DNA from: Odiellus spinosus
Lineage: Eukaryota > Arthropoda > Arachnida > Opiliones > Phalangiidae
NCBI GenBank assembly: GCA_963920705.1
Contig: OY987228.1
Location: 14,367,187-14,431,186 of the forward strand
Direction of reading: 5' to 3'
Length of the DNA stretch: 64,000 nt
Shown here: one piece after another, positions 1 through 64,000 of the stretch
Position numbering within the stretch: the first letter of the stretch is position 1
Layout of the letters: each line of letters begins with the position of its first letter
The notes under the pieces: generated by a model
Databases searched by the model: none
Seen by the model: the letters and a program-made list of their open reading frames with translations, nothing else
What the model was told of the DNA's origin: nothing
Position numbers and translations under genes: made by a program

Positions 1-74
1 TTTCGCTGTTTCTTCTACTCATCCAATACTCTACATTTCTTTTCATCTTTTATTTTAGGTAGGGTTAGGTTAGA

Positions 75-812
75 TTACCTTAACGTCGGGGTCGGGGAGG
101 TTATATTTTGGTTTCCCAACTTGTTAGCTACTGCTATGGCTCTTTGGAGCATTACATTCTCATTGGCGGTTTTAATCGGTGCCATTGCCATGGTAACATT
201 TTCTACAGGATTTCGGACTTGGTATTTGACCTGCGTTTGGTTATTTGCCTGATTTTGGCATTGACAGGTGATTTGGTTGGCTATCTTATTTTGAGCCTGC
301 ATGTGGACTTGATTTTGGACTTGATTAGCGTTTTGGACTTGATTAATGTTTTGGACTTGATTTTGGACTTGATTAATGTTTTGGACTTGATTTTGGACTT
401 GATTAGCGTTTTGGACTTGATTTTGGACTTGATTAGCAAATTGGACTTGATTTTGGACTTGATTAGCAAATTGGACATGATTTTGGACTTGATTAGCTAA
501 TTGGGTTTGGACTTGATTAGCGTTTTGGACTTGATTTTGGACTTGGGCTGCTAATTGGTTTTGGACTTGATTAACCGGCTTTTTGTGCGCGGGGTTTTGT
601 TCGCATATGGAGAAATTATGCTTTTCATTGCAATTTTGACAACTTCTAAATTTTGACCTGCACTTTCCTACGTCATGATTTACGCGAAGGCAAAGGAAAC
701 ACCTCCCGCTATTCTTAACCAATGTTCTCTTTTGTTCTAGAGTATAATTTAGGCAGTTAAGGGTTCTATGACTATTATTCCTACAGAAAAGGCAGTACTC
801 GTTATCTTGCAT
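75..812 (-). mobile_element. BEL/Pao Gag C-terminal part with zinc knuckles
   Basis: This open frame (245 codons from its first Met) begins with closely spaced CxxC and CxxxxC clusters in the first 70 residues. They are typical of the nucleocapsid-like zinc knuckles that follow the Gag domain in BEL/Pao retrotransposons. The rest is low-complexity Gln/Asn/Val sequence made of degenerate QVQN-type repeats, reflected in DNA as a minisatellite at about 296-560. It lies in the same reading frame as the Gag ORF at 855-2306, 15 codons downstream of that ORF's TGA. It is therefore either a readthrough extension or the product of a nonsense mutation in one longer Gag. It ends in a stop at 75-77. Protease and reverse transcriptase would lie beyond the window edge. 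Confidence 0.8.
296..560. repeat. Minisatellite inside Gag (TTGGACTTGATT-type units)
   Basis: Units of about 12-24 bp built from TTGGACTTGATT are repeated with small changes (TAGCG, TAATG or TAGCAAA endings). On the minus strand they encode the QVQN repeats of the zinc-knuckle ORF. Confidence 0.85.
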
Positions 813-854
813 GTGGACTTGAGAGGTTTGTGACTTTACCCCGGTGGCTAGCTG

Positions 855-2306
855 TCAAGCTGATGAATTATTATTGTCGTACCTATTATACCTATTTTTA
901 GGCCTATCTTGGTTTACCGCATTTTCGGTTTCGATTACTCCTACTAATAATTCCGACATCTCTCTACTTTCGACTTGTCCCCTCAGAAATTCAATTAATT
1001 CATCGGGATCCCAAACTGAACCATTTGGCGTAGTGGGAGGTTTTCTTTGGGCGCAATAAACAGTTCTAATTTCTTTTGGCAAACACCCTAATATTTTGGG
1101 GCAAAAACCTTCGGCTTTTAATTTTGTATCTACTCCTAAACCCTTCAGACTTCTAATACTACTTTCGCAGACATCTAAAAGGTTACGGAGAGCTTTAATA
1201 TTGCCTGAATTAGCTACCGGCTGAATTTCTTGTAATTTATTAAAGTGCAGGTGAACTGCTAAATCATTTTTTTCATACCGTTTTTTAAGAACCGCTACTG
1301 CTTGGTCATACGAATCATCTACTTCATCGTATCCCGCGACGGCCTTAAGGGCCTCGCCATCTAAATAACCGACAAGATAAATGAATTTCTCTACCTTTGA
1401 AAAGTTCTGTTTTTCAATAACGGCTTTAAATCTTCCCCAGAAACTGTTCCATTTTGCGTAGTCTCCTGAGAATGTTGGAATGGTGATTTGTGGTAGTCTA
1501 GGATGATTTCTTTGTGCTCCTGCGGTAGGCGGGATTACGTTTCCGGCGGTAGGCTGGATGACGTTTACTGACGGAGGCTGATTGACGTTTACTGACGGAG
1601 GCTGATTGACGTTTACTGACGGAGGCTGATTGACGTTTACTGACGGAGGCTGATTGACGTTTACTGACGGAGGCTGGATGACGTTTCCGGCGGTAGGCTG
1701 GATTACGTTTCCTGACGGAGGCTGGTTGACGTTTCTTGCGGTAAGCTGGGTGGCGTTACCGATGGTAATTTGTGTCGATCCACTGAAGTTGGAGGCTGAG
1801 GATGACGTTCCGTTCATTTGATGAATTTTTCGGACGGCTCTCTCTGCCTTTATTTTTAATTCGGAAATATCCTCCCGGAATGCTATAGCTTCATCCGTTT
1901 CTTTTTCCATCTCATCTTCATCGTCAATAAGGCCTTGTACTTTTGCGTCCGCCATTATAAGGTCCTCTTCTTTTTGAGTAAGGATAGCAAGCGTATCTTC
2001 TATATCCTCTACGTCTATGGTTGCGCTTTTCAGTAGATTTCTGAGCGCGGTAAGTTTTTTGGTCGCGGCATTTCGCGTACTTTTTCGAACAGCGCGCGCG
2101 AGTTTTATCGGATCCGTTGTCTTTGCGGTTGCCATAATTACGGTCGATTTTGCAGCGTTAATCGAGGTTTGCGTAGTTCGCTTTGTCTGGCTAGTTCCAG
2201 AGGTAGACTGGTTGATTCCAGGGGTAGCCTGATTAATTTCAGGGGTAGTAGACTGATTAATTTCAGTGGTTTGGTTAGCGATTTGATCCGCGGCTGGGTT
2301 ACTCAT
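855..2306 (-). mobile_element. BEL/Pao retrotransposon Gag (DUF1759-type)
   Basis: The ORF has 483 codons. The first roughly 120 residues are Asn/Gln/Thr-rich, followed by an acidic helical stretch and a tandem repeat of VNVNQPPS units (DNA repeat at about 1530-1740, unit near 24 bp). Roughly residues 270-420 contain the conserved Gag core of BEL/Pao elements: PTFSGDYAKWNSFWGRF near the start, then YLVGYLDGEA and an RYEKND segment. This matches the family known as DUF1759. The start codon lies 28 nt downstream of the primer-binding site, as expected for a genomic-RNA leader. The ORF ends at a TGA (855-857). The same frame stays open past it into the zinc-knuckle ORF. Confidence 0.9.
1555..1740. 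repeat. Short tandem repeat in Gag (GACGGAGGCTG units)
   Basis: About seven or eight roughly 24-bp units containing GACGGAGGCTG and TGACGTTTAC, some with GGCGGTAGGCTGG variants. They encode a VNVNQPPS-type linker ahead of the conserved Gag core. Confidence 0.85.
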
Positions 2307-2333
2307 TTAACTAATTTTTAATGTCCTGATCAA

Positions 2334-2351
2334 TCCCGGGTTTCGGCACCA
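2334..2351 (-). other. Retrotransposon primer-binding site, tRNA-Phe type
   Basis: On the minus strand the 18 bases TGGTGCCGAAACCCGGGA directly follow the 5' LTR. They are complementary to the 3' end of eukaryotic tRNA-Phe (acceptor strand ending TTTCGGCACCA). The tRNA identity comes from recalled tRNA sequence and was not searched. Confidence 0.8.
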
Positions 2352-3081
2352 TGTAAAAAGGTGGGAGAGCTTATTAGGTCTTGGTATATCTATCTACCGG
2401 ACTGAAACAGCGGATAGATAATTGTTTTTGGTAAATTTTAAATAAAAACGCTTCAAGTTCTATCGAACAATATATTTTATTAGCGAAGTTATTAAAATGT
2501 CAATGTCCGGTCGGGACTCTAAATATTTCCCTAGGTTGTAGGGGATTGCGAAGTGAAAGCGTGTCTTTGGTGGGACGGTCAACTTTCAAGTGAGCTTTTT
2601 TAGGGCTCATAGGTTACATGTTATTTTCCCTGGTTAGGATTTCTCCGCCAGGGACATATGGACACACTTTCTTTCTTTAATTGGTTACAGATTTAGATTT
2701 TACAAATGTTAGAGTTTCGAATGAATAAAGGAAACGAGGAGAGATAAGAAGTCGAGAAGGGGTCCGAAGCCATTACAAGGTAATTGCTTCCACCTCTGAG
2801 ATCTATTGGTGATTTTCGGGTACATCACAGAGGGGGAAGCGAAGGATAGGTATTTTTCTTTTGTAAGCGTTGGGTCTTAGTTTGGGTCCCCTCTCCTTAT
2901 TCTCTCCCTCGCTATTCATAAAGGAAATGGAATAGATAGTTCTCCACATCTTGAACTTATTTACAGGTAGTTTCAAGATGCGGAGATCTTTAGAATTTTA
3001 GGAAGGAAGGTTTTTGGTGCATCTGGTAATTTTCTTTTAGCACATGTTTTTTAAATGGTAGGGGTTGGAGAATATTTTACA
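2352..3081 (-). mobile_element. 5' LTR of the BEL/Pao element
   Basis: The segment next to the primer-binding site starts (plus strand) TGTAAAAAGG and ends ATATTTTACA, giving 7-bp inverted termini TGTAAAA/TTTTACA around about 730 bp. These are standard TG...CA LTR ends. The inner boundary is fixed by the primer site. The outer boundary is inferred from the inverted termini only, because the second LTR is outside the window. The first five flanking bases (GTTTA, 3082-3086) would be the target duplication to compare with the far side. Confidence 0.65.
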
Positions 3082-4329
3082 GTTTATATACATTGAATAC
3101 AACAATACATTTTATAATTGGTAATATACATTTGACATTTGGTTTTATATACACACGCTTAATTTCTAATTCAAATTCTTAACAAAGTCAATTAGAAGAG
3201 ATATTGGGTTAAAAGGCGATTGCCCATCATATATATGTATAGCCTATGGCTACATTGGCCCTACTTTAAATGTTTTTTTAAATAACACTCACGCTGCCTT
3301 GTATATTTTATACCGAAACCTGTCAAATTTAATCTCGTAATTATTACTTAAATAAAAGCGTTCTTGCGAAATTACACGTGTACATGTATTTTGGATTAAG
3401 TTAATATCCGTCGAAGGTATATATCCTTGAACGGTGGAAAAAATGGGATTTGGAATTATGTCAAACCCGAACTAGGTTGATTATTTCGCCAAATTCTACT
3501 TGTAAAACGGCTAATCTCCTGTAGATAATATTTTGGTACGCGAAAACTATTTGATTTTTATCGCGCTTGAAGTACGCGTGGTTGTATTGGCGTGTCCAAA
3601 ATGTTTTCCTTCCACTTTAGACTATTCTTGTTACGTTTGATTTACGCGATAGTTTTTAATCAAGCATAATCCAAAAAGGCTATCGAATAGTTATAGGTTT
3701 AAGCCACTAAATGGTACCATGAGAACCATTTTTTGAAGATTTAAGGAGGAATGATTCGGTTTTTAAACTGAAAGGAACCGGAAATACGTAAAGTTGACAC
3801 GTATATGATACATAAAAATTAATAACGAGATAATTGCTAATTTTGAAACCTTCAAATAAAAATAAGCCCACAAATGAAGTTTATAATTACAGATATAATG
3901 AAGTAATTTTATTTTATAATTTATTTGAGATATTATAAACTGAAAGTACTACGTCATCTTTAAAACTTGCTATTGTAGTTTTTATGAATATTTAATGAAC
4001 TAGGATATGCTGGTACGTTTTATTGATGAATCTAAGACCTTTCCTTGCATTTCTCAAATAAGTTACTTCATACTCTCTTCAATAAATAGTTTGAGCCATC
4101 TTTCGATTGAAAAAATATTTTGAGAATCGAGGGGCTCATCACTCCACGTAATAAACGTACAAGTTTGTTGATTTGACTTTACTAAAGTTATTACGTAACT
4201 GAGTACATACTTAAAATCTCTTATTTCCAAATTATAATGTTAAACATACCTAGTTATCGTAAAATCAACCACAGTTAATCTAAACCAGTAAAATCCTAAA
4301 AATATTACTTAAATTTCAAATACGAAGAT
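3082..4329. other. Intergenic stretch, no gene seen
   Basis: AT-rich unique-looking sequence between the LTR and the first cyclase relic. I found no ORF, exon pair or terminal-repeat element in it. Confidence 0.6.
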
Positions 4330-4895
4330 TTGAGTATCGCCACTCATATCGATGCACCGATTTATGGTGTCTAGACGTCATTCCTTTGGAACGTATGGTT
4401 TTGGTTCATGTGATAAATGTGGACATAAGCTCAAAGTGTTTTGCGAAAATGGACCAGTTCAGCGTGATTACCATGCAGATAACTGCACGAGACATAACTG
4501 ATTGGGAGGATCGATTTGATCAAGAATTGACGATTAATGGGATGGTCCTTTTCTTCACCGATTGGTCGAAATATTGGAACGACGCCTTTTGGTATTCTGG
4601 AGGAACTACGTTACATTTCATTAGCTTACCTGGACTGTGCTCGGAAGCTAGTCAATTGCTGATCAAAAATAGATCGAAATTATACGATGTGGGTATCGAT
4701 TCCACGGAGATCGATTATGGAAAATCGCAGGATTTGTTTTCTGAGAATTACCTCGCCTCCTTCAATACAGTTTGGAAAATTTGACCAGCCTGGATCAACC
4801 CAATGAAACTAAAGTTAATGTTGGTGTGTGCAATCTGCTCAAAAATTTTAGCGAGAGGAAAACAATTTTGTTGTGATACTTAGAGGAAGAACATG
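4330..4895 (+). pseudogene. Decayed cyclase-family gene (copy A)
   Basis: The reading resembles the second exon of the intact cyclase at 12392-13259. A damaged metal-site segment (ATHIDAP at about 4335) is followed by a WC..DVIPLERM block, a central DWSKYWNDAFWYSGGTT block and a VGIDSTEIDYGKSQDLFS block. The frame breaks between the metal site and the WC block, where the second half of the HxGTHxDxPxH motif is gone. It shifts again near 4770, after which a LENL...VNVGV segment continues in another frame. No signal-peptide exon was found upstream. With part of the metal site missing and two frameshifts, it is very unlikely to make an enzyme. Confidence 0.8.
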
Positions 4896-5389
4896 TCGGT
4901 TCCAAGCGAAACGAGAAATCACACGAAACATTTAAAGCTGGATGCAAACCGACCGAAAATGTCACGGATGCGCATGCCCAAAACGAGCCAGGGAAGTCGC
5001 TTTCATGAGACAACTTAAAAACTAGACGATTTGCATTCCTGAGATCGCGCGCGACTTTTATAAGCAACACATACAGCAAATCCAGTGTTTCTAGACCCGT
5101 AGCCAGAAATTTTGACTGAGTTGGCATTGGCTTTCTATAAAGGGAGTCAACTGGGGCATTTAGATTAAACCCTTTTTTTAGGGGGGGGGGGGGGCATAAT
5201 TTATTTTCTTAGCGTGGCATTACCCCTTTGTGCCCTCATGGCTACAGTACAGAGCTTAGTGTTTCACGCGATTCTTCACTTTTGGTGTTAAACCCACACG
5301 AATTTAAGCTCCCGTACGAGTTTCAAACGTACGCGATCTAAAGCTTTAATTCACACTGATCAGTTTCCGTGCGTTTCACTGCCACGTAC

Positions 5390-5495
5390 CCTTATTGCTT
5401 AACTTACTCTTAAAGACCACCTGTTTTAATTAAACTGTCATCCGAGGTTTTTCATATATGCAATTGAGTTTTCCCTTTCGGGAAAAACCAATGTA
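5390..5495 (-). promoter_or_regulatory. Orphan promoter with paired kB-like sites
   Basis: This segment aligns with the upstream regions of the cysteine-rich genes at 24588-24900 and 33170-33486. Shared parts are a CACCTGTT block, CTGTCATCCGA, a TATA-like CATATATG and an inverted pair of Rel-like sites: GTTTTCCC at 5468-5475 and GGGAAAAACC at 5480-5489. In those genes it sits roughly 100-200 bp upstream of the start codon. Here no signal-peptide exon follows on the minus strand, so it looks like the promoter of a lost gene. It could alternatively be a downstream enhancer of a neighbour. Confidence 0.5.
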
Positions 5496-5625
5496 GTAAA
5501 GTAGATAAACTACATTAGCAAGAGGCGTGGAATAATTTTATTCTATATCAAAGTCTGATTACAATTAACGAATACATCGTAAAGATTTTATATTAAGTAC
5601 GACGAAATTTGAAAAGGCTTGCGTT

Positions 5626-6283
5626 TTAATTCGGTCCACACACTTGTTTGGTGCATCGAGTTGTACATGATGGATACATACAACACGCTTGTCCACGTGG
5701 GCATGGTTTGAATGAAGGACTCTTTGGGTCACATTCAGGATCCGTCGAAACACTGGCGCACCTGGTTCTTGGTATCGGACATTCTCGATGACACGAACCT
5801 ATATTAAAAAATTATACTATAATTTTTATTATGAATTAAAGTCTTGCACATCTGCATTTATGTAGTTCAAAAAGAAAACAAGCCCCATAAAATTTCGTTT
5901 GCGACTTTAGTTGATTTACGTATTCTGCTTATACACAATCTAGCGAACCATTCGTTCGTTCGACCAAATAGAAGACTTAGTCATCTATCTTATCTTTCCT
6001 ATGATGAGAGTAAATGAAAGGCCAGATCATTTAAGCAGCTGACTTTGAACACGGAAGGGAAGAATACGTTAAATATTGTAAACCTTCGATGAAATATGGA
6101 TCAGTTTGCAATGTAGCAAAACATGCGGCGCATTTATACACAATGATAAAACTTTATAAGGGATAAATAAAAGGTTTTTATGGTTATGGTTAAATTAGTT
6201 TATAACTTACTTGGATTTTTTCCCGCATTAGCTAGGACTAGAGTCAAATAAAACGCGAAACATAGAAGTAAAATTCCAGACAT
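5626..6283 (-). CDS. Small secreted cysteine-rich protein (A type, copy 1)
   Basis: Two exons, 6211-6283 and 5626-5798, joined by a phase-1 intron with GTAAGT donor and AG acceptor; predicted 81 aa. Exon 1 encodes Met-Ser and a hydrophobic signal peptide ending near an Ala-Asn-Ala. Exon 2 encodes a mature region with ten cysteines ending C-x4-CC-x4-C-x3-C-x4-C, preceded by CPRGQ. The CPxG-x2-CC core is like that of WAP (four-disulfide-core) inhibitors, but the N-terminal half has its own spacing. Function is unknown; a secreted defence or inhibitor peptide is likely. A near-identical copy lies at 29639-30258. A TATA-like AATATAAT lies roughly 50 bp upstream of the start codon. Confidence 0.75.
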
Positions 6284-6578
6284 GTTGGCACTGGAGTTAA
6301 TTCTGTTATAGTTTCAGGTCTTGGACTAAAATCACGAAATTATATTGTGTTTAACGCGCATCAACATGATTTTTGAGGGGGATGAAGTAATGTACACGTC
6401 ATTTTTAGTTACGGGAAACTAGTTTTGAGTCACTATCTCGTTCATGCTTACATTTCATGTTGGCTTTGATGCATATGTACCATCTAGATTTGGTTTATCC
6501 ATTTACAATAGATTTTATTTTTAAAACCCTGCATGAAAACTAGATTTTTAGATAGAAATCGGTCGCGGCATTAATTAA

Positions 6579-7359
6579 AGGTACAGACCGGGATAAAAAA
6601 AAGTATGTCTTAAATTATAGAGCGTATATTAAAACGACTAATATCATATCGCAAAAAATTTAATAGTTAGTAGATATTAAGATATTTACGTTTATTATAA
6701 GCAAAAAGTGATCTCTAGTGAACGCCATTTTAGTTTTTTCATACCCTTTCGATGCCTGCTGAGGATCGGCTTCGCCGATTGGTTTATTTCTCACCTAAAG
6801 TCACTTGACTCTAGCTGAAAATAGATGCGGGTATAAGCGCGATCAATTTCTTTAGAGTCAAATAAGATATGCCGGGCCGAAACTTAGGCTACTTCCGAAG
6901 GATCCCGCGCGCGAACACTAACCCGAAGGTCGGTCGGCCAGCTGAGCTAGTAGTAGTCAGTACTAGGTATTAACCGAGTCTTAAGTTGATTTGAAGAATT
7001 AGAAGGTAAGAACTAAACTGCAATTAGGCATGTTTTCGTAGAAAGTTAGAAATCACAAAATTACGAGTCTTCTTACGAAGTTACGAACAGACGATCCGAC
7101 TGCAGCCGACTCGAATGGCCTTCGTTTCGCGAATCTTTATTGGGTGACTTAAAGGCCAATCATTGAAGCGGATCCTTATTTTTAAAACTCGAAATGCCGG
7201 GAAGCAAATATGGCGTTCTTCTAGGAACGTCAATTTCGGTTTTAAAATGATATTTATAAATTAACCAAGACTTAAACCACTATAATGTGTTTTGATTTGT
7301 AGGTTTTTAAGCATGCTCTTTCCAATGGAAGTACTTTTAAAGTTGGGTTGCCTTTCCCT
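6579..7359. mobile_element. TTAA-flanked MITE, family 1, copy 1
   Basis: A 781-bp insertion with TTAA on both sides (6575-6578, 7360-7363). The matching position in the duplicated block (about 30511) reads straight through a single TTAA, so this is a proven insertion. Ends are AGGTACAG and TTCCCT. No transposase ORF is present. Inverted copies lie at 26868-28674 and 44012-44807. TTAA targets are known for piggyBac and Kolobok elements. The AGG terminus does not fit the usual CCC start of piggyBac, so Kolobok-like is my preferred guess. Confidence 0.85.
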
Positions 7360-7788
7360 TTAAGCTCGCACCTACCACTTAACTCCAAAAACTTTACACA
7401 AAAAGTTGCTTAAGGGTAGAAATTTTTAAAAATTAACTTGGGTTGCGGTTTTTATTAAGAAATTAACTTTAGCGTAACTACCGTGGCCTTACAAACCATC
7501 TTTTTTTTTTTTTTTTTATTATTATTTTCTGAGTACTATTGCATCATTTCTTGTAACATTGTTAATCGCTGTAAGAACATTAAGGCACGTACTAGTAAAG
7601 CGAATTTAATTAAACAGGTTTAATTGTACTATAGCAGATTACCAAGAATCTGGTAATTCTTCCTTAAATGGAGAAATAAGTGATCGTCTATAGATTAATT
7701 TTGATTAAATTTTGTCGTATAAAATTACAACAAATATTAGACTAGAAATAAAGTTTTTAGCAAGGATCCATGGAGTTAGCAGTTTTCG

Positions 7789-8319
7789 CTTTAGTACCAT
7801 TCGACCGACGGCGGTTTTTGATGTGTCCCATTCGACCGAACGCAGCGCAAAAGTGCGGTTTTGTTTTGTCCCATTCGAACGAACACCGCCCAAAAGTGTG
7901 ACTAATCAGAAACCCCTACGAACAACGCGTAACCTAACCTAACCGTAAAAACACGAAATCTCCATTACAGTAATAACCTCCCCACCCAGTACCCGTATTT
8001 TTAACCCTGGTCGCATTTAAATCGTTGTAAATTACCACCATGTATCTTGAATTGTAAACAATTCTTTACAAATCATTAAATTACATTTCACAAACTTACA
8101 TTTCCCCAACGGGGAATCGATCCAGGATTTTCCGATTAATACTCCGATTCTTCCTCGACGCCACGGTGGTTAGAAAACCTCTCTCAAATCTTGTACACTT
8201 GTTTTTTGAATAATAACAATAATTTTTCCTTTAAAATCCCAATAAACCGAATACCGCCAATTGGGCTACATTTTAAAATTATTTCGGTTGAATGGGATTC
8301 TGTCGAATGGGACAATACC
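7789..8319. mobile_element. 531-bp insertion with 9-bp target duplication
   Basis: CAGTTTTCG occurs immediately before (7780-7788) and after (8320-8328) this segment. The duplicated block at about 31335 has a single copy with no insert. The ends are related inverted sequences containing CCATTCGAC (left) and GTCGAATGG (right). Further copies of TCCCATTCGAC-like sequence occur inside. No coding capacity. The superfamily is unclear; 9-bp duplications occur in Mutator-like elements, and hAT/P make 8 bp. Confidence 0.75.
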
Positions 8320-8529
8320 CAGTTTTCGGTCAACGAACAAAAAATTTGCGCCCAAGTTTAAAAAGTTTTACTGTCGTAATAAAGAAATTAAGCCTACTTT
8401 CCGAGTAAATTAAAAATTTAGTTTTAGCATAATATTGTAGTAAATTTGTTAACTATTGTATCATGGCAGGATTATTTTAACTAGATAGAATAGGTCGAAA
8501 ATAACTGTTCACGATTCATTTTGCCTTAA

Positions 8530-8573
8530 AGGGAGAATGCAACCAAATAAGTATTTTTTATCGATTCCTTATC
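8530..8573. mobile_element. Left-end remnant of TTAA-flanked MITE, family 2
   Basis: TTAA at 8526-8529 followed by AGGGAGAATGCAACC and about 30 bp matching the element at 31510-31882. It is then cut off by the deletion that also removed a cysteine-rich gene. Confidence 0.75.
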
Positions 8574-8592
8574 GAAACCCTTTACGAATCAT
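8574..8592 (-). pseudogene. Stub of a deleted cysteine-rich gene
   Basis: Only the start codon and the next few codons (MIRKGF) of a gene homologous to the pseudogene at 32005-32297 remain, with its upstream sequence to about 8731. Comparison with the duplicate block shows that the rest of the gene and part of a MITE were removed by one deletion. Confidence 0.7.
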
Positions 8593-8831
8593 TTTTTGGT
8601 TCTTTAAATTCTCGGTAAAATTTCAGCCTTTTAACAAAATAAGTAGATGTTCAAAGTACTGTTTCGTTAAACGCGAATACGCGTAGGATTTGCCATCTAC
8701 ATAATTTCGAAACTGGATCTTTGCGTCAAACACAATGCGGCGCATTTATACACAATGTTAAATCTCAAAGTTGGATATAAGTAGATATGAGAAAAGTTAA
8801 AGGAGCAATATTTGGTTTAATTTGAACTTAC

Positions 8832-8907
8832 TTCGGCCAAGTATTAGCGCTTCAGTTAGGACTGACGCCAAATAAAACCCGATACATAGAAGTACAATTC
8901 TGCTCAT
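8832..8907 (-). pseudogene. Orphan signal-peptide exon of a cysteine-rich gene
   Basis: A Met-Ser start, hydrophobic signal peptide and GTAAGTTC donor in phase 1 closely resemble exon 1 of the gene at 5626-6283. The short sequence downstream (8732-8831) also matches that gene's intron. No cysteine-rich second exon follows; homology instead runs into the truncated block ending at 8731. This looks like a partial gene duplication. The exon could splice to a distant Cys-rich exon (for example 5626-5798), which only transcript data could show. Confidence 0.65.
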
Positions 8908-9745
8908 GTTGTCACGGTTTTGCTTCCCTTGTGGCTTCTGTAGCTCGACTGAATAATATTGTTTGCTGCGTAGTGTTATTAACTGAGACGTTTGTGTGGG
9001 TGTGGAAGGGGGAAAAGGGGTAGAAATAATTCAAATGTACACGTCAATACTCCTTTCCATTTATCCACCATATTTCCATATTTCCATCCCACACTTTTTC
9101 CGTGAAAATTAGGAAACTGGTACTCTGTAAACAGCAGGTCTGCCAAACATTGAGCGTGAACCGTACTATTAAATCAGTTTAAGCTAGGCCTTAGTCTCGA
9201 ACCGGGCCCCGGTGACCTGCGTAACCAGAATACACTAAAAACCAGCGGAAACAGAGCTATAATTTTAAAGAACACAAAATAATAAACTAAGTGCTAGTCC
9301 ACTTCAAAAACAAATTATATATTCTTTCTTGACTTGTACAGCTTTACTACCCCCCTTTGATGGAAAGGAGTATTCATTTGTGTAAGGCATTTTCCGAGTA
9401 TTATTATTATTTTTTAAGTATTACGCCATTGGGTTGTAATATTGTTAACAGCTGTAAGATTAAGGCGACGGTCATAATGGTCATTGAAATGGTAATAATT
9501 ACTTAAAGCTTTGTATACGAAGTATATGCCTATATCTGAAAACCATGGGATTAATAGAAGTAATGTTTAATTTAAATATTGCTGTTCTATTTTTTAATTG
9601 ATATTAACTCAAATATTTAAAGAAAATGTTTCAGAAATTGATGTGAAACTAAATCACAGCTAGGGCTTCGTAAACACGATGAGAGAGGAAATAAAACACT
9701 AATCACCACTGCCTCCCACTAAAATTCACCATGTAATGGCTCCGT
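8908..9745. other. Intergenic stretch, no gene seen
   Basis: AT-rich sequence between the orphan exon and the second duplicated segment. It contains a G-rich run near 9000-9020 and no recognisable exon or element. Confidence 0.5.
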
Positions 9746-10125
9746 CCTAGTAAAAGGGCATTTGCCTTCTCAATATATAAATCAGTCTATATCGCTTATA
9801 TATATATGTTTGTTTAGCCATCGTTCCGAAAAGGCTATTCAAATTTTGTTAGGATTAATTGGTGACAGCACCACTTTAATAATTTAATTCGGCCAATTTA
9901 CCCTGAATAATTAATCAACTCTAAAAACAATCACTAGGTTGAAGAATAATTCTGCGCTAATTGGTCTTAATTATGACACACTTATAAGTAAATATATTAA
10001 ATTGTTAAATACCTGGAATTTTATTATTATTATAAGTTTATTGATACAAATTGCACAAGTCAACATACCATAGAGCTATGCTAATTATTACCATACTTAT
10101 TAAAAAAATATTTTGAGAAAATATT

Positions 10126-10445
10126 TCAATGACATATTGTTGAAGTTGTGTTGGTATTAAAGCATCGACGGGTGCAGCACATTGTGCAGCAAATTTTTCC
10201 AGTTGGACAAGGGCGCTGGCTTGAACACACTGGATTTCTTTCGGGTACTCGACAAAGGCAATTATTGGGTGGACATTTGCAGTTTTCCACTAAAATTAAG
10301 CAAATAAAATCAGTATATATTTTTTCATTTAAATTCCTGGCAAAACACTTGAATTATTTTATATAAATACGTTTTCGTGCTTACCTTCAACAATTAACGT
10401 AACAGATATGATCATAATAAAGTACAAAATTCTTAACCCAGACAT
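10126..10445 (-). CDS. Small secreted cysteine-rich protein (B type, copy 1)
   Basis: Exons 10385-10445 and 10126-10289 with a phase-1 intron (GTAAGC donor, TTTTAG acceptor); predicted 74 aa. Exon 1 is a hydrophobic signal peptide beginning Met-Ser-Gly. Exon 2 encodes a mature region with twelve cysteines: C-x-C-x4-C-x-C near the start, then C-x5-C-x5-CC-x2-CC-x3-C and a last Cys near the end. The C-x5-C-x5-CC-x3-C-x3-C spacing is that of the WAP core. The twin at 34173-34471 differs by synonymous changes in the part I compared. Unlike the twin, this copy retains an intact kB-like site upstream. Role unknown; possibly antimicrobial or protease-inhibiting. Confidence 0.8.
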
Positions 10446-10610
10446 ATTGTTCATTAAATTTTGGTTGTATAACCTTCTTGTAACCGCGGCACTAAATTAT
10501 ATTTTAGTTGAAAACTTATTTTTTTATCTCGTTATTTCTCAAAATGTCGTGTCGTAGATAAATTTAAGACTATTCAGCTCTATGGATATAAAGCAAGCAT
10601 GATCTGTTCA

Positions 10611-10619
10611 GGTTTTCCC
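10611..10619 (-). promoter_or_regulatory. Rel/NF-kB-like site upstream of the 10126-10445 gene
   Basis: Read on the minus strand the site is GGGAAAACC, a good match to insect Rel/Dorsal sites (GGGAAAACC/T). It is followed about 20 bp downstream by a TATA-like TTTATATCC stretch and lies some 165 bp upstream of the start codon. The duplicated copy near 34630 reads GGTAAAAAC and has lost the core. Confidence 0.5.
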
Positions 10620-11088
10620 TTATTTTATTATATATTACATTTTTTTTTTTGCAAAATAAGATCCACCCTATTGCACTAAAGACTTTGAAACCAAATTCTT
10701 ATCATTTCAAGAAATGCAATGTCAATTATTGAGATTGAACGGCTTCTTCTACGCTTAGAACCCTATATATTTATTTAATTCCATGTTTAAACAAAAAAGA
10801 CTCGAGACCATTTCGAAATCTCATAGTTTAAGACAATAGACTTAAGTCCGAAAGAAAGAGATAGCGTCATGACTCGTACTTCTATCTTGACTCTCACTTT
10901 ATTGCTTCCAAATCAGTGAACCTCGTAATCGTGGTTCAAAGGAAAACTCCCAGCTAAATTTATTTTCAAAAGGAATTTTAAATATATATTTAAAAATATT
11001 GTTTCTGAATTTTTGACTGGATTTTATTATTTTAATAACTTGTTACGTGTGTGTCCTGTTCTTCAAAGAATCAACTCATTCTTAATTC

Positions 11089-11476
11089 AGAAAATGTACC
11101 GTAAAAAGCATCTGTCTGGTGCCCAAAAGCGTAAAAAAAGTAAAGATTAGCAATTAAAGTGTGAAAAGCAAAGAAGCTCAATAGAAAACTTCTTTAAACG
11201 ACCCAAAAATTGCTCGGACGAATCAGACCCTTTAAATACTAACGGTGTCGATGAAAGGCTAGGAGAATTAAGAAACATTAGAAGTGATAGTTCAGTGCCA
11301 TCAAATGATTTTTTGGAAATAATTTTTTTGTTTAACATTCCCAATGATTAATAAACTTAAGCTCAACATTATTTAGTTTAATTTTTCATCCCAACGGGGG
11401 GGGGGGGGCACGTTTTTCGTGAAAGGGCCCCAACTTGCTCTAGCCTACACGTTAAAAAATCCTGGCGCCGCCACTG
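11089..11476 (+). mobile_element. Fragment of a hAT transposon (transposase N-terminus plus right end)
   Basis: From an ATG at about 11093 the plus strand reads LSGAQKRKK, and after a stop SSIENFFKR. This is typical of the N-terminus of ZMYM1/hAT-type transposases found widely in insects. The remaining catalytic part is absent. At 11462-11476 CTGGCGCCGCCACTG forms a hAT-like terminal repeat (CAGTGGCGGCGCCAG on the other strand). This is an internally deleted, inactive copy. I could not locate the left end or an 8-bp target duplication. Confidence 0.65.
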
Positions 11477-12391
11477 CATGTCGCTACTACCCCTAGAAAA
11501 CAAAACGCAAAGGTCTTGTGACATTTTCTGTCAATACTATGACGTCACGAGTTCGTCAGTGCTGGATATTGGAGCTTTAATTAAAGTAAAGAAAACAATT
11601 TCATTGTGATACTTAAAGGAAGAAGAATATATATGACACAAACCGCAAGGAGCTTGTGAAATATACCTTCAATACTTAGACGTCACAAACTCGTTAATTT
11701 TGGATATTGGAACATTTTGGTCATGAGCGTAGCCTTAACGAAACGAAAAAACCTTCGGTTCTGATTTTGGGCGAGTGACAATGCATTAACGTCACACAAT
11801 GGTATCCATTTTTTTTTTTTTTTAATTTTTATTTTTTTTTTTTTTTTGATCCTTGAAGAGTTAAAATCATGTGGTACTACCCCCTAAACATCAGAATGGA
11901 CCATTAGCAACGAGAAAACGAATATTTCCTAAAAAAATAATTATACCTATTTATATATTCACATACTATACTTAAATATGATTATTTCCACTAGCTACAC
12001 GCTCTTTAAAAGACAATCGTTTCTTGCGTAAATGTACTGTTTATATAATTTCAGTAAACCTATATTACTTGGTATTACCAAGTTCTAATGGAAAAAATGT
12101 AGCTGGTTCATCAAAATACTTTTTTTTATAATTATCCTTATTAAATGTCTTTCCCCCTTTTTCTTTATAACTTTCGTAATATTTCCATGATAACCACCAC
12201 GACAAGTTTGACTACCACTTTCTAACTCTTTTTTAGAACAGGTTTTTCCCTCCTTGATAGAACTTTCGAAAGAATTTTTATCAGTTACAAAGTTTTCTTG
12301 GCCAAAGATAGGCCGATTTTTCTTTGCTAATTAAAATTTAAAGTTTTATTCTAAAATTGAAGTTGAAACAATTCAATCAAGCATCTGAGAT
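11477..12391. other. Intergenic stretch with decayed short repeats
   Basis: Between 11500 and 11800, GACGTCAC followed by a GGATATTGGA motif recurs in decayed copies. A 34-bp piece at about 11588-11622 resembles 4858-4892 at the end of the cyclase relic. Poly-T runs at 11811-11848. No exon seen before the cyclase at 12392. Confidence 0.5.
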
Positions 12392-13259
12392 ATGAAGTTT
12401 TGCGCGCTGTTTTTAGTTTTGTACTATTCGTACTTCGCGAATGGTAACCACTTGGTTAAAACTGGTCGTAAGAACAATTTAGTCGATTTAACCCAAGAAA
12501 TGCACGAAGATATACCTATCCATCCGGTTTACAAGCCGTTAATTAGAGACGTGAAAGTCGGCGAGTTTAATGGAATGGTGAAGTAAGGTTTGACCTTAAA
12601 TTTACGCTTTTTAATCGGGTTAACACGGATGGCTGTCTAAATAATATTCCAGATACAAAGCCGAAGTGATCACCTTACCGACTCATTACGGAACCCATAT
12701 GGACGCTCCGTGTCACGTGAACGGTTCTTGGTGCTTGTTGGACGTACCTTTGGAGAGAATACTCGACGTACCAACGGCTGTTATTGACGTTCGTAAAAAA
12801 GTATTCCCTAGCGAGGACATCGTTGAAAAAGACTACTTAATCACTGTCGAAGATATCGTCGAATGGGAGAATGTCAACGGAAAGATACCCGAAGAAAGTT
12901 TACTCCTATTTCTAACCGGATGGCCCCGATACTGGAACGACAGTTCGCTCTATTTGGGTGGAAATACTCCCGACAGTACGCATCATCCTGGACTGTCTAA
13001 AGAAGGAGCGGAATATCTGTTAAAGAATCACCCCACCATTTACGGAGTTGGCATCGACACCGTCAGTATCGACGAAGGACAATCTCAAAATTTAATATCT
13101 CATTCGATTTTAACCGGAGCTAATATCTACATTTTGGAGAATCTTTTTAATTTGGAGAAACTTCCTCCGAACTCGGCCGAAGTTACTGTAGGGGTGTTAA
13201 AATTGGGCCGGGCAGCTAGCGGAGCACCAGCTAGAGTAATTGCTCGTTTTCGCGGGTAA
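12392..13259 (+). CDS. Secreted putative-cyclase family protein (kynurenine-formamidase-like)
   Basis: Exons 12392-12582 and 12653-13259 with a 70-bp phase-2 intron (GTAAGG donor, ATTCCAG acceptor); predicted 265 aa, the usual length for the family (PF04199). Residues 1-18 are a signal peptide, so the enzyme should be secreted or luminal. HYGTHMDAPCH at residues 75-85 matches the family metal-binding motif HxGTHxDxPxH. Further conserved blocks follow: LTGWPRYWND, GVGIDTVSID, LENL and the C-terminal GAPARVIA. Known members hydrolyse cyclic or N-formyl amides (kynurenine formamidase, isatin hydrolase). The substrate here cannot be read from sequence. A polyadenylation signal AATAAA lies at 13294-13299. 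Related loci: 4330-4895, 13695-13937 and 14456-16005. Confidence 0.93.
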
Positions 13260-13432
13260 ATTTCTGTTTACGATCAGTTTTAATTGTTTTTATAATAAAT
13301 ATTATTTCTAAAGCAACTTTTTCCAATCATGTTTCGCGAGCTAGGTTATCATATCTGAGGCGTTTTCCAGTTAAGATTTATAATTTGAATTCAATAAACT
13401 TACAATATTAAATATTATTGAAAATCGCGGTT

Positions 13433-13578
13433 CAGACGTGACGAACCGAAGTGCGAAGGTGGATCACTAACTACGGGTGATCCAGGTGACCGCATTGTTC
13501 AATTATAATGTTGTTCTAACCTAAATCTCTTATTGTTTTGCTCAATGTTCGCTTCTCAGTTCGCTTCGTCTGAACAGG
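13433..13578. repeat. Possible degenerate inverted-repeat element
   Basis: GTTCAGACG...CGAAC near 13438 is mirrored imperfectly by GTTCG...CGTCTGAAC near 13560-13575. This suggests an old MITE of about 146 bp, but no target duplication is evident. Confidence 0.3.
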
Positions 13579-13694
13579 GCTTTATTAATGAATTAGGCGA
13601 GACAAATTAATACCATACAGAGATATAATATATTTGTAGATTTTGTTTATCAAATAACGAATACAACGTATTAGCAGATATAATTATTAACTTT

Positions 13695-13937
13695 TGGTAT
13701 CAGGCTAACAAACGGCATTCCAAAACCTTTCGGTGTAAAAACCATATAGTAATCAAATTTAAGTCTTATTATGGAACCGATATGGTCGCCCCATGGCACT
13801 TGAATGATTTATCGGAAGTTCCCTTTCGAGATATGGGAACTGAATTCGGCCAAAGTTAGTGTAAGGGTGTTAATTTTTTTTTTCCGGAAGCTATAGCGGA
13901 GCACCCGCTATAGTCATTGCTCAATATCGTGGGTGAA
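13695..13937 (+). pseudogene. Internally deleted cyclase-family relic
   Basis: A YGTDMVAPWHLN segment, recognisable as the damaged metal site HYGTHMDAPCH, is joined directly to an NSAKVSVRVL segment. A frame-broken remnant of the C-terminal GAPA.VIA..RG block follows. About 150 residues between the two are missing, and in-frame stops occur. The adjacent intact gene at 12392-13259 is the closest match. Confidence 0.75.
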
Positions 13938-14331
13938 TTTCCGTTTCCGCTCACAGCGCTATATCGTTATCACAAGTCGTGGGAGGTTGCCTTTACCCTT
14001 CTTCTTCAACCGTCTCGTGTTTCATCAGCTTTAATAAATAACGTTCTTTATTTTATCTTTTTTCTTTTTAAAAATTCAATCTACAAAGTCTCGTTAAAGT
14101 TAAAGACACTTCGAATATAAAATGCCTCGCGGGCTCTTTTTTAATGGGTTACGAATATATTGGCCTCTCGTTCTCCCCGTCGTCTCACGTCTGTATTAAG
14201 TTATTTTTACCAGACTTCTTTCTCGTACCAAAGTTCTCAATGTCGGGCCACTTTATCAGTAATTTTAACGAGTTTTAAAGCGATATTTTTTAGCCATTTG
14301 GACGATAACGTTTTTTGTTTACATTTAATCG

Positions 14332-14376
14332 ATAAATAATAGGAATAATTCCAAAATCAGCCAACAGTTATTCAGT
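14332..14376 (+). promoter_or_regulatory. Possible core promoter of the 14456 cyclase
   Basis: TCAGT at 14372-14376 matches the arthropod initiator. An ATAAATAAT stretch at about 14332-14340 could act as a TATA box, although about 40 bp is longer than usual. The start codon is 82 bp downstream of the initiator. Confidence 0.3.
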
Positions 14377-14455
14377 CGGCGAGAATTACTCATTCGAGCG
14401 TGAAGTGGTAACTTCAATTCTCTAGTTTAGTGGAGGAAACGAACGAGGATAAAAT

Positions 14456-16005
14456 ATGTTAAAGTTAGGCTTAGTTTCGGCGTGTTTTCTCTGCTGTTTT
14501 ATCGCGTTAAGTGCCACCGAGGTCGCCACAGTTTATTACGATCTCTCTCACGTTGTTAAAGAGAATATCACGAAATGGCCCTCTAGTGAGGCCTTGACGA
14601 GGACGGTAAACAAAGGAACGAAGCCAAACGGAATATGGTATGTTTAATACTGTAAGGGGGCGTGATTTTATTTTTTCTCGTTTTCAACCCTTTCTCATTT
14701 GGAATCCTTCATCCTATATAATACTACTTGTGCGCGAATTATGTTGTCTGGGAAAGTATAAGGCTGTCGGAATAATGTGTAAACTAAATGGCGACTATTA
14801 CAACTAGAAATTTCCATTTTTTTTAAACGATACGATAGATATATAACTTCTAAGACAGATATCCTACGTATTCAGATTGAATTTAAAATAAGAATGAAGT
14901 CCAACAAAGATTTGTTTTTTCTATCGAATCAGTTATGTTTAAATAGGACTGAAGAAGGTTACGAGTCAAAGGCCAATCAAGGTTGAATCAAGCGCTTTAT
15001 TCCGATATTAAAACTTAAAATTAGGTCAAAGTAGCACGTTCTTTTTCTGGCTGGTTTCATTTCTAGCTTATTAGTTACTTGATTTTTTTTATGTTAAAGT
15101 AAGCCTGTTATGAAGATAACTGTCGGAAAATCAGTGGTGGTCGGGCTTTATTCTCACTTTAAAGGCCTACCTTATATATGTAAAAAGAAGTGTGTAATTA
15201 CCAAATTTCAACTGAGAAACGAAAACGAGACAAAGCTTTCTGTCAGGCTCTGTCGTGTTGTAGTCTTTAAACCAAGACTTTTGTAATAAAAAGGTATCAG
15301 ACTGAATCCGTGAACATGGGAACGCATTTGGGAACCCATTTGGACGCCCCGTGTCACTTTGCTCAAGGGTTTTGGTGCGTGGATGATATACCGTTTGAAC
15401 GACTGGCCGCTGTTCCCCTGGCCATTGTCGATATTCGTCACAAAGTGTTTTCCGGCGACAATGTCGTTGACAGAGACGCTGAAGTACTACCGAAAGATTT
15501 GTTGAAATGGGAAGAAAGAAACGGAAAATTTCCAGACGGCGTTCTCGTCATGTTTCGTACCGGATTTGGACGCTTTTTTAACGACACCAAAATTTACCGA
15601 GGTACCGATTCGGAAGGTCCAGCGTCGCACTCGTTTCCCGGAGTGTCAACTCCCGCGGCCGAGTGGTTGGTTAAGTTCAGAAAAATTTACGGAGTGGGAA
15701 TTGACGGTTTATCAATAGACTATGGTAAGGGTGACGGGCAGACCCACGAAGTTTTCGGCAAACATAACGTATACATTTTGGAAAATGTAAATGTAAATAT
15801 TGAGAAGTTACCCGAATGGGGTGCTGTTTTGAACGTAGGCGTTTTGAAGCTTGGAGGACAAGCTAGCGGGGCTCCAGCCAGATTAATAGCTGCAGTACCA
15901 GCGTCTCTCCAACAAACTTGCGGGCGGCTACCCAATTCGGCTTCATCGCTAGCCCTTTCTGGGATGTTATTTTTGATAATTAGTTTTGGATTTATCTTTA
16001 TCTAA
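14456..16005 (+). CDS. GPI-anchored (predicted) putative-cyclase family protein
   Basis: Exons 14456-14637 and 15294-16005 with a 656-bp phase-2 intron (GTATGT donor; AAAAAG acceptor, chosen because the next AG would create a stop at the junction). Predicted 297 aa. Signal peptide at residues 1-20. HLGTHLDAPCH at residues 72-82 is the complete metal-binding motif. Downstream blocks FRTGFGRFFND, GVGIDGLSIDYG, YILENVN and GAPARLIA match the paralogue at 12392-13259. Unlike it, this protein has a roughly 35-residue extension ending in a small-residue stretch and about 18 hydrophobic residues to the stop. This looks like a GPI-attachment signal or a C-terminal membrane anchor. Confidence 0.9.
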
Positions 16006-16153
16006 TTCAATCAACTCTGAAACATTGGCTCAATTTTTATTACATATATTTTTTTAACAAATAATGACGTATTTCATTTAAACTCGTGAAATAACATTTA
16101 CTTTTGAAAATATAAAATTGGTTTTTAAAGCGTTCTTAGTTTTTTTTTTTTTT

Positions 16154-16479
16154 TTACCTTGGTTTCAACAGTTTACAATCGAAGCATTGTTTTACTCCGC
16201 ACGGTGTGGGGCAACACGCTTGGGTGTACATCATTGGGCAATCATGGATGGCTTCGAGGCAAGTTATCCGATAGGATTTATCGCATTTGGCGGTTAAAGG
16301 GTCATATTTTGGACACGAGCAATCTTTAAATATATTTTTTTATTTACGAATAATTAAATATTAAGTCATTTTAAGTAGTTCATAACTTCATACTTACCGA
16401 TTGGAGCGGCGTCAAAATTCATTAGCACATTAATGAACAGTAATAGAGTAAAACTAAGCTGATACCGCGCGATCTTCAT
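16154..16479 (-). CDS. Small secreted cysteine-rich protein (C type)
   Basis: Exons 16398-16479 and 16154-16323, phase-1 intron (GTAAGT donor, TTTAAAG acceptor); predicted 83 aa. Exon 1 is a signal peptide. Exon 2 starts with Asp-Cys-x-Cys-Pro, as in the gene at 24588-24900. It has ten cysteines with a C-x6-C-x7-CC-x3-C-x4-C-x2-C tail. This is WAP-like with a longer loop. It lies tail-to-tail with the cyclase ending at 16005. Function unknown. Confidence 0.75.
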
Positions 16480-16896
16480 GATTACTAACAGTCGAATCTT
16501 TCGTTTCACGAGTTAAATATATCACTGATATTCTTAATTTATCTATCTTTATTCAGTTTAATTAAGCTACCGTAATGTTTAAACTTAGGACTTTAAACCC
16601 GATTTAACGACAATAATTTCACAGTCAATTAAGTGCTTGCAAAATCCGAACGTAACTTTTATTTCTTGGAACTCTTATAAATATTTAATTTGTTCAAATG
16701 TAAGCGTAAATTTATTACTAAATATATCACTGACATTCTTAAATAAGCTACCGTAATGTTTAAACTTGGGACTTTAAACCCGATTTAACGACAATAAGTG
16801 CGTGCGAAATCGGAAAGTAATTTTTATTTCTTGGAACTCTTATACATATTTCATTTGTTCAAACGTAATCCAAAATGCTATAAGAATTTCTCGTAG

Positions 16897-17191
16897 TTAA
16901 CCCGTTATTCTTTGGCGGCAACGAACATCCATGCATTTGATTTCGCAACAATACATGCAACATTTAAGACCCTTTTCGCAACTGAAGATATCTGTCGTGT
17001 TACATTGAGGATTCTTAACTGGCTCTGAGCAAAAGCAAGGATCGGGCGGGCACGAACCGCAAAAATTATCGGGCGCAACTGGGTAGTTATTTTAATTAAA
17101 TTTAATTCAAATATTAATTAAGATTAATTGACTTACTTGGTGTATTGTCCACTGTAGCAAATCCTACCAATAAGTAAACCGCCAAACAAAA
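16897..17191 (-). pseudogene. Cysteine-rich gene split by a foldback element (body)
   Basis: Exon 2 (16897-17078) is intact, with twelve cysteines in the B-type pattern, including C-x5-CC-x2-CC-x3-C. The preceding exon (17137-17191, GTAAGT donor, phase 1) encodes the hydrophobic part of a signal peptide but has no start codon. Its 5' end stops exactly at the left end of the foldback element. The missing ATG, in the matching frame, lies at 22082-22084 on the far side of the element, preceded by probable leader sequence. The gene is therefore broken in this haplotype unless the element is removed or spliced out. Confidence 0.8.
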
Positions 17192-17265
17192 GAACGCCGT
17201 TTCGGTCAAAATTATTTCAATGAGATGTTGCTTATGGGAGAGGTTGTTGTCTTTAGCACGGGCAG

Positions 17266-18075
17266 GTGTTCATTTCTACGAGAGATGATGTTTCCTGCTA
17301 GAGATGATATTTTCTACGAGACGATGTTTCCTACGAGAGAATGTGTTTCCTACGGGAGATGATGTTTCCTACGGGAGATGATGTTTCCTACGGGAGATGA
17401 TGTTTCCTACGAGAGATGATGTTTCCTACGAGAGATGATGTTTCCTACGGGAGATGATGTTTCCTACGGGAGATGATGTTTCCTACGGGAGATGATGTTT
17501 CCTACGGGAGACGATGTTTCCTACGGGAGACGATGTTTCCTACGGGAGACGATGTTTCCTACGGGAGACGATGTTTCCTACGAGAGACGATGTTTCCTAC
17601 GAGAGATGATGTTTCCTACGAGAGATGATGTTTCCTACGAGAGATGATGTTTCCTACGAGAGGCGATGTTTCCTACGAAAGGCGATGTTTCCTACGAAAG
17701 GCGATGTTTCCTACGAGAGGCGATGTTTCCTACGAGAGGCGATGTTTCCTACGAGAGGCGATGTTTCCTACGAGAGGCGATGTTTCCTACGAGAGATGAT
17801 GTTTCCTACGAGAGATGATGTTTCCTACGAGAGATGATGTTTCCTATACGAGAGATGATGTTTCCTACGAGAGATGATGTTTCCTACGAGAGACGATGTT
17901 TCCTACGAGAGGCGATGTTTCCTACGAGAGATGATGTTTCCTACGAGAGATGATGTTTCCTACGAGAGACGATGTTTCCTACGAGAGACGATGTTTCCTA
18001 CGAGAGACGATGTTTCCTACGAGAGACGATGTTTCCTACGAGAGATGATGTTTCCTACGAGAGATGATGTTTCCT
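17266..18075. repeat. 19-bp minisatellite, left foldback arm
   Basis: About 42 units of TTTCCTACGAGAGATGATG, with variants GGGAGATG, GGGAGACG, GAGAGGCG and GAAAGGCG in blocks. One 2-bp insertion (TATACG) near 17836 shifts the phase. Three units make 57 bp, so the array reads open as a 19-residue repeat. I regard that as incidental. Confidence 0.95.
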
Positions 18076-18495
18076 TCGTGGTTCAGAATTAACTTAATTT
18101 GTGCTGAATAATTTTGATAATTTCAAGCTTTTCAGTTTTTTATTTCATCCACCCTTTACACTTTAAAATGATTTCAAAAGCTACACGAGTTAAGTATAGG
18201 TGGCAGGAGGGTTTAAGGTAAATGGCGGACTTTCAGCTATAAAAAACTCGGCAAACCTTATAGTCAAAAACAGTGTATGACGTAACATGCACAGGGTCAT
18301 TTTTACTCGGGTTTGGGACAGGAGTAGAAGCTTGCATATACGGTCATGGAGGAAATGCACCGTCGCGGAACTATCTTGAATTTAGATTTGATTAATAATC
18401 TATACATGGCTTTAGGTAAAGTATGCGTGATAAAATGACTGAGAGATCACTTATTTCACTACATTTTTTATCAATTTCTCAAATACGCTTCTCAG

Positions 18496-18615
18496 CCCCG
18501 ATTCTATAATAACCGTGTTAAATATAACCACACCGCCTCGATTCTATAATAGCCGTGTGAAATAAAATCACACCGCCTTGATTCTATAATAACCGTGTTA
18601 AATATAATCACACCT
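18496..18615. repeat. Three tandem copies of a roughly 43-bp unit
   Basis: CGATTCTATAATAACCGTG...CACACCG occurs three times in the left arm but only once in the right arm (about 20780-20820). The copy number changed after the arms formed. Confidence 0.85.
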
Positions 18616-18919
18616 TTATAATCAATAAACAGTAATTGTACGGGTCGTGATAAATCTTACCAAGCACCATTATATTAAATATTATTTTCAGGTGAATTTT
18701 TTCGATGAGAAAAAATAGTGAGAATTTTTTCGAATCTTGACATAACAGTCAAAAGACCAGCGCGCACCGCACTGGAGAGTATATTTTCGCGAAATTTCAA
18801 AATAACATATTTGATGATAATTTATTAAAAACCAAACTTTTAACTTATAATAGTAATATACTTCTAAGATCACCAAAATTATATAATGATTCGTTTTTAC
18901 CTTTATTGGTTAAAACATT

Positions 18920-19733
18920 GCCTCCTCGATCACGCACTACGGCGGCGCTCGCGCTATAGAAGCCCCGGCAATCGGCCGAAAATCGCGAATAAATGAATTC
19001 TCGAGATTTACAAGTACACCAAACTGATGCACGTCTCAAATTCGCAGCATTTCGCCCTTTTCAGAGCTTTAACGATTTTTAAAAGCCACAATTAAAATAT
19101 ATGTTTTGTAAATTAGTTTATTTTATCTCCGTAACCATAATTTTAGGGCGATTAGTTTTTAAGTTAAAAATTAAAAATAAACGTAAGATTGTAGCGTGTG
19201 CAAAGCTTTACCGCGTACAATTTGGTGCTTCAACCATTAATTTTGTAATTTCTCTCTCTTATCAATTCTCACAATTGCAACCTTATTAATTTTAACACTT
19301 GTTTTCGAGTGAAATAGTATCGAGTGAAATAAAAATCAAATCAGAGTGAAATTTGAATAAAAGTTTATAAATAGGGTCTATAGCGTATCTACAGTGCCTG
19401 TGTAAATGGATCAAGGCTTTAGATTTAATAATTTCAACAATTATTAACGCCAAATCTGCAATTCTCAAAGGCTCGGAATTAATTTGTAAATTATCCGTAC
19501 ATAGTTAATTAGATGTGGTTAAAAAATCAGGAAGCTGGAGCTTAAATTTAAAGCTTTAGACAAGAATTTGTTTCTCCCCTCGACTTTTCCCCCCTAACAT
19601 TTTAGTGCTTTTTCGCGCCGTCTTTTGGAGTACTTTTAATTTCCCATTTATTCTCTCAAACACGTGTTAATTTTTTTCTTTGCCGGGGCTTCTATAGCGC
19701 GAGCGCTGCCGAAGCGCGTGATCGAGGAGGCTA
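18920..19733. repeat. Inner inverted repeat in the foldback loop
   Basis: About 53 bp at 18920-18972 (core GCGCTCGCGCTATAGAAGC) is mirrored at 19680-19733. It encloses some 700 bp without coding sequence. Confidence 0.8.
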
Positions 19734-20105
19734 CGGTTAAAATGAATCGGAACTATACTTCGGCGGTGACAGAAAAATCCCCCGCCTTGACTGCACGCGC
19801 GCCGAGTATAGGATTTTATGGCCTAATTCATATTTTTTTACCTACTCATTATTTACATAATACCCATTATTAGAATTTTCCAAGTTTTTGAAAGTTTATT
19901 TAATATTGTCAATTTCGTCATTTTCTCTTCGTCTTTTCCACACACATACTTCAGACATACATACTACAGCCAAGAGAAAAATATAAGCCTACACCTTTGG
20001 TTTTTCTAAAAACCTTTTCCAGTAAAAATTCTTCAAAAATTAAGAAAAACTTCAGAGGGCATCTTGAATTTTAAAAGGCATAGTGTCCACGGAATTTTTA
20101 CAAGC

Positions 20106-20308
20106 AAAAAAAAATCAATCAAAACGGATACTTAGTGGAATTTTTTTTTTTATTTTAAAAATTATTTAAAGGCATTAAACGCGAGCTTTCGAACCGTGGT
20201 CCCTTTTCAATCGCTTGAAAGGGACCACGGTCCGAAAGCTCGCGTTTAATGCTTTTAATTAATAATAAAAAAAAATCCACGAAGTATCCGTTTCGATTGA
20301 TTTTTATT
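20106..20308. mobile_element. Palindromic MITE in the foldback loop
   Basis: AATCAATCAAAACGGATAC at the left is mirrored by GTATCCGTTTCGATTGATT at the right. The centre is a near-perfect hairpin (ATTAAACGCGAGCTTTCG and complement around 20215). About 200 bp, non-coding. Confidence 0.75.
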
Positions 20309-21235
20309 ACTTCAGAGGGCATATTTCATGGCCAACTTAGATCAGGTCCTCCGTCCCCTTTAAGGCCCATCTGCTTTGGCGGAGCTAATACTAAAAATCG
20401 TATAAAATGTTCGTTTCAAGTGTTTAAGATCAGGAATTATTTTAACATAGAGAATCACATGATTTTCTTCTTCACCCTCCTTTTAATACTAAAATATTGG
20501 AATTCATCATCCCTTTATTTATAATAAAAGTATATTACTATTTTTAGTTAAAAGTATCGGTTTTAATACATTATCATAAAATATGTTATTTTGAAATTTA
20601 GCAAAAATTTACTCTCTAGTGCTGGTCTTTAGGTTTATTACCCCCTATGGCCAAGGTCTATTTACTGGATAAATACAGGAAGCTAAGATTTGAAAAAATT
20701 CACCTGAAAATAATATTTAATTTAATGGTGCTAGGTTAGATTCACCACGACCCGTACAATTACTGTTTATTGATTATGAAGTAGGTGTGATTATATTTAA
20801 CACGGTTATTATAGAATCGGGGCTGAGAAGCGTATTTGAGAAATTGATAAAAAATGTAGTGAAATAAGTGATCTCTCAGTCATTTTATCACGCATACTTT
20901 ACCTAAAGCCATGTATAGATTATTAATCTAATCTAAAGATAGTTCCGCGACGGTGCATTTCCTCCATGACCGTATATGCAAGCTTCTACTCCTGTCCCAA
21001 ACCCGAGTAAAAATGACCCTGTGCATGTTACGTCATACACTGTTTTTGACTATAAGGTTTGCCGAGTTTTTTATAGCTGAAAGTCCGCCATTTACCTTAA
21101 ACCCTCCTGCCACCTATACTTAACTCGTGTAGCTTTTGAAATCATTTTAAAGTGTAAAGGGTGGATGAAATAAAAAACTGAAAAGCTTGAAATTATCAAA
21201 ATTATTCAGCACAAATTAAGTTAATTCTGAACCAC

Positions 21236-22003
21236 GAAGGAAACATCATCTCTCGTAGGAAACATCGTCTCTCGTAGGAAACATCGTCTCTCGTAGGAAA
21301 CATCGTCTCTCGTAGGAAACATCGTCTCTCGTAGGAAACATCATCTCTCGTAGGAAACATCATCTCTCGTAGGAAACATCGCCTCTCGTAGCAAACATCG
21401 TCTCTCGTAGGAAACATCATCTCTCGTAGGAAACATCATCTCTCGTAGGAAACATCATCTCTCGTAGGAAACATCATCTCTCGTAGGAAACATCATCTCT
21501 CGTAGGAAACATCGCCTCTCGTAGGAAACATCGCCTCTCGTAGGAAACATCGCCTCTCGTAGGAAACATCGCCTCTCGTAGGAAACATCGCCTCTCGTAG
21601 GAAACATCGCCTCTCGTAGGAAACATCATCTCTCGTAGGAAACATCGTCTCTCGTAGGAAACATCATCTCTCGTAGGAAACATCGTCTCTCGTAGGAAAC
21701 ATCGTCTCTCGTAGGAAACATCGTCTCCCGTAGGAAACATCATCTCCCGTAGGAAACATCATCTCCCGTAGGAAACATCATCTCCCGTAGGAAACATCAT
21801 CTCCCGTAGGAAACATCATCTCTCGTAGGAAACATCATCTCCCGTAGGAAACATCATCTCCCGTAGGAAACATCATCTCCCGTAGGAAACATCATCTCCC
21901 GTAGGAAACATCATCTCCCGTAGGAAACACCATCTCTCGTAGGAAACATCGTCTCGTAGAAAATATCATCTCTAGCAGGAAACATCATCTCTCGTAGAAA
22001 TGA
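21236..22003. repeat. 19-bp minisatellite, right foldback arm
   Basis: About 40 units, the reverse complement of the left array. Variant types occur in broadly the same order from the outer to the inner end, but with different copy numbers. Confidence 0.95.
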
Positions 22004-22081
22004 ACATCTGCCCGTGCTAAAGACAACAACCTCTCCCATAAGCAACATCTCATTGAAATAATTTTGACCGAAACGGCGTTC

Positions 22082-22084
22082 CAT
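22082..22084 (-). pseudogene. Detached start codon of the split cysteine-rich gene
   Basis: The ATG directly abuts the right end of the foldback element. The 60-80 bp beyond it look like the gene's leader. Its frame matches the signal-peptide codons at 17137-17191. See the entry at 16897-17191. Confidence 0.65.
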
Positions 22085-22176
22085 AGTTTTCGCTTTCCTT
22101 GTTTCGTGTCTCAATAGCTTAGAGACTGATTTTCAAATGAATTTAATAACTAACCTTGTTTTTCTGAAAGCTGTAA

Positions 22177-22461
22177 CAAGGAGGATCAGAGAAGGAGAGG
22201 AAATGTGGGGCTGCGTTGAGTTAGAGAGAGAGAGAAGAGCCAACCTCCCACTCGGGTGGAAAGGGGGGATAGGAAATTCTCGAGGTAAACTGTTGTCACG
22301 TGGTCGCTAGCTAGCGCGTCTCATAAAGGATTCGTTTTACCCACGCGACAACATTTTACCACGAAACGTCTCTACCCCCGTTCTCCCAGAGTGGGAGTTT
22401 AGACCGACGCAGTAGGAACCGCGCCGTCCCCACATTTCCTCTCCTTCTCTGATCCTCCTTG
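22177..22461. mobile_element. MITE of 285 bp with long terminal inverted repeats
   Basis: Ends are CAAGGAGGATCAGAGAAGG and its complement, with inverted similarity continuing through most of the element. GCTGTAA flanks both sides (22170-22176, 22462-22468), a 7-bp direct repeat, or 8 bp with one mismatch. This suggests hAT or P type. No coding sequence. Confidence 0.8.
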
Positions 22462-22752
22462 GCTGTAAGCACTTGTTCATTCTTTCGTTCAAGTTTACAA
22501 TCTAGCCACACTTGAGGCGGGCTATTACCTAATGTTAAACCTTATAGAAAGTAAAAGTAGTTTCCCTTAATTTCTCATGAACAGGAATATATTGCCATCA
22601 TTCGAGACAGATTTCGTAATAGTTGGGGAATTTCTAGGAAAATATTGCATAACGAATTAACGACCAAATTTTTCTTTGTAGCTACATTTAAATCTCTTTA
22701 AATTATAGAAGCAATTTATTTACTTATTTGAAGTTATTTACATAATTTAGTT

Positions 22753-23092
22753 TCAAGGTCGTACTAATTGGTCAATGCCCAGGCATTCTGGCTCGCATAA
22801 TTTGGTACAACATTTTTCACATTTAGCGCAACCCTTCTCCGGGGTACATTTTGGTGTGAAGTTGCTGGGAAATGGTAGGCACGAGTCTGATGGTGCCGGG
22901 CATTGGTATCCTTTCATTAAAAAAAATAGGGTTGTCTATTTTGGCTGATGACAATTTTGAACATAAAAATAATAGCTCACTTGAGTAACACCCTGTATTA
23001 CTGACGTAACCAGCTCCAATAATATAGAAAAAGGATAATATTACAATTAAAGTACATTTGTTTTGAATCGAAATATCACTAAATAACTTCAT
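22753..23092 (-). CDS. Small secreted cysteine-rich protein (C-like, divergent)
   Basis: Exons 22981-23092 and 22753-22910, phase-1 intron (GTGAGC donor, GAAAG acceptor); predicted 89 aa. The N-terminus has a hydrophobic signal segment at about residues 13-28 and one cysteine before the intron. Exon 2 has nine cysteines, including C-x-KC-x2-CC-x3-C-x3-C. A WAP-like tail is recognisable, but the spacing before CC is shorter. TATA-like sequence lies about 50 bp upstream, and a partial kB-like GGGAAAAAGG near 23213-23222. Function unknown. Confidence 0.7.
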
Positions 23093-24587
23093 TATATAAT
23101 ATTGAAAATAATATTGAATTTCGAAGCAATATATATTTTATTATAAAACGCTGTACTTAAGCTAAAGCAACTTTTAGAGAATGATTCGTTCGCTAATAAC
23201 GAAATGTAAAACCTTTTTCCCAGGTTTACGAACTCGATGACGTTAGTTTCGAACTGGAAAAACCCAGCTGCAATATAGAAGGAATTTTTATACAGTCAAG
23301 CGAAAAATCACGAAAATAAAAATTAGTAATATATTCTTCCGTCCCTCCCTGTTTTGGCGCTGAAAAAAGGTTTTCATGGAGATTCGATTGGATTTCCATG
23401 GGGTTATTTAGTCCTAGTAAATTGAGTTTTCAACACGTACCAATGAAGAAATATTTCTGTCTATTTTTTATTATGTATAAGCAGAAATAGATAAATGGGA
23501 AACGGAGAACTTGCCTGTGGCGTTAGAGGAATAGCTCGTTGATAATTTCGGTTCATCTATTTCTGGTATAAGTTTAAGACTGCATATCAAGGACCTTTCA
23601 CGCGAGCCAATTTTCCTTGGTTGTTCCAGTTTCCCCAATTAATCAAAAATAATCAATTTCATCTTTCAATTTCTACGAACAGTCAATCATTATGGGTTTG
23701 GAGTGACGTCAGATCTTTCGTCATGGAATGATATTTAGATTTGAAGGTTAATTTCAGGCTCTTTCAGAAATACTGTCCATCTTTTAAGTCCTTCTCAATA
23801 GTTTTAAATTATCAGTCACTATATATCAGCCTAATCGTCAATCGAAAAAAATGGCTACCAGATTACGTGGATAATTTTTCACTACCCAGATTGACCTGGA
23901 AATAATCCCTAACACGGGGTATACGTCATAAAGTGTCCTTAATCGGTGAAATTCTCGAAGTTGGCGCGATAAGTTGCTCAGAAATTAGGTCAGCAACCCA
24001 ATTTTTCTGGGACGAATTTAATTTCAACAACTTGACCATCTAGTTGAGGCAACTCGAGTTGTCTCAACTTCTTGAACGTAAAAAACATTTCGCTAATGTG
24101 AAAAGCCCTTTATTTTGTAGTTGTACCAATTCCTTTTGAATAGAAGTATATCTCTCAATATCAGATAGGGGTTTCTGGAGGCCCTGCGTCGAGGAGCAAC
24201 AGCTATGTTCGTGCAGCTAATGACATGTGTTATACATACTCGTGTTCAAATGAAGTGGCCACAGACTATTTCTTCCATATGAAATTTATCGTAGTGTATC
24301 AATAAGCCTATAATGCCAACTTCTGTTGACTACAAATATAGGTAGTGAAGCTTACGAACACAATTTAGATTTCATCATTTTTCCGAACGTTGAACTTATT
24401 ACATTATATTTCAACCATTTATTTTGAACGTAAATTTAAATATACAAAGCGAAATTTCATTTTGCATTGTAAATTCGGTTTACAATCTTGTCAAACTGAG
24501 TCGAAGGTCGAGACCGGTTATTTTCCTGGCCTGAAATATATTTTACTGTGACGAATGTTCTTAATTTTTGAATATGGATAGTAAGAT
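23093..24587. other. Intergenic stretch, no gene seen
   Basis: AT-rich unique sequence upstream of the 22753-23092 gene. I found no exon pair, terminal repeats or tandem repeats. Confidence 0.5.
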
Positions 24588-24900
24588 TTACTTTGGATCA
24601 ATAGGCCTTGTCGGGATACATCTGAGACATTTCTTGCCTTCGCAAGGTTTAGGACAGCATTTGTGCTTGTACAATGTTGAGCAATCTCTATCATCCTGGC
24701 ATTGATCTGGAGCTTGAACACAATCGGCTATTAGAGTGTCATTGGACTTCGGACATTCGCAATCTAATTCAATGAAGAATCGTTAATATGTAATTTACCT
24801 GTTAAGTCCTTTGTATCTTACCGTACGATGCCCCCTTTGTTATGACTAAGGAGTTCATTAACCCAATGCACGCATACACGTAATAGAGCGATTTATACAT
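24588..24900 (-). CDS. Small secreted cysteine-rich protein with WAP-like core (C type)
   Basis: Exons 24822-24900 and 24588-24763, phase-1 intron (GTAAGA donor, AATTAG acceptor); predicted 84 aa. Signal peptide in exon 1. The mature part begins Asp-Cys-Glu-Cys-Pro and contains CQDDRDC...KCCPKPCEGKKC. This is the best WAP-like signature in the cluster: an acidic pair before the Cys, then Lys-Cys-Cys-x3-Cys-x4-Cys. Ten cysteines in all. The promoter carries two facing kB-like sites (25016-25040). A frameshifted paralogue lies at 33170-33486. Likely a secreted protease inhibitor or antimicrobial; not demonstrable here. Confidence 0.8.
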
Positions 24901-24964
24901 CTTCTATTATAGTTGATAGAAAAACATTCTGAATTGTTTTTAAAACTTACTCCAGAAACCCACC

Positions 24965-25045
24965 TGTTGTAATTGTCCTGTCACCCGAGATTTATTTTAC
25001 ATATAGGCAATAACTGGGATTTTCCCTTAGTGGGAAAACCAGCTC
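24965..25045 (-). promoter_or_regulatory. Promoter with paired Rel/NF-kB-like sites
   Basis: Gene-sense order: GGTTTTCCC (25032-25040), GGGAAAATCCC (25016-25026, a perfect kB palindrome), then the TATA-like TATATGTAAAAT (about 25000) and a conserved CTCGGGTGACAG block where transcription would start. The same arrangement is seen near 33600-33676, 5390-5489 and 29430-29502. Confidence 0.55.
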
Positions 25046-26215
25046 GAAGTACATAACCCCTACTGCGCATGTACGTTAGAATATGAAAGAGGCTTGATAA
25101 AAAATGATTGGAAACATTTTTATTTTATATTAAATTATTAATTATCAAAACTTATCATAATTCACGAATACCAAATCGTTTTAATATTAAGTATGACATC
25201 ACTGATAAAGTTCGAAAATGTTCTAGTTTTAATTCTGTCGACCCTTATTAAATATCAATCTGTATGTCACATACGAGGTGACGTAATTCAGGCAGCAAGA
25301 AATAGACGTAGGGAATTGGTGTAGGACAATAGTGTTTGGTATTTTGGCGGGGTTACCGTACGTAGGTCAATGTTGAGGATCGTACGGGGCGAGCTTGTAG
25401 TCGGGGTCGGGGTCGGGGTCGAGGACAGGGACAGAAAAGCCCCGAAAAATAACTAATAATCAAAAATTTTAAATCCATTACACGAAATTTATTGACCATA
25501 GTGATTAAATTAAAATATTAAATTAAATTACGAGGCTGCTACTTCATGGTTTAGAAAACCTTTTATTTTTTAAACGTTTTCCGAGAGCTTTTGGACCAAC
25601 TATAGTCCTTTTTCAAGACTTTTAAGGGGTTTTAAATCATTTCTTCAAGAAGAAAAAGAAATATTTAAATTGTTTCAAAACGGAAAAATAATTTTTATAT
25701 TTTTTAAAACATGGGGTTGTTTAAACAATAGTTGTATAAGATGTTTTATTAATATTATCAAGAACTCATTTATGAACATGGGAACCAATCTGTATTTTAA
25801 ATGCATCCACACATCTTGATATTGATTCGTGGAAGTCAAAATCCCAATGCAATAAAATTATGAACTTTTGGCGTTAAACTAAAAGCCTAGCTCAGGAGAA
25901 ATATGAAACGCCTGCGAGTACGCTGTACTACTTCAGAGAAAAAAAAAAGTAGACAAATTTTCTCTACAAAGTTTTCAGGGATGGTACCAGAAGCTTAGCT
26001 GAATCGCATTATTCTTAGGTGCGTAAATAAGGTCTTGATATATTTGAATCATTGCGTTGTAACATTACTGTAAGAAACTGCGTAATCAGTTTAGGTTAGA
26101 GCTAAATACCAAGAAATTGCTAATAATTCCTTAAGGCTTAAATGTGTGTTTAAAATGAAAACATATTACGCAAACAATTCATCTGTTAGATTTATTTCAA
26201 ATATATAAACATATT
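25041..26215. other. Intergenic stretch with a short GGGGTC repeat
   Basis: Unique AT-rich sequence. GGGGTC repeats about four times at 25398-25421. No exon recognised. Confidence 0.5.
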
Positions 26216-26503
26216 TTAAGAACATATACCTGATGTGGAGCTAAAGCACTTAGATGTACAACATTTTGTACAACAAGTTTGCCCATATGGGCAAGGTTTT
26301 GCAAGAAAACATATCGGATTTATTTCTGCTATCAAACATTCGCAGGTTCGTTGTGGGCATTTGCAGTTTTCAACTGAAATTATCTTAAATTAATTATCGA
26401 AAAATCTTACCATTTCAATGGTATCATTTAATTGAATTAAATTACCTCGAATAATGAAAGTAACGGATATAATTAATAAGACGGCAAATCCTTTACGAAG
26501 CAT
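26216..26503 (-). CDS. Small secreted cysteine-rich protein (B type)
   Basis: Exons 26446-26503 and 26216-26373, phase-1 intron (GTAATT donor, TTTCAG acceptor); predicted 71 aa. Signal peptide in exon 1 (MLRKGF start, hydrophobic core). Exon 2 has twelve cysteines beginning Glu-Asn-Cys-Lys-Cys-Pro and including CPYGQ-x-CC-x2-CC-x3-C. Closest to the genes at 10126 and 34173 and to the pseudogene at 32005. No clear kB site upstream. Confidence 0.78.
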
Positions 26504-26867
26504 TTTCTTTCTCAAATTCGCGGTAAACTTAAAACTATTGTTACGTTGTACAAGATGTAAGTTACTTGAAAACTGTCTTGTGTAGTGTAGCGATGCTATT
26601 AACTCTGATTAGTGATCGTCATCTGTTACTAGCTTATTAAAAAGTAGGTGTTCCCAATGAGATATACCCCGAGAAAGATGACGTCAAATTGCGCAAGCGT
26701 TGTGTGATAAACGTCACTGTACATTTTACTTCCAACGCTAAGCTGGAAATTTTGTAAAGATAGATGTACGCTGAAGTAGTTAGAGGAGTTACATGCGCTT
26801 GGAACTCACGCAAAATTAAATATTTCAAACGTTCCAAGCGAAACGAGAAATCGCACGAAACATTTAA

Positions 26868-28674
26868 AGGGAAAGGCAACCCAACTTTAAAAGTACTTCC
26901 ATTGGAAAGAGCATGCTTAAAAACCTACAAATCATAACCAGTGTTGCCAATGTTTGAGAGTCGAAAATCCCACAGTCTCTTACTAAATTTCCCCGCCCAA
27001 CCCTCACCCTCTTTTAACTCCGCCCCCTCCCAAAACTCAACGGAAAACATATCAAATGTTTTGTGGTTTAAAATTTTCACAGCGAAATTACGAAAAAAGA
27101 AAAAAAAAAATCAAGAAAGGCAATATGATTTTGCGTATCTCCCTAGCTTCAAAGCTTGACCTCGCTACCCAATATGAATTTAAACTTTCGTTACTTATTT
27201 TATTTCTTGGAAACGAGGCATAACAGGTGCTACCCCAGAACAACAAATAGAGCTAAGGAATAAAAACTAGAAAAATAGGCATGTGTTTGCTTTTACACAC
27301 TGAAAACTAAATCCATCGCCATGTAATATCATCAGTCTAAGTCTCTAGGAGAAAGAAAGAGTCCCCTAGACTTTGGTAGTGGTGTCAAGTGACTATAGGT
27401 AAACCTATTTATTCCCTAAGGCCTAAACCACCCCCCTGATGTGCTGGGCCTTTCGCCGGGTTTGTACAATTAAAGAATTTAAAGAAAGTATTGCTGGTGA
27501 AATCCCGTAGTGATAATATAATAAACATTTGAAAACCCTCCCCGATCCTCGTTCATGTCCACCTGATATTTGGTAGCACGCGCGAAGGAAGGCTCCCTAT
27601 ATCTCTGAGTAAATTAATGCTTAAAACTAACGGATATCGTAGCTTTGAACACGCTGCAAATTATGGTGAACTTGTTAAAAATATTTGGTTACTGGGAATG
27701 GGAAAAACATGGAAAATATAAATATTCTCAGAAAAATCTATTTTTTTTTTCTAGGCTCTGGCTAAAGAGTCAAGCTTGATTATATTTTTGGTAAGAAAGG
27801 GGTCGTTAAATCCCGTCAGAGTAGAAAATCCCACAAAATCGGCCAATTTGGTTGAAAAATCCCTTTATCCCACACAGCCCAAAAATCGTCCAAAAATCCC
27901 ACAATGTGGGATTTATCCCACACATTGGCAACACTGATCAAAACACATTATAGTGATTTAAGTCTTGGTTAATTTATAAATATCATTTTAAAACCGAAAT
28001 TTACGTTCCTAGAAGAACGCCATATTTGCTTCCCGGCATTTCGAGTTTTAAAAATAAGGATCCGCTTCAATGATTGGCCTTTAAGTGACCCAATAAAGAT
28101 TCGCTAAACGAAGGCCATTCGAGTCGGCTGCAGTCGGATCGTCTGTTCGTAACTTCGTAAGAAGACCCGTAATTTTGTGATTGTGATTTCTAACTTTCTA
28201 CGAAAACATGCCTAATTGCGTAATTAATGAATGCAGTTTAGTTCTTACCTTCTAATTCTTCAAATCAACTTAAGACTCGGTTAATACCTAGTACTGACTA
28301 CTACTAGCTCAGCTGGCCGACCGATCTTCGGGTTAGTGTTCGCGCGCGGGATCCTTCGGAAGTAGCCTATGTTTCGGCCCGGCATATCTTATTTGACTCT
28401 AAAGAAATTGAGCGCGCTTATACCCACATCTATTTTCAGCTAGATTCAAGTGACTTTAGGTGAGAAATAAACCAATCGGCGAAGCCGATCCTCGGCAGGC
28501 ATCGAAAGGGTATGAAAAAACTAAAATGGCGTTCACTAGAGATCACTTTTTGCTTATAATAAACGCAAATATCTTAATATCTACAAACTATTAAATTTTT
28601 TGCGATATGATATTAGTCGTTTTAATATACGCTCTATAATTTAAGACACACTTTTTTTATCCCGGTCTGTACCT
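26868..28674. mobile_element. TTAA-flanked MITE, family 1, copy 2 (with nested insertion)
   Basis: Reverse orientation relative to 6579-7359. TTAA at 26864-26867 and 28675-28678. The partner block at about 4920 has a single TTAA and no insertion. About 801 bp once the nested hAT-like element (26939-27936) and its duplication are discounted. Ends AGGGAAAGG and TGTACCT. Confidence 0.85.
26939..27936. mobile_element. Nested non-autonomous hAT-like element, 998 bp
   Basis: Ends CAGTGTTGCCAATGT and ACATTGGCAACACTG are inverted. ATCATAAC (26931-26938) and ATCAAAAC (27937-27944) form an 8-bp target duplication with one mismatch. The other family-1 copies show the uninterrupted sequence. The CAGTG terminus and 8-bp duplication are typical of hAT. 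No transposase. Confidence 0.85.
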
Positions 28675-29183
28675 TTAAAGCTGGATGCAAACTGACCGAA
28701 AATGTCACGGATGCGCATGCCCAAAACGAGCCAGGGAAGTCCCGTTCATGAGACAACTTAAAAACTAAACGATTTGCATATTTTCCTGAGATCGCGCGCG
28801 ACTTTTATAAGCAACACATACTATGTTTCCAGGCCCTTAGCCAGAAATTTTTAATGAGTTGGCATTGCACATTAAAAACTACTCCTAAACGTTTTATTTT
28901 TCTGTGTGGCTTGCTATAAAGAGGGTCAACTGGTTGCATTTAGAGACCAAATCACTTTTTATAAGGGGGGAGGGCAGAATTTATTTTTGAGGGTGGCATT
29001 GCTATTGCCTTAACGTTTCACGGCATTCTTGACTTTTGGTGTTAAACCCACACGAATTTAAGTTCCCGTAAGAGTTTCAAGCGTACGAGATCTAAAGCTT
29101 TAATGCACACTGATCAGTTTCCGTGCGTTTCACGGCCACGTACCCTTATTGCTAAACTTACTCTTAAAGACCACCTGTTTTAA

Positions 29184-29447
29184 TAGATAAATATAAGTCA
29201 TTTTTCGTAAGTTGAGCGTCAACGTCTCCTGTGACGTTTCTTGTGCAGAAGCACGGCGCCCGCAGTCAGAATGACAAAATTCTAAAGATCTCTAGTTTTA
29301 CTCTCAGGCTTAACGCCTGCTTTCTCCGCGCCTGCGCTGTTTTTACATCCGGAACTCTAGGGGATGAGTGACGTCTACAGTGACGCGGCCGCTAAACTAA
29401 CAAGTTGATCAAGCCGAACTGAGCTTTTTATATATTTATTTATTAAA
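29184..29447. mobile_element. Insertion of about 260 bp in block B, family unknown
   Basis: The sequence around 5433 in block A is continuous, whereas block B has about 260 extra bases. They are relatively GC-rich (GCGCCTGCGC, GACGCGGCCGC) and end in an AT-rich tail. A SINE-like retroposon is possible, but I could not identify A/B boxes or a target duplication with confidence. Confidence 0.5.
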
Positions 29448-29505
29448 CTGTCATCCGAGGTTTTTCATATATGCAATTGGGTTTTCCCTTTAGGGAAAAA
29501 CCATA
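29448..29505 (-). promoter_or_regulatory. Orphan promoter with paired kB-like sites, block B
   Basis: Duplicate of 5433-5490: GGGTTTTCCC at 29479-29488 and GGGAAAAACC at 29493-29502, with TATA-like CATATATG beside them. As in block A, no signal-peptide exon follows on the minus strand. Confidence 0.5.
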
Positions 29506-29638
29506 TTAGTAAAGTAGATAAACTACATTAGCAAGAGGCGTGGAATAATTTTATTCTATATCAAAGTCTGATTACAATTAACGAATACATCGTAAAGATT
29601 TTATATTAGGTACGACGAAATTTGAAAAGGCTTGCGTT

Positions 29639-30258
29639 TTAATTCGGTCTACACACTTGTTTGGTGCATCGAATTGTACATGTTGGATACATACAACACG
29701 CTTGTCCCTGTGGGCATGGTTTGTATGAATAACTCTTTGGGTCACATTCAGGATCCGTCGAAACTCTGGCGCACCGGGTACTTGGTATCGGACATTCTAG
29801 AGGACACGAACCTATATAAAAAAAATTATCTTTTAATTGTTTTTATTTTGAATTAATTTAAGTCTTGCACATTTATGTAGTTAAAAAGAAAACAAGCCCC
29901 ATAAAAAATCGTTCGCGACTATAGCTGAATATTGTCTTCTGCTTATACATAATCTAGCGAGCCATTGGTCCAAATAGAAGACTTAGTCATATACCTGATC
30001 TTTACTATGAAACGTAAATGAAAGGACAGATTATTTAAGCAGCTGACTTTGAACACGGAAGGGAAGAATACGTTAAATATTGTCAGCATTAGATGAAATA
30101 TGAATCGGTTTTCAATGCACAATGTTAAGCTTTATAAGGAACAAATAAAAAGTTCTTATGGAAATGGTTAAATTAGTTTATAACTTACTTGGGTATATTC
30201 CCGCATTAGCTAGGACTAGCGTCAAATAAAACGCGAAACAGAGTAAAATTCTAGACAT
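29639..30258 (-). CDS. Small secreted cysteine-rich protein (A type, copy 2)
   Basis: Exons 30189-30258 and 29639-29811, phase-1 intron (GTAAGT donor, ATATAG acceptor); predicted 80 aa. Duplicate of the gene at 5626-6283, with one codon deleted in the signal peptide. Several mature-region codons are changed (for example Arg to Gln in the CPxGQ segment). All ten cysteines are kept and the frame is intact, suggesting that both copies are constrained. Confidence 0.75.
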
Positions 30259-30563
30259 GTTGGCACTGCAGTTTCTCTTGTAGTTTCAGGTCTTGGACTA
30301 AAACCACGAATTTATATTGATTGTGTTTAACAAGATTTTTAGTTACGGGAAACTAGTTTTGAGTCACTATCGCGTTCATGCTCGCGTTTCATGTTGGCTT
30401 TGATGCATATTTACCAACTAGATTTGGTTTATCTCTTTACAATAGATTTTATTTTTAAAACCCTGCATGAAAACTAGTTTTTTAGATCCAAATCGGTCGC
30501 GGCATTAATTAAGCTCGCACCTACCACTTAAACTCCAAAAACTTTACACAAAAAGCTACTTAA

Positions 30564-30963
30564 AGGGAGGATGCAACCTAACAACAAGTGATTTTTTTGT
30601 TTAAATAGGCCTAATCCACTGTTTAAAAAATTTACAAACAAATATTAAACCAGAAATAAATTTTAAACTTACCCGAAAAATAGGCTTAGCGGGATTCATG
30701 GAGATCCTGACTTCCTCGCATGTAAGGTCTGGCGACCAATCGAACGCGATTGTAGGTCTCGCGCAAACGACGGGCCTTGACTCATTGGCTGCTAGACCTT
30801 ACACGGAGGCAATTCAGGATCTCCATGAATCGCATTAAGCCTATTTTGGTGGTAAGTTTTAAATTTATTTCTAGTTTAATATTTGTTTTGTAAAGTGGAT
30901 TAGGCCTATTTAAACGGTAAGGAATCGATAAAAAATCACTTGTTATTAGGTTGCATTCTCCCT
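30564..30963. mobile_element. TTAA-flanked MITE, family 2, full copy
   Basis: 400 bp with TTAA at 30560-30563 and 30964-30967; block A has a single TTAA at about 7409. Ends AGGGAGGATGCAACC and GGTTGCATTCTCCCT. Inverted similarity runs inward as far as a central GGATTCATGGAGATCCTGA motif, so the whole element can fold on itself. Non-coding. Confidence 0.85.
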
Positions 30964-31509
30964 TTAAGTGTAGAAATTTTTAAAAAATAACTTGGGTTGC
31001 GGTTTTTATAAAGAATTTAACTTTAGCCTCAAAGTCATGTTGCGTAACTACCGTGGCCTCACAAACCATCTTGTTTTTATTTTTTTTAAACCAGTTGCAT
31101 AAACTGAGAACATTAAGCCACGTGTTAGTGAAGCGAATTTGATTAAACAGGTTTAATTGTACTATAACAGATTACCAAGAATCTGGTAATTCTTCCTTAA
31201 ATGGAGAATGAAGTGATCGTCTATAGATTAATTTTAATTCAATTTTGTCTTATAAAATTACAACAAATATTAGACTAGAAATAAATTTTTAGGTAGGTTT
31301 AGCAAGGATCCATGGAGTTATCAGTTTTCGGCCAACGAACTAAAGTTTGCGCCTCAGTTTAAAACGTTTTACTGTCGTAATAAAGAAATTAAACTTGCTT
31401 TCCGAGTAAGTTAAAAATTTAGTTTTAGCATAATATTGTTGTAAATTTGATAACTATTGTATCATGGCAGGATTATTTTAACTAGATACATTTGGTCGAA
31501 AATAACTAA

Positions 31510-31882
31510 AGGGAGAATGCAACCAAATAAGTATTTTTTATTGATTCCTTAATCGTTTAAATAGGTCTATGAAAATTGCAAACCAATATTAAACTAGAAA
31601 TAAATTAAAAACTAACCCGTAAAATAGGCTTAGCTGGATTCATGGAGATCCTGAATTTTTTCACGTTAATTTGTTAGCGACCAATCGAATGTTATTTGGT
31701 AGATGTCGCCTTGACGACGGGCCTTTACCCATTGGTCCTATCAATGCGAAGAAATTCAGGGTCTCCATGAATCCAGCTAAGTGTATTTTTCCGGCTAAGT
31801 TTTAAATTGATTTCTAGTTTAATATTTGTTTGTAAATTTGTTTTCAGTGGATAAAAAATAACACTCGCTGTTAGGTTGCATT
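31510..31882. mobile_element. TTAA-type MITE, family 2, right end truncated
   Basis: Begins AGGGAGAATGCAACC and carries the same palindromic interior (CTTAGCTGGATTCATGGAG and complement). It stops at GGTTGCAT without the final CTCCCTTTAA. The block A counterpart (8530-8573) shares the left end, so the insertion predates the duplication. Confidence 0.8.
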
Positions 31883-32004
31883 GAAATTTCCGTTGTTTTC
31901 ATTAAACCATCGGATTTATGGATGTAATATTGAAAATTAAAACAAAAGCTAAGGTAACAATCCATTGGTTATGTTTATTTCAAATATTTAAAAAATTCAA
32001 GATT

Positions 32005-32297
32005 TTATAGCTGAAGTCGATGTGGAGATGAGGTACTTGACATTACAAATTTACAACAAATTGTACAATTCCGTTTTTCCCATATGGACCGGTTTTTTTG
32101 ACTAGAACATATTGGATTTCTTTCCGCTACAAAACATCGGCAATTATTTTCTGAACATTTGCAGTTTTCCACTAAAATAATGAACAATTTGAACTTTGTT
32201 CTACTGGGTAAAAAAATTTAATTTATTACACTTTTTACCTTGAATAATTAACGTTAACCATTACTATTAATAAGACGGCAAACCCTTTACGAACCAT
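32005..32297 (-). pseudogene. Frameshifted cysteine-rich gene (B type)
   Basis: Exon 1 (32239-32297) aligns with that of the 26216-26503 gene but has one extra base near its end. The splice then joins out of phase (59 nt instead of 58). Exon 2 (32005-32171) starts with the normal Glu-Asn-Cys-Lys-Cys but shifts frame where CPYG-type codons are expected, losing the CC-x2-CC-x3-C tail. The gene was present before the block duplication; its copy in block A is deleted to a stub. Confidence 0.7.
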
Positions 32298-32441
32298 TTT
32301 TTGGTTGTTTAAATTCTCGGTAAAATTTCAGCCTTTTAACAAAATAAGTAGATGTTCAAAGTACTGTTTCGTTAAACGCGAATACGCGTAGGATTGCTTT
32401 TTGCATCGACATAATTTCGAAACCGGATCTTTGCGTCAAAC

Positions 32442-33169
32442 CAAACGTTACTCGAAAACTCCGTTCCATGGGAATGGCGCTGCAATTCGGTTATAATATC
32501 TTGAGAATAGGGAGTCTGCACACAGTGTCATTTCCATATTCTAGCAATTACAGCTAAGTGCTGCCTTTTATTTATAGAGTTATCTTAAGAGGTTAGTTAA
32601 ATTATATTATAATTCAATTATAATACTATGAATTATAATACTTCAAATTTCGTAGGCGATTTTCGTTGGTATAATATGTACAGTAAAATATATAAGTGAG
32701 AATCTTATTAGCTTGGATAATCGGGCACTCAAAAATCAATAGATGAACTCAACTGAAAATGCGTTTAGCAAATAATTTCATTGCACCTGCATGCTGAGAA
32801 AGGCAAAATGGGCAAAATGGGTGGTTTGTCTTAAATCGCTACGTTGATTGACCAATTAAATCCTGGATTTCATTATCATACTGTGTTCAAAATTAAAAAC
32901 GATTTAATCCGTCGGCTATAAGTCTATAACACAATATTGTTTTAATAATTTTCCCCGAGCTGTTAATTTTTATTATTTTTTTTTAATCAGATAATTAGAT
33001 TTATTCTATAGATAGTTATGTTACATCTAGAAGAAAATATTAAATTTTACATTTTCATTTTTGTTAAGAATCTTCCCAATTTTCGAAATGAGGCAGTGTT
33101 TAATTTCCTGGTCTGAAATATATTTAAATTGTTATATATATTCAATTTACTAAATATCAATTGGTAGTT
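32442..33169. other. Intergenic stretch, no gene seen
   Basis: AT-rich sequence between the end of block B and the pseudogene at 33170. No exon or element recognised. Confidence 0.5.
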
Positions 33170-33486
33170 TTACCCTGGCTCAATAATTGGCTCTTTTAGG
33201 ATACATTTGGTGCATTTCTTGCCACCACAACGCGTGAGACAGCATTTTTCCTGGTACAATATTGGACAATCGCTATCAGACTGACCTAGCTGGATCAGGA
33301 AGTTGAACGCAATCGACTGTTGGGGGGGTTAAATTTGGGACATTTGCAAACTAATAAAATTAAGAGTCATTAATTAGTAATCAATCTGTTATACATTTGA
33401 ATCTTACCACCCGATGATCCCATTGTTTTGGCTAACAAGTTTATTAACAGCAAACACGCGTATACGTAATAGGGCGAATTATACAT
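33170..33486 (-). pseudogene. Frameshifted cysteine-rich gene (C type)
   Basis: Exon 1 (33408-33486, GTAAGA donor, phase 1) is intact and closely resembles that of 24588-24900. Exon 2 (33170-33350) opens with Cys-x-Cys-Pro, then loses frame at a run of seven C (minus strand). It regains similarity in another frame (VDCVQLPD-like), shifts again at about 33280, and ends with a well-preserved QSDSDC...KCC...KKC tail. Two frameshifts make a product unlikely, unless the C-run is a sequencing error. Confidence 0.7.
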
Positions 33487-33599
33487 TTCTTATAAAAATC
33501 GAAAAATGTTCCGAAAACAAAATTTGATAAACAATCGCGCTCAGGTGTATATTATATCCTAAGCTTATAATTTATTTCTGAAGACCACTTGTTTTAATT

Positions 33600-33680
33600 T
33601 AACTGTCATCCGACATTTATTTTTCATGTAGGCAATAGCTGGGTTTTCCCATTTTGAGAATGAGCTGGGGGAAAACAGGT
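33600..33680 (-). promoter_or_regulatory. Promoter with kB-like sites upstream of the 33170 pseudogene
   Basis: GGGTTTTCCC (33641-33650) and GGGGGAAAAC (33667-33676) face each other, as in the gene at 24588-24900. The spacing is longer (16 bp between them), and the same CTGTCATCCGA and GGCAATAGCTG blocks are nearby. Confidence 0.45.
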
Positions 33681-33831
33681 TGAAATATATGAAACACATC
33701 TGCACACAACACGTACATTTTAATAACAAAGAGGTATGATGGAAAGTAACTGTGAACATTCTTATTCTAAACCAAAATCTATAGCACTTAAAGAATATAA
33801 TATACAGATTTATTTTAATAAATCCCTACCA

Positions 33832-35055
33832 CCTAGTAAAAGGTCATTTGCCTTCTCAATAAATAAATCAGTCTATATCGCTTATTTATATGTTTGTTTA
33901 GCCATCGTTCCGAAAAGGCAATTCAAATTTTGTTAGGCTAATTTACCCTGAATAATTAATCAACTCTAAAAACAATCACTAGGTTGAAGAATAATTCTGC
34001 GCTAATTGGTCTTAATTATGACACACTTATAAGTAAATATATTAAATAGTTAAATACTGGGAATTTGATTATTATTATTATAAGTTTATTGATACAAATT
34101 GCACAAGTCAACATACCATAGAGTTATGCTAATTATTACCATACTTATTAAAAAATATTTTGAGAATATATTTCAATGACATATTGTTGAAGTTGTGTTG
34201 GTATTAAAGCATCGACGGGTGCAGCACATTGTGCAGCAAATTTTCCCAGTTGGACAAGGGCGCTGGCTTGAACACACTGGATTTCTTTCGGGTACTCGAC
34301 AAAGGCAATTATTGGGTGGACATTTGCAGTTTTCCACTAAAATTAAGCAAATAAAATCAGTATATATTTTTTTCATTTAAATTCCTGGCAAAACACTTTT
34401 TCGTGCTTACCTTCAACAATTAACGTAACAGATATGATCATAATAAAGTACAAAATTCTTAACCCAGACATATTGTTCATTAAATTTTGGTTGTATAACC
34501 TTCTTGTAACCGCGGCACTAAATTATATTTTAGTTGAAAACTTATTTATCTCGTTATTTCTCAAAATGTCGTGTCGTAGATATATTTAAGACTATTCAGC
34601 TCTATATAAAGCAAGCATGATCTGTTCAGTTTTTACCTTATTTTATTATATATTACAATTTTTTTTTTGCAAAATAAGATCCACCCTATTGCACTAAAGA
34701 CTTTGAAACCATATTCTTATCATTTCAAGAAATGCAATGCCAATTATTGAGATTGAACGGCTTCTTCTACGCTTAGAGCCCTATATTTATTTAATTCCAA
34801 TGTTTAGACAAAAAAGACTCGAGACCATTTCGAAATCTCATAGTTTAAGACAATAGACTTAAGTCCGAAAGAAAGAGATAGCGTCATGACTCGTACTTCT
34901 ATCTTGACTCTCACTTTATAGCTTCCAAATCAGTGGACCTCGTAATCGTGGTTCAAAGGAAAACTCGCAGCTAAATTTATTTTCAAAAGGAATTTAAAAT
35001 ATATATTTAAAAATATTGTTTCTGAATTTTTGACAGGATTTTATTATTTTAATAA
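33832..35055. repeat. Duplicated segment 2, copy B (partner 9746-11040)
   Basis: Direct duplicate with small indels; carries the gene at 34173-34471. Confidence 0.85.
34173..34471 (-). CDS. Small secreted cysteine-rich protein (B type, copy 2)
   Basis: Exons 34411-34471 and 34173-34336, phase-1 intron; predicted 74 aa. Signal peptide and twelve-cysteine mature region as in the twin at 10126-10445, including CSSQRPCPTGK followed by CC-x2-CC-x3-C. A TATA-like CTTTATATAGAG (gene sense) lies near 34600. The kB-like site present upstream of the twin reads GGTAAAAAC here, so the two copies may differ in inducibility. Confidence 0.82.
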
Positions 35056-35535
35056 ATTTCTATTTATTCGGAGAAATGAGAAACCACGCAAGCTAGTCAG
35101 GAATGGCCAGCCTTAACATTTAGAGTTTCTAGGGACATTACTAGCCACATCTATCGCTAGTACTGTTAAAGGCTAGCCTATTATGATTGTTTAGATTTCT
35201 CATCTCCTTGAAATTCAAAACTTAATTAAATTTTAGGAAAAAATATAAATATTAAAATATCATTTAAAAATTCGGTAAAAGAAAAGGTAATTCTAATACT
35301 GAACAAAATCTAAAAATTTACTGAAAATGTCTTTCATTTTTAGCTTGGAGTGTTCCTTTAATTAGGCAACTCGTAAATGAACTGATATAGATACTTGGCT
35401 CGCCTTGAAACCCCCTTTAGCGTGTATTTCAAGCCCTATTAACCATCTCATCAGCAATTTTAATTGTGGTCACTGTATATACATAATTAAAATTTCATAT
35501 TCCATATACTTCGTTAAATAATTATGAATTATCTT
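35056..35535. other. Intergenic stretch, no gene seen
   Basis: AT-rich sequence between cysteine-rich genes; nothing recognised. Confidence 0.5.
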
Positions 35536-35852
35536 CTAAAACTGGCAATTGGGACCAAGTTCTTTGCATAATTTGTAACCGCAACAGTCAGGGCAGCAAA
35601 TACTCCCTTCGGGACAAACAAGATCATCCTGACATATAACTTGGTTCATTATTTTTAACGAGTAAGAACAACAACAAGATTCGCATTTCGGAAGCGGACA
35701 ACACTCATCTGAAATGAATCGTTCCTTAATGAATTATTTAATTTTCTACATGAAAATTTGTCGTAAAAATATAAAATCTTACTGCAATATATCTCTTTAA
35801 TGAATAAAAACATTCCCACGAAGAAAACAAAAGTTAAGTACAAAACCTGCAT
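35536..35852 (-). CDS. Small secreted cysteine-rich protein (14-Cys variant)
   Basis: Exons 35783-35852 and 35536-35708, phase-1 intron (GTAAGA donor, TTTCAG acceptor); predicted 80 aa. Hydrophobic signal peptide in exon 1, with one further Cys at the exon end. The mature part has fourteen cysteines in an unusual N-terminal arrangement (CC, C, then CCC) before a regular C-x5-C-x5-CC-x2-CC-x4-C tail. The QDDLVC segment resembles the acidic loop of WAP domains. It neighbours the long member at 36063-37129. Function unknown. Confidence 0.78.
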
Positions 35853-36062
35853 AATGGTGACTTGTTTTTACAACAACCTTTAAGCTTATAATTAAAAATG
35901 ATTGTTTAAAATTATATTAAAATTTAATTGCACTTTGAAAGTAAACATCATACGTGTTTGGTATATAGGTTGTCAAAGAATTCGAAACAAAGGTTTTGTT
36001 CGTAATTTTTATCAAAAGTGCATTATTTTATTTGGAAAAGTATGTTCATGCTCGGGGATTTA

Positions 36063-37129
36063 TCAAAAATAAACGGTATGACAATCTGGTTTAACGCATG
36101 TAGTCCTGCAGCAAGAAGAACAGCATTTCTCCTTCTTAGCTTCGCAATAACTATCGTCTCCGCAAAAGGATGGAAGTTTAAAGTTAAGCAAACAGAGACA
36201 CCTGCTAGGCGGACATTGGCAAAATTCCCTCGAAGAGATCACTTCGCCTATAGTTACCATAAAACACGCAATCGATAAAATATTTCAGTAACGAAAGGTT
36301 ATATCTTACTTGAACAACTTATGGCTGGCATACAATATCTCCCGCAGCAATGGGTACAACACTTATAGCCCGATGGACAATTACTGTGATTCGAGCATTT
36401 GGGTTCCGGTATTGGTGGGTTTCCTCCGTATTGTAAAGTTAAATAGTAGCAACATTCGTCCCTTGGACAACAACTGACATTGGGAATTGGTTGGTCGTTG
36501 ACATTTACTGGCTTGTTAATTGGCTGAACATAGACACCATTGGCTATCCTTGGAACGTTGTTATTAGGTATGGGATAGGAAATTGGTGGTATATTGTTAT
36601 TTGAATATGATCTTACGTTGAGATTTGGGTTCAAATTAAGGGTAGGGTTAACGTAAGGGATTGGTCGTGCGTTCAGACTAGGATTAACGTAAGGACTTGG
36701 TCGCGCGTTCATGCTAGGGTAAGGTCGTGAGTTGTGATTAGGGTTAACGTAAGGGTTGGGTTGTGGGTTAACGTAAGGGTTGGGTTGGGGGTTAACGTAA
36801 GGGTTGGGTTGGGGGTTAACGTAAGGGTTGGGTTGGGGGTTAACGTAGGGATTCGGTCTAGAGATTCGGTAAGGGTTGTTTGGTTGCGCGTTCACATTAC
36901 GGTTAACTATATTGCTAACGTAAGGTGGTCTCGCGTTCAAACCAGGATTTAAATTACGACCACGATTATAATACGAAGAGGGTCCAGAGTTTAGGCTAAC
37001 GTAAGGATTGGCTCTGACATTCCGGACTGGGTTATTATAAATAGGGTTTGGATAAGGATTAGATCTATAATAAACCTGAGCTCGGCAGATAATCACTAAA
37101 CAACACAACAGTAATAAAGCGAAATTCAT
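36063..37129 (-). CDS. Long secreted protein: Asn/Pro repeats plus two cysteine-rich domains
   Basis: Exons 36310-37129 and 36063-36247, with a 62-bp phase-1 intron (GTAAGA donor, ACTATAG acceptor); predicted 334 aa. Signal peptide at residues 1-17. Residues about 18-215 are rich in Asn, Pro, Tyr and Arg, with about five perfect NPYVNPQP units at about 95-135 and looser copies on both sides. Cys domain 1 (end of exon 1) has twelve cysteines, including C-x5-C-x5-CC-x2-CC-x3-C. Domain 2 (exon 2) has twelve with C-x5-C-x6-CC-x2-CC-x3-C. Without splicing, the frame ends three codons after the donor with domain 1 only. The phase-1 intron before exon 2 is at the family position, suggesting that the long exon 1 arose by inserting or expanding sequence upstream. 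A matrix or cuticle role, or an effector with a repeat tail, is possible. Confidence 0.8.
36755..36860. repeat. 24-bp tandem repeat encoding NPYVNPQP
   Basis: Four to five nearly identical 24-bp units (GGGTTAACGTAAGGGTTGGG on the plus strand) inside the long cysteine-rich gene. Near-identity of the units indicates recent expansion. Confidence 0.9.
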
Positions 37130-39832
37130 CCTGTCTTCTCGTTATTGCTATTTAACAATGTTCTTCGAAACAGATTCACTCTCGCTACGTATTTCGGACT
37201 TTGGAAAATACCTTTAAAATGTAAACTCTTGTATAGATTTTCAATTCAAGCCAGAGGGGGCGGGAAAATGTTATAGGTAGTTTATTTTGAATAGCGCCGG
37301 CCCTTAAGTAGAGACGAAAACCCAATGGCTCGTTCAACCTTATGATATTAGACGTATTCCGGCAGCTACTAAGCTCTCGCCAAGCTTCCGTATATTCGAT
37401 GTTATATAGGCTTTATCAAGGTATCTTCCCATTTTCCTTCCATAATGTCTAAATAATTACCATAAAATAAGATTTTACGGGAATTGGACAGTTTCCGCCA
37501 AATTTACATAATTTTAATGGAAGCGCGAACGAAAAGGGGTGTCGAACGAACTATGGAGGTCTTAATCTATATGAAAATTTAATTAAATTAACGCTTCGTT
37601 TAAGATTTGGCCCCTTTTCCTTTATATATATATTATAAAATGGGGAAAATGGAGAAGAGAACTTAGGAGTTAATTTCAAAAGAGACACTGTTGAAATTCT
37701 AATTCCGTATTTTAAATTCCGTATACATGTAAAAGAAAAGGGTTTTAGTTTTAAGCTTCTCTTTTTCGGAATCTGCGTTTAAAAGAAACCTAATTTTTGG
37801 AATATCTGACATTCCTTTTACAGAAAGTAACGTAGGTCGTGGGGTAAAGTTTGACGGGTTTCTGGGGTTACGTCAGAGACTCGAAACACACGAGTGAGGC
37901 TAAAACTTCCAACTATTTACTCGAAAAAGGGGTGAACTTTTGCTCGCCAAACTATGCGCTCGTCTATACGTGAAAAATCAGTTTGAAATTAAGGGAAATT
38001 TCAACGTTTAGAGACCTTTAAGTCCCCGCTAATCTCTTTAAACCAAAAACATAGAAATAAGAGGAAGTTTAACTTTATACGCTCTGAAATTTCAACCTGA
38101 TTCTAACTGTATCAATCCTCGTGGCACGCTGAGAGATGGAGAGAGAGAGAAGCATATGCGTAGAATACCCTAGAGAATGTATAGCCAATGCTAACCAAGA
38201 GGCGCGTCTCAGTCTCTTCAACTCTTCCCTCATTTTCTCTCTCTCTCTCTCTCTTGGATCTTGGCAATGGAGAGATTCCCCCTCCTAATGAATGAGGCTA
38301 TTTGGACAAGATATTTATAACGATAAGACGTTGGACCCTATCTTTCCCTAGTACCTTAACGTCCAAAAATTCGCCGGGCCTTTAATTCCTTATCTCGCGA
38401 AACGTTGACGATGTTCGAATTATGCAAATTTTGAGCGAGGGATTTTCTCTCCTCGAAATTGTATACATTGTCACATTAGGTCCCAATTAGAAAGGTCAGC
38501 GACTAGGAATACTACATTTCGTCTATCTCTAAATACTCTAAAATAGGAATAAACTATATGTTTACGTTTGCTTTTAATGTATTTTCTAATGCCATAAAAC
38601 TAAATGAAACTATAGGATAAGTAACCCTCGCCATCTCACGGTTTTAATAAAAGGACCGCGCAGGATTGGGTGTCCCAAAACATTGTTGACCTCAAGCCAG
38701 AATGTTGAAATATTACCTGTACCTAATTACACGTTCAGCTACTTTTAGTAAAAGGTGTTTTTAAAGATTTAGTTTTTGGCGCTTTTCGTTAGATGGCAAC
38801 CGCGTCTCGTTTTTCGCGCGTTAATGATTTGAACTTCTAATAATTTTAGGAAGGAGAGGTTGTTTGTTTTTAGTTTTAATTCTTTTAAACCCCCTCAGAA
38901 ACGTAAAAGATGGACGTTTACGCGTTTATTAATATCCATTAATTTTAGATGCTATGCGGAGATTTTACTAAATAGGGTAATTTTTCGAGGGTTTTCTAAT
39001 AGGTCTTGACAAAGATTGCCTAGCTCCAGATTCATTTCTTCTCTCCCTCTTTAGCTCTGACATTAACTAAAATTACTCGTTGGAAAGCTTTGACTTTTCG
39101 TTCTCATTAGGCTTAGTGACTTTTCTAACTCGACTCGTTAATATTCATTTTAACAGCCCTCTTTACCCGTTATGTTCTCGTCGACTTTTACCTTTCATTA
39201 TTGTAATTAAGGCGAAAAAAGTAGAGGAATTTGGGTGATTTCTCGAGTTGTATACACGAACATTTAATCAAAATTAGGTAAAGGATTAACATTTAAATTT
39301 AGTTTTCCAAAAGTATGTTTGTTTGGCGTTTAAATTTAATTAGTAATTGATGTAGGCAGAATTGGATCTTGTTAAAAATTTAACAAGTTTCCGAGCAGTA
39401 GACGGTTATTTGTTCCTTCCCCAAATTTACATGCTAAAGTAGCGTATGCAAGCGCCATACTTCTATAGGAGTCTTAAATTTTATTCATTTACAATAATTG
39501 CTTTACAATTATTCCTAACCTAACCCATTTTGGCTGAAAATAACGTTTTATGTTACGCATATGAGATTTTAATTAGAAAATTTGGGAAACAAAAATAAAG
39601 AATATAAAAAGCATTTAAAGGCATAGAGTTTCCCACGGAATTTACTGCCAGAAACTCCTAAAAACTTTTAAAATCCGGAAGAGGTCCTAAACTACCAAAT
39701 AACCGATTAGGCCACAAAAAATTACTAATTAATATTACATATATATTTTAATTGTTTTGAACTAGCTAAAGTGATAATTATAATTTACATAATAGATTAT
39801 AATTCATCCTTATATTTAAAACTCGAAAGAAA
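37130..39832. other. Gene-poor stretch, no gene seen
   Basis: Mixed-composition, mostly single-copy sequence with a short CT microsatellite at about 38235-38254. I see no supported exon. Confidence 0.5.
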
Positions 39833-40116
39833 TAGTCCAGGTCGATTTCCAAAACCGGAAGTCTAGAGAACCTCGCGAAAATTTTGGCGGGGAAAACTTT
39901 TTGTCACGTGATCGTCCGCCATCTTTTTGTAGTGTGAAAATAGCTACAGACTAACCAACGCCTCCTATACTTTATCATATAGGAAGCGTTGAACTAACAA
40001 CTTGAATTTGGTTTGTGGGAAATAAAATTAGAAATAGTCTGGCAGCCTGTTACTACAAAAAGATGGCGGCGCGGCTATGAGACAACGGCCCATTTCCGGC
40101 AAATCGACCAGGACTA
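39833..40116. mobile_element. MITE with TAGTCC inverted termini
   Basis: TAGTCCAGGTCGATTTCC at the left is mirrored by a GGAAAT...AAATCGACCAGGACTA right end. Further internal inverted pieces occur (CCGCCATCTTTTTGTAGT with ACTACAAAAAGATGGCGG). About 284 bp; TA at both borders could be a Tc1/mariner-type target. Non-coding. Confidence 0.75.
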
Positions 40117-43100
40117 TAGGCATATATTTAATTTACCCCTGTATTAACACTTTGCCTTGAACACGAATGCTTAAAGGTTGGAACACTTCTACAGGCGTAG
40201 TCTCTCAATGTTTTTCCCACTTTATATTTTCTAAGGGAAAAATATGACAAGGGGCTCATTCTCTTTTTGTCATGTAAATTAAAACATTCCTTTCTTTAAT
40301 ATTGGCGAGTTAATATAATAAGTTTAAGTGGAGTGACACGAATTTGGAAGAAAATGGGGTGGGGGTGTTTAAAGGTGGGAGGGGGTGCATTGTCGAGGAC
40401 CAATTTAATTTCTACGAGATAAAGATAGAGAGAGGCCGTCGACGCGTCGTCTTTCGGGCGAAAAGAGAATCTGGGAGAATGATTCCCAATTACACGCTCA
40501 TCAGAACCAATTTAAAGTCGACGAATTTGATTTAAGAAAGCTAAAGCTCTATCGGGGAATGAAGTAAGGAGGCGGGTTAACGTGATCCTATGACATTCTA
40601 TAAAATAAACTTCCGAGACTATGCCTATAAGAAAAAAAATTCTTACGACATTTTCCCCAACTTCTGCCGAGATGTTCCGCCGCTTCCCTCGAGCGAGCTG
40701 AATTTTCCATATAGATGAACCTATTAGTCGTTGAAGAGGTCCTTCCTTTTGATAGGATATTGGAAGCGTATATACGTAACCTCCTAGTAACCCCCCGATG
40801 GAACATGGTTGCCCGAGCGAAGATGTTTGTCGTACATGTATGGATAGACCTTTCGCTCTCGCGCATAGACGTCATTCGTGCCTGTATGGGTCATCGCTCT
40901 CGTCGCATACAGGGACAGTATATATAGTCAATCAGGATCGAATCATAACCCCCCTTACCTCCCCCAACCAATGTTAATATACACGAGATCATGTTAATTT
41001 TTGTTGAAGTGTTATTACTGTTTTTCTAAAAATATTCATCAAAGTTCAAATTTAAAATATATGAAGATTGTTTCACGGGTATTATTATACCGTGTCCAGC
41101 GATTTTTATTTATTTTTTATTACTCCGAGAGAAGAATTTTTGACGCCCGGAGTAGGAGAATGCCCAAACCTCTTGAAATAATAAAAAGGATCCTGTAAAT
41201 TGGAGGATTAGTAGCGCTAGCCATTTCATGCATGCTTTAAGAGTACGATGCAATCTAACGTTATCTATTTGAAAGACGCGGCATCTTGTTTTAGTTCTCT
41301 CGATGACGAGCCCCCTAAAATAAATTCATGAAATTTCCGCACGCTTCACAAGGGGTTCTTCTTGTCTACAAGCTCAGTTTGCAATAACTCTCAAACCAGT
41401 GCATCAAAATTTTATTCTAGTCATTTTCGCGGTAAAATTACCAGGGTAATGGTACTTTTGTTCTGTACAATTTTAAAGTTTTAAATAGTCTACAAGTCTA
41501 CTTTTCAATAGGTATTCGTGTTTACCCTCATGAAGAACATGTTAATGTAATTTTTCGTGTCCGAGTCACTTTGCTCTATCAGCGCAAGTCAAATGGGCAA
41601 ACATATCACGATTGTAGGAGTATTTTTCTCAGAAGCGTTCTCTTTGAAGCGTTTGAAAGAGGGATTCCGCATTTAAAATCGCAGATATTCAAAATCATTT
41701 TGTGAATAGTGCGATAAATTACGTATACCAATGTCCTAAATTACAATAATTTGAGAAGTTCACTTCTGATTTTGCCACTATGGCATATTTTGGCATTTTT
41801 TCCGGTACGCTTATAGCCTCCAATGATATTATCAAGGAGAAAGAGAAAGACAAATTGAATGGCTCGCCCTGTCGCTTCCGTTTCTTATATTCTCCGAGAT
41901 TGTCTTAAGATGTCGTTTCCCCTTCTCGCACTCTTAGATTGAAGCACGTTTCTCGTAAGAAACCCTCGTTTTTGTTCCCTCAAAGCTCGCTACTATATAT
42001 ATTTATAGAAATCATTGTGGGGGCCCATTTCTGGCTGGTCGTATTTAACCCCAAATCCACCTATATCTTCCCAGGAATTCTTTCCCCCTATATTCCTTCG
42101 CGCCATCTAGCGAATAATATTAGGTTAGAGCAGCTGGTATTTTTCGCCCGAGTTTTCCCTCATAACGTGTCCGAGGCTCAAAATATGTCGGGTGGCCTCC
42201 GAGACATTCTTATTTTTTTCCCGCCATATTTCCACCCCCGCGCCCATTCTCTTCTTTTTCACTCTCTCTCTCTATCTCTCTTCTACTAATAAAGGAATCT
42301 TATCTTTTTTTCTTAAGGGCCTCCTGGGATAAAAATGGCAGTTTTATTACTGCCGATAGAGAATAAGATTTTGGGCCCAGTTTTTAATAACCTACGCCCC
42401 CTCTATTTTTAAAGAAAGGGAGTTTATAAATTGATAAATCAGTTCGGTTTTGTACAGGCAGTAAGGCTTAAGTTCCGGAGAAATTTTAGACTCAGATATG
42501 ATATATGGTAGGCATAGAGGAAGGAAAATCAGGCGTGTGTGGACAGAGGTGTATTTTTGTGAGATTGTGGTAGTTTTATTAAAGTGGGTTGTCACTATTT
42601 TTTTTCTAAAACTAAATTCCATTTTTTTATACCTCTTTGTTAGAAAAAGTTTGCGATTACAATTTTAAACCATTTTACGGATTTTTTTTTCTTTTTTCCT
42701 TTGAACCACTTCCGTAAAAACTGTTCACCTATTACGCGATTACGCAACTGATTACAGTCTTTGGTAATGCTAAATACATATTCAATTACGTAATCAATTT
42801 AGTACAGCAAAAGATACAGGAGGCTTGTACACAGATTACGTGGAGTAATCAACCCTCATTTTGCATAAATAAGAATTATTAACAGTTTATAAATATCTAA
42901 TTGGCTCTCTTGAATTGACGTTGCTGGCGGGAGTGGCAAAACAAAACATATATTTGGTTGCTCTGGCTGCAACCAGATTTCGTCCCCTCTAAATCTGTTA
43001 AACATTCCGTCTATATTTGTATTTGAATATTTATAATAATTATATAATTACCTTATAAATAATAAATATATATAATTCTATATTTATATAGTAAAAGCTA

Positions 43101-44007
43101 AGCTAAAATAGTTTGCCTGGTCACGCTGTGATTATAAGAATTGTGCGAACGAGATTCCCTTCTTTGATATATCTTTAAGATGCAGCTTGGATGATATAGT
43201 ATAAATACTTCGTAGTATTCCAAAGTTGTAGGCACAAAGGTACGATAAACCTTTAAAAATGCATCAAGTTTATTATAAATGCCTGTAAAATTATTTAGAT
43301 ATCTCAGTTATGGTTCTATGGCCTCAATGATTGACAGGGCTTCAAGGTGTATAAGAAAACTATAACGTAGTAAAAATGCATTCGTTGCCATAATGTTTCG
43401 CAATTTTTAAAAAAAGTTGCAATAGGCACATTTTTGTTTCGCGTTCGTTAGCGCTTCATTCGCGTGTTCAAGAGTTATTTGGAATGACTATTTCTTTCTG
43501 TATGGAAAATAACGTTATGTATTAGTGATCTACAGCTTTTCTTACACTTACCAACACTTTTTGAAGTATAATCATTTTTCAAATAAAGATGATGAGGGAG
43601 GAGAGGACGTTAGAATAAACTAAGGATTGTGCTGAAAAAATATTTCTTCGCCGATTCAAACTTAGATTTCAACACGTGTATAGGTTCTCTTTCATCCCTG
43701 AGATACTAAAACTTGTATCATTAGCTATATAATGATGACTCTTAAATACCAATTAAGTTTTGTGTGTTTCCTATTCGCTAAGAAAAACTTATAAAGCAAT
43801 TTTACCATTTTAATAGAATTTAAGTTTAGTTCGAAAAAAACATGGTATATTTAAAGAAACTTTTATTTACGAGACGTTTCGAACCGAAGCTCTTCTTCAG
43901 TCGATCGTTAATGTTTGTTTAGGGTAAAGTTTGAACGTTATTTTGGGCTAAGCTGTTGTCCCATTTCTCGGTCAGTTCACTGTCTTCTTAACGCCAGTGC
44001 TAATTGT
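40117..44007. other. Gene-poor stretch, no gene seen
   Basis: Short ORFs only, with no family resemblance or splice-compatible pairs. A CT-rich run occurs near 42260-42280. Confidence 0.5.
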
Positions 44008-44011
44008 TTAA

Positions 44012-44807
44012 AGGTAAAGGCAACCCAACTTTAAAAGTACTTCCATTGGAAAGAGCATGCTTAAAAACCTACAAATCAAAACACATTATAGTGATTTAAG
44101 TCTTGGTTAATTTATAAATATCATTTTAAAACCGAAATTTACGTTCCTAGAAGAACGCCATATTTGCTTCCCGGCATTTCGAGTTTTAAAAATAAGGATC
44201 CGCTTCTATGATTGGCCTTTAAGTGACCCAATAAAGATTCGCGAAACGAAGGCCATTCGAGTCGGCTGCAGTCGGATCGTCTGTTCGTAACTTCGTAAGA
44301 AGACCCGTAATTTTGTGATTTCTAACTTTCTACGAAAACATGCCAAATTGCGTAATTAATGAATGCAGTTTAGTTCTTACCTTCTAATTCTTCAAATCAA
44401 CTTAAGATTCGGTTAATACCTAGTACTGACTACTACTAGCTCAGCTGCCCGACCTACCTTCGGGTTAGTGTTCGCGCGCGGGATCCTTCGGAAGTAGCCT
44501 ATGTTTCGGCCCGGCATATCTTATTTGACTCTAAAGAAATAGAGCGCGCTTATACCCACATCTATTTTCAGCTAGAGTCAAGTGACTTTAGGTGAGAAAT
44601 AAACCAATCGGCGAAGCCGATCCTCAGCAGGCATCGAAAGGGTATGAAAAAACTAAAATGGCGTTCACTAGAGATCACTTTTTGCTTATAATAAACGCAA
44701 ATATCTTAATATCTACTAACTATTAAATTTTTTGCGATATGATATTAGTCGTTTTAATATACGCTCTATAATTTAAGACACACTTCTTTTTATCCCGGTC
44801 TGTACCT
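44012..44807. mobile_element. TTAA-flanked MITE, family 1, copy 3 (uninterrupted)
   Basis: 796 bp, TTAA at 44008-44011 and 44808-44811. Ends AGGTAAAGG and TGTACCT give a 5-bp perfect inverted terminus AGGTA. Same orientation as 26868-28674 and near-identical to it outside the nested insertion. This is the best reference copy for the family. Confidence 0.9.
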
Positions 44808-44811
44808 TTAA

Positions 44812-47800
44812 GGTTCAACTCGACTTTGCAAGTTATGAAAATGTCGGCGTTCGAGCTTTAATTATAACTTCTTATCAATCATGTTTTTTTTTATAAACTA
44901 ATTGTTCTATTTAGTTTTCTAATTAGTTATAGGGTTCTTTCATACCTGAAATGTCAGGGAATTGGAATGTGTACCAAAAATTAGGGAAGTATCAAAGAAA
45001 CACTTGATATAAATCAAGGAAATCAGTGACCTTTGTTAAAGTAACAGTACTTGATCATGAACCTCAATGACACTTAGGTTGGATACGACTACAATTAGCT
45101 AAACTGATAGTTTTTGTCAGGGGTTTTTAAAACATTTGGTGCACCTGGAAATGTCAGGGAAATTTCACTGCATGGTATAATATGGAAAAATCGGAGAAAT
45201 TTCTTTTCCAAATGTTGTATGAACCCTGATTAAAGGTTGTTCTGTTTTGGTACTTAAGAAACATTGTATGTTTGTAGACAAAGATGGAATGCTAGGGTTT
45301 GCGCGGTGCTGAATTTTGGGATGGAGGCGTTTTCTGTCGCGAATGTTCATCATCAACTGTCTTAATTCCCTTAGGAGGAAAATGCACGCCTTTATAGAAT
45401 CTCGCGCGTCCCATTGAATGAAAACGCTGAAACATAACCAAAGATAAGGCGACTCGGAGTATGTATACCCTTATATAGAAAGCCGTGCCATAGGAGGGGA
45501 AACTTCAGGGTGCAAAACTATAAGAGACAACGTCGTTTCGCGCGGGCGTTAATGAAAACAAACAGCTACGACCCCTCGCTCTTGGCGTTCACCATTATAT
45601 AAGGAGGAGCGACTTAATTGATTTTCGTTAATAATTTTGTTTAATGACTCGTGTTTACGACCAGAAAGGAGAGAGACGTTTTAGGACTAGCCCCACGCTG
45701 AACCCCTAACGGATATATTTTGATAAATGAATTACTAAACACGTATAACCCTGAAGGGACTACATACCGACTATATATCTCCGCGCGGCGCGCTTAATTC
45801 AACTTGTTTGAGTTAATAAAATGATCTTTGAGGGAAGTAGACGTAAGAAGGTAAAGCGGGAAGACGGGAAATTTGATTCGTTCGGCTTGGTACCCGTTGT
45901 TAGGAATGGATCGAACGGAATGGACGAGCGACGAGCGTCTATCAACGGAAACCGTAATGAGGAAGACTGTACGAGCCCGCAAAAATCTTTGCCTTAAAAT
46001 TCGATTGAAAAGGAAACGTCATTTTTGATTTAAAGGATGCCGCCCCGACTGGCCGGGTTCCCCGTAATAACTCGCCGTGATGGCAATTTCGAATAATAGC
46101 TTTATACCATAGAAATGAAAGGACGCCGACTGGTCGGGGATATCTAGAAAAATCAATAACTGTATGGAAACCATATCTATATATACTATAGAGTTCGATT
46201 ATAAAATTCAAGTCGTACTATTTAATAACTATATGGGATAGAGAAAATATAGAATATTTTTGTCGTCAATTTGGCTGCAGGAAATGAGAATCTTTTGGCG
46301 CGAAAAATTAGAGGTTAAAATTGTATTACCAGAAAGATATGAGCGAAGGAAGGGAGACACTGAGTTGTGTAACCAGAGCCTGTCCAACTTACATGTAATT
46401 TTGGGATTCCTACTCTATTATCTGCTTTGTATACGATAAATATTTTACACTACTTTTCATGCAGGCAAAGGTACACGCCTTGCCCTGTACAAGTCACATA
46501 ATTTTAAGTCTTCACTCCATAAGATCCTCATTAGTTTAAATTATATTTAGGGTTAAATTTGTTTTGTCGTCGTTCGTAGCTAAGAATCCTTTGCGTAACA
46601 TTCGAAAGTAGACATTCAAAGATGATTACGAGTGCAGATATATAAATATACAGTGTTAGAAGGGGTCGTAAATCATCATTGGTAAACTAGTTTTACAATG
46701 GAATTTTACTTTCTTCCAAAGTTGAAACTGAATATACATTATATGGGTTCGTTTGTCCGCTTTTCGTTCTAGCGCCCCAAGTTTCTCAAGATTAAGAATT
46801 TTGGTCGAGCAGGCCCTGCTCTATCAATTAATACTGTATAGGGTTGGGCGTACACTCTATAAGATAACAAAAACTTTGGATGGGATAGAGGACTTTGTAG
46901 GGGAATGAAAAACGGATAAAAAGACCCGAGGGCTGATTCTTTCCTCCTCTCTCGTTTCCCCGAGTATATAGGAGAGAGAGATATATAGGGACTCTCCTCT
47001 TCCAATATTTTCGCTTCTTCCTTTTTCTAACGAATGAAGGCGGCTTGGCGCTAAGCCTAACTTAGGCCTAACCGTCGTCTCTCCGGGGCGAAAAGATTGA
47101 TTCTTAGGGGTTCTGGCGTGTTTGCGGACCCGGGAAAACCTAGGGGGATGGTGAGAGGGTATAGTATATGGGACTTTTCGCGTCAACCACCCTTCGGGAC
47201 AACATCCCTTCAGAAAATTTACTCTTCTCCCAAGTTCTACTCCTTTTTCTTGGACCTAATATTCTGTTCGCGTTCCGCAATCAAGCCCTAGGGCATAAAC
47301 TTACTTACTTTTTTTTATTTCTTCTTCTTACTATTTTTCCCATCCAGTTTCTTTGTAGAGTTTGGTTTAGGACAGTTATAATAAGTCTGCAAGCTTATCT
47401 TATAGAATAATAAGTTATTATTTTATGACATGGCGTAAATTGAATGTTTTTGTATGCATGGTAAATTAGATCGCGTTGCAATCAATATATTATTTATTTA
47501 TTTTGGAGTCTGCGTAGACTTGTTGAAGGAAGCCAGACCGAATTAGGTTTCCAGACGAGTTTCTATTTGGTTTTGCCGCTAACACGAAAATTGGAGTGGT
47601 CTATAGAATTAGTCTAAGTATCGAGTTTCAATATTATCCTAGAAAAAAAAAATTACACGAAAACCTAAAAATTTCGATTTCACACTGACTTTTAACTACA
47701 TCCAAAACTAGTTTCTTTGCCAAGAGGGTGGAGGACGAACACTGAATATATATATGGTCATTTTCTTATATCTTTTTGCAGTATATTACGCCAATGTTGG

Positions 47801-50800
47801 TTGACATTTCACTTTCCCCTGAAAGTCCCAACATAAATTTAACTAATAATGAGAATATCGGTAGGCTTAACACGTCCGTTGACTCGTCCACCAACCCTAG
47901 TATATATAAAAACAAGAAAATGTCTCGTTCCATTCGATAATTTAAAAGCTAGCTACTGAATTAATAATGACTGCACGCGTAGAGTCATTTCTCTAAAAGT
48001 CCGATTTTTCAAAAAACGTCTCCTCCTCGTGTCAGTCTGGTATAGTCTGGTCGCTAGATTTCTTCCACGACCCCCTTGCTCCCTTTAGTCGTATACATGG
48101 AGAAGAAAGCTGACTAGATCCCACAACCTTCGCAAAAAAAATAAAAATCTGTAAAGAGTCTGGTAACTACATTCTCTTTAATGGAACACGGTGTCTCGGG
48201 TACTGACTTCTACGTAACTTGCTCGCTTCGACACTCTCGGATCGACGAGGGCGATGGAGGTCGTCCTAGAGACCCCTTCTATGGTTATTCTCCCACGAGA
48301 CTCCTTGGCGTTGAGGAGAAACGATATTTGAAGGCGACCGAAACTTGAGGGGGTGATGAATATAAAATTGGGTGAAGTGAACAAGATTTGGTAATGGAAC
48401 CAGTGATTATTAGTTGTCTAAATTAAATTAGGGCCAAAATATGAGGGGGGTTTTGGAATAAAAATTAAAGATCTATGTGGCCGTTAATATTTACAGGTCC
48501 AATATCAAAATAATTACGATATTGATTTAAAACAGATTAAACAAAACATAAATTGTTATGGAAACCAAACGCAGTTTTGTTTTAACCAATATTAAAGTGA
48601 GGATGTCACGTCATTTTGCATGAATTCCAAATGAAATTTGTGCCATGTTAAGTTCTATTTTCGGAAATATCATTAGAAACGATTCCAGAGATTTTTAAAT
48701 ATATACAATTAGAAAATAAATATTTCATAATCGCCAAGGATTTTTTTTTTCGTCGGATAGAAAAATCGTCAACATTGAAAGATAATGTATCGACATAATC
48801 TTCGTGATGATTTGAAAAGGTTAAGAATAGAAACTTATAACTTGCCACTTCATCCAAATCTATCATTATCTCACCCTCTCGCGTAGTTAAGGGTAAGAGT
48901 GTAAAAGAAAGAAAGAGAGTAGACTCAAAGATCTTTGGAGCGTGACCCCGACATCCACGAGTTCGCGGCTTCTCCTAACGACACTCTTCTTATATTCTTT
49001 TTACTTGCCCAAACCACCCTATTCTATTCCTCCTCCTCCAGTATCTCCCGCCTTTTTTTCTTCTCAACTTTGGCCCGCACCCACTCAACCCCTGTTTCTT
49101 TTTCCGGACAAAAGGGCGCATAACATCCCCCATATCCTTCCCTACATATACCTCTAGCTCACTAGAAGTTTATAAAACTATTTTCATCTCCTATTAGACG
49201 TAACATTGTGTATGAATCCGCGATATCTTTTCGCTATTTTTTTAAACCATTAAATAGTATTTCTTATACTCGTTGTACAACATCAATATTCCATCCTCGC
49301 TTTCCAATAAAAGTCGCTCGCCCCTTAGACTCGTAGTTCTTGTCCAAGGGATGAGCACCTACACCCTGTTTCGAAATTAAATTTAACCACTACGATAAGT
49401 TAACTGTTAGCCGAAATTCTATTGGGATCAAAAAACGGGTCTCTCACGTTGTTCTCTGGTAAAATCTTGCGATGAAATTCAGTGTGTGACTCCTGACGAT
49501 GCTGGGAAAGTTCTAATCCAAAAAACTTGATTAATAGAATGCTTTTTTAAAGAGTTTTTACCCTACCCAAACTTTTTTTTGGAAGAGGAAATGTTCTATT
49601 TTTTTCTTATTGGTTTCATTGGAGGGTTTCTCTTTTTGCAAGAAAGAAAAAAAGGAGATATTTATTCTGGAGACACAAAAACTAAAATGTTTTATTCATG
49701 ATTTTCAAGTTGAATGCTCTTTTTAAAATCATGGTATTAAACTTGGAGAACTTTGGTCGGATAAATTTCACCAAAATTCAACATTTCCGAGAAAAGATCG
49801 TGTATGATATCGCAGTTGTATCTATATAAATTTTGATGAAAGTAACTTGATACTAAAAGGAGTGACGCAAAAGGGTCTAGCAGCCTTTTCTAACGATATT
49901 AGGTGACACTGATATCGAATGTTTTCAGTTTTTTAAATTGCATACTGTGTTACAATCTTATAAAGGCTTCAAATTTTTATTTGAAGCAGAGTTTTCTATA
50001 ATATTTTTATTTCCATAACAAGGCTGTGAGTTTATTGTATTTTTTATTGACCTCTACGGTGGAAACTTGGAATTTTTTTGGCGAATGTAGTGCTAAATAT
50101 TGATACGATTCTTGGAGCACGCAAAGGCTTAGTTATTCTCGAACTTATTTAAATGAATTGGTCTCTCGAAATTTAACGCTGGCTGTTCTATAAGAAATCG
50201 TTCCATGTATAGGTAGAGCAAACTACGATTGCTTTTCGAAACAATAAGGATTATAAATGTTGGAAACTTTTCCCATTTGGTTCCCCGATTCCGTGTAAAG
50301 GAAAATGGGTTAACTTATTATAGACTTTCACGAGAACGCGTGGGATTTCATCAATTTCCAGGAATGAAAATAGGCCCACTCACTTAAATGTAATCTCACG
50401 CTTGTCTGTATAATATTGGAAGCGGTCAGATATCGGAAAACCGAACTTAACCCTTCAAAGAAAGAAAATTAGCCCCCTAACTTAAGAATGTTTCACAGTC
50501 CACACTCTAAGTGTATGTCAAATGGAAAGAAAAATTTTATTAAGATAGCATAATATGTAGGGCCGGTCCCCATGACATTTTCTGAAATTTGTCGAGGCTC
50601 TGAAAATTGATGTTCAAAATTCTGGAAAAGTAGCGTAATCTAGGTGGTGCTGTAATAAAGGGCGCAAAATAATAAGGGCTAAAAATCTGCGCATACCTAT
50701 GGTTAGAGTCCGAATAGTTAGTAATAAAAACATACAAACCTACAGTAATACCATAGACATGTTTATTTAATTTAAATTATTTAACTTACACAATTTCAAG

Positions 50801-52615
50801 AAAAATTTGCAAAACTTTTAGATGTATTGCTCCTTTAAAAACCTTACGCCAACTTTGATTGCGTAGCGCATAAGTTTTATTATTCCATCTTCCATACCGC
50901 AATCTCGGTGGGTTCAAAATATTCTCCGAGGTCCTCTTCTTCTTCCAAAATGCTTCTCAGAAAACTGGCTTCTTTCCATTAAAGACTAACTCCTCCCCCT
51001 AAGTTTTTCGCAACCCCCCTTCTTATTGCTAGCCTCTGCAAATACCCCATTATCTTGGTCGCTTTGTTTTAACAAAATCAACTCGTACTCGTAAAGATTG
51101 GAGGAAAATGAGGGTTGCATGGGATTCGCCTTCGTTCGTTTTATTTTATTTCTAATAACTAAAGAGCGAAAATGGGTGGGTGGCGAAAATGGTGTAAAGC
51201 TTCTTCAGTTCTTTGCCGCCGAGCGAGCGAACCTTCAATTATTTCTCCTTATAGTTTATGATGGGAAGATGGTCAGGCGGCCTTAAAAGAAGAGGGAGGA
51301 GAACGATGAGAGGGTAGAAACATCTTCCCCCATTTTCTCGAAAAAGACAACTCCGAATTTTGCCCCATCTTCATCAGAGCCAAGATGGGCTGAGCGGGCG
51401 TTCGCCCTCCCCTGTTGAGCGTATAGAAACAAATAGGAAATGACCCCGCTCAGCCCTACGCGGTAAAATAAAATATCTCTTTTTCCACCTCCAAAATGTT
51501 GTTTCTGGTGGAAACCACTATTTCGGTTAGAATTGTAGTAGTAGTAAGAGAAATAAGTTTAATTGGGGAAACATTAAAGCGTAGCGAAATTTAAATCAGC
51601 CAATGAGCTGAAGACACATCCCTTCTTGGTCAAACTAATAAATATAATTATTATTAAAATATACAGGTATGATACTCTGTGTAACAAATGTCTGCCTGTT
51701 TATCAATCGGTTGGAAACTGGACGCGCGAATTTCATTTATTTATTTAGGCTTAATGATTTAGGCCTAGCGATGTTTAACAAGCGTTTTAAGTTAAATAAG
51801 TTTACTTTTCTGAATTAAATTATATTTAATTAAAGAAAAAATCGTCGCTTTCAAAGGCAATTTTGTAAATATCTGAAACAAAGTAAGAGGAATTTCAGTA
51901 ATTTTAATATGTAATTAATAAAAAATAAAGTTATTATATTTTTCAAGCCCGTCATGTTCGACGGGTAATAGAGCTACAACCAAATAAAGTTTTAAATGTG
52001 TTGTAAAAATAGATAGTATTTGGTACTTAACCATCTTGTTCTATCTCCGTTTACTCCGACCTTTTCCGTCCGAGATAAGATATTACTAGTATAAGGCACT
52101 CAGGAGCAAAATCTCAATCTAGGGAAAATGCTTCTCTTTGCTACATCAATGCTTCCGAGGGTTAAAACGAAAAGTTTCCCTTTTTTGCTTAACAAAAGAG
52201 GATTGGACTCTCAAAAGAGAAAGGGAAGAAGATGGCGTAGGAGGAAGGAAGGTAGATAGAGAGAGAAAGGGAGGAAACGAGCGATATTTTATTGGTTTCG
52301 TTCTCGTTTCCTTTTGAATGAAATTTTTAACTGCCGATAACCAGAAAAGCTTAGCTTGTAGCATGTTCGGGAATAGAGGATTAATACGTTGCATTTTGAT
52401 ATTTAAATAGCCGCGCCCGATATTTGAATTCTAGAGAATTGTAATTCCTTTCTCGGTTCAGATTTTATGAGTAATTAACAGAGTGTCATTTAAATATGTT
52501 TAAGGATATTAAAGTATCCCTTATGCTAACTTTAAATTGCAATAGTTTAACACTTAGATATTTGCAGCAAGGATGTATTTGATATTTTGTATTCAAATAT
52601 TCAATTTTAATTCGA
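44812..52615. other. Gene-poor stretch, no gene seen
   Basis: Nearly 8 kb without a supportable exon, terminal repeats or tandem arrays. Short pyrimidine-rich tracts and scattered small ORFs only. It could be intergenic or intronic sequence with regulatory content. Confidence 0.5.
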
Positions 52616-52973
52616 AGGGAGAATGCAACCTGGCAACAAGTGATTTTTTTTTTAATCCATTAGATTTCCTTTAAATAGGCCTAATTTATTAAGCTGTAAA
52701 TACATTTTTAGTTTACCCGGAAAATAGGCTTAGCAGGATTCATGGAGAGCCTGAATTTCTCATGGAGATCTCGCCTTAACGACGGGCTTTTTGCTCATTG
52801 GTTGCTGACCCATCAATCCGAAGAAATTTGGGATCTCTATGAATCCAGCTAAGCCTATTTTAAATTTATTTCTAGTTTAATATTTGTTTGTAAATTTTTT
52901 TACTGGTGGATTAGGCCTATTTAAACGATATGGAGTCGATAAAAAAAACATGTTGTTAGGTTGCATTCTCCCT
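52616..52973. mobile_element. TTAA-type MITE, family 2, third copy
   Basis: 358 bp, from AGGGAGAATGCAACC to GGTTGCATTCTCCCT followed by TTAA (52974-52977). The left target is altered (TTCGA). It keeps the palindromic interior with GGATTCATGGAGA and its complement. Confidence 0.85.
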
Positions 52974-52977
52974 TTAA

Positions 52978-55900
52978 TGGAAGTCTATTTCTGTCACATA
53001 TGGTCATTAAGTCAATTGCCATATTTTTCATCTATATATGTTATATAGGATATATTTGATCTAACTCCCTTTGAAACTGGGTGTATAATATTATGATACC
53101 ACCATTTAAATTCAAATATTTCAATCTGTAATTAATTGACCTTAATATTTAGCGTCGTAATATCATAAATGACATTTAACCTATTTTTCGGGGTTGAATT
53201 TTATATTTGCGCACTGAAGTAATATTAATCTACTTATACCCTGCTATATTTCTTCCCCTCATTAACCCTTTTCATTTATTCATTATTTGAAAGCGAACAA
53301 AATTTGCAAGGTGAAAGAAGATAGCAATGTATATTCTCCAGTTCACGAATAGTTTATGAAACTATTTTAATATCATATTAAGTTTAACATTGTGTATTAA
53401 TCCGCTTCAGCTTTCGCTTGTTTGTTAATTAAAATTGAACAAAATGATAGCGTTAGGGGAATTCGTAAGATTCGTTCTATCCTCCTCCGTTTCATCGCGT
53501 TTTGGACGCTGGTATTGAAATCTGGCCAGCCTCTGCTTCGCTTAAATTGAAGCGTTGTGCGGATACGTTCTTTAATGCGTTATTTTTAAATGGAAGGGAA
53601 ACTCTCCGGAGAAATGAAATTGCTTCCATGAGAAATTATGGCCTTTTAGCCCCTTTAATGTCTTTGCAGATTAAATAACTACGCGAAGAAGGGATGTAAC
53701 TAGGAGGATATATATACGAGACCTTTTTTTGCTAAGCCTTGGCTATTTTGATATTGATCCACGACACTTATATAAGGCCATGTTTTTTTGTTATAAAACG
53801 CGATTTACTCGTTAAAGTTAAGTTTAAAATTTTAAGAGAAGTCTTTGGAAGTTACTATTTACTTAGTCCATGTATAATGTTGCAATCTTTGAGTTTTCGT
53901 ATTAACTCGAATCCTTTCTCAGCTAAATTCTTTTTTGTTTTTCTTTCCAGATTAACCTCTTCTCCTCTCTCCACCCCCTGATGCGTGAAACGAAATTCCG
54001 GATAAATTCTAGTTTTGGTTTCGTCTGCAATTTGGTGAGTGATAATTTTATATTCAATTTCGAAGTGTTTATTTTTGTAAAACTTTTTTTTTTTTCAAAA
54101 CTGGGGTAATTTTTAAATTATTAATTATTGATATGGTTTTAATTATATCAAATATCAATATTGACCTTCTACTGGTGAAATATTAATGGTCAATATTAGT
54201 GAAAATAAATAAAATAATGAAAGTCTAGTCTAGGACCAGACAGGTCTTCCTAGCAAACACGTTCTTAAAGACACCCAAGTGATATATCAAGCCAACAAAA
54301 ATCATTTTCTATAAGGTAATCTCGAGTCATGAGCGAAGGAAATTATTTATTTTCTCCGCGCCCGCAGACGCAGAGTTATTTAGGATCGCGTCTGGATAGT
54401 ACTATGTTGTTACCTCGATGAATATGCAAGGGGCATGGAAATGTTTTAGGAAATAGTATTTGCCCAAAAGAAAAGTCGTTCCTCCTCTGAGGCCCTGTCC
54501 TAACTTATTTACTTTTGATGCTAGCCAGGCAAGCTACAGAGAATATTATGAAAATAATTCATTTCAAGAATTAAACACCTTTTGTTTTCGTAATTTAAAC
54601 CAAATTTAGAATATATGGTGTAATAATATTAGTTAAGTGGCTGGAAAAACGCTTAACTAAAAATACATGATAATTTTCTCGCCTAAACTACTCTCATGTG
54701 TCTAAAAACTGGTCTATTACTGAATCCCTAAAGCTAGGCTTTATCCTGTCGACCATAAGAAATATGTGTGTATCTATTTATAAGTTTTATCCATCTTGTT
54801 TTTTCCATCCTCCTGATCTTAATTCGAAGTCAAGGAATTGTTCCCGGTCTTGTAATGGCTGTAAAGTGCCTCGGTAGAAAAAGAGAAAAGAAAAGAAAAA
54901 AAAAAAACAATCTTCACCCTTCGCGCTCTTTTGGTGGAAAAGCATTAGCACCCTCTTCTTATATTTCTTTTTTGCGTGGGTGAAGCCTTTTTTTTTTTTT
55001 TCTTCATCTTCTTCTTACGCCGAAATCCCGATGTTTACGGGAAACGGCCCAGGAAATAGGAACCTCCTAGAGAGCAACTCTTTAACTCCAGAAGCTTTAG
55101 CCTCTTTCCTACTAACTTCTTCCTCTTTTCTCCCATGGAACCATTTTCTCCGACATTAGAGCCGGGGTAAACCTCCTGGTGTCGGGAGTAAACGCGAAAC
55201 CGAGCGTGGTCTAATCTGGAGCGCGCGAGCTGGAAAAAATTCGGGTATTCCCCGATTGGGTTCGAAAAAAACTAAGGGATACAACAACGCTCTCACTTTT
55301 TCCAACTTTCCTATACTCTACACCGGTTCAAACAAAATTAGTTCCAAGTTTTCAGAGCTCAACAAAGCTATCTTAAATATCGCTAGGGTTGGCTTTCTCA
55401 GAGGTAAAAGTGTAGACTAGGTTTGAACGTGATGAAAATTCAAACAAGTGCTGATCTGAGCAACAAGCTTGGATGAGAGGGAATTTTTAACCCCATCTCG
55501 ATTCGTTTTAACGAGCATTGAGGCCAGCAAACTCGAGAGATCCTACTTAATTCTTCTTGGAAAAGCATTAGTGTTGATTGTACTTTGTGATTTTTTTTGT
55601 TTCTTTCTTTTTAAACTGTTTTAAAAGAGAAAGATAGAAAAAAAATCCCCATGCGGAAGCGGAAATAGATCGTAATGTTGCTCTTAAGCCTTTTTTTCCG
55701 TTATCGTTTATCGAAGATGACTTGTTGAAAGTGTTGACGTTTAGCTCTTCATTGATTTCTTCTTAAAAAGTGGGATTTATCCGGGGTTATATATAGCTTC
55801 AGGGTCAGTAAAATTGAAAATTTATCGGTCATTCTTTGTTTTCAATCTCTTTTTATACATTTTGCGGGTTTGTTACTCAATAGTTTATACAGAAAATGAA

Positions 55901-56235
55901 CCTCAAGGTTTTAGGCATCAAACGCCGGCCTATTTCTTTTAATGTTAGGACATTACAAGCACTCTTGAAGGCTCTAATATGATTGGCCTGAATTTATATT
56001 TACTTTTATACAAATTTTACAAAACATCAGAAATTAGTTTAAACATCAAAAACGTGCCTAAAAATTGTTTTTTGTAATGGTGATTCCGAAAAATAATTCA
56101 AAGCTTTTAGCTTCGTTTCCCGAGATTTCCCTTTAAAATTGTGCAAACCAAGTAATTTTGACTGTAACAGATTACGTATTTAGCGCATTACTAAATTCTG
56201 TAATCAGTTTTTTTCTGGTATTATCATACTAAATT
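52978..56235. other. Gene-poor stretch, no gene seen
   Basis: Unique sequence with purine- and pyrimidine-rich runs (about 54890-54910 and 54987-55014). No supported exon. Confidence 0.5.
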
Positions 56236-56416
56236 AAGGCCCATTTACAAAAGAGTGGAAAGCTGAAGCGTAATCAGATGCATGGAGCAATAACAACAGG
56301 AGGCATAGGTTCATACATCGTTTAAAAATGAGATTTTGGAACCTATGCCTCCTCTTGTTATTGTTCCATGCATCGGCTTACGCTTAAGCTTGCCGCTCTT
56401 TTGTAAACGGGCCTTT
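56236..56416. mobile_element. Fully palindromic MITE, about 181 bp
   Basis: AAGGCCCATTTACAAAAGAG at the left matches the complement of CTCTTTTGTAAACGGGCCTT at the right. The two halves mirror each other almost to the centre near 56325. Non-coding; no certain target duplication. Confidence 0.8.
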
Positions 56417-58088
56417 TTATGGTGAGACTGAAATTTCCATTAAATTTTCTGCAGGTAGAAAATTATTTTGACCAATTTGATATTTCAAATTCATCCTACG
56501 ATTGTTTAGATATATGCTTGACAAACGAGCTATTCTATGAAAACTACCCATTTCTATAATTTTCTGTGAAGTAGAAAACCATCTTAATATAACCATAAAC
56601 TATAAATCCGCTATCACAGACTCAACACTACTGTAGGGGAAGCAGAAATATCATGAATAAGTAACTTCCCTCTTGACTCTCGACCGCGTTATTTTTTAAC
56701 ACCAAAAGTAGACCTAATTTATAAAGAAGCCAAATATGACTAGAGAGAGTTGGGGGCGAAATGGGGCCCAAAAATACATTCCATAATACTGAGGGCTTAG
56801 TTTATAGATGAAAGAGAACGGGCCTCCGATGGCGAGAGACTTAAACTGCGGCTTCCTGTTGTCTCTCAACCTCAAAACAAGCTGTCATCTAGAGGATCAC
56901 GACCAAAAAATAGGCGTAAAAAGAATATACAGCCATAAAGAAGAAAAAATGAGAGAGAGAGCCCACGAGTTATATATCAATTCGTTCTCATTTTTTCTCC
57001 TTGACGTCATTGGGCCGAGTGAAGTTCTTCGGACCCCATTGGCAGCCTTTCTCTCTCTAGTTTCCAACGAGCTCTCTAACAATCTAAGGGCAAGGAAAGA
57101 GGCAACGAGCCATTTCGATATGAAAAATTGAATTTTCTTCCGTGACATGGCTATAGCTCTATGAAGATGGGTACTAAAACCTCTCCGTCGTTTTCTCTCT
57201 TTTTCTATTTCGAAAATGGGTTTTCTTTAGAAAAGGAATCAACCTAGAGTCTCCTCGAAAAGCTCCGAAAATGATATTTCCATTTATTTCCTTCCTATGT
57301 TTCTTCTTTTTGCATCTCTTTTATTTCCCTAAAGAATTAGATGTGGTTTTATTTCTTAAGAGTATTATTCTGGTTTTCTACTTTATTCTAAGATAAAAGA
57401 AAGGTTATTCCAAGATAAAAGAAACGTCGTAGACCGTTTTTCCATTAATTTAAAACATTTTTACGCGTAAATTATAATATTTTTTAAGTGTTTACACTTT
57501 GCTCTCCTCTAATTCAAAATTAGCTATAAGCAGAGCTTTTACATACTCCTGATAGATGGCGCCACAAGTTCCAAGAAAAAATTACAATAAAAGAAAAAGT
57601 ATATATACGCGGTCGAGAATGGATACAATATTGTATAAATTCTTGTGCGCGCTTCGTCATTGGCGTAGCTTCGTATTGCCGCCTCCTGATTGGCTATCGC
57701 TACCCTTATTCGGAACACAACAGCACGAGTTCAGTAGCCCTAGGGTTCCCTTCCCCTTGGCTTTAGAATGTTGTGAAAAGCCGCGACGAACGTTACGGAA
57801 AGAATTTTCGCGCTCCTCTTTAGTGACGATTTTTGATTTAAAAGATGAAAATAACTAATCGCTAAGCCATATTTCGTAACAATGTGGATTTATATAACAA
57901 CCGCGCCGTCTCTAAACACGGGAAAGAAAGATTATCCCGGGTAATTTCGATTCTTAAATCTCTCATGACGGAGATTCATCGGTGAACAGCGCGCGGGATT
58001 TTGGCTCTCGCCGATTTTCTACGGCAATTTCCCGCCGGCGAAACGCGTGGAGATTTGGGTAGCTGAATAGGACGAGCCGAGGCCCGTC
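56417..58088. other. Gene-poor stretch with a GC-richer end
   Basis: No supported exon. From about 57600 the sequence becomes more CpG-rich, with two ATTGG (inverted CCAAT) boxes near 57659 and 57689 and a TATATATA at about 57600. Promoter function is possible on either strand. Confidence 0.4.
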
Positions 58089-58264
58089 AGTCGTTTGGGA
58101 AGAACCCGTAAACATCGGGAAGCCTAAAAATAGGCCATAAATAAACAAGTTCGACTTTTGGACCCAGCCTAAATAAATGGCTTCGTATTTATGGAAAGAG
58201 TTTTGGACGATTAACAACGGTCTTAGATGTTCCGTTTTATTCGCCGTTCTCGTATTTGTTTTGG
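58087..58264 (+). CDS. Candidate first exon with signal peptide (partial gene)
   Basis: ATG at 58177 opens 29 codons plus one base. The first 16 residues are polar to mixed (MASYLWKEFWTINN start), followed by a strongly hydrophobic run to the exon end. This resembles a signal peptide with an extended n-region. GTAAGC follows immediately as a strong donor in phase 1. An arthropod initiator TCAGT lies at 58087-58091, which would give an 86-nt leader, in a CpG-rich setting. The second exon would be more than 5.7 kb away or was missed. I do not recognise the family; cell-surface receptor genes often have this structure. Confidence 0.35.
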
Positions 58265-59093
58265 GTAAGCCTGACAAACCTTTTTGTTTTGTATTGATTA
58301 ATATTAGGAAACACGCTCGTCAAATAAGTACTTCTCAGCGTATCGCGTTTTTATTAATATTTATTATGAATAAGTGTGAAATACCGTTAATAACCAATTA
58401 TGGACACTCGGGGAACTAGTGTATTAGTAAAAAACGGTTATCGTTAATATCGTTGAACATAAAAAGTTATATTTCGCGTAGAACAATATCATCATTTTAG
58501 AGTATACTTTTAAGATATGATACAATTTTTACGAGCTTTAGATATTATTTCGTAGCATTATTATCAATATTCTTGGCAAATAGAGAGGGAGAAACCGCGA
58601 AAGTTATAGGTCCTTTATTTGCCTTTGCCTTATAAGCCCACCAACCCCGCAATAAAATGGTTTTGTGTATATGCCAGTATGCCGACAGTTTACTACTCTT
58701 TTATCTCGGGGGATTTTTTTAGGGGCCTTTTTCTTTATACAAAACTGTAATCCACCCTCTGCCAAGCCTTCTGTTATATCTTTTCCCCCCTCTGAGACTA
58801 AAACTATAGTATTTTTCCCCTTTTTCTACTTTGAAAATGGTTGCTAAGGGCAACTGGTTACAGTCGTAACAGTCAAATGAGTATGTCAGACATTTATGAC
58901 AATATACACCCATCTTTAAGAATTACGTATTGCCATCGATATATTGATTTTTCAATGGTAAAATAGAATGAATAAAATGAACCTAGCCGCGTAATTTTTG
59001 TAAGAATATACTTTCTCCTTCGCAATCTTCCTTCAAAATGATAAATCCTCTAGTTTTCCCGAGCCTCTCCGAATCAAACCATGATCAACTTAG

Positions 59094-59129
<36 letters not shown>

Positions 59130-62100
59130 GTAAAAACCTCTCTCCGTAAATCACTGTTTTCAGGCGGAGGAAATAAATTCAAAACTTTTTTGCTTCACTA
59201 TGTCTAGTACTGAAGAAAAAAAAACCTGAATTTTTCGAGATCCTTTGATAAATTTGGACAGATTTCGTAAGCAATTACGTTTAATCTTTTTTAATGTATA
59301 CCCAAGAGGAATTTTCAGTATAGTTTTTATTTTATTTCTTTGTCTGAAAAATGCCGGAATACATAACGATGTTACTTTGACATTTTAGGATATTTAGGGA
59401 TGATCGAAATGAAGAGAAAGTTACCAAAAAAAAAACCCCAAGTTTTTGTTATCTTTCCTTATCTCTAAAGCAGGGTATTAGCGAGAAGCCAATCTCGTTC
59501 AAAGGGATTGCAAAACATACAAAAGAAAAAAATTGCAGTCATTTGCCTTGTTTAAGTATACTTAAAAAATATAACGGCTATACATATTTTGGCCTACTCT
59601 ACCAAGTTGTAACTGTAAAAGATATATTAATAATATTACCATGAGTATAAGAAATCTCTTTAATATAATAATAATATTTATATTACAACGAATAGTTTTA
59701 TTCAAACACAGAGCCATTGGTTGAATTTAGTTGGCAAACACGTAAAATGCACATATATTATTCAACAATTAAAAAAATGATTATTAATTAAAAATTAACC
59801 AAAAATATCGTTAATACTCCTGATACTACTTTATAAATTAACTTTAATTTCAAAACTCTAAGCACAAAGATTTAAAAAAAATCAGTAAAATAATAGGTTA
59901 ATTATGCTTTTGGGTGATTTACTTGTGGTAAAATTGAGGATTACCAAAATTTATATACTTTTTATCCATGGTTTCTTAAAACTAAAACTAATTCAGTTTC
60001 AACTCATTTAAAACTTTCTAAAAATAGAATATAAGCTATTAAAACTTGTCTTACGTCCTTTAAAAAATGAGGGGAGGGGAGGATACAAGAAACATTTCTG
60101 ACAGATATTATAAAAAAAAAACTTTAAAAAAAGTTAGTTGAAGCTGTAGCACGAATCTTCATCTTACTACGTATTACAAGAACCGAAATGTATTTTTCGT
60201 TCCCCCAATAAGAAAACCAGAAAACTAGTCTGTTATAATTCAGCTTGCTTCACTTTTCTAATAGTTCCTAGCTTAGAACGAAAAAAATAAAATAAATAAA
60301 AAATAAAATGAACAAAAAGTCGACCTTGACTCGAACAAAAAGTTCATTTTTGATATTTTTTCATTTTCTACATAGAAAGAAATGACTTCCCTATGCTTTT
60401 TTTTTTAAACCCCCATCTACTATACTTATTTTTTATTCTTGAGCCTTTAGGGATGGTTATAATGAAGAGATTCTTGTTTTCTCCCCGGCGATGACGTCAT
60501 AACACGACACGCGAGAATGATTTCTTATCCCCATTAATTATTTAATATTTATAAGAAATAATTAATACCGCGCGTCTGGTCTGGTCTGTTCTTTTTACAT
60601 ATTTCGTGATTTCCGAGAAATGCTGCGCAGAGAAAGATAGATAGAAATATGGTAGATCTATACATTTTTTCCGAATAATTAAAGGTTTATTATCTCTTGG
60701 AAAGGAGCTTTCTAATTGGTTGAATCAGTATATTTCAGTTCGTTAAGATAAGAAAATTTAAGCTTTCGTTCCGCGCAGCGATATGAAGCTTAGTTAACAA
60801 GATTTTAACCCCTTAATATTCTGCAGCTTTTTATTCGGCATCAGTGATGATGTTAAATTTTACTAAAGTTTATCTTTTATCGATATCATTATGCAAATTA
60901 GAAAATCAAGTCCTCTCTCATTGGTCGATAGAAAAACATGTAATTTAAAATCAATTTCAAAATAATTTTGATAATTTTACAGAAGGCATTTTATTTGATT
61001 ATGGTAGTTGACTAGAGAAACATTGTCACTAAGCCCAAAGGGATTTTGGGTAGCCTAGAACTGATATCAAGTCAATTTTTTTTCCGAAACGGGGTTTTTA
61101 TTTTATATAAAAGCAATTTATCCTATTATTTCCAATGGAAATTTGACAAATAAATTAATAGTTTAGCGTAATTATTAACCTCAACTTCAAAAATAAGGAA
61201 GTAAATTTATATTTAACTAAACAAATTTTGAAGTGTCCGAACCTTTGACTCGCTGTTTCGCTTATATCTAAAAAACAATCTTATAATTAGCAAAAATAAG
61301 TTTATTTTAGCTTCGTGTGACATTTTCAAGCTCAGTAAAAGTATGTTAACTCGTGGGATGAAGGAAGTAGTTATGCAAATTGTGACTGAATAGCATTTAA
61401 TCAAAATAATTAGGTTCATTAAATAAAATAACGGATTATTTTAGATCGTGGATCTTTCCACTTCTGTAAATCATGTCCATTGCTACATGTTTTCTCTTCA
61501 TCATACAGCGAGTAATATTGCGCAGTTCTTTAAGCCTAATTAACAATGATAAAAATAGCTTATATTTCTCAGTAATGCTTGTCAATAACAAGTCCTCCCG
61601 CTTCCAATTTAGAGCAATCTTTTTCCAAGTTATCTTAAATACTTTTCGACGTATCTCGAAATTGCTTAAGTGTAGTGATTAGGACACCCCAAATTGGTCC
61701 CTATAAAGGTCGTTACGTCGGACACCGCGACAGTAGTCTTCTATGTACATAAGCTTATCCTCTATAAATTAGGCAACTTGCTAATTTCACGGATCAAATC
61801 GTATCAAAATGAAAAACATCATATCTGAGTGATGAATCCAGGAATTTTTTTATTAAAACTTTGATTTCTTTAAAGAGGAAGTGTTGCGAAATATCCTTAC
61901 ACTTTTTGAGGCTTTAGTACAGATATTTATCAATAAAATCAGTAGAATTTGATAAATTAGTTTAAAAAGGTTAGGGAAGTTTTGTCACAAATTTTGTTGT
62001 TCCGATATTTAAAATTTGTAAATTTTTGACCCAAATATTAGAATTTTGAGTCGTTCATGGAGAGTGCCAATCATTCTTATACGTTTTAAATGTTATCAAT

Positions 62101-64000
62101 TTTAATAATCGTTAAAAATATCTTTTGATGTCCTATTGGTCCATTTTGAATCTCTCCGTCGGATTATAATCTGCTCGAATCTATTGTTTATAAAAGAAAA
62201 ATGTTACTTTGTGAGGCTTGACCTTTTAAAGATATTTTTTCCCCGCTTCCTCGAATCTTAAATGCAATTAAGTTCTTTATCCACGGGTTAAAAGTTTCAA
62301 AAACTTTTTTTTATTATAATATCGAGGCGAGAATAAAAGGGGTTGGAAAATAATAGGATGTATTGAAGCTTCTAACTTAATGAATTGCTTCACTTAACGA
62401 GTCTGTATTTATGTTAATTTTTTTGGGTGTAACCCTCTCGAGAAGTGTGCAATTTTTTTATCCGTGGGCAAGAGAATGAGTTATTACAGAACCAGCCATT
62501 GTCCATTGGTGTATAACATCATAGGAGTTCGAAATCCCATTGGATTTAGGCTTATAACTATATACTGAGTGCCATAAGAAATAGTTTGCAACGAGTGTGT
62601 CGTCGTTTGGCATAACTGTATGTCTTATGTTCAGGGACTATTAGACCAAAATTGATGTCCTTGGACCTAAGTCCATTTTTCTGACCTTGTACAAGTAGTT
62701 TTTCTTGGAAATGACCTATTGGGTTAAAGCATAAACAATATAAATACAAGAAATCAGTGAAGAGGCTTTATTATCAGTAAAGACTCTTTTGCGTATTTGT
62801 TCGAAATGGTTCTCATTGAATTGCAGCATTACCCCCATGCATGTTTAGCTTTTCACCTTCGACTGTGGTGTTTTTACCAATGGCTGCGCCCAAATTTTGG
62901 CGAGAAAACGTGTATATAGAAAACCCGTCTGTTGACCGAATTTGAATTATTTTCGCGAGTGTACCCGAGTCATTCCACACTGATTACTCATATCTTATTG
63001 GGAAAGTATCGGCTTATCCATTCTCTCTGCTCGTATAATCTGATTTCTTATTTTCTTTTAGTTTCCGGTTAAAGTTAACCGTATAACTTGTTCAAAAAAT
63101 AAAGAATAGTAAAGACCCATGTAGTAGTCCACTCTTTTAAAAGAAGTTCGACCCCAATACTATTAATTTCGTAGATAATGTTATCAATTCGGACCACAAC
63201 CCTAATAACCCGAAAGAGTACTTCTCAAATTATTCCAAAGTATAATTATTTTCAATTCTGTTTCACTATCTCTTTAATATCGAAGATGACGAGGGCCTGT
63301 CCCTTATTTACGCCAAATTCTCTCTAGAGGATATAAACTTTCCTCAGTTGGCAACATTCCTTGGCGAAAGCAAACATCCAACGCGCAGCCTTAGCGGTTC
63401 CCACGGGATACGTCGTTTTCGACGTATTTTCTTCGTCCTACGATAAAAAGCTTGGCCGAGGCTAACATGGCCCTTTATAACTTTGGATCTATAGCCATCG
63501 CTATAACCCTCGTATACGGGGTCCTATACTGTTATAAATGCTCGGGAGACTTAATTGGCCTTATATAAACAACGGAACATTTGGTGATGGCAATATACGC
63601 CGACAGTTTTGGGTTTATATCTTCACGGGCTCCCGCGATTGTTGCCGGGTCCATTTCTGTCGTTCGAAAGAATAGTTGGCGAACTAACTAAACCTATGGA
63701 ACATTATTACATAATGTTAAACCGTGTATGTAATAAAAGTAGTTTTGAAAACTGCTCTTGCTTGGAGTTTGAGCGATATTATAAGTTTATCCCTCCCCTC
63801 CGACATTTAGCATTGGTCCGCAATTAAGTCGGTCCATTCTTTTTTTCCTCCTTGTAACATTGTAAGTCGGGGATGTTTAAGTTGTCGGCTCCTTCCTCTG
63901 AATTTAGATTGCTTCTTATATATATAGCCCGGGGTCCAACCGTTTTAGTTTAGCTTCTAAACGGCTCAAAGGGAGGTAACCTTTTATAAACCTTGACTTT
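58265..64000. other. Possible first intron or intergenic, no gene seen
   Basis: Single-copy AT-rich sequence with no supported exon. If the exon at 58177 is real, this is its first intron, at least 5.7 kb. Confidence 0.4.
59094..59128. repeat. Poly-A run of 35 bases
   Basis: Uninterrupted A tract. It could be a simple repeat or the tail of a retroposed sequence, but no matching source sequence is evident beside it. Confidence 0.9.

What the first reader, a model, noticed from the sequence alone, without database searches (positions are those of the whole stretch)
5468..37129. Tandem cluster of a secreted cysteine-rich (WAP-like) family with at least fourteen loci on one strand
Seen: repeated signal-exon / phase-1 intron / Cys-rich exon units, all on the minus strand. 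Ten are intact, two frameshifted, one split by a transposon, one an orphan exon, plus one stub. Shared core C-x5-C-x5-CC-x2-CC-x3-C with 10, 12 or 14 cysteines and three N-terminal styles (C-x-C-P, CC...CCC, C-x3-C-P). Known: WAP domains have C-x5-C-x5-CC-x3-C-x3-C. Inference: a lineage-specific effector family (antimicrobial, protease inhibitor or similar) in rapid birth-and-death, possibly undescribed because each gene is too short for standard gene finders.
Basis: partly seen in the sequence, partly recalled or inferred. Interest (0 to 1): 0.88.

Follow-up and report, generated by a model that had tools for sequence, protein, structure and literature searches.

The report
Cluster of extra-stapled WAP-like secreted peptides
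A stretch of an animal (probably insect) chromosome carries fourteen tandem copies, ten of them intact, of a small secreted cysteine-rich peptide gene that looks like a distant, fast-changing relative of the WAP protease-inhibitor and antimicrobial family, with extra cysteine pairs that may act as additional staples.

Summary
The minus strand carries 14 cysteine-rich loci: 10 intact (9 with signal exon, phase-1 GT-AG intron and Cys exon; 1 single-exon), 2 frameshifted, 1 cut by an inverted-repeat transposon, 1 orphan exon. Open Cys-rich frames number 13, against 0-2 in 20 shuffles. Part of the cluster is a ~6-kb block duplicated 24 kb away.
It is WAP-related, though below Pfam's cut-off (best 16.0 of 20.8 bits): the 6 PDB matches of its profile are all WAP domains (best E 0.0075), and it aligns over 25 columns to canonical WAP exons of the same genome (P 2e-5; 0 of 60 column shuffles). 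Most loci add one or two cysteine pairs that are present or absent together, which I read as added disulfides. Cysteines are kept better than other residues. Two genome-wide queries matched only this cluster, but missed most of its own loci; no annotated relative was found.
Function is inferred: secreted inhibitor or defence peptides. Structure prediction was inconclusive; expression could not be tested. New variant of a known kind.

The parts
5626..6283 (-). locus 5.6: signal exon 6283-6211, intron 412 nt, Cys exon 5798-5626; intact, 81 aa, 10 Cys in the mature region
10126..10454 (-). locus 10.1: signal exon 10454-10385, intron 95 nt, Cys exon 10289-10126; intact, 12 Cys
16154..16479 (-). 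locus 16.1: signal exon 16479-16398, intron 74 nt, Cys exon 16323-16154; intact, 10 Cys
16897..17192 (-). locus 16.9: Cys exon 17078-16897 (12 Cys) with the 3' part of a signal exon and its donor near 17137; the 5' part of the signal exon is cut by the transposon
17169..22103 (.). transposon-like insertion with about 1.37-kb terminal inverted repeats (95% identical) that hold arrays of a 19-bp unit; exact ends and target-site duplication not settled
22753..23092 (-). locus 22.7: signal exon 23092-23002, intron 91 nt, Cys exon 22910-22753; intact, 9 Cys, WAP-like spacing plus one extra Cys between C4 and C5
24588..24900 (-). locus 24.6: signal exon 24900-24822, intron 58 nt, Cys exon 24763-24588; intact, 10 Cys in the mature region
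26216..26503 (-). locus 26.2: signal exon 26503-26446, intron 72 nt, Cys exon 26373-26216; intact, 12 Cys
29639..30258 (-). locus 29.6: duplicate of 5.6; signal exon 30258-30189, intron 377 nt, Cys exon 29811-29639; intact, 10 Cys in the mature region
32008..32217 (-). locus 32.0: relative of 10.1/26.2 whose Cys exon leaves the family pattern after the third WAP Cys; broken
33173..33486 (-). locus 33.2: relative of 24.6; signal exon from 33486, Cys exon apparently split over two frames (33173-33328, and weakly 33298-33366); broken
34173..34480 (-). locus 34.2: duplicate of 10.1, protein identical; signal exon 34480-34411, intron 74 nt, Cys exon 34336-34173; intact, 12 Cys
35536..35852 (-). locus 35.5: signal exon 35852-35783, intron 74 nt, Cys exon 35708-35536; intact, 14 Cys in the mature region
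36066..36284 (-). locus 36.1: orphan Cys exon, 12 Cys in the mature part, no signal exon found; Pfam WAP 15.8 bits
36299..37129 (-). locus 36.3: single-exon gene, signal peptide, Asn/Pro-rich repeats, C-terminal 12-Cys WAP-like domain; Pfam WAP 16.0 bits, the family's best
4928..11041 (.). copy 1 of a duplicated block; copy 2 is at 28671-35058 (pieces 77-93% identical)

Best explanation
A tandem cluster of secreted, WAP-derived peptides in which the eight-cysteine WAP core has gained one or two further cysteine pairs. Pair a/d puts a Cys just before C1 and one just after C8 and is absent in only one locus. Pair b/c puts a Cys next to C2 and another directly before C7. In WAP domains C2 bonds to C7 (recalled, elafin/SLPI) and the inhibitory loop follows C2, so b-c would be a second staple beside that bond at the foot of the loop. 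I think the likeliest use is as a set of secreted inhibitors or defence peptides, each presenting a different residue after C2 (R, L, S, Y, A, D or V) on a stabilised scaffold, multiplied by local duplication. Shown: gene structures, duplication, cysteine conservation, profile similarity to WAP, joint presence or absence of the extra cysteines. Inferred: the pairings, secretion, and the inhibitor or defence role.
For: The 6 PDB matches (E up to 10) of the 11-sequence profile are all WAP domains, best SLPI E 0.0075; a 6-sequence profile gives 5, all WAP. Alignment to 7 canonical WAP exons of the same genome: P 2e-5, probability 77%, 25 columns; 0 of 60 column shuffles reach the score, reversed alignment E 0.31. 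The family profile finds 7 of the genome's 10 canonical WAP exons at E <= 0.015 and nothing in 60 kb of flanks. Spacing: C1 is followed by Pro in 11 of 11 distinct loci, C1-x6-C2 in 7 of 11 and C2-x8-C3 in 5 of 11, as in SLPI (seen); CC-x3-C7 in 9 of 11; C7-x3/4-C8 in 11 of 11. Extra cysteines, by my own numbering: a/d both present in 10 and both absent in 1; b/c both present in 6 and both absent in 5. TATA-like hexamer 41-64 nt before the ATG in 7 of 10 intact genes; random 80-nt windows hold one in 24% (the interval was chosen after looking, and two pairs are duplicates).
Confidence: 0.6

Rival explanations
1. Antimicrobial or opsonin peptides on a WAP-like scaffold (crustin/waprin-like use), without protease inhibition.
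For: Crustin-like sequences are reported in hymenopteran genomes among antimicrobial peptides (passage, PMC4874388) and honeybee Amwaprin as microbicidal and anti-elastolytic (passages, PMC11047345). Net charge is positive in 7 of 11 distinct mature regions, +5 for 10.1.
Against: Charge is zero in three and -3 in one of the 11. In the ant Lasius niger the one crustin did not respond to any challenge and hymenopteran crustins are said to be functionally uncharacterised (passages, PMC11513022).
Confidence: 0.3
2. Venom, salivary or reproductive-tract peptides with a non-protease target, kept variable by conflict with hosts, prey or mates.
For: WAP proteins occur in hymenopteran venoms (passages, PMC8402507; PMC13418622). 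dN/dS is near one in the 5.6/29.6 pair.
Against: No tissue data and host identity unknown; the other compared pairs look constrained, though two of them have saturated dS.
Confidence: 0.2
3. Not WAP-related: an independent knottin-like family that converged on a CC-containing pattern.
Against: PDB profile matches are all WAP domains; column shuffles do not reach the score against the genome's own WAP exons; C1-P and the SLPI spacings recur.
Confidence: 0.15
4. Mostly a decaying array of pseudogenes, with few or no working genes.
For: 4 of 14 loci are broken, interrupted or orphaned.
Against: 10 of 14 keep open frames; all 12 Cys are kept between 10.1 and 26.2 despite saturated synonymous change, and the identical proteins of 10.1/34.2 differ by one synonymous base.
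Confidence: 0.06

Closest known systems
WAP domain, PF00095 (SLPI, elafin, waprins)
   Same: Order of eight cysteines with adjacent C5-C6; C1-Pro; C1-x6-C2-x8-C3 as in SLPI in several loci; CC-x3-C-x3/4-C in most; profile matches to SLPI, nawaprin, omwaprin and elafin.
   Different: Below Pfam's cut-off; one or two added cysteine pairs in 10 of 11 distinct loci; unusual spacings in 16.1/24.6 and 5.6/29.6.
Crustins and hymenopteran crustin-like peptides
   Same: Secreted peptide with a C-terminal WAP-like domain. Shrimp crustin VII is reported to have two extra cysteines in its WAP domain (passage, PMC7401287).
   Different: No Cys-rich region C-x2~3-C-x7~13-CC before the WAP domain (pattern quoted, spacings). 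Where crustin VII's extra cysteines lie was not seen, so the layouts were not compared.
Honeybee Amwaprin
   Same: Insect WAP peptide with more than eight cysteines.
   Different: Its four additional cysteines follow the WAP domain (passage, PMC11047345), whereas here they lie before C1, within the core and just after C8.
Nasonins of Nasonia (defensin-like)
   Same: A fourteen-member family of short Cys-rich peptides; a phase-1 intron after the signal peptide is reported for nasonin-1 and nasonin-2 (passages, PMC2853521).
   Different: Defensin (cysteine-stabilised alpha-beta) fold, three bridges in nasonin-1, not the WAP pattern.

Membership tests
WAP domain (PF00095) | Eight cysteines in order with C5-C6 adjacent and C7, C8 following at about 3 and 3-4 residues | tested here: met
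   11 distinct loci: adjacent CC in 11 of 11, CC-x3-C7 in 9 of 11 (x4 in 2), C7-x3/4-C8 in 11 of 11; numbering assigned by eye
WAP domain (PF00095) | Score at or above the Pfam curated cut-off of 20.8 bits | tested here: not met
   Best 16.0 bits; 3 of 10 loci match WAP at all (which left out 10.1 and 34.2) and 3 of 11. I therefore call the family WAP-related, not a Pfam member.
WAP domain (PF00095) | Profile-level similarity to established WAP domains | tested here: met
   6 of 6 PDB matches are WAP; hhalign to 7 of the genome's 10 canonical WAP exons P 2e-5 over 25 columns, 0 of 60 column shuffles; the seven had been matched by the family profile before
WAP domain (PF00095) | WAP fold | tested here: inconclusive
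   Two low-confidence AlphaFold2 models; only the better one was compared with known structures
WAP domain (PF00095) | Disulfides C1-C6, C2-C7, C3-C5, C4-C8 (recalled) | not testable with these tools
   Needs disulfide mapping or a structure
Crustin type I | Cys-rich region C-x2~3-C-x7~13-CC before the WAP domain | tested here: not met
   Absent from the spacings of 11 distinct loci; pattern from a passage of PMC7401287
WAP-type protease inhibitor | Inhibition of a serine protease through the loop after C2 | not testable with these tools
   The residue after C2 varies among loci

The most novel reading that the evidence does not exclude
A lineage-restricted derivative of the WAP fold with two added disulfides, one stapling the foot of the inhibitory loop beside C2-C7 and one tying the N- and C-termini together, used as a hyperstable and fast-diversifying scaffold whose residue after C2 differs from copy to copy.
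Probability: 0.35. Interest if true: 0.6.

Novelty: new variant of a known kind. Interest (0 to 1): 0.42.

Why it matters
If the pairings hold, this shows how a well-known inhibitor fold gains extra staples in steps (8+2, then 8+4 cysteines) inside one gene cluster, with intact and dying copies side by side. It would also mean that Pfam-based surveys miss diverged WAP peptides: none of the loci tested here passes the WAP cut-off, while 10 other exons of the same genome do.

Tried and rejected

Annotated relatives: two alignment searches of the protein database found none (7 candidates, none E <= 0.01; 235 candidates, none E <= 10). A control with a WAP-Kunitz exon of the same genome returned 13 vertebrate Kunitz proteins and no insect protein, so the nulls say little about insects.

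Genome-wide: 10.1 gave 5 hits (one at E 0.97) and 5.6 gave 2, all inside the window. Those same searches missed 9 and 12 of the cluster's own 14 loci, so diverged members elsewhere are not excluded. Queries with 24.6, 36.1 and 35.5 and the insect odorant-receptor family did not complete.

First dN/dS run used exon starts off by one base and is void; one search replaces it.

The staple reading is kept at the same odds, placed at the foot of the loop.

Considered and set aside from recall only: polydnavirus Cys-motif proteins, defensins and trypsin-inhibitor-like (TIL) domains. Pfam listed none of these for the loci searched, which is weak evidence for such short sequences.

Literature: the listings of searches (at most 20 papers each, titles and starts of abstracts) and passages of nine papers showed no description of this 12-Cys arrangement. 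Most subscription papers are not in that library.
Full report
Setting. The window is C4:14367187-14431186 of an unnamed 443-Mb genome in 286 contigs.

Anatomy. A scan of all six frames for stretches with at least 7 Cys in 50 residues found 13, all on the minus strand between 5629 and 37141; one of them is the broken locus 32.0. A profile built from the other 12 matched 32.0 again and added the broken locus 33.2, making 14 loci. With signal exons, nine have a signal exon with a hydrophobic core, a phase-1 GT-AG intron of 58-412 nt and a Cys exon reading to a stop. Locus 36.3 is a single exon: signal peptide, Asn/Pro-rich repeats, then the Cys domain. Locus 36.1 has no signal exon that I found. 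Loci 32.0 and 33.2 leave the family's frame inside the Cys exon (for 33.2 the second frame is matched only at E 3.7). Locus 16.9 has its signal exon cut by a 4.9-kb element with 1.37-kb inverted repeats.

More than chance. Shuffles of 2-base blocks of the cluster gave 0-2 such stretches in 20 trials (mean 0.15) against 13 observed; the rest of the window gave 0 and 60 kb of flanks gave 2, which are a repeat-like and a hydrophobic frame and are not matched by the family profile. In leave-one-out tests each of 10 held-out groups ranked above every frame of the window that is not a family locus, with E from 1.4e-10 (10.1) to 0.12-0.36 (36.3, 35.5, 16.1); the most diverged loci are thus weak individually.

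History. Pieces of 4928-11041 match 28671-35058 at 77-93% identity. The block carries 5.6/29.6 and 10.1/34.2. No counterpart of 32.0 or 33.2 aligns in copy 1. Between 5.6 and 29.6, 6 synonymous and 17 non-synonymous changes give dS 0.117 and dN 0.098; 11 of 11 cysteines (one in the signal peptide) and 55 of 69 other residues are kept. Between 10.1 and 34.2 there is one synonymous change in 77 codons. Between 10.1 and 26.2, dN is 0.40 with dS saturated at 2.7; 12 of 12 cysteines and 26 of 58 other residues are kept. Between 16.1 and 24.6, dN is 0.60 with dS saturated; 9 of 12 Cys columns and 17 of 68 others agree. In the five aligned 12-Cys loci, the 12 columns with at least three Cys average 91% pairwise identity and the 35 other ungapped columns 20%.

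Kinship. Pfam gives WAP only below its cut-off of 20.8 bits: 3 of 10 loci (best 14.6) and the same three of 10 trimmed exons (36.3 16.0, 36.1 15.8, 22.7 12.4); the other loci give no WAP match. The profile of 11 loci against the PDB gives 6 matches up to E 10, all WAP domains: two SLPI entries (0.0075, 0.009), nawaprin (0.051), omwaprin (0.15) and two elafin entries (0.63, 0.64). A profile of six loci gives 5, again all WAP. The single exon 36.1 finds SLPI first (E 0.038), with two unrelated chains at E 0.7. In the host genome PF00095 itself finds 10 exons above the cut-off, none in this window. The family profile matches seven of them at E <= 0.015 and an eighth at 0.1. Those seven, aligned, match the family by hhalign with P 2e-5 and probability 77% over 25 columns (C3 to C8); no column shuffle of 60 reached the score, for either of two family alignments, and the reversed alignments gave E 0.31 and 0.21. 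Because the seven were already profile matches, this is not a blind test. I conclude that the family is WAP-related but diverged beyond the Pfam model.

The extra cysteines. I number the WAP cysteines C1-C8 on the spacings. C1 is followed by Pro in 11 of 11 distinct loci. Taking C2 as the last Cys before C3, C1-x6-C2 holds in 7 of 11 and C2-x8-C3 in 5 of 11, the spacing of SLPI. Two further cysteines flank the core: a, with 0-3 residues between it and C1, and d, with 2-9 residues between C8 and it. Two more lie inside it: b, one or two residues before C2, and c, directly before C7. Of 11 distinct loci, a and d are both present in 10 and both absent in 1 (22.7); b and c are both present in 6 and both absent in 5; no locus has one without the other. 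35.5 has two more cysteines, both between C1 and C3, which blurs b there; 22.7 has one odd cysteine between C4 and C5. HMMER's alignments to SLPI disagree on which of the two neighbouring cysteines is C2 (one way, the other); the second way fits the spacing. The numbering is by eye and the loci are related, so the joint presence is suggestive only. It predicts bonds a-d and b-c. Since WAP domains bond C2 to C7 (recalled), b-c would lie beside that bond at the foot of the inhibitory loop. Structure prediction could not test this.

Range. Two searches of the whole genome, with 10.1 and with 5.6, found only loci of this window (5 of 5 and 2 of 2), but they also missed 9 and 12 of the 14 loci here, so they bound only close relatives. 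No further copies appear in 30 kb on either side by the more sensitive profile. Two searches of the protein database found nothing, but the control shows doubtful insect coverage.

Function. Inferred. WAP peptides serve as protease inhibitors and antimicrobials and occur in hymenopteran venoms (passages read: PMC11408880, PMC4874388, PMC8402507, PMC11047345, PMC10221683, PMC13418622). Against a simple immune role, the crustin of Lasius niger did not respond to the challenges tried (passage, PMC11513022). The residue after C2, the P1 position in SLPI and elafin (recalled), is R, L, S, L, Y, S, A, A, D, V and L in the 11 loci, as expected of inhibitors diversifying in specificity but equally of a loop no longer under that constraint. 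Net charges from -3 to +5 argue against one simple cationic antimicrobial role. I put inhibitor-type use first, antimicrobial use second, gland or reproductive use third.

Novelty. Extra cysteines in WAP domains are known (crustin VII: two, PMC7401287; Amwaprin: four after the domain, PMC11047345; passages). The layout seen here did not appear in the listings. I rate it a new variant of a known kind.

Noticed in passing
window 17169-22103: Element with about 1.37-kb terminal inverted repeats (95% identical) that each hold 40-42 copies of a 19-bp unit, foldback-like; it cuts the signal exon of locus 16.9.
   Followed up: partly
window 4284-4784, 12645-13259, 15271-16005 (+ strand): Exons of cyclase-like genes (PF04199) lie on the opposite strand among the peptide genes; a possible first cyclase exon with a signal peptide is in L021 within 623-1093 (by eye, not tested).
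   Followed up: partly
window 6575-7363, 27937-28678, 44008-44811: A dispersed element of 0.7-0.8 kb with three copies in the window, 95-98% identical.
   Followed up: no
window 855-2306 (-) and L021 5129-6364 (-): Retroelement coding regions with DUF1759 in the window and DUF1758 and DUF5641 in the flank, with tandem repeats inside the window's frame.
   Followed up: no
L009-L012 and L014 (G000 C14:8275934-8285621): Five of the genome's ten canonical WAP exons lie within 10 kb on C14; the frame of one of them also finds Kunitz proteins.
   Followed up: no
window 30560-30967, 31507-31852, 52615-52977: A diverged repeat of about 0.35 kb in both orientations beside the duplicated block, possibly involved in its duplication.
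   Followed up: no
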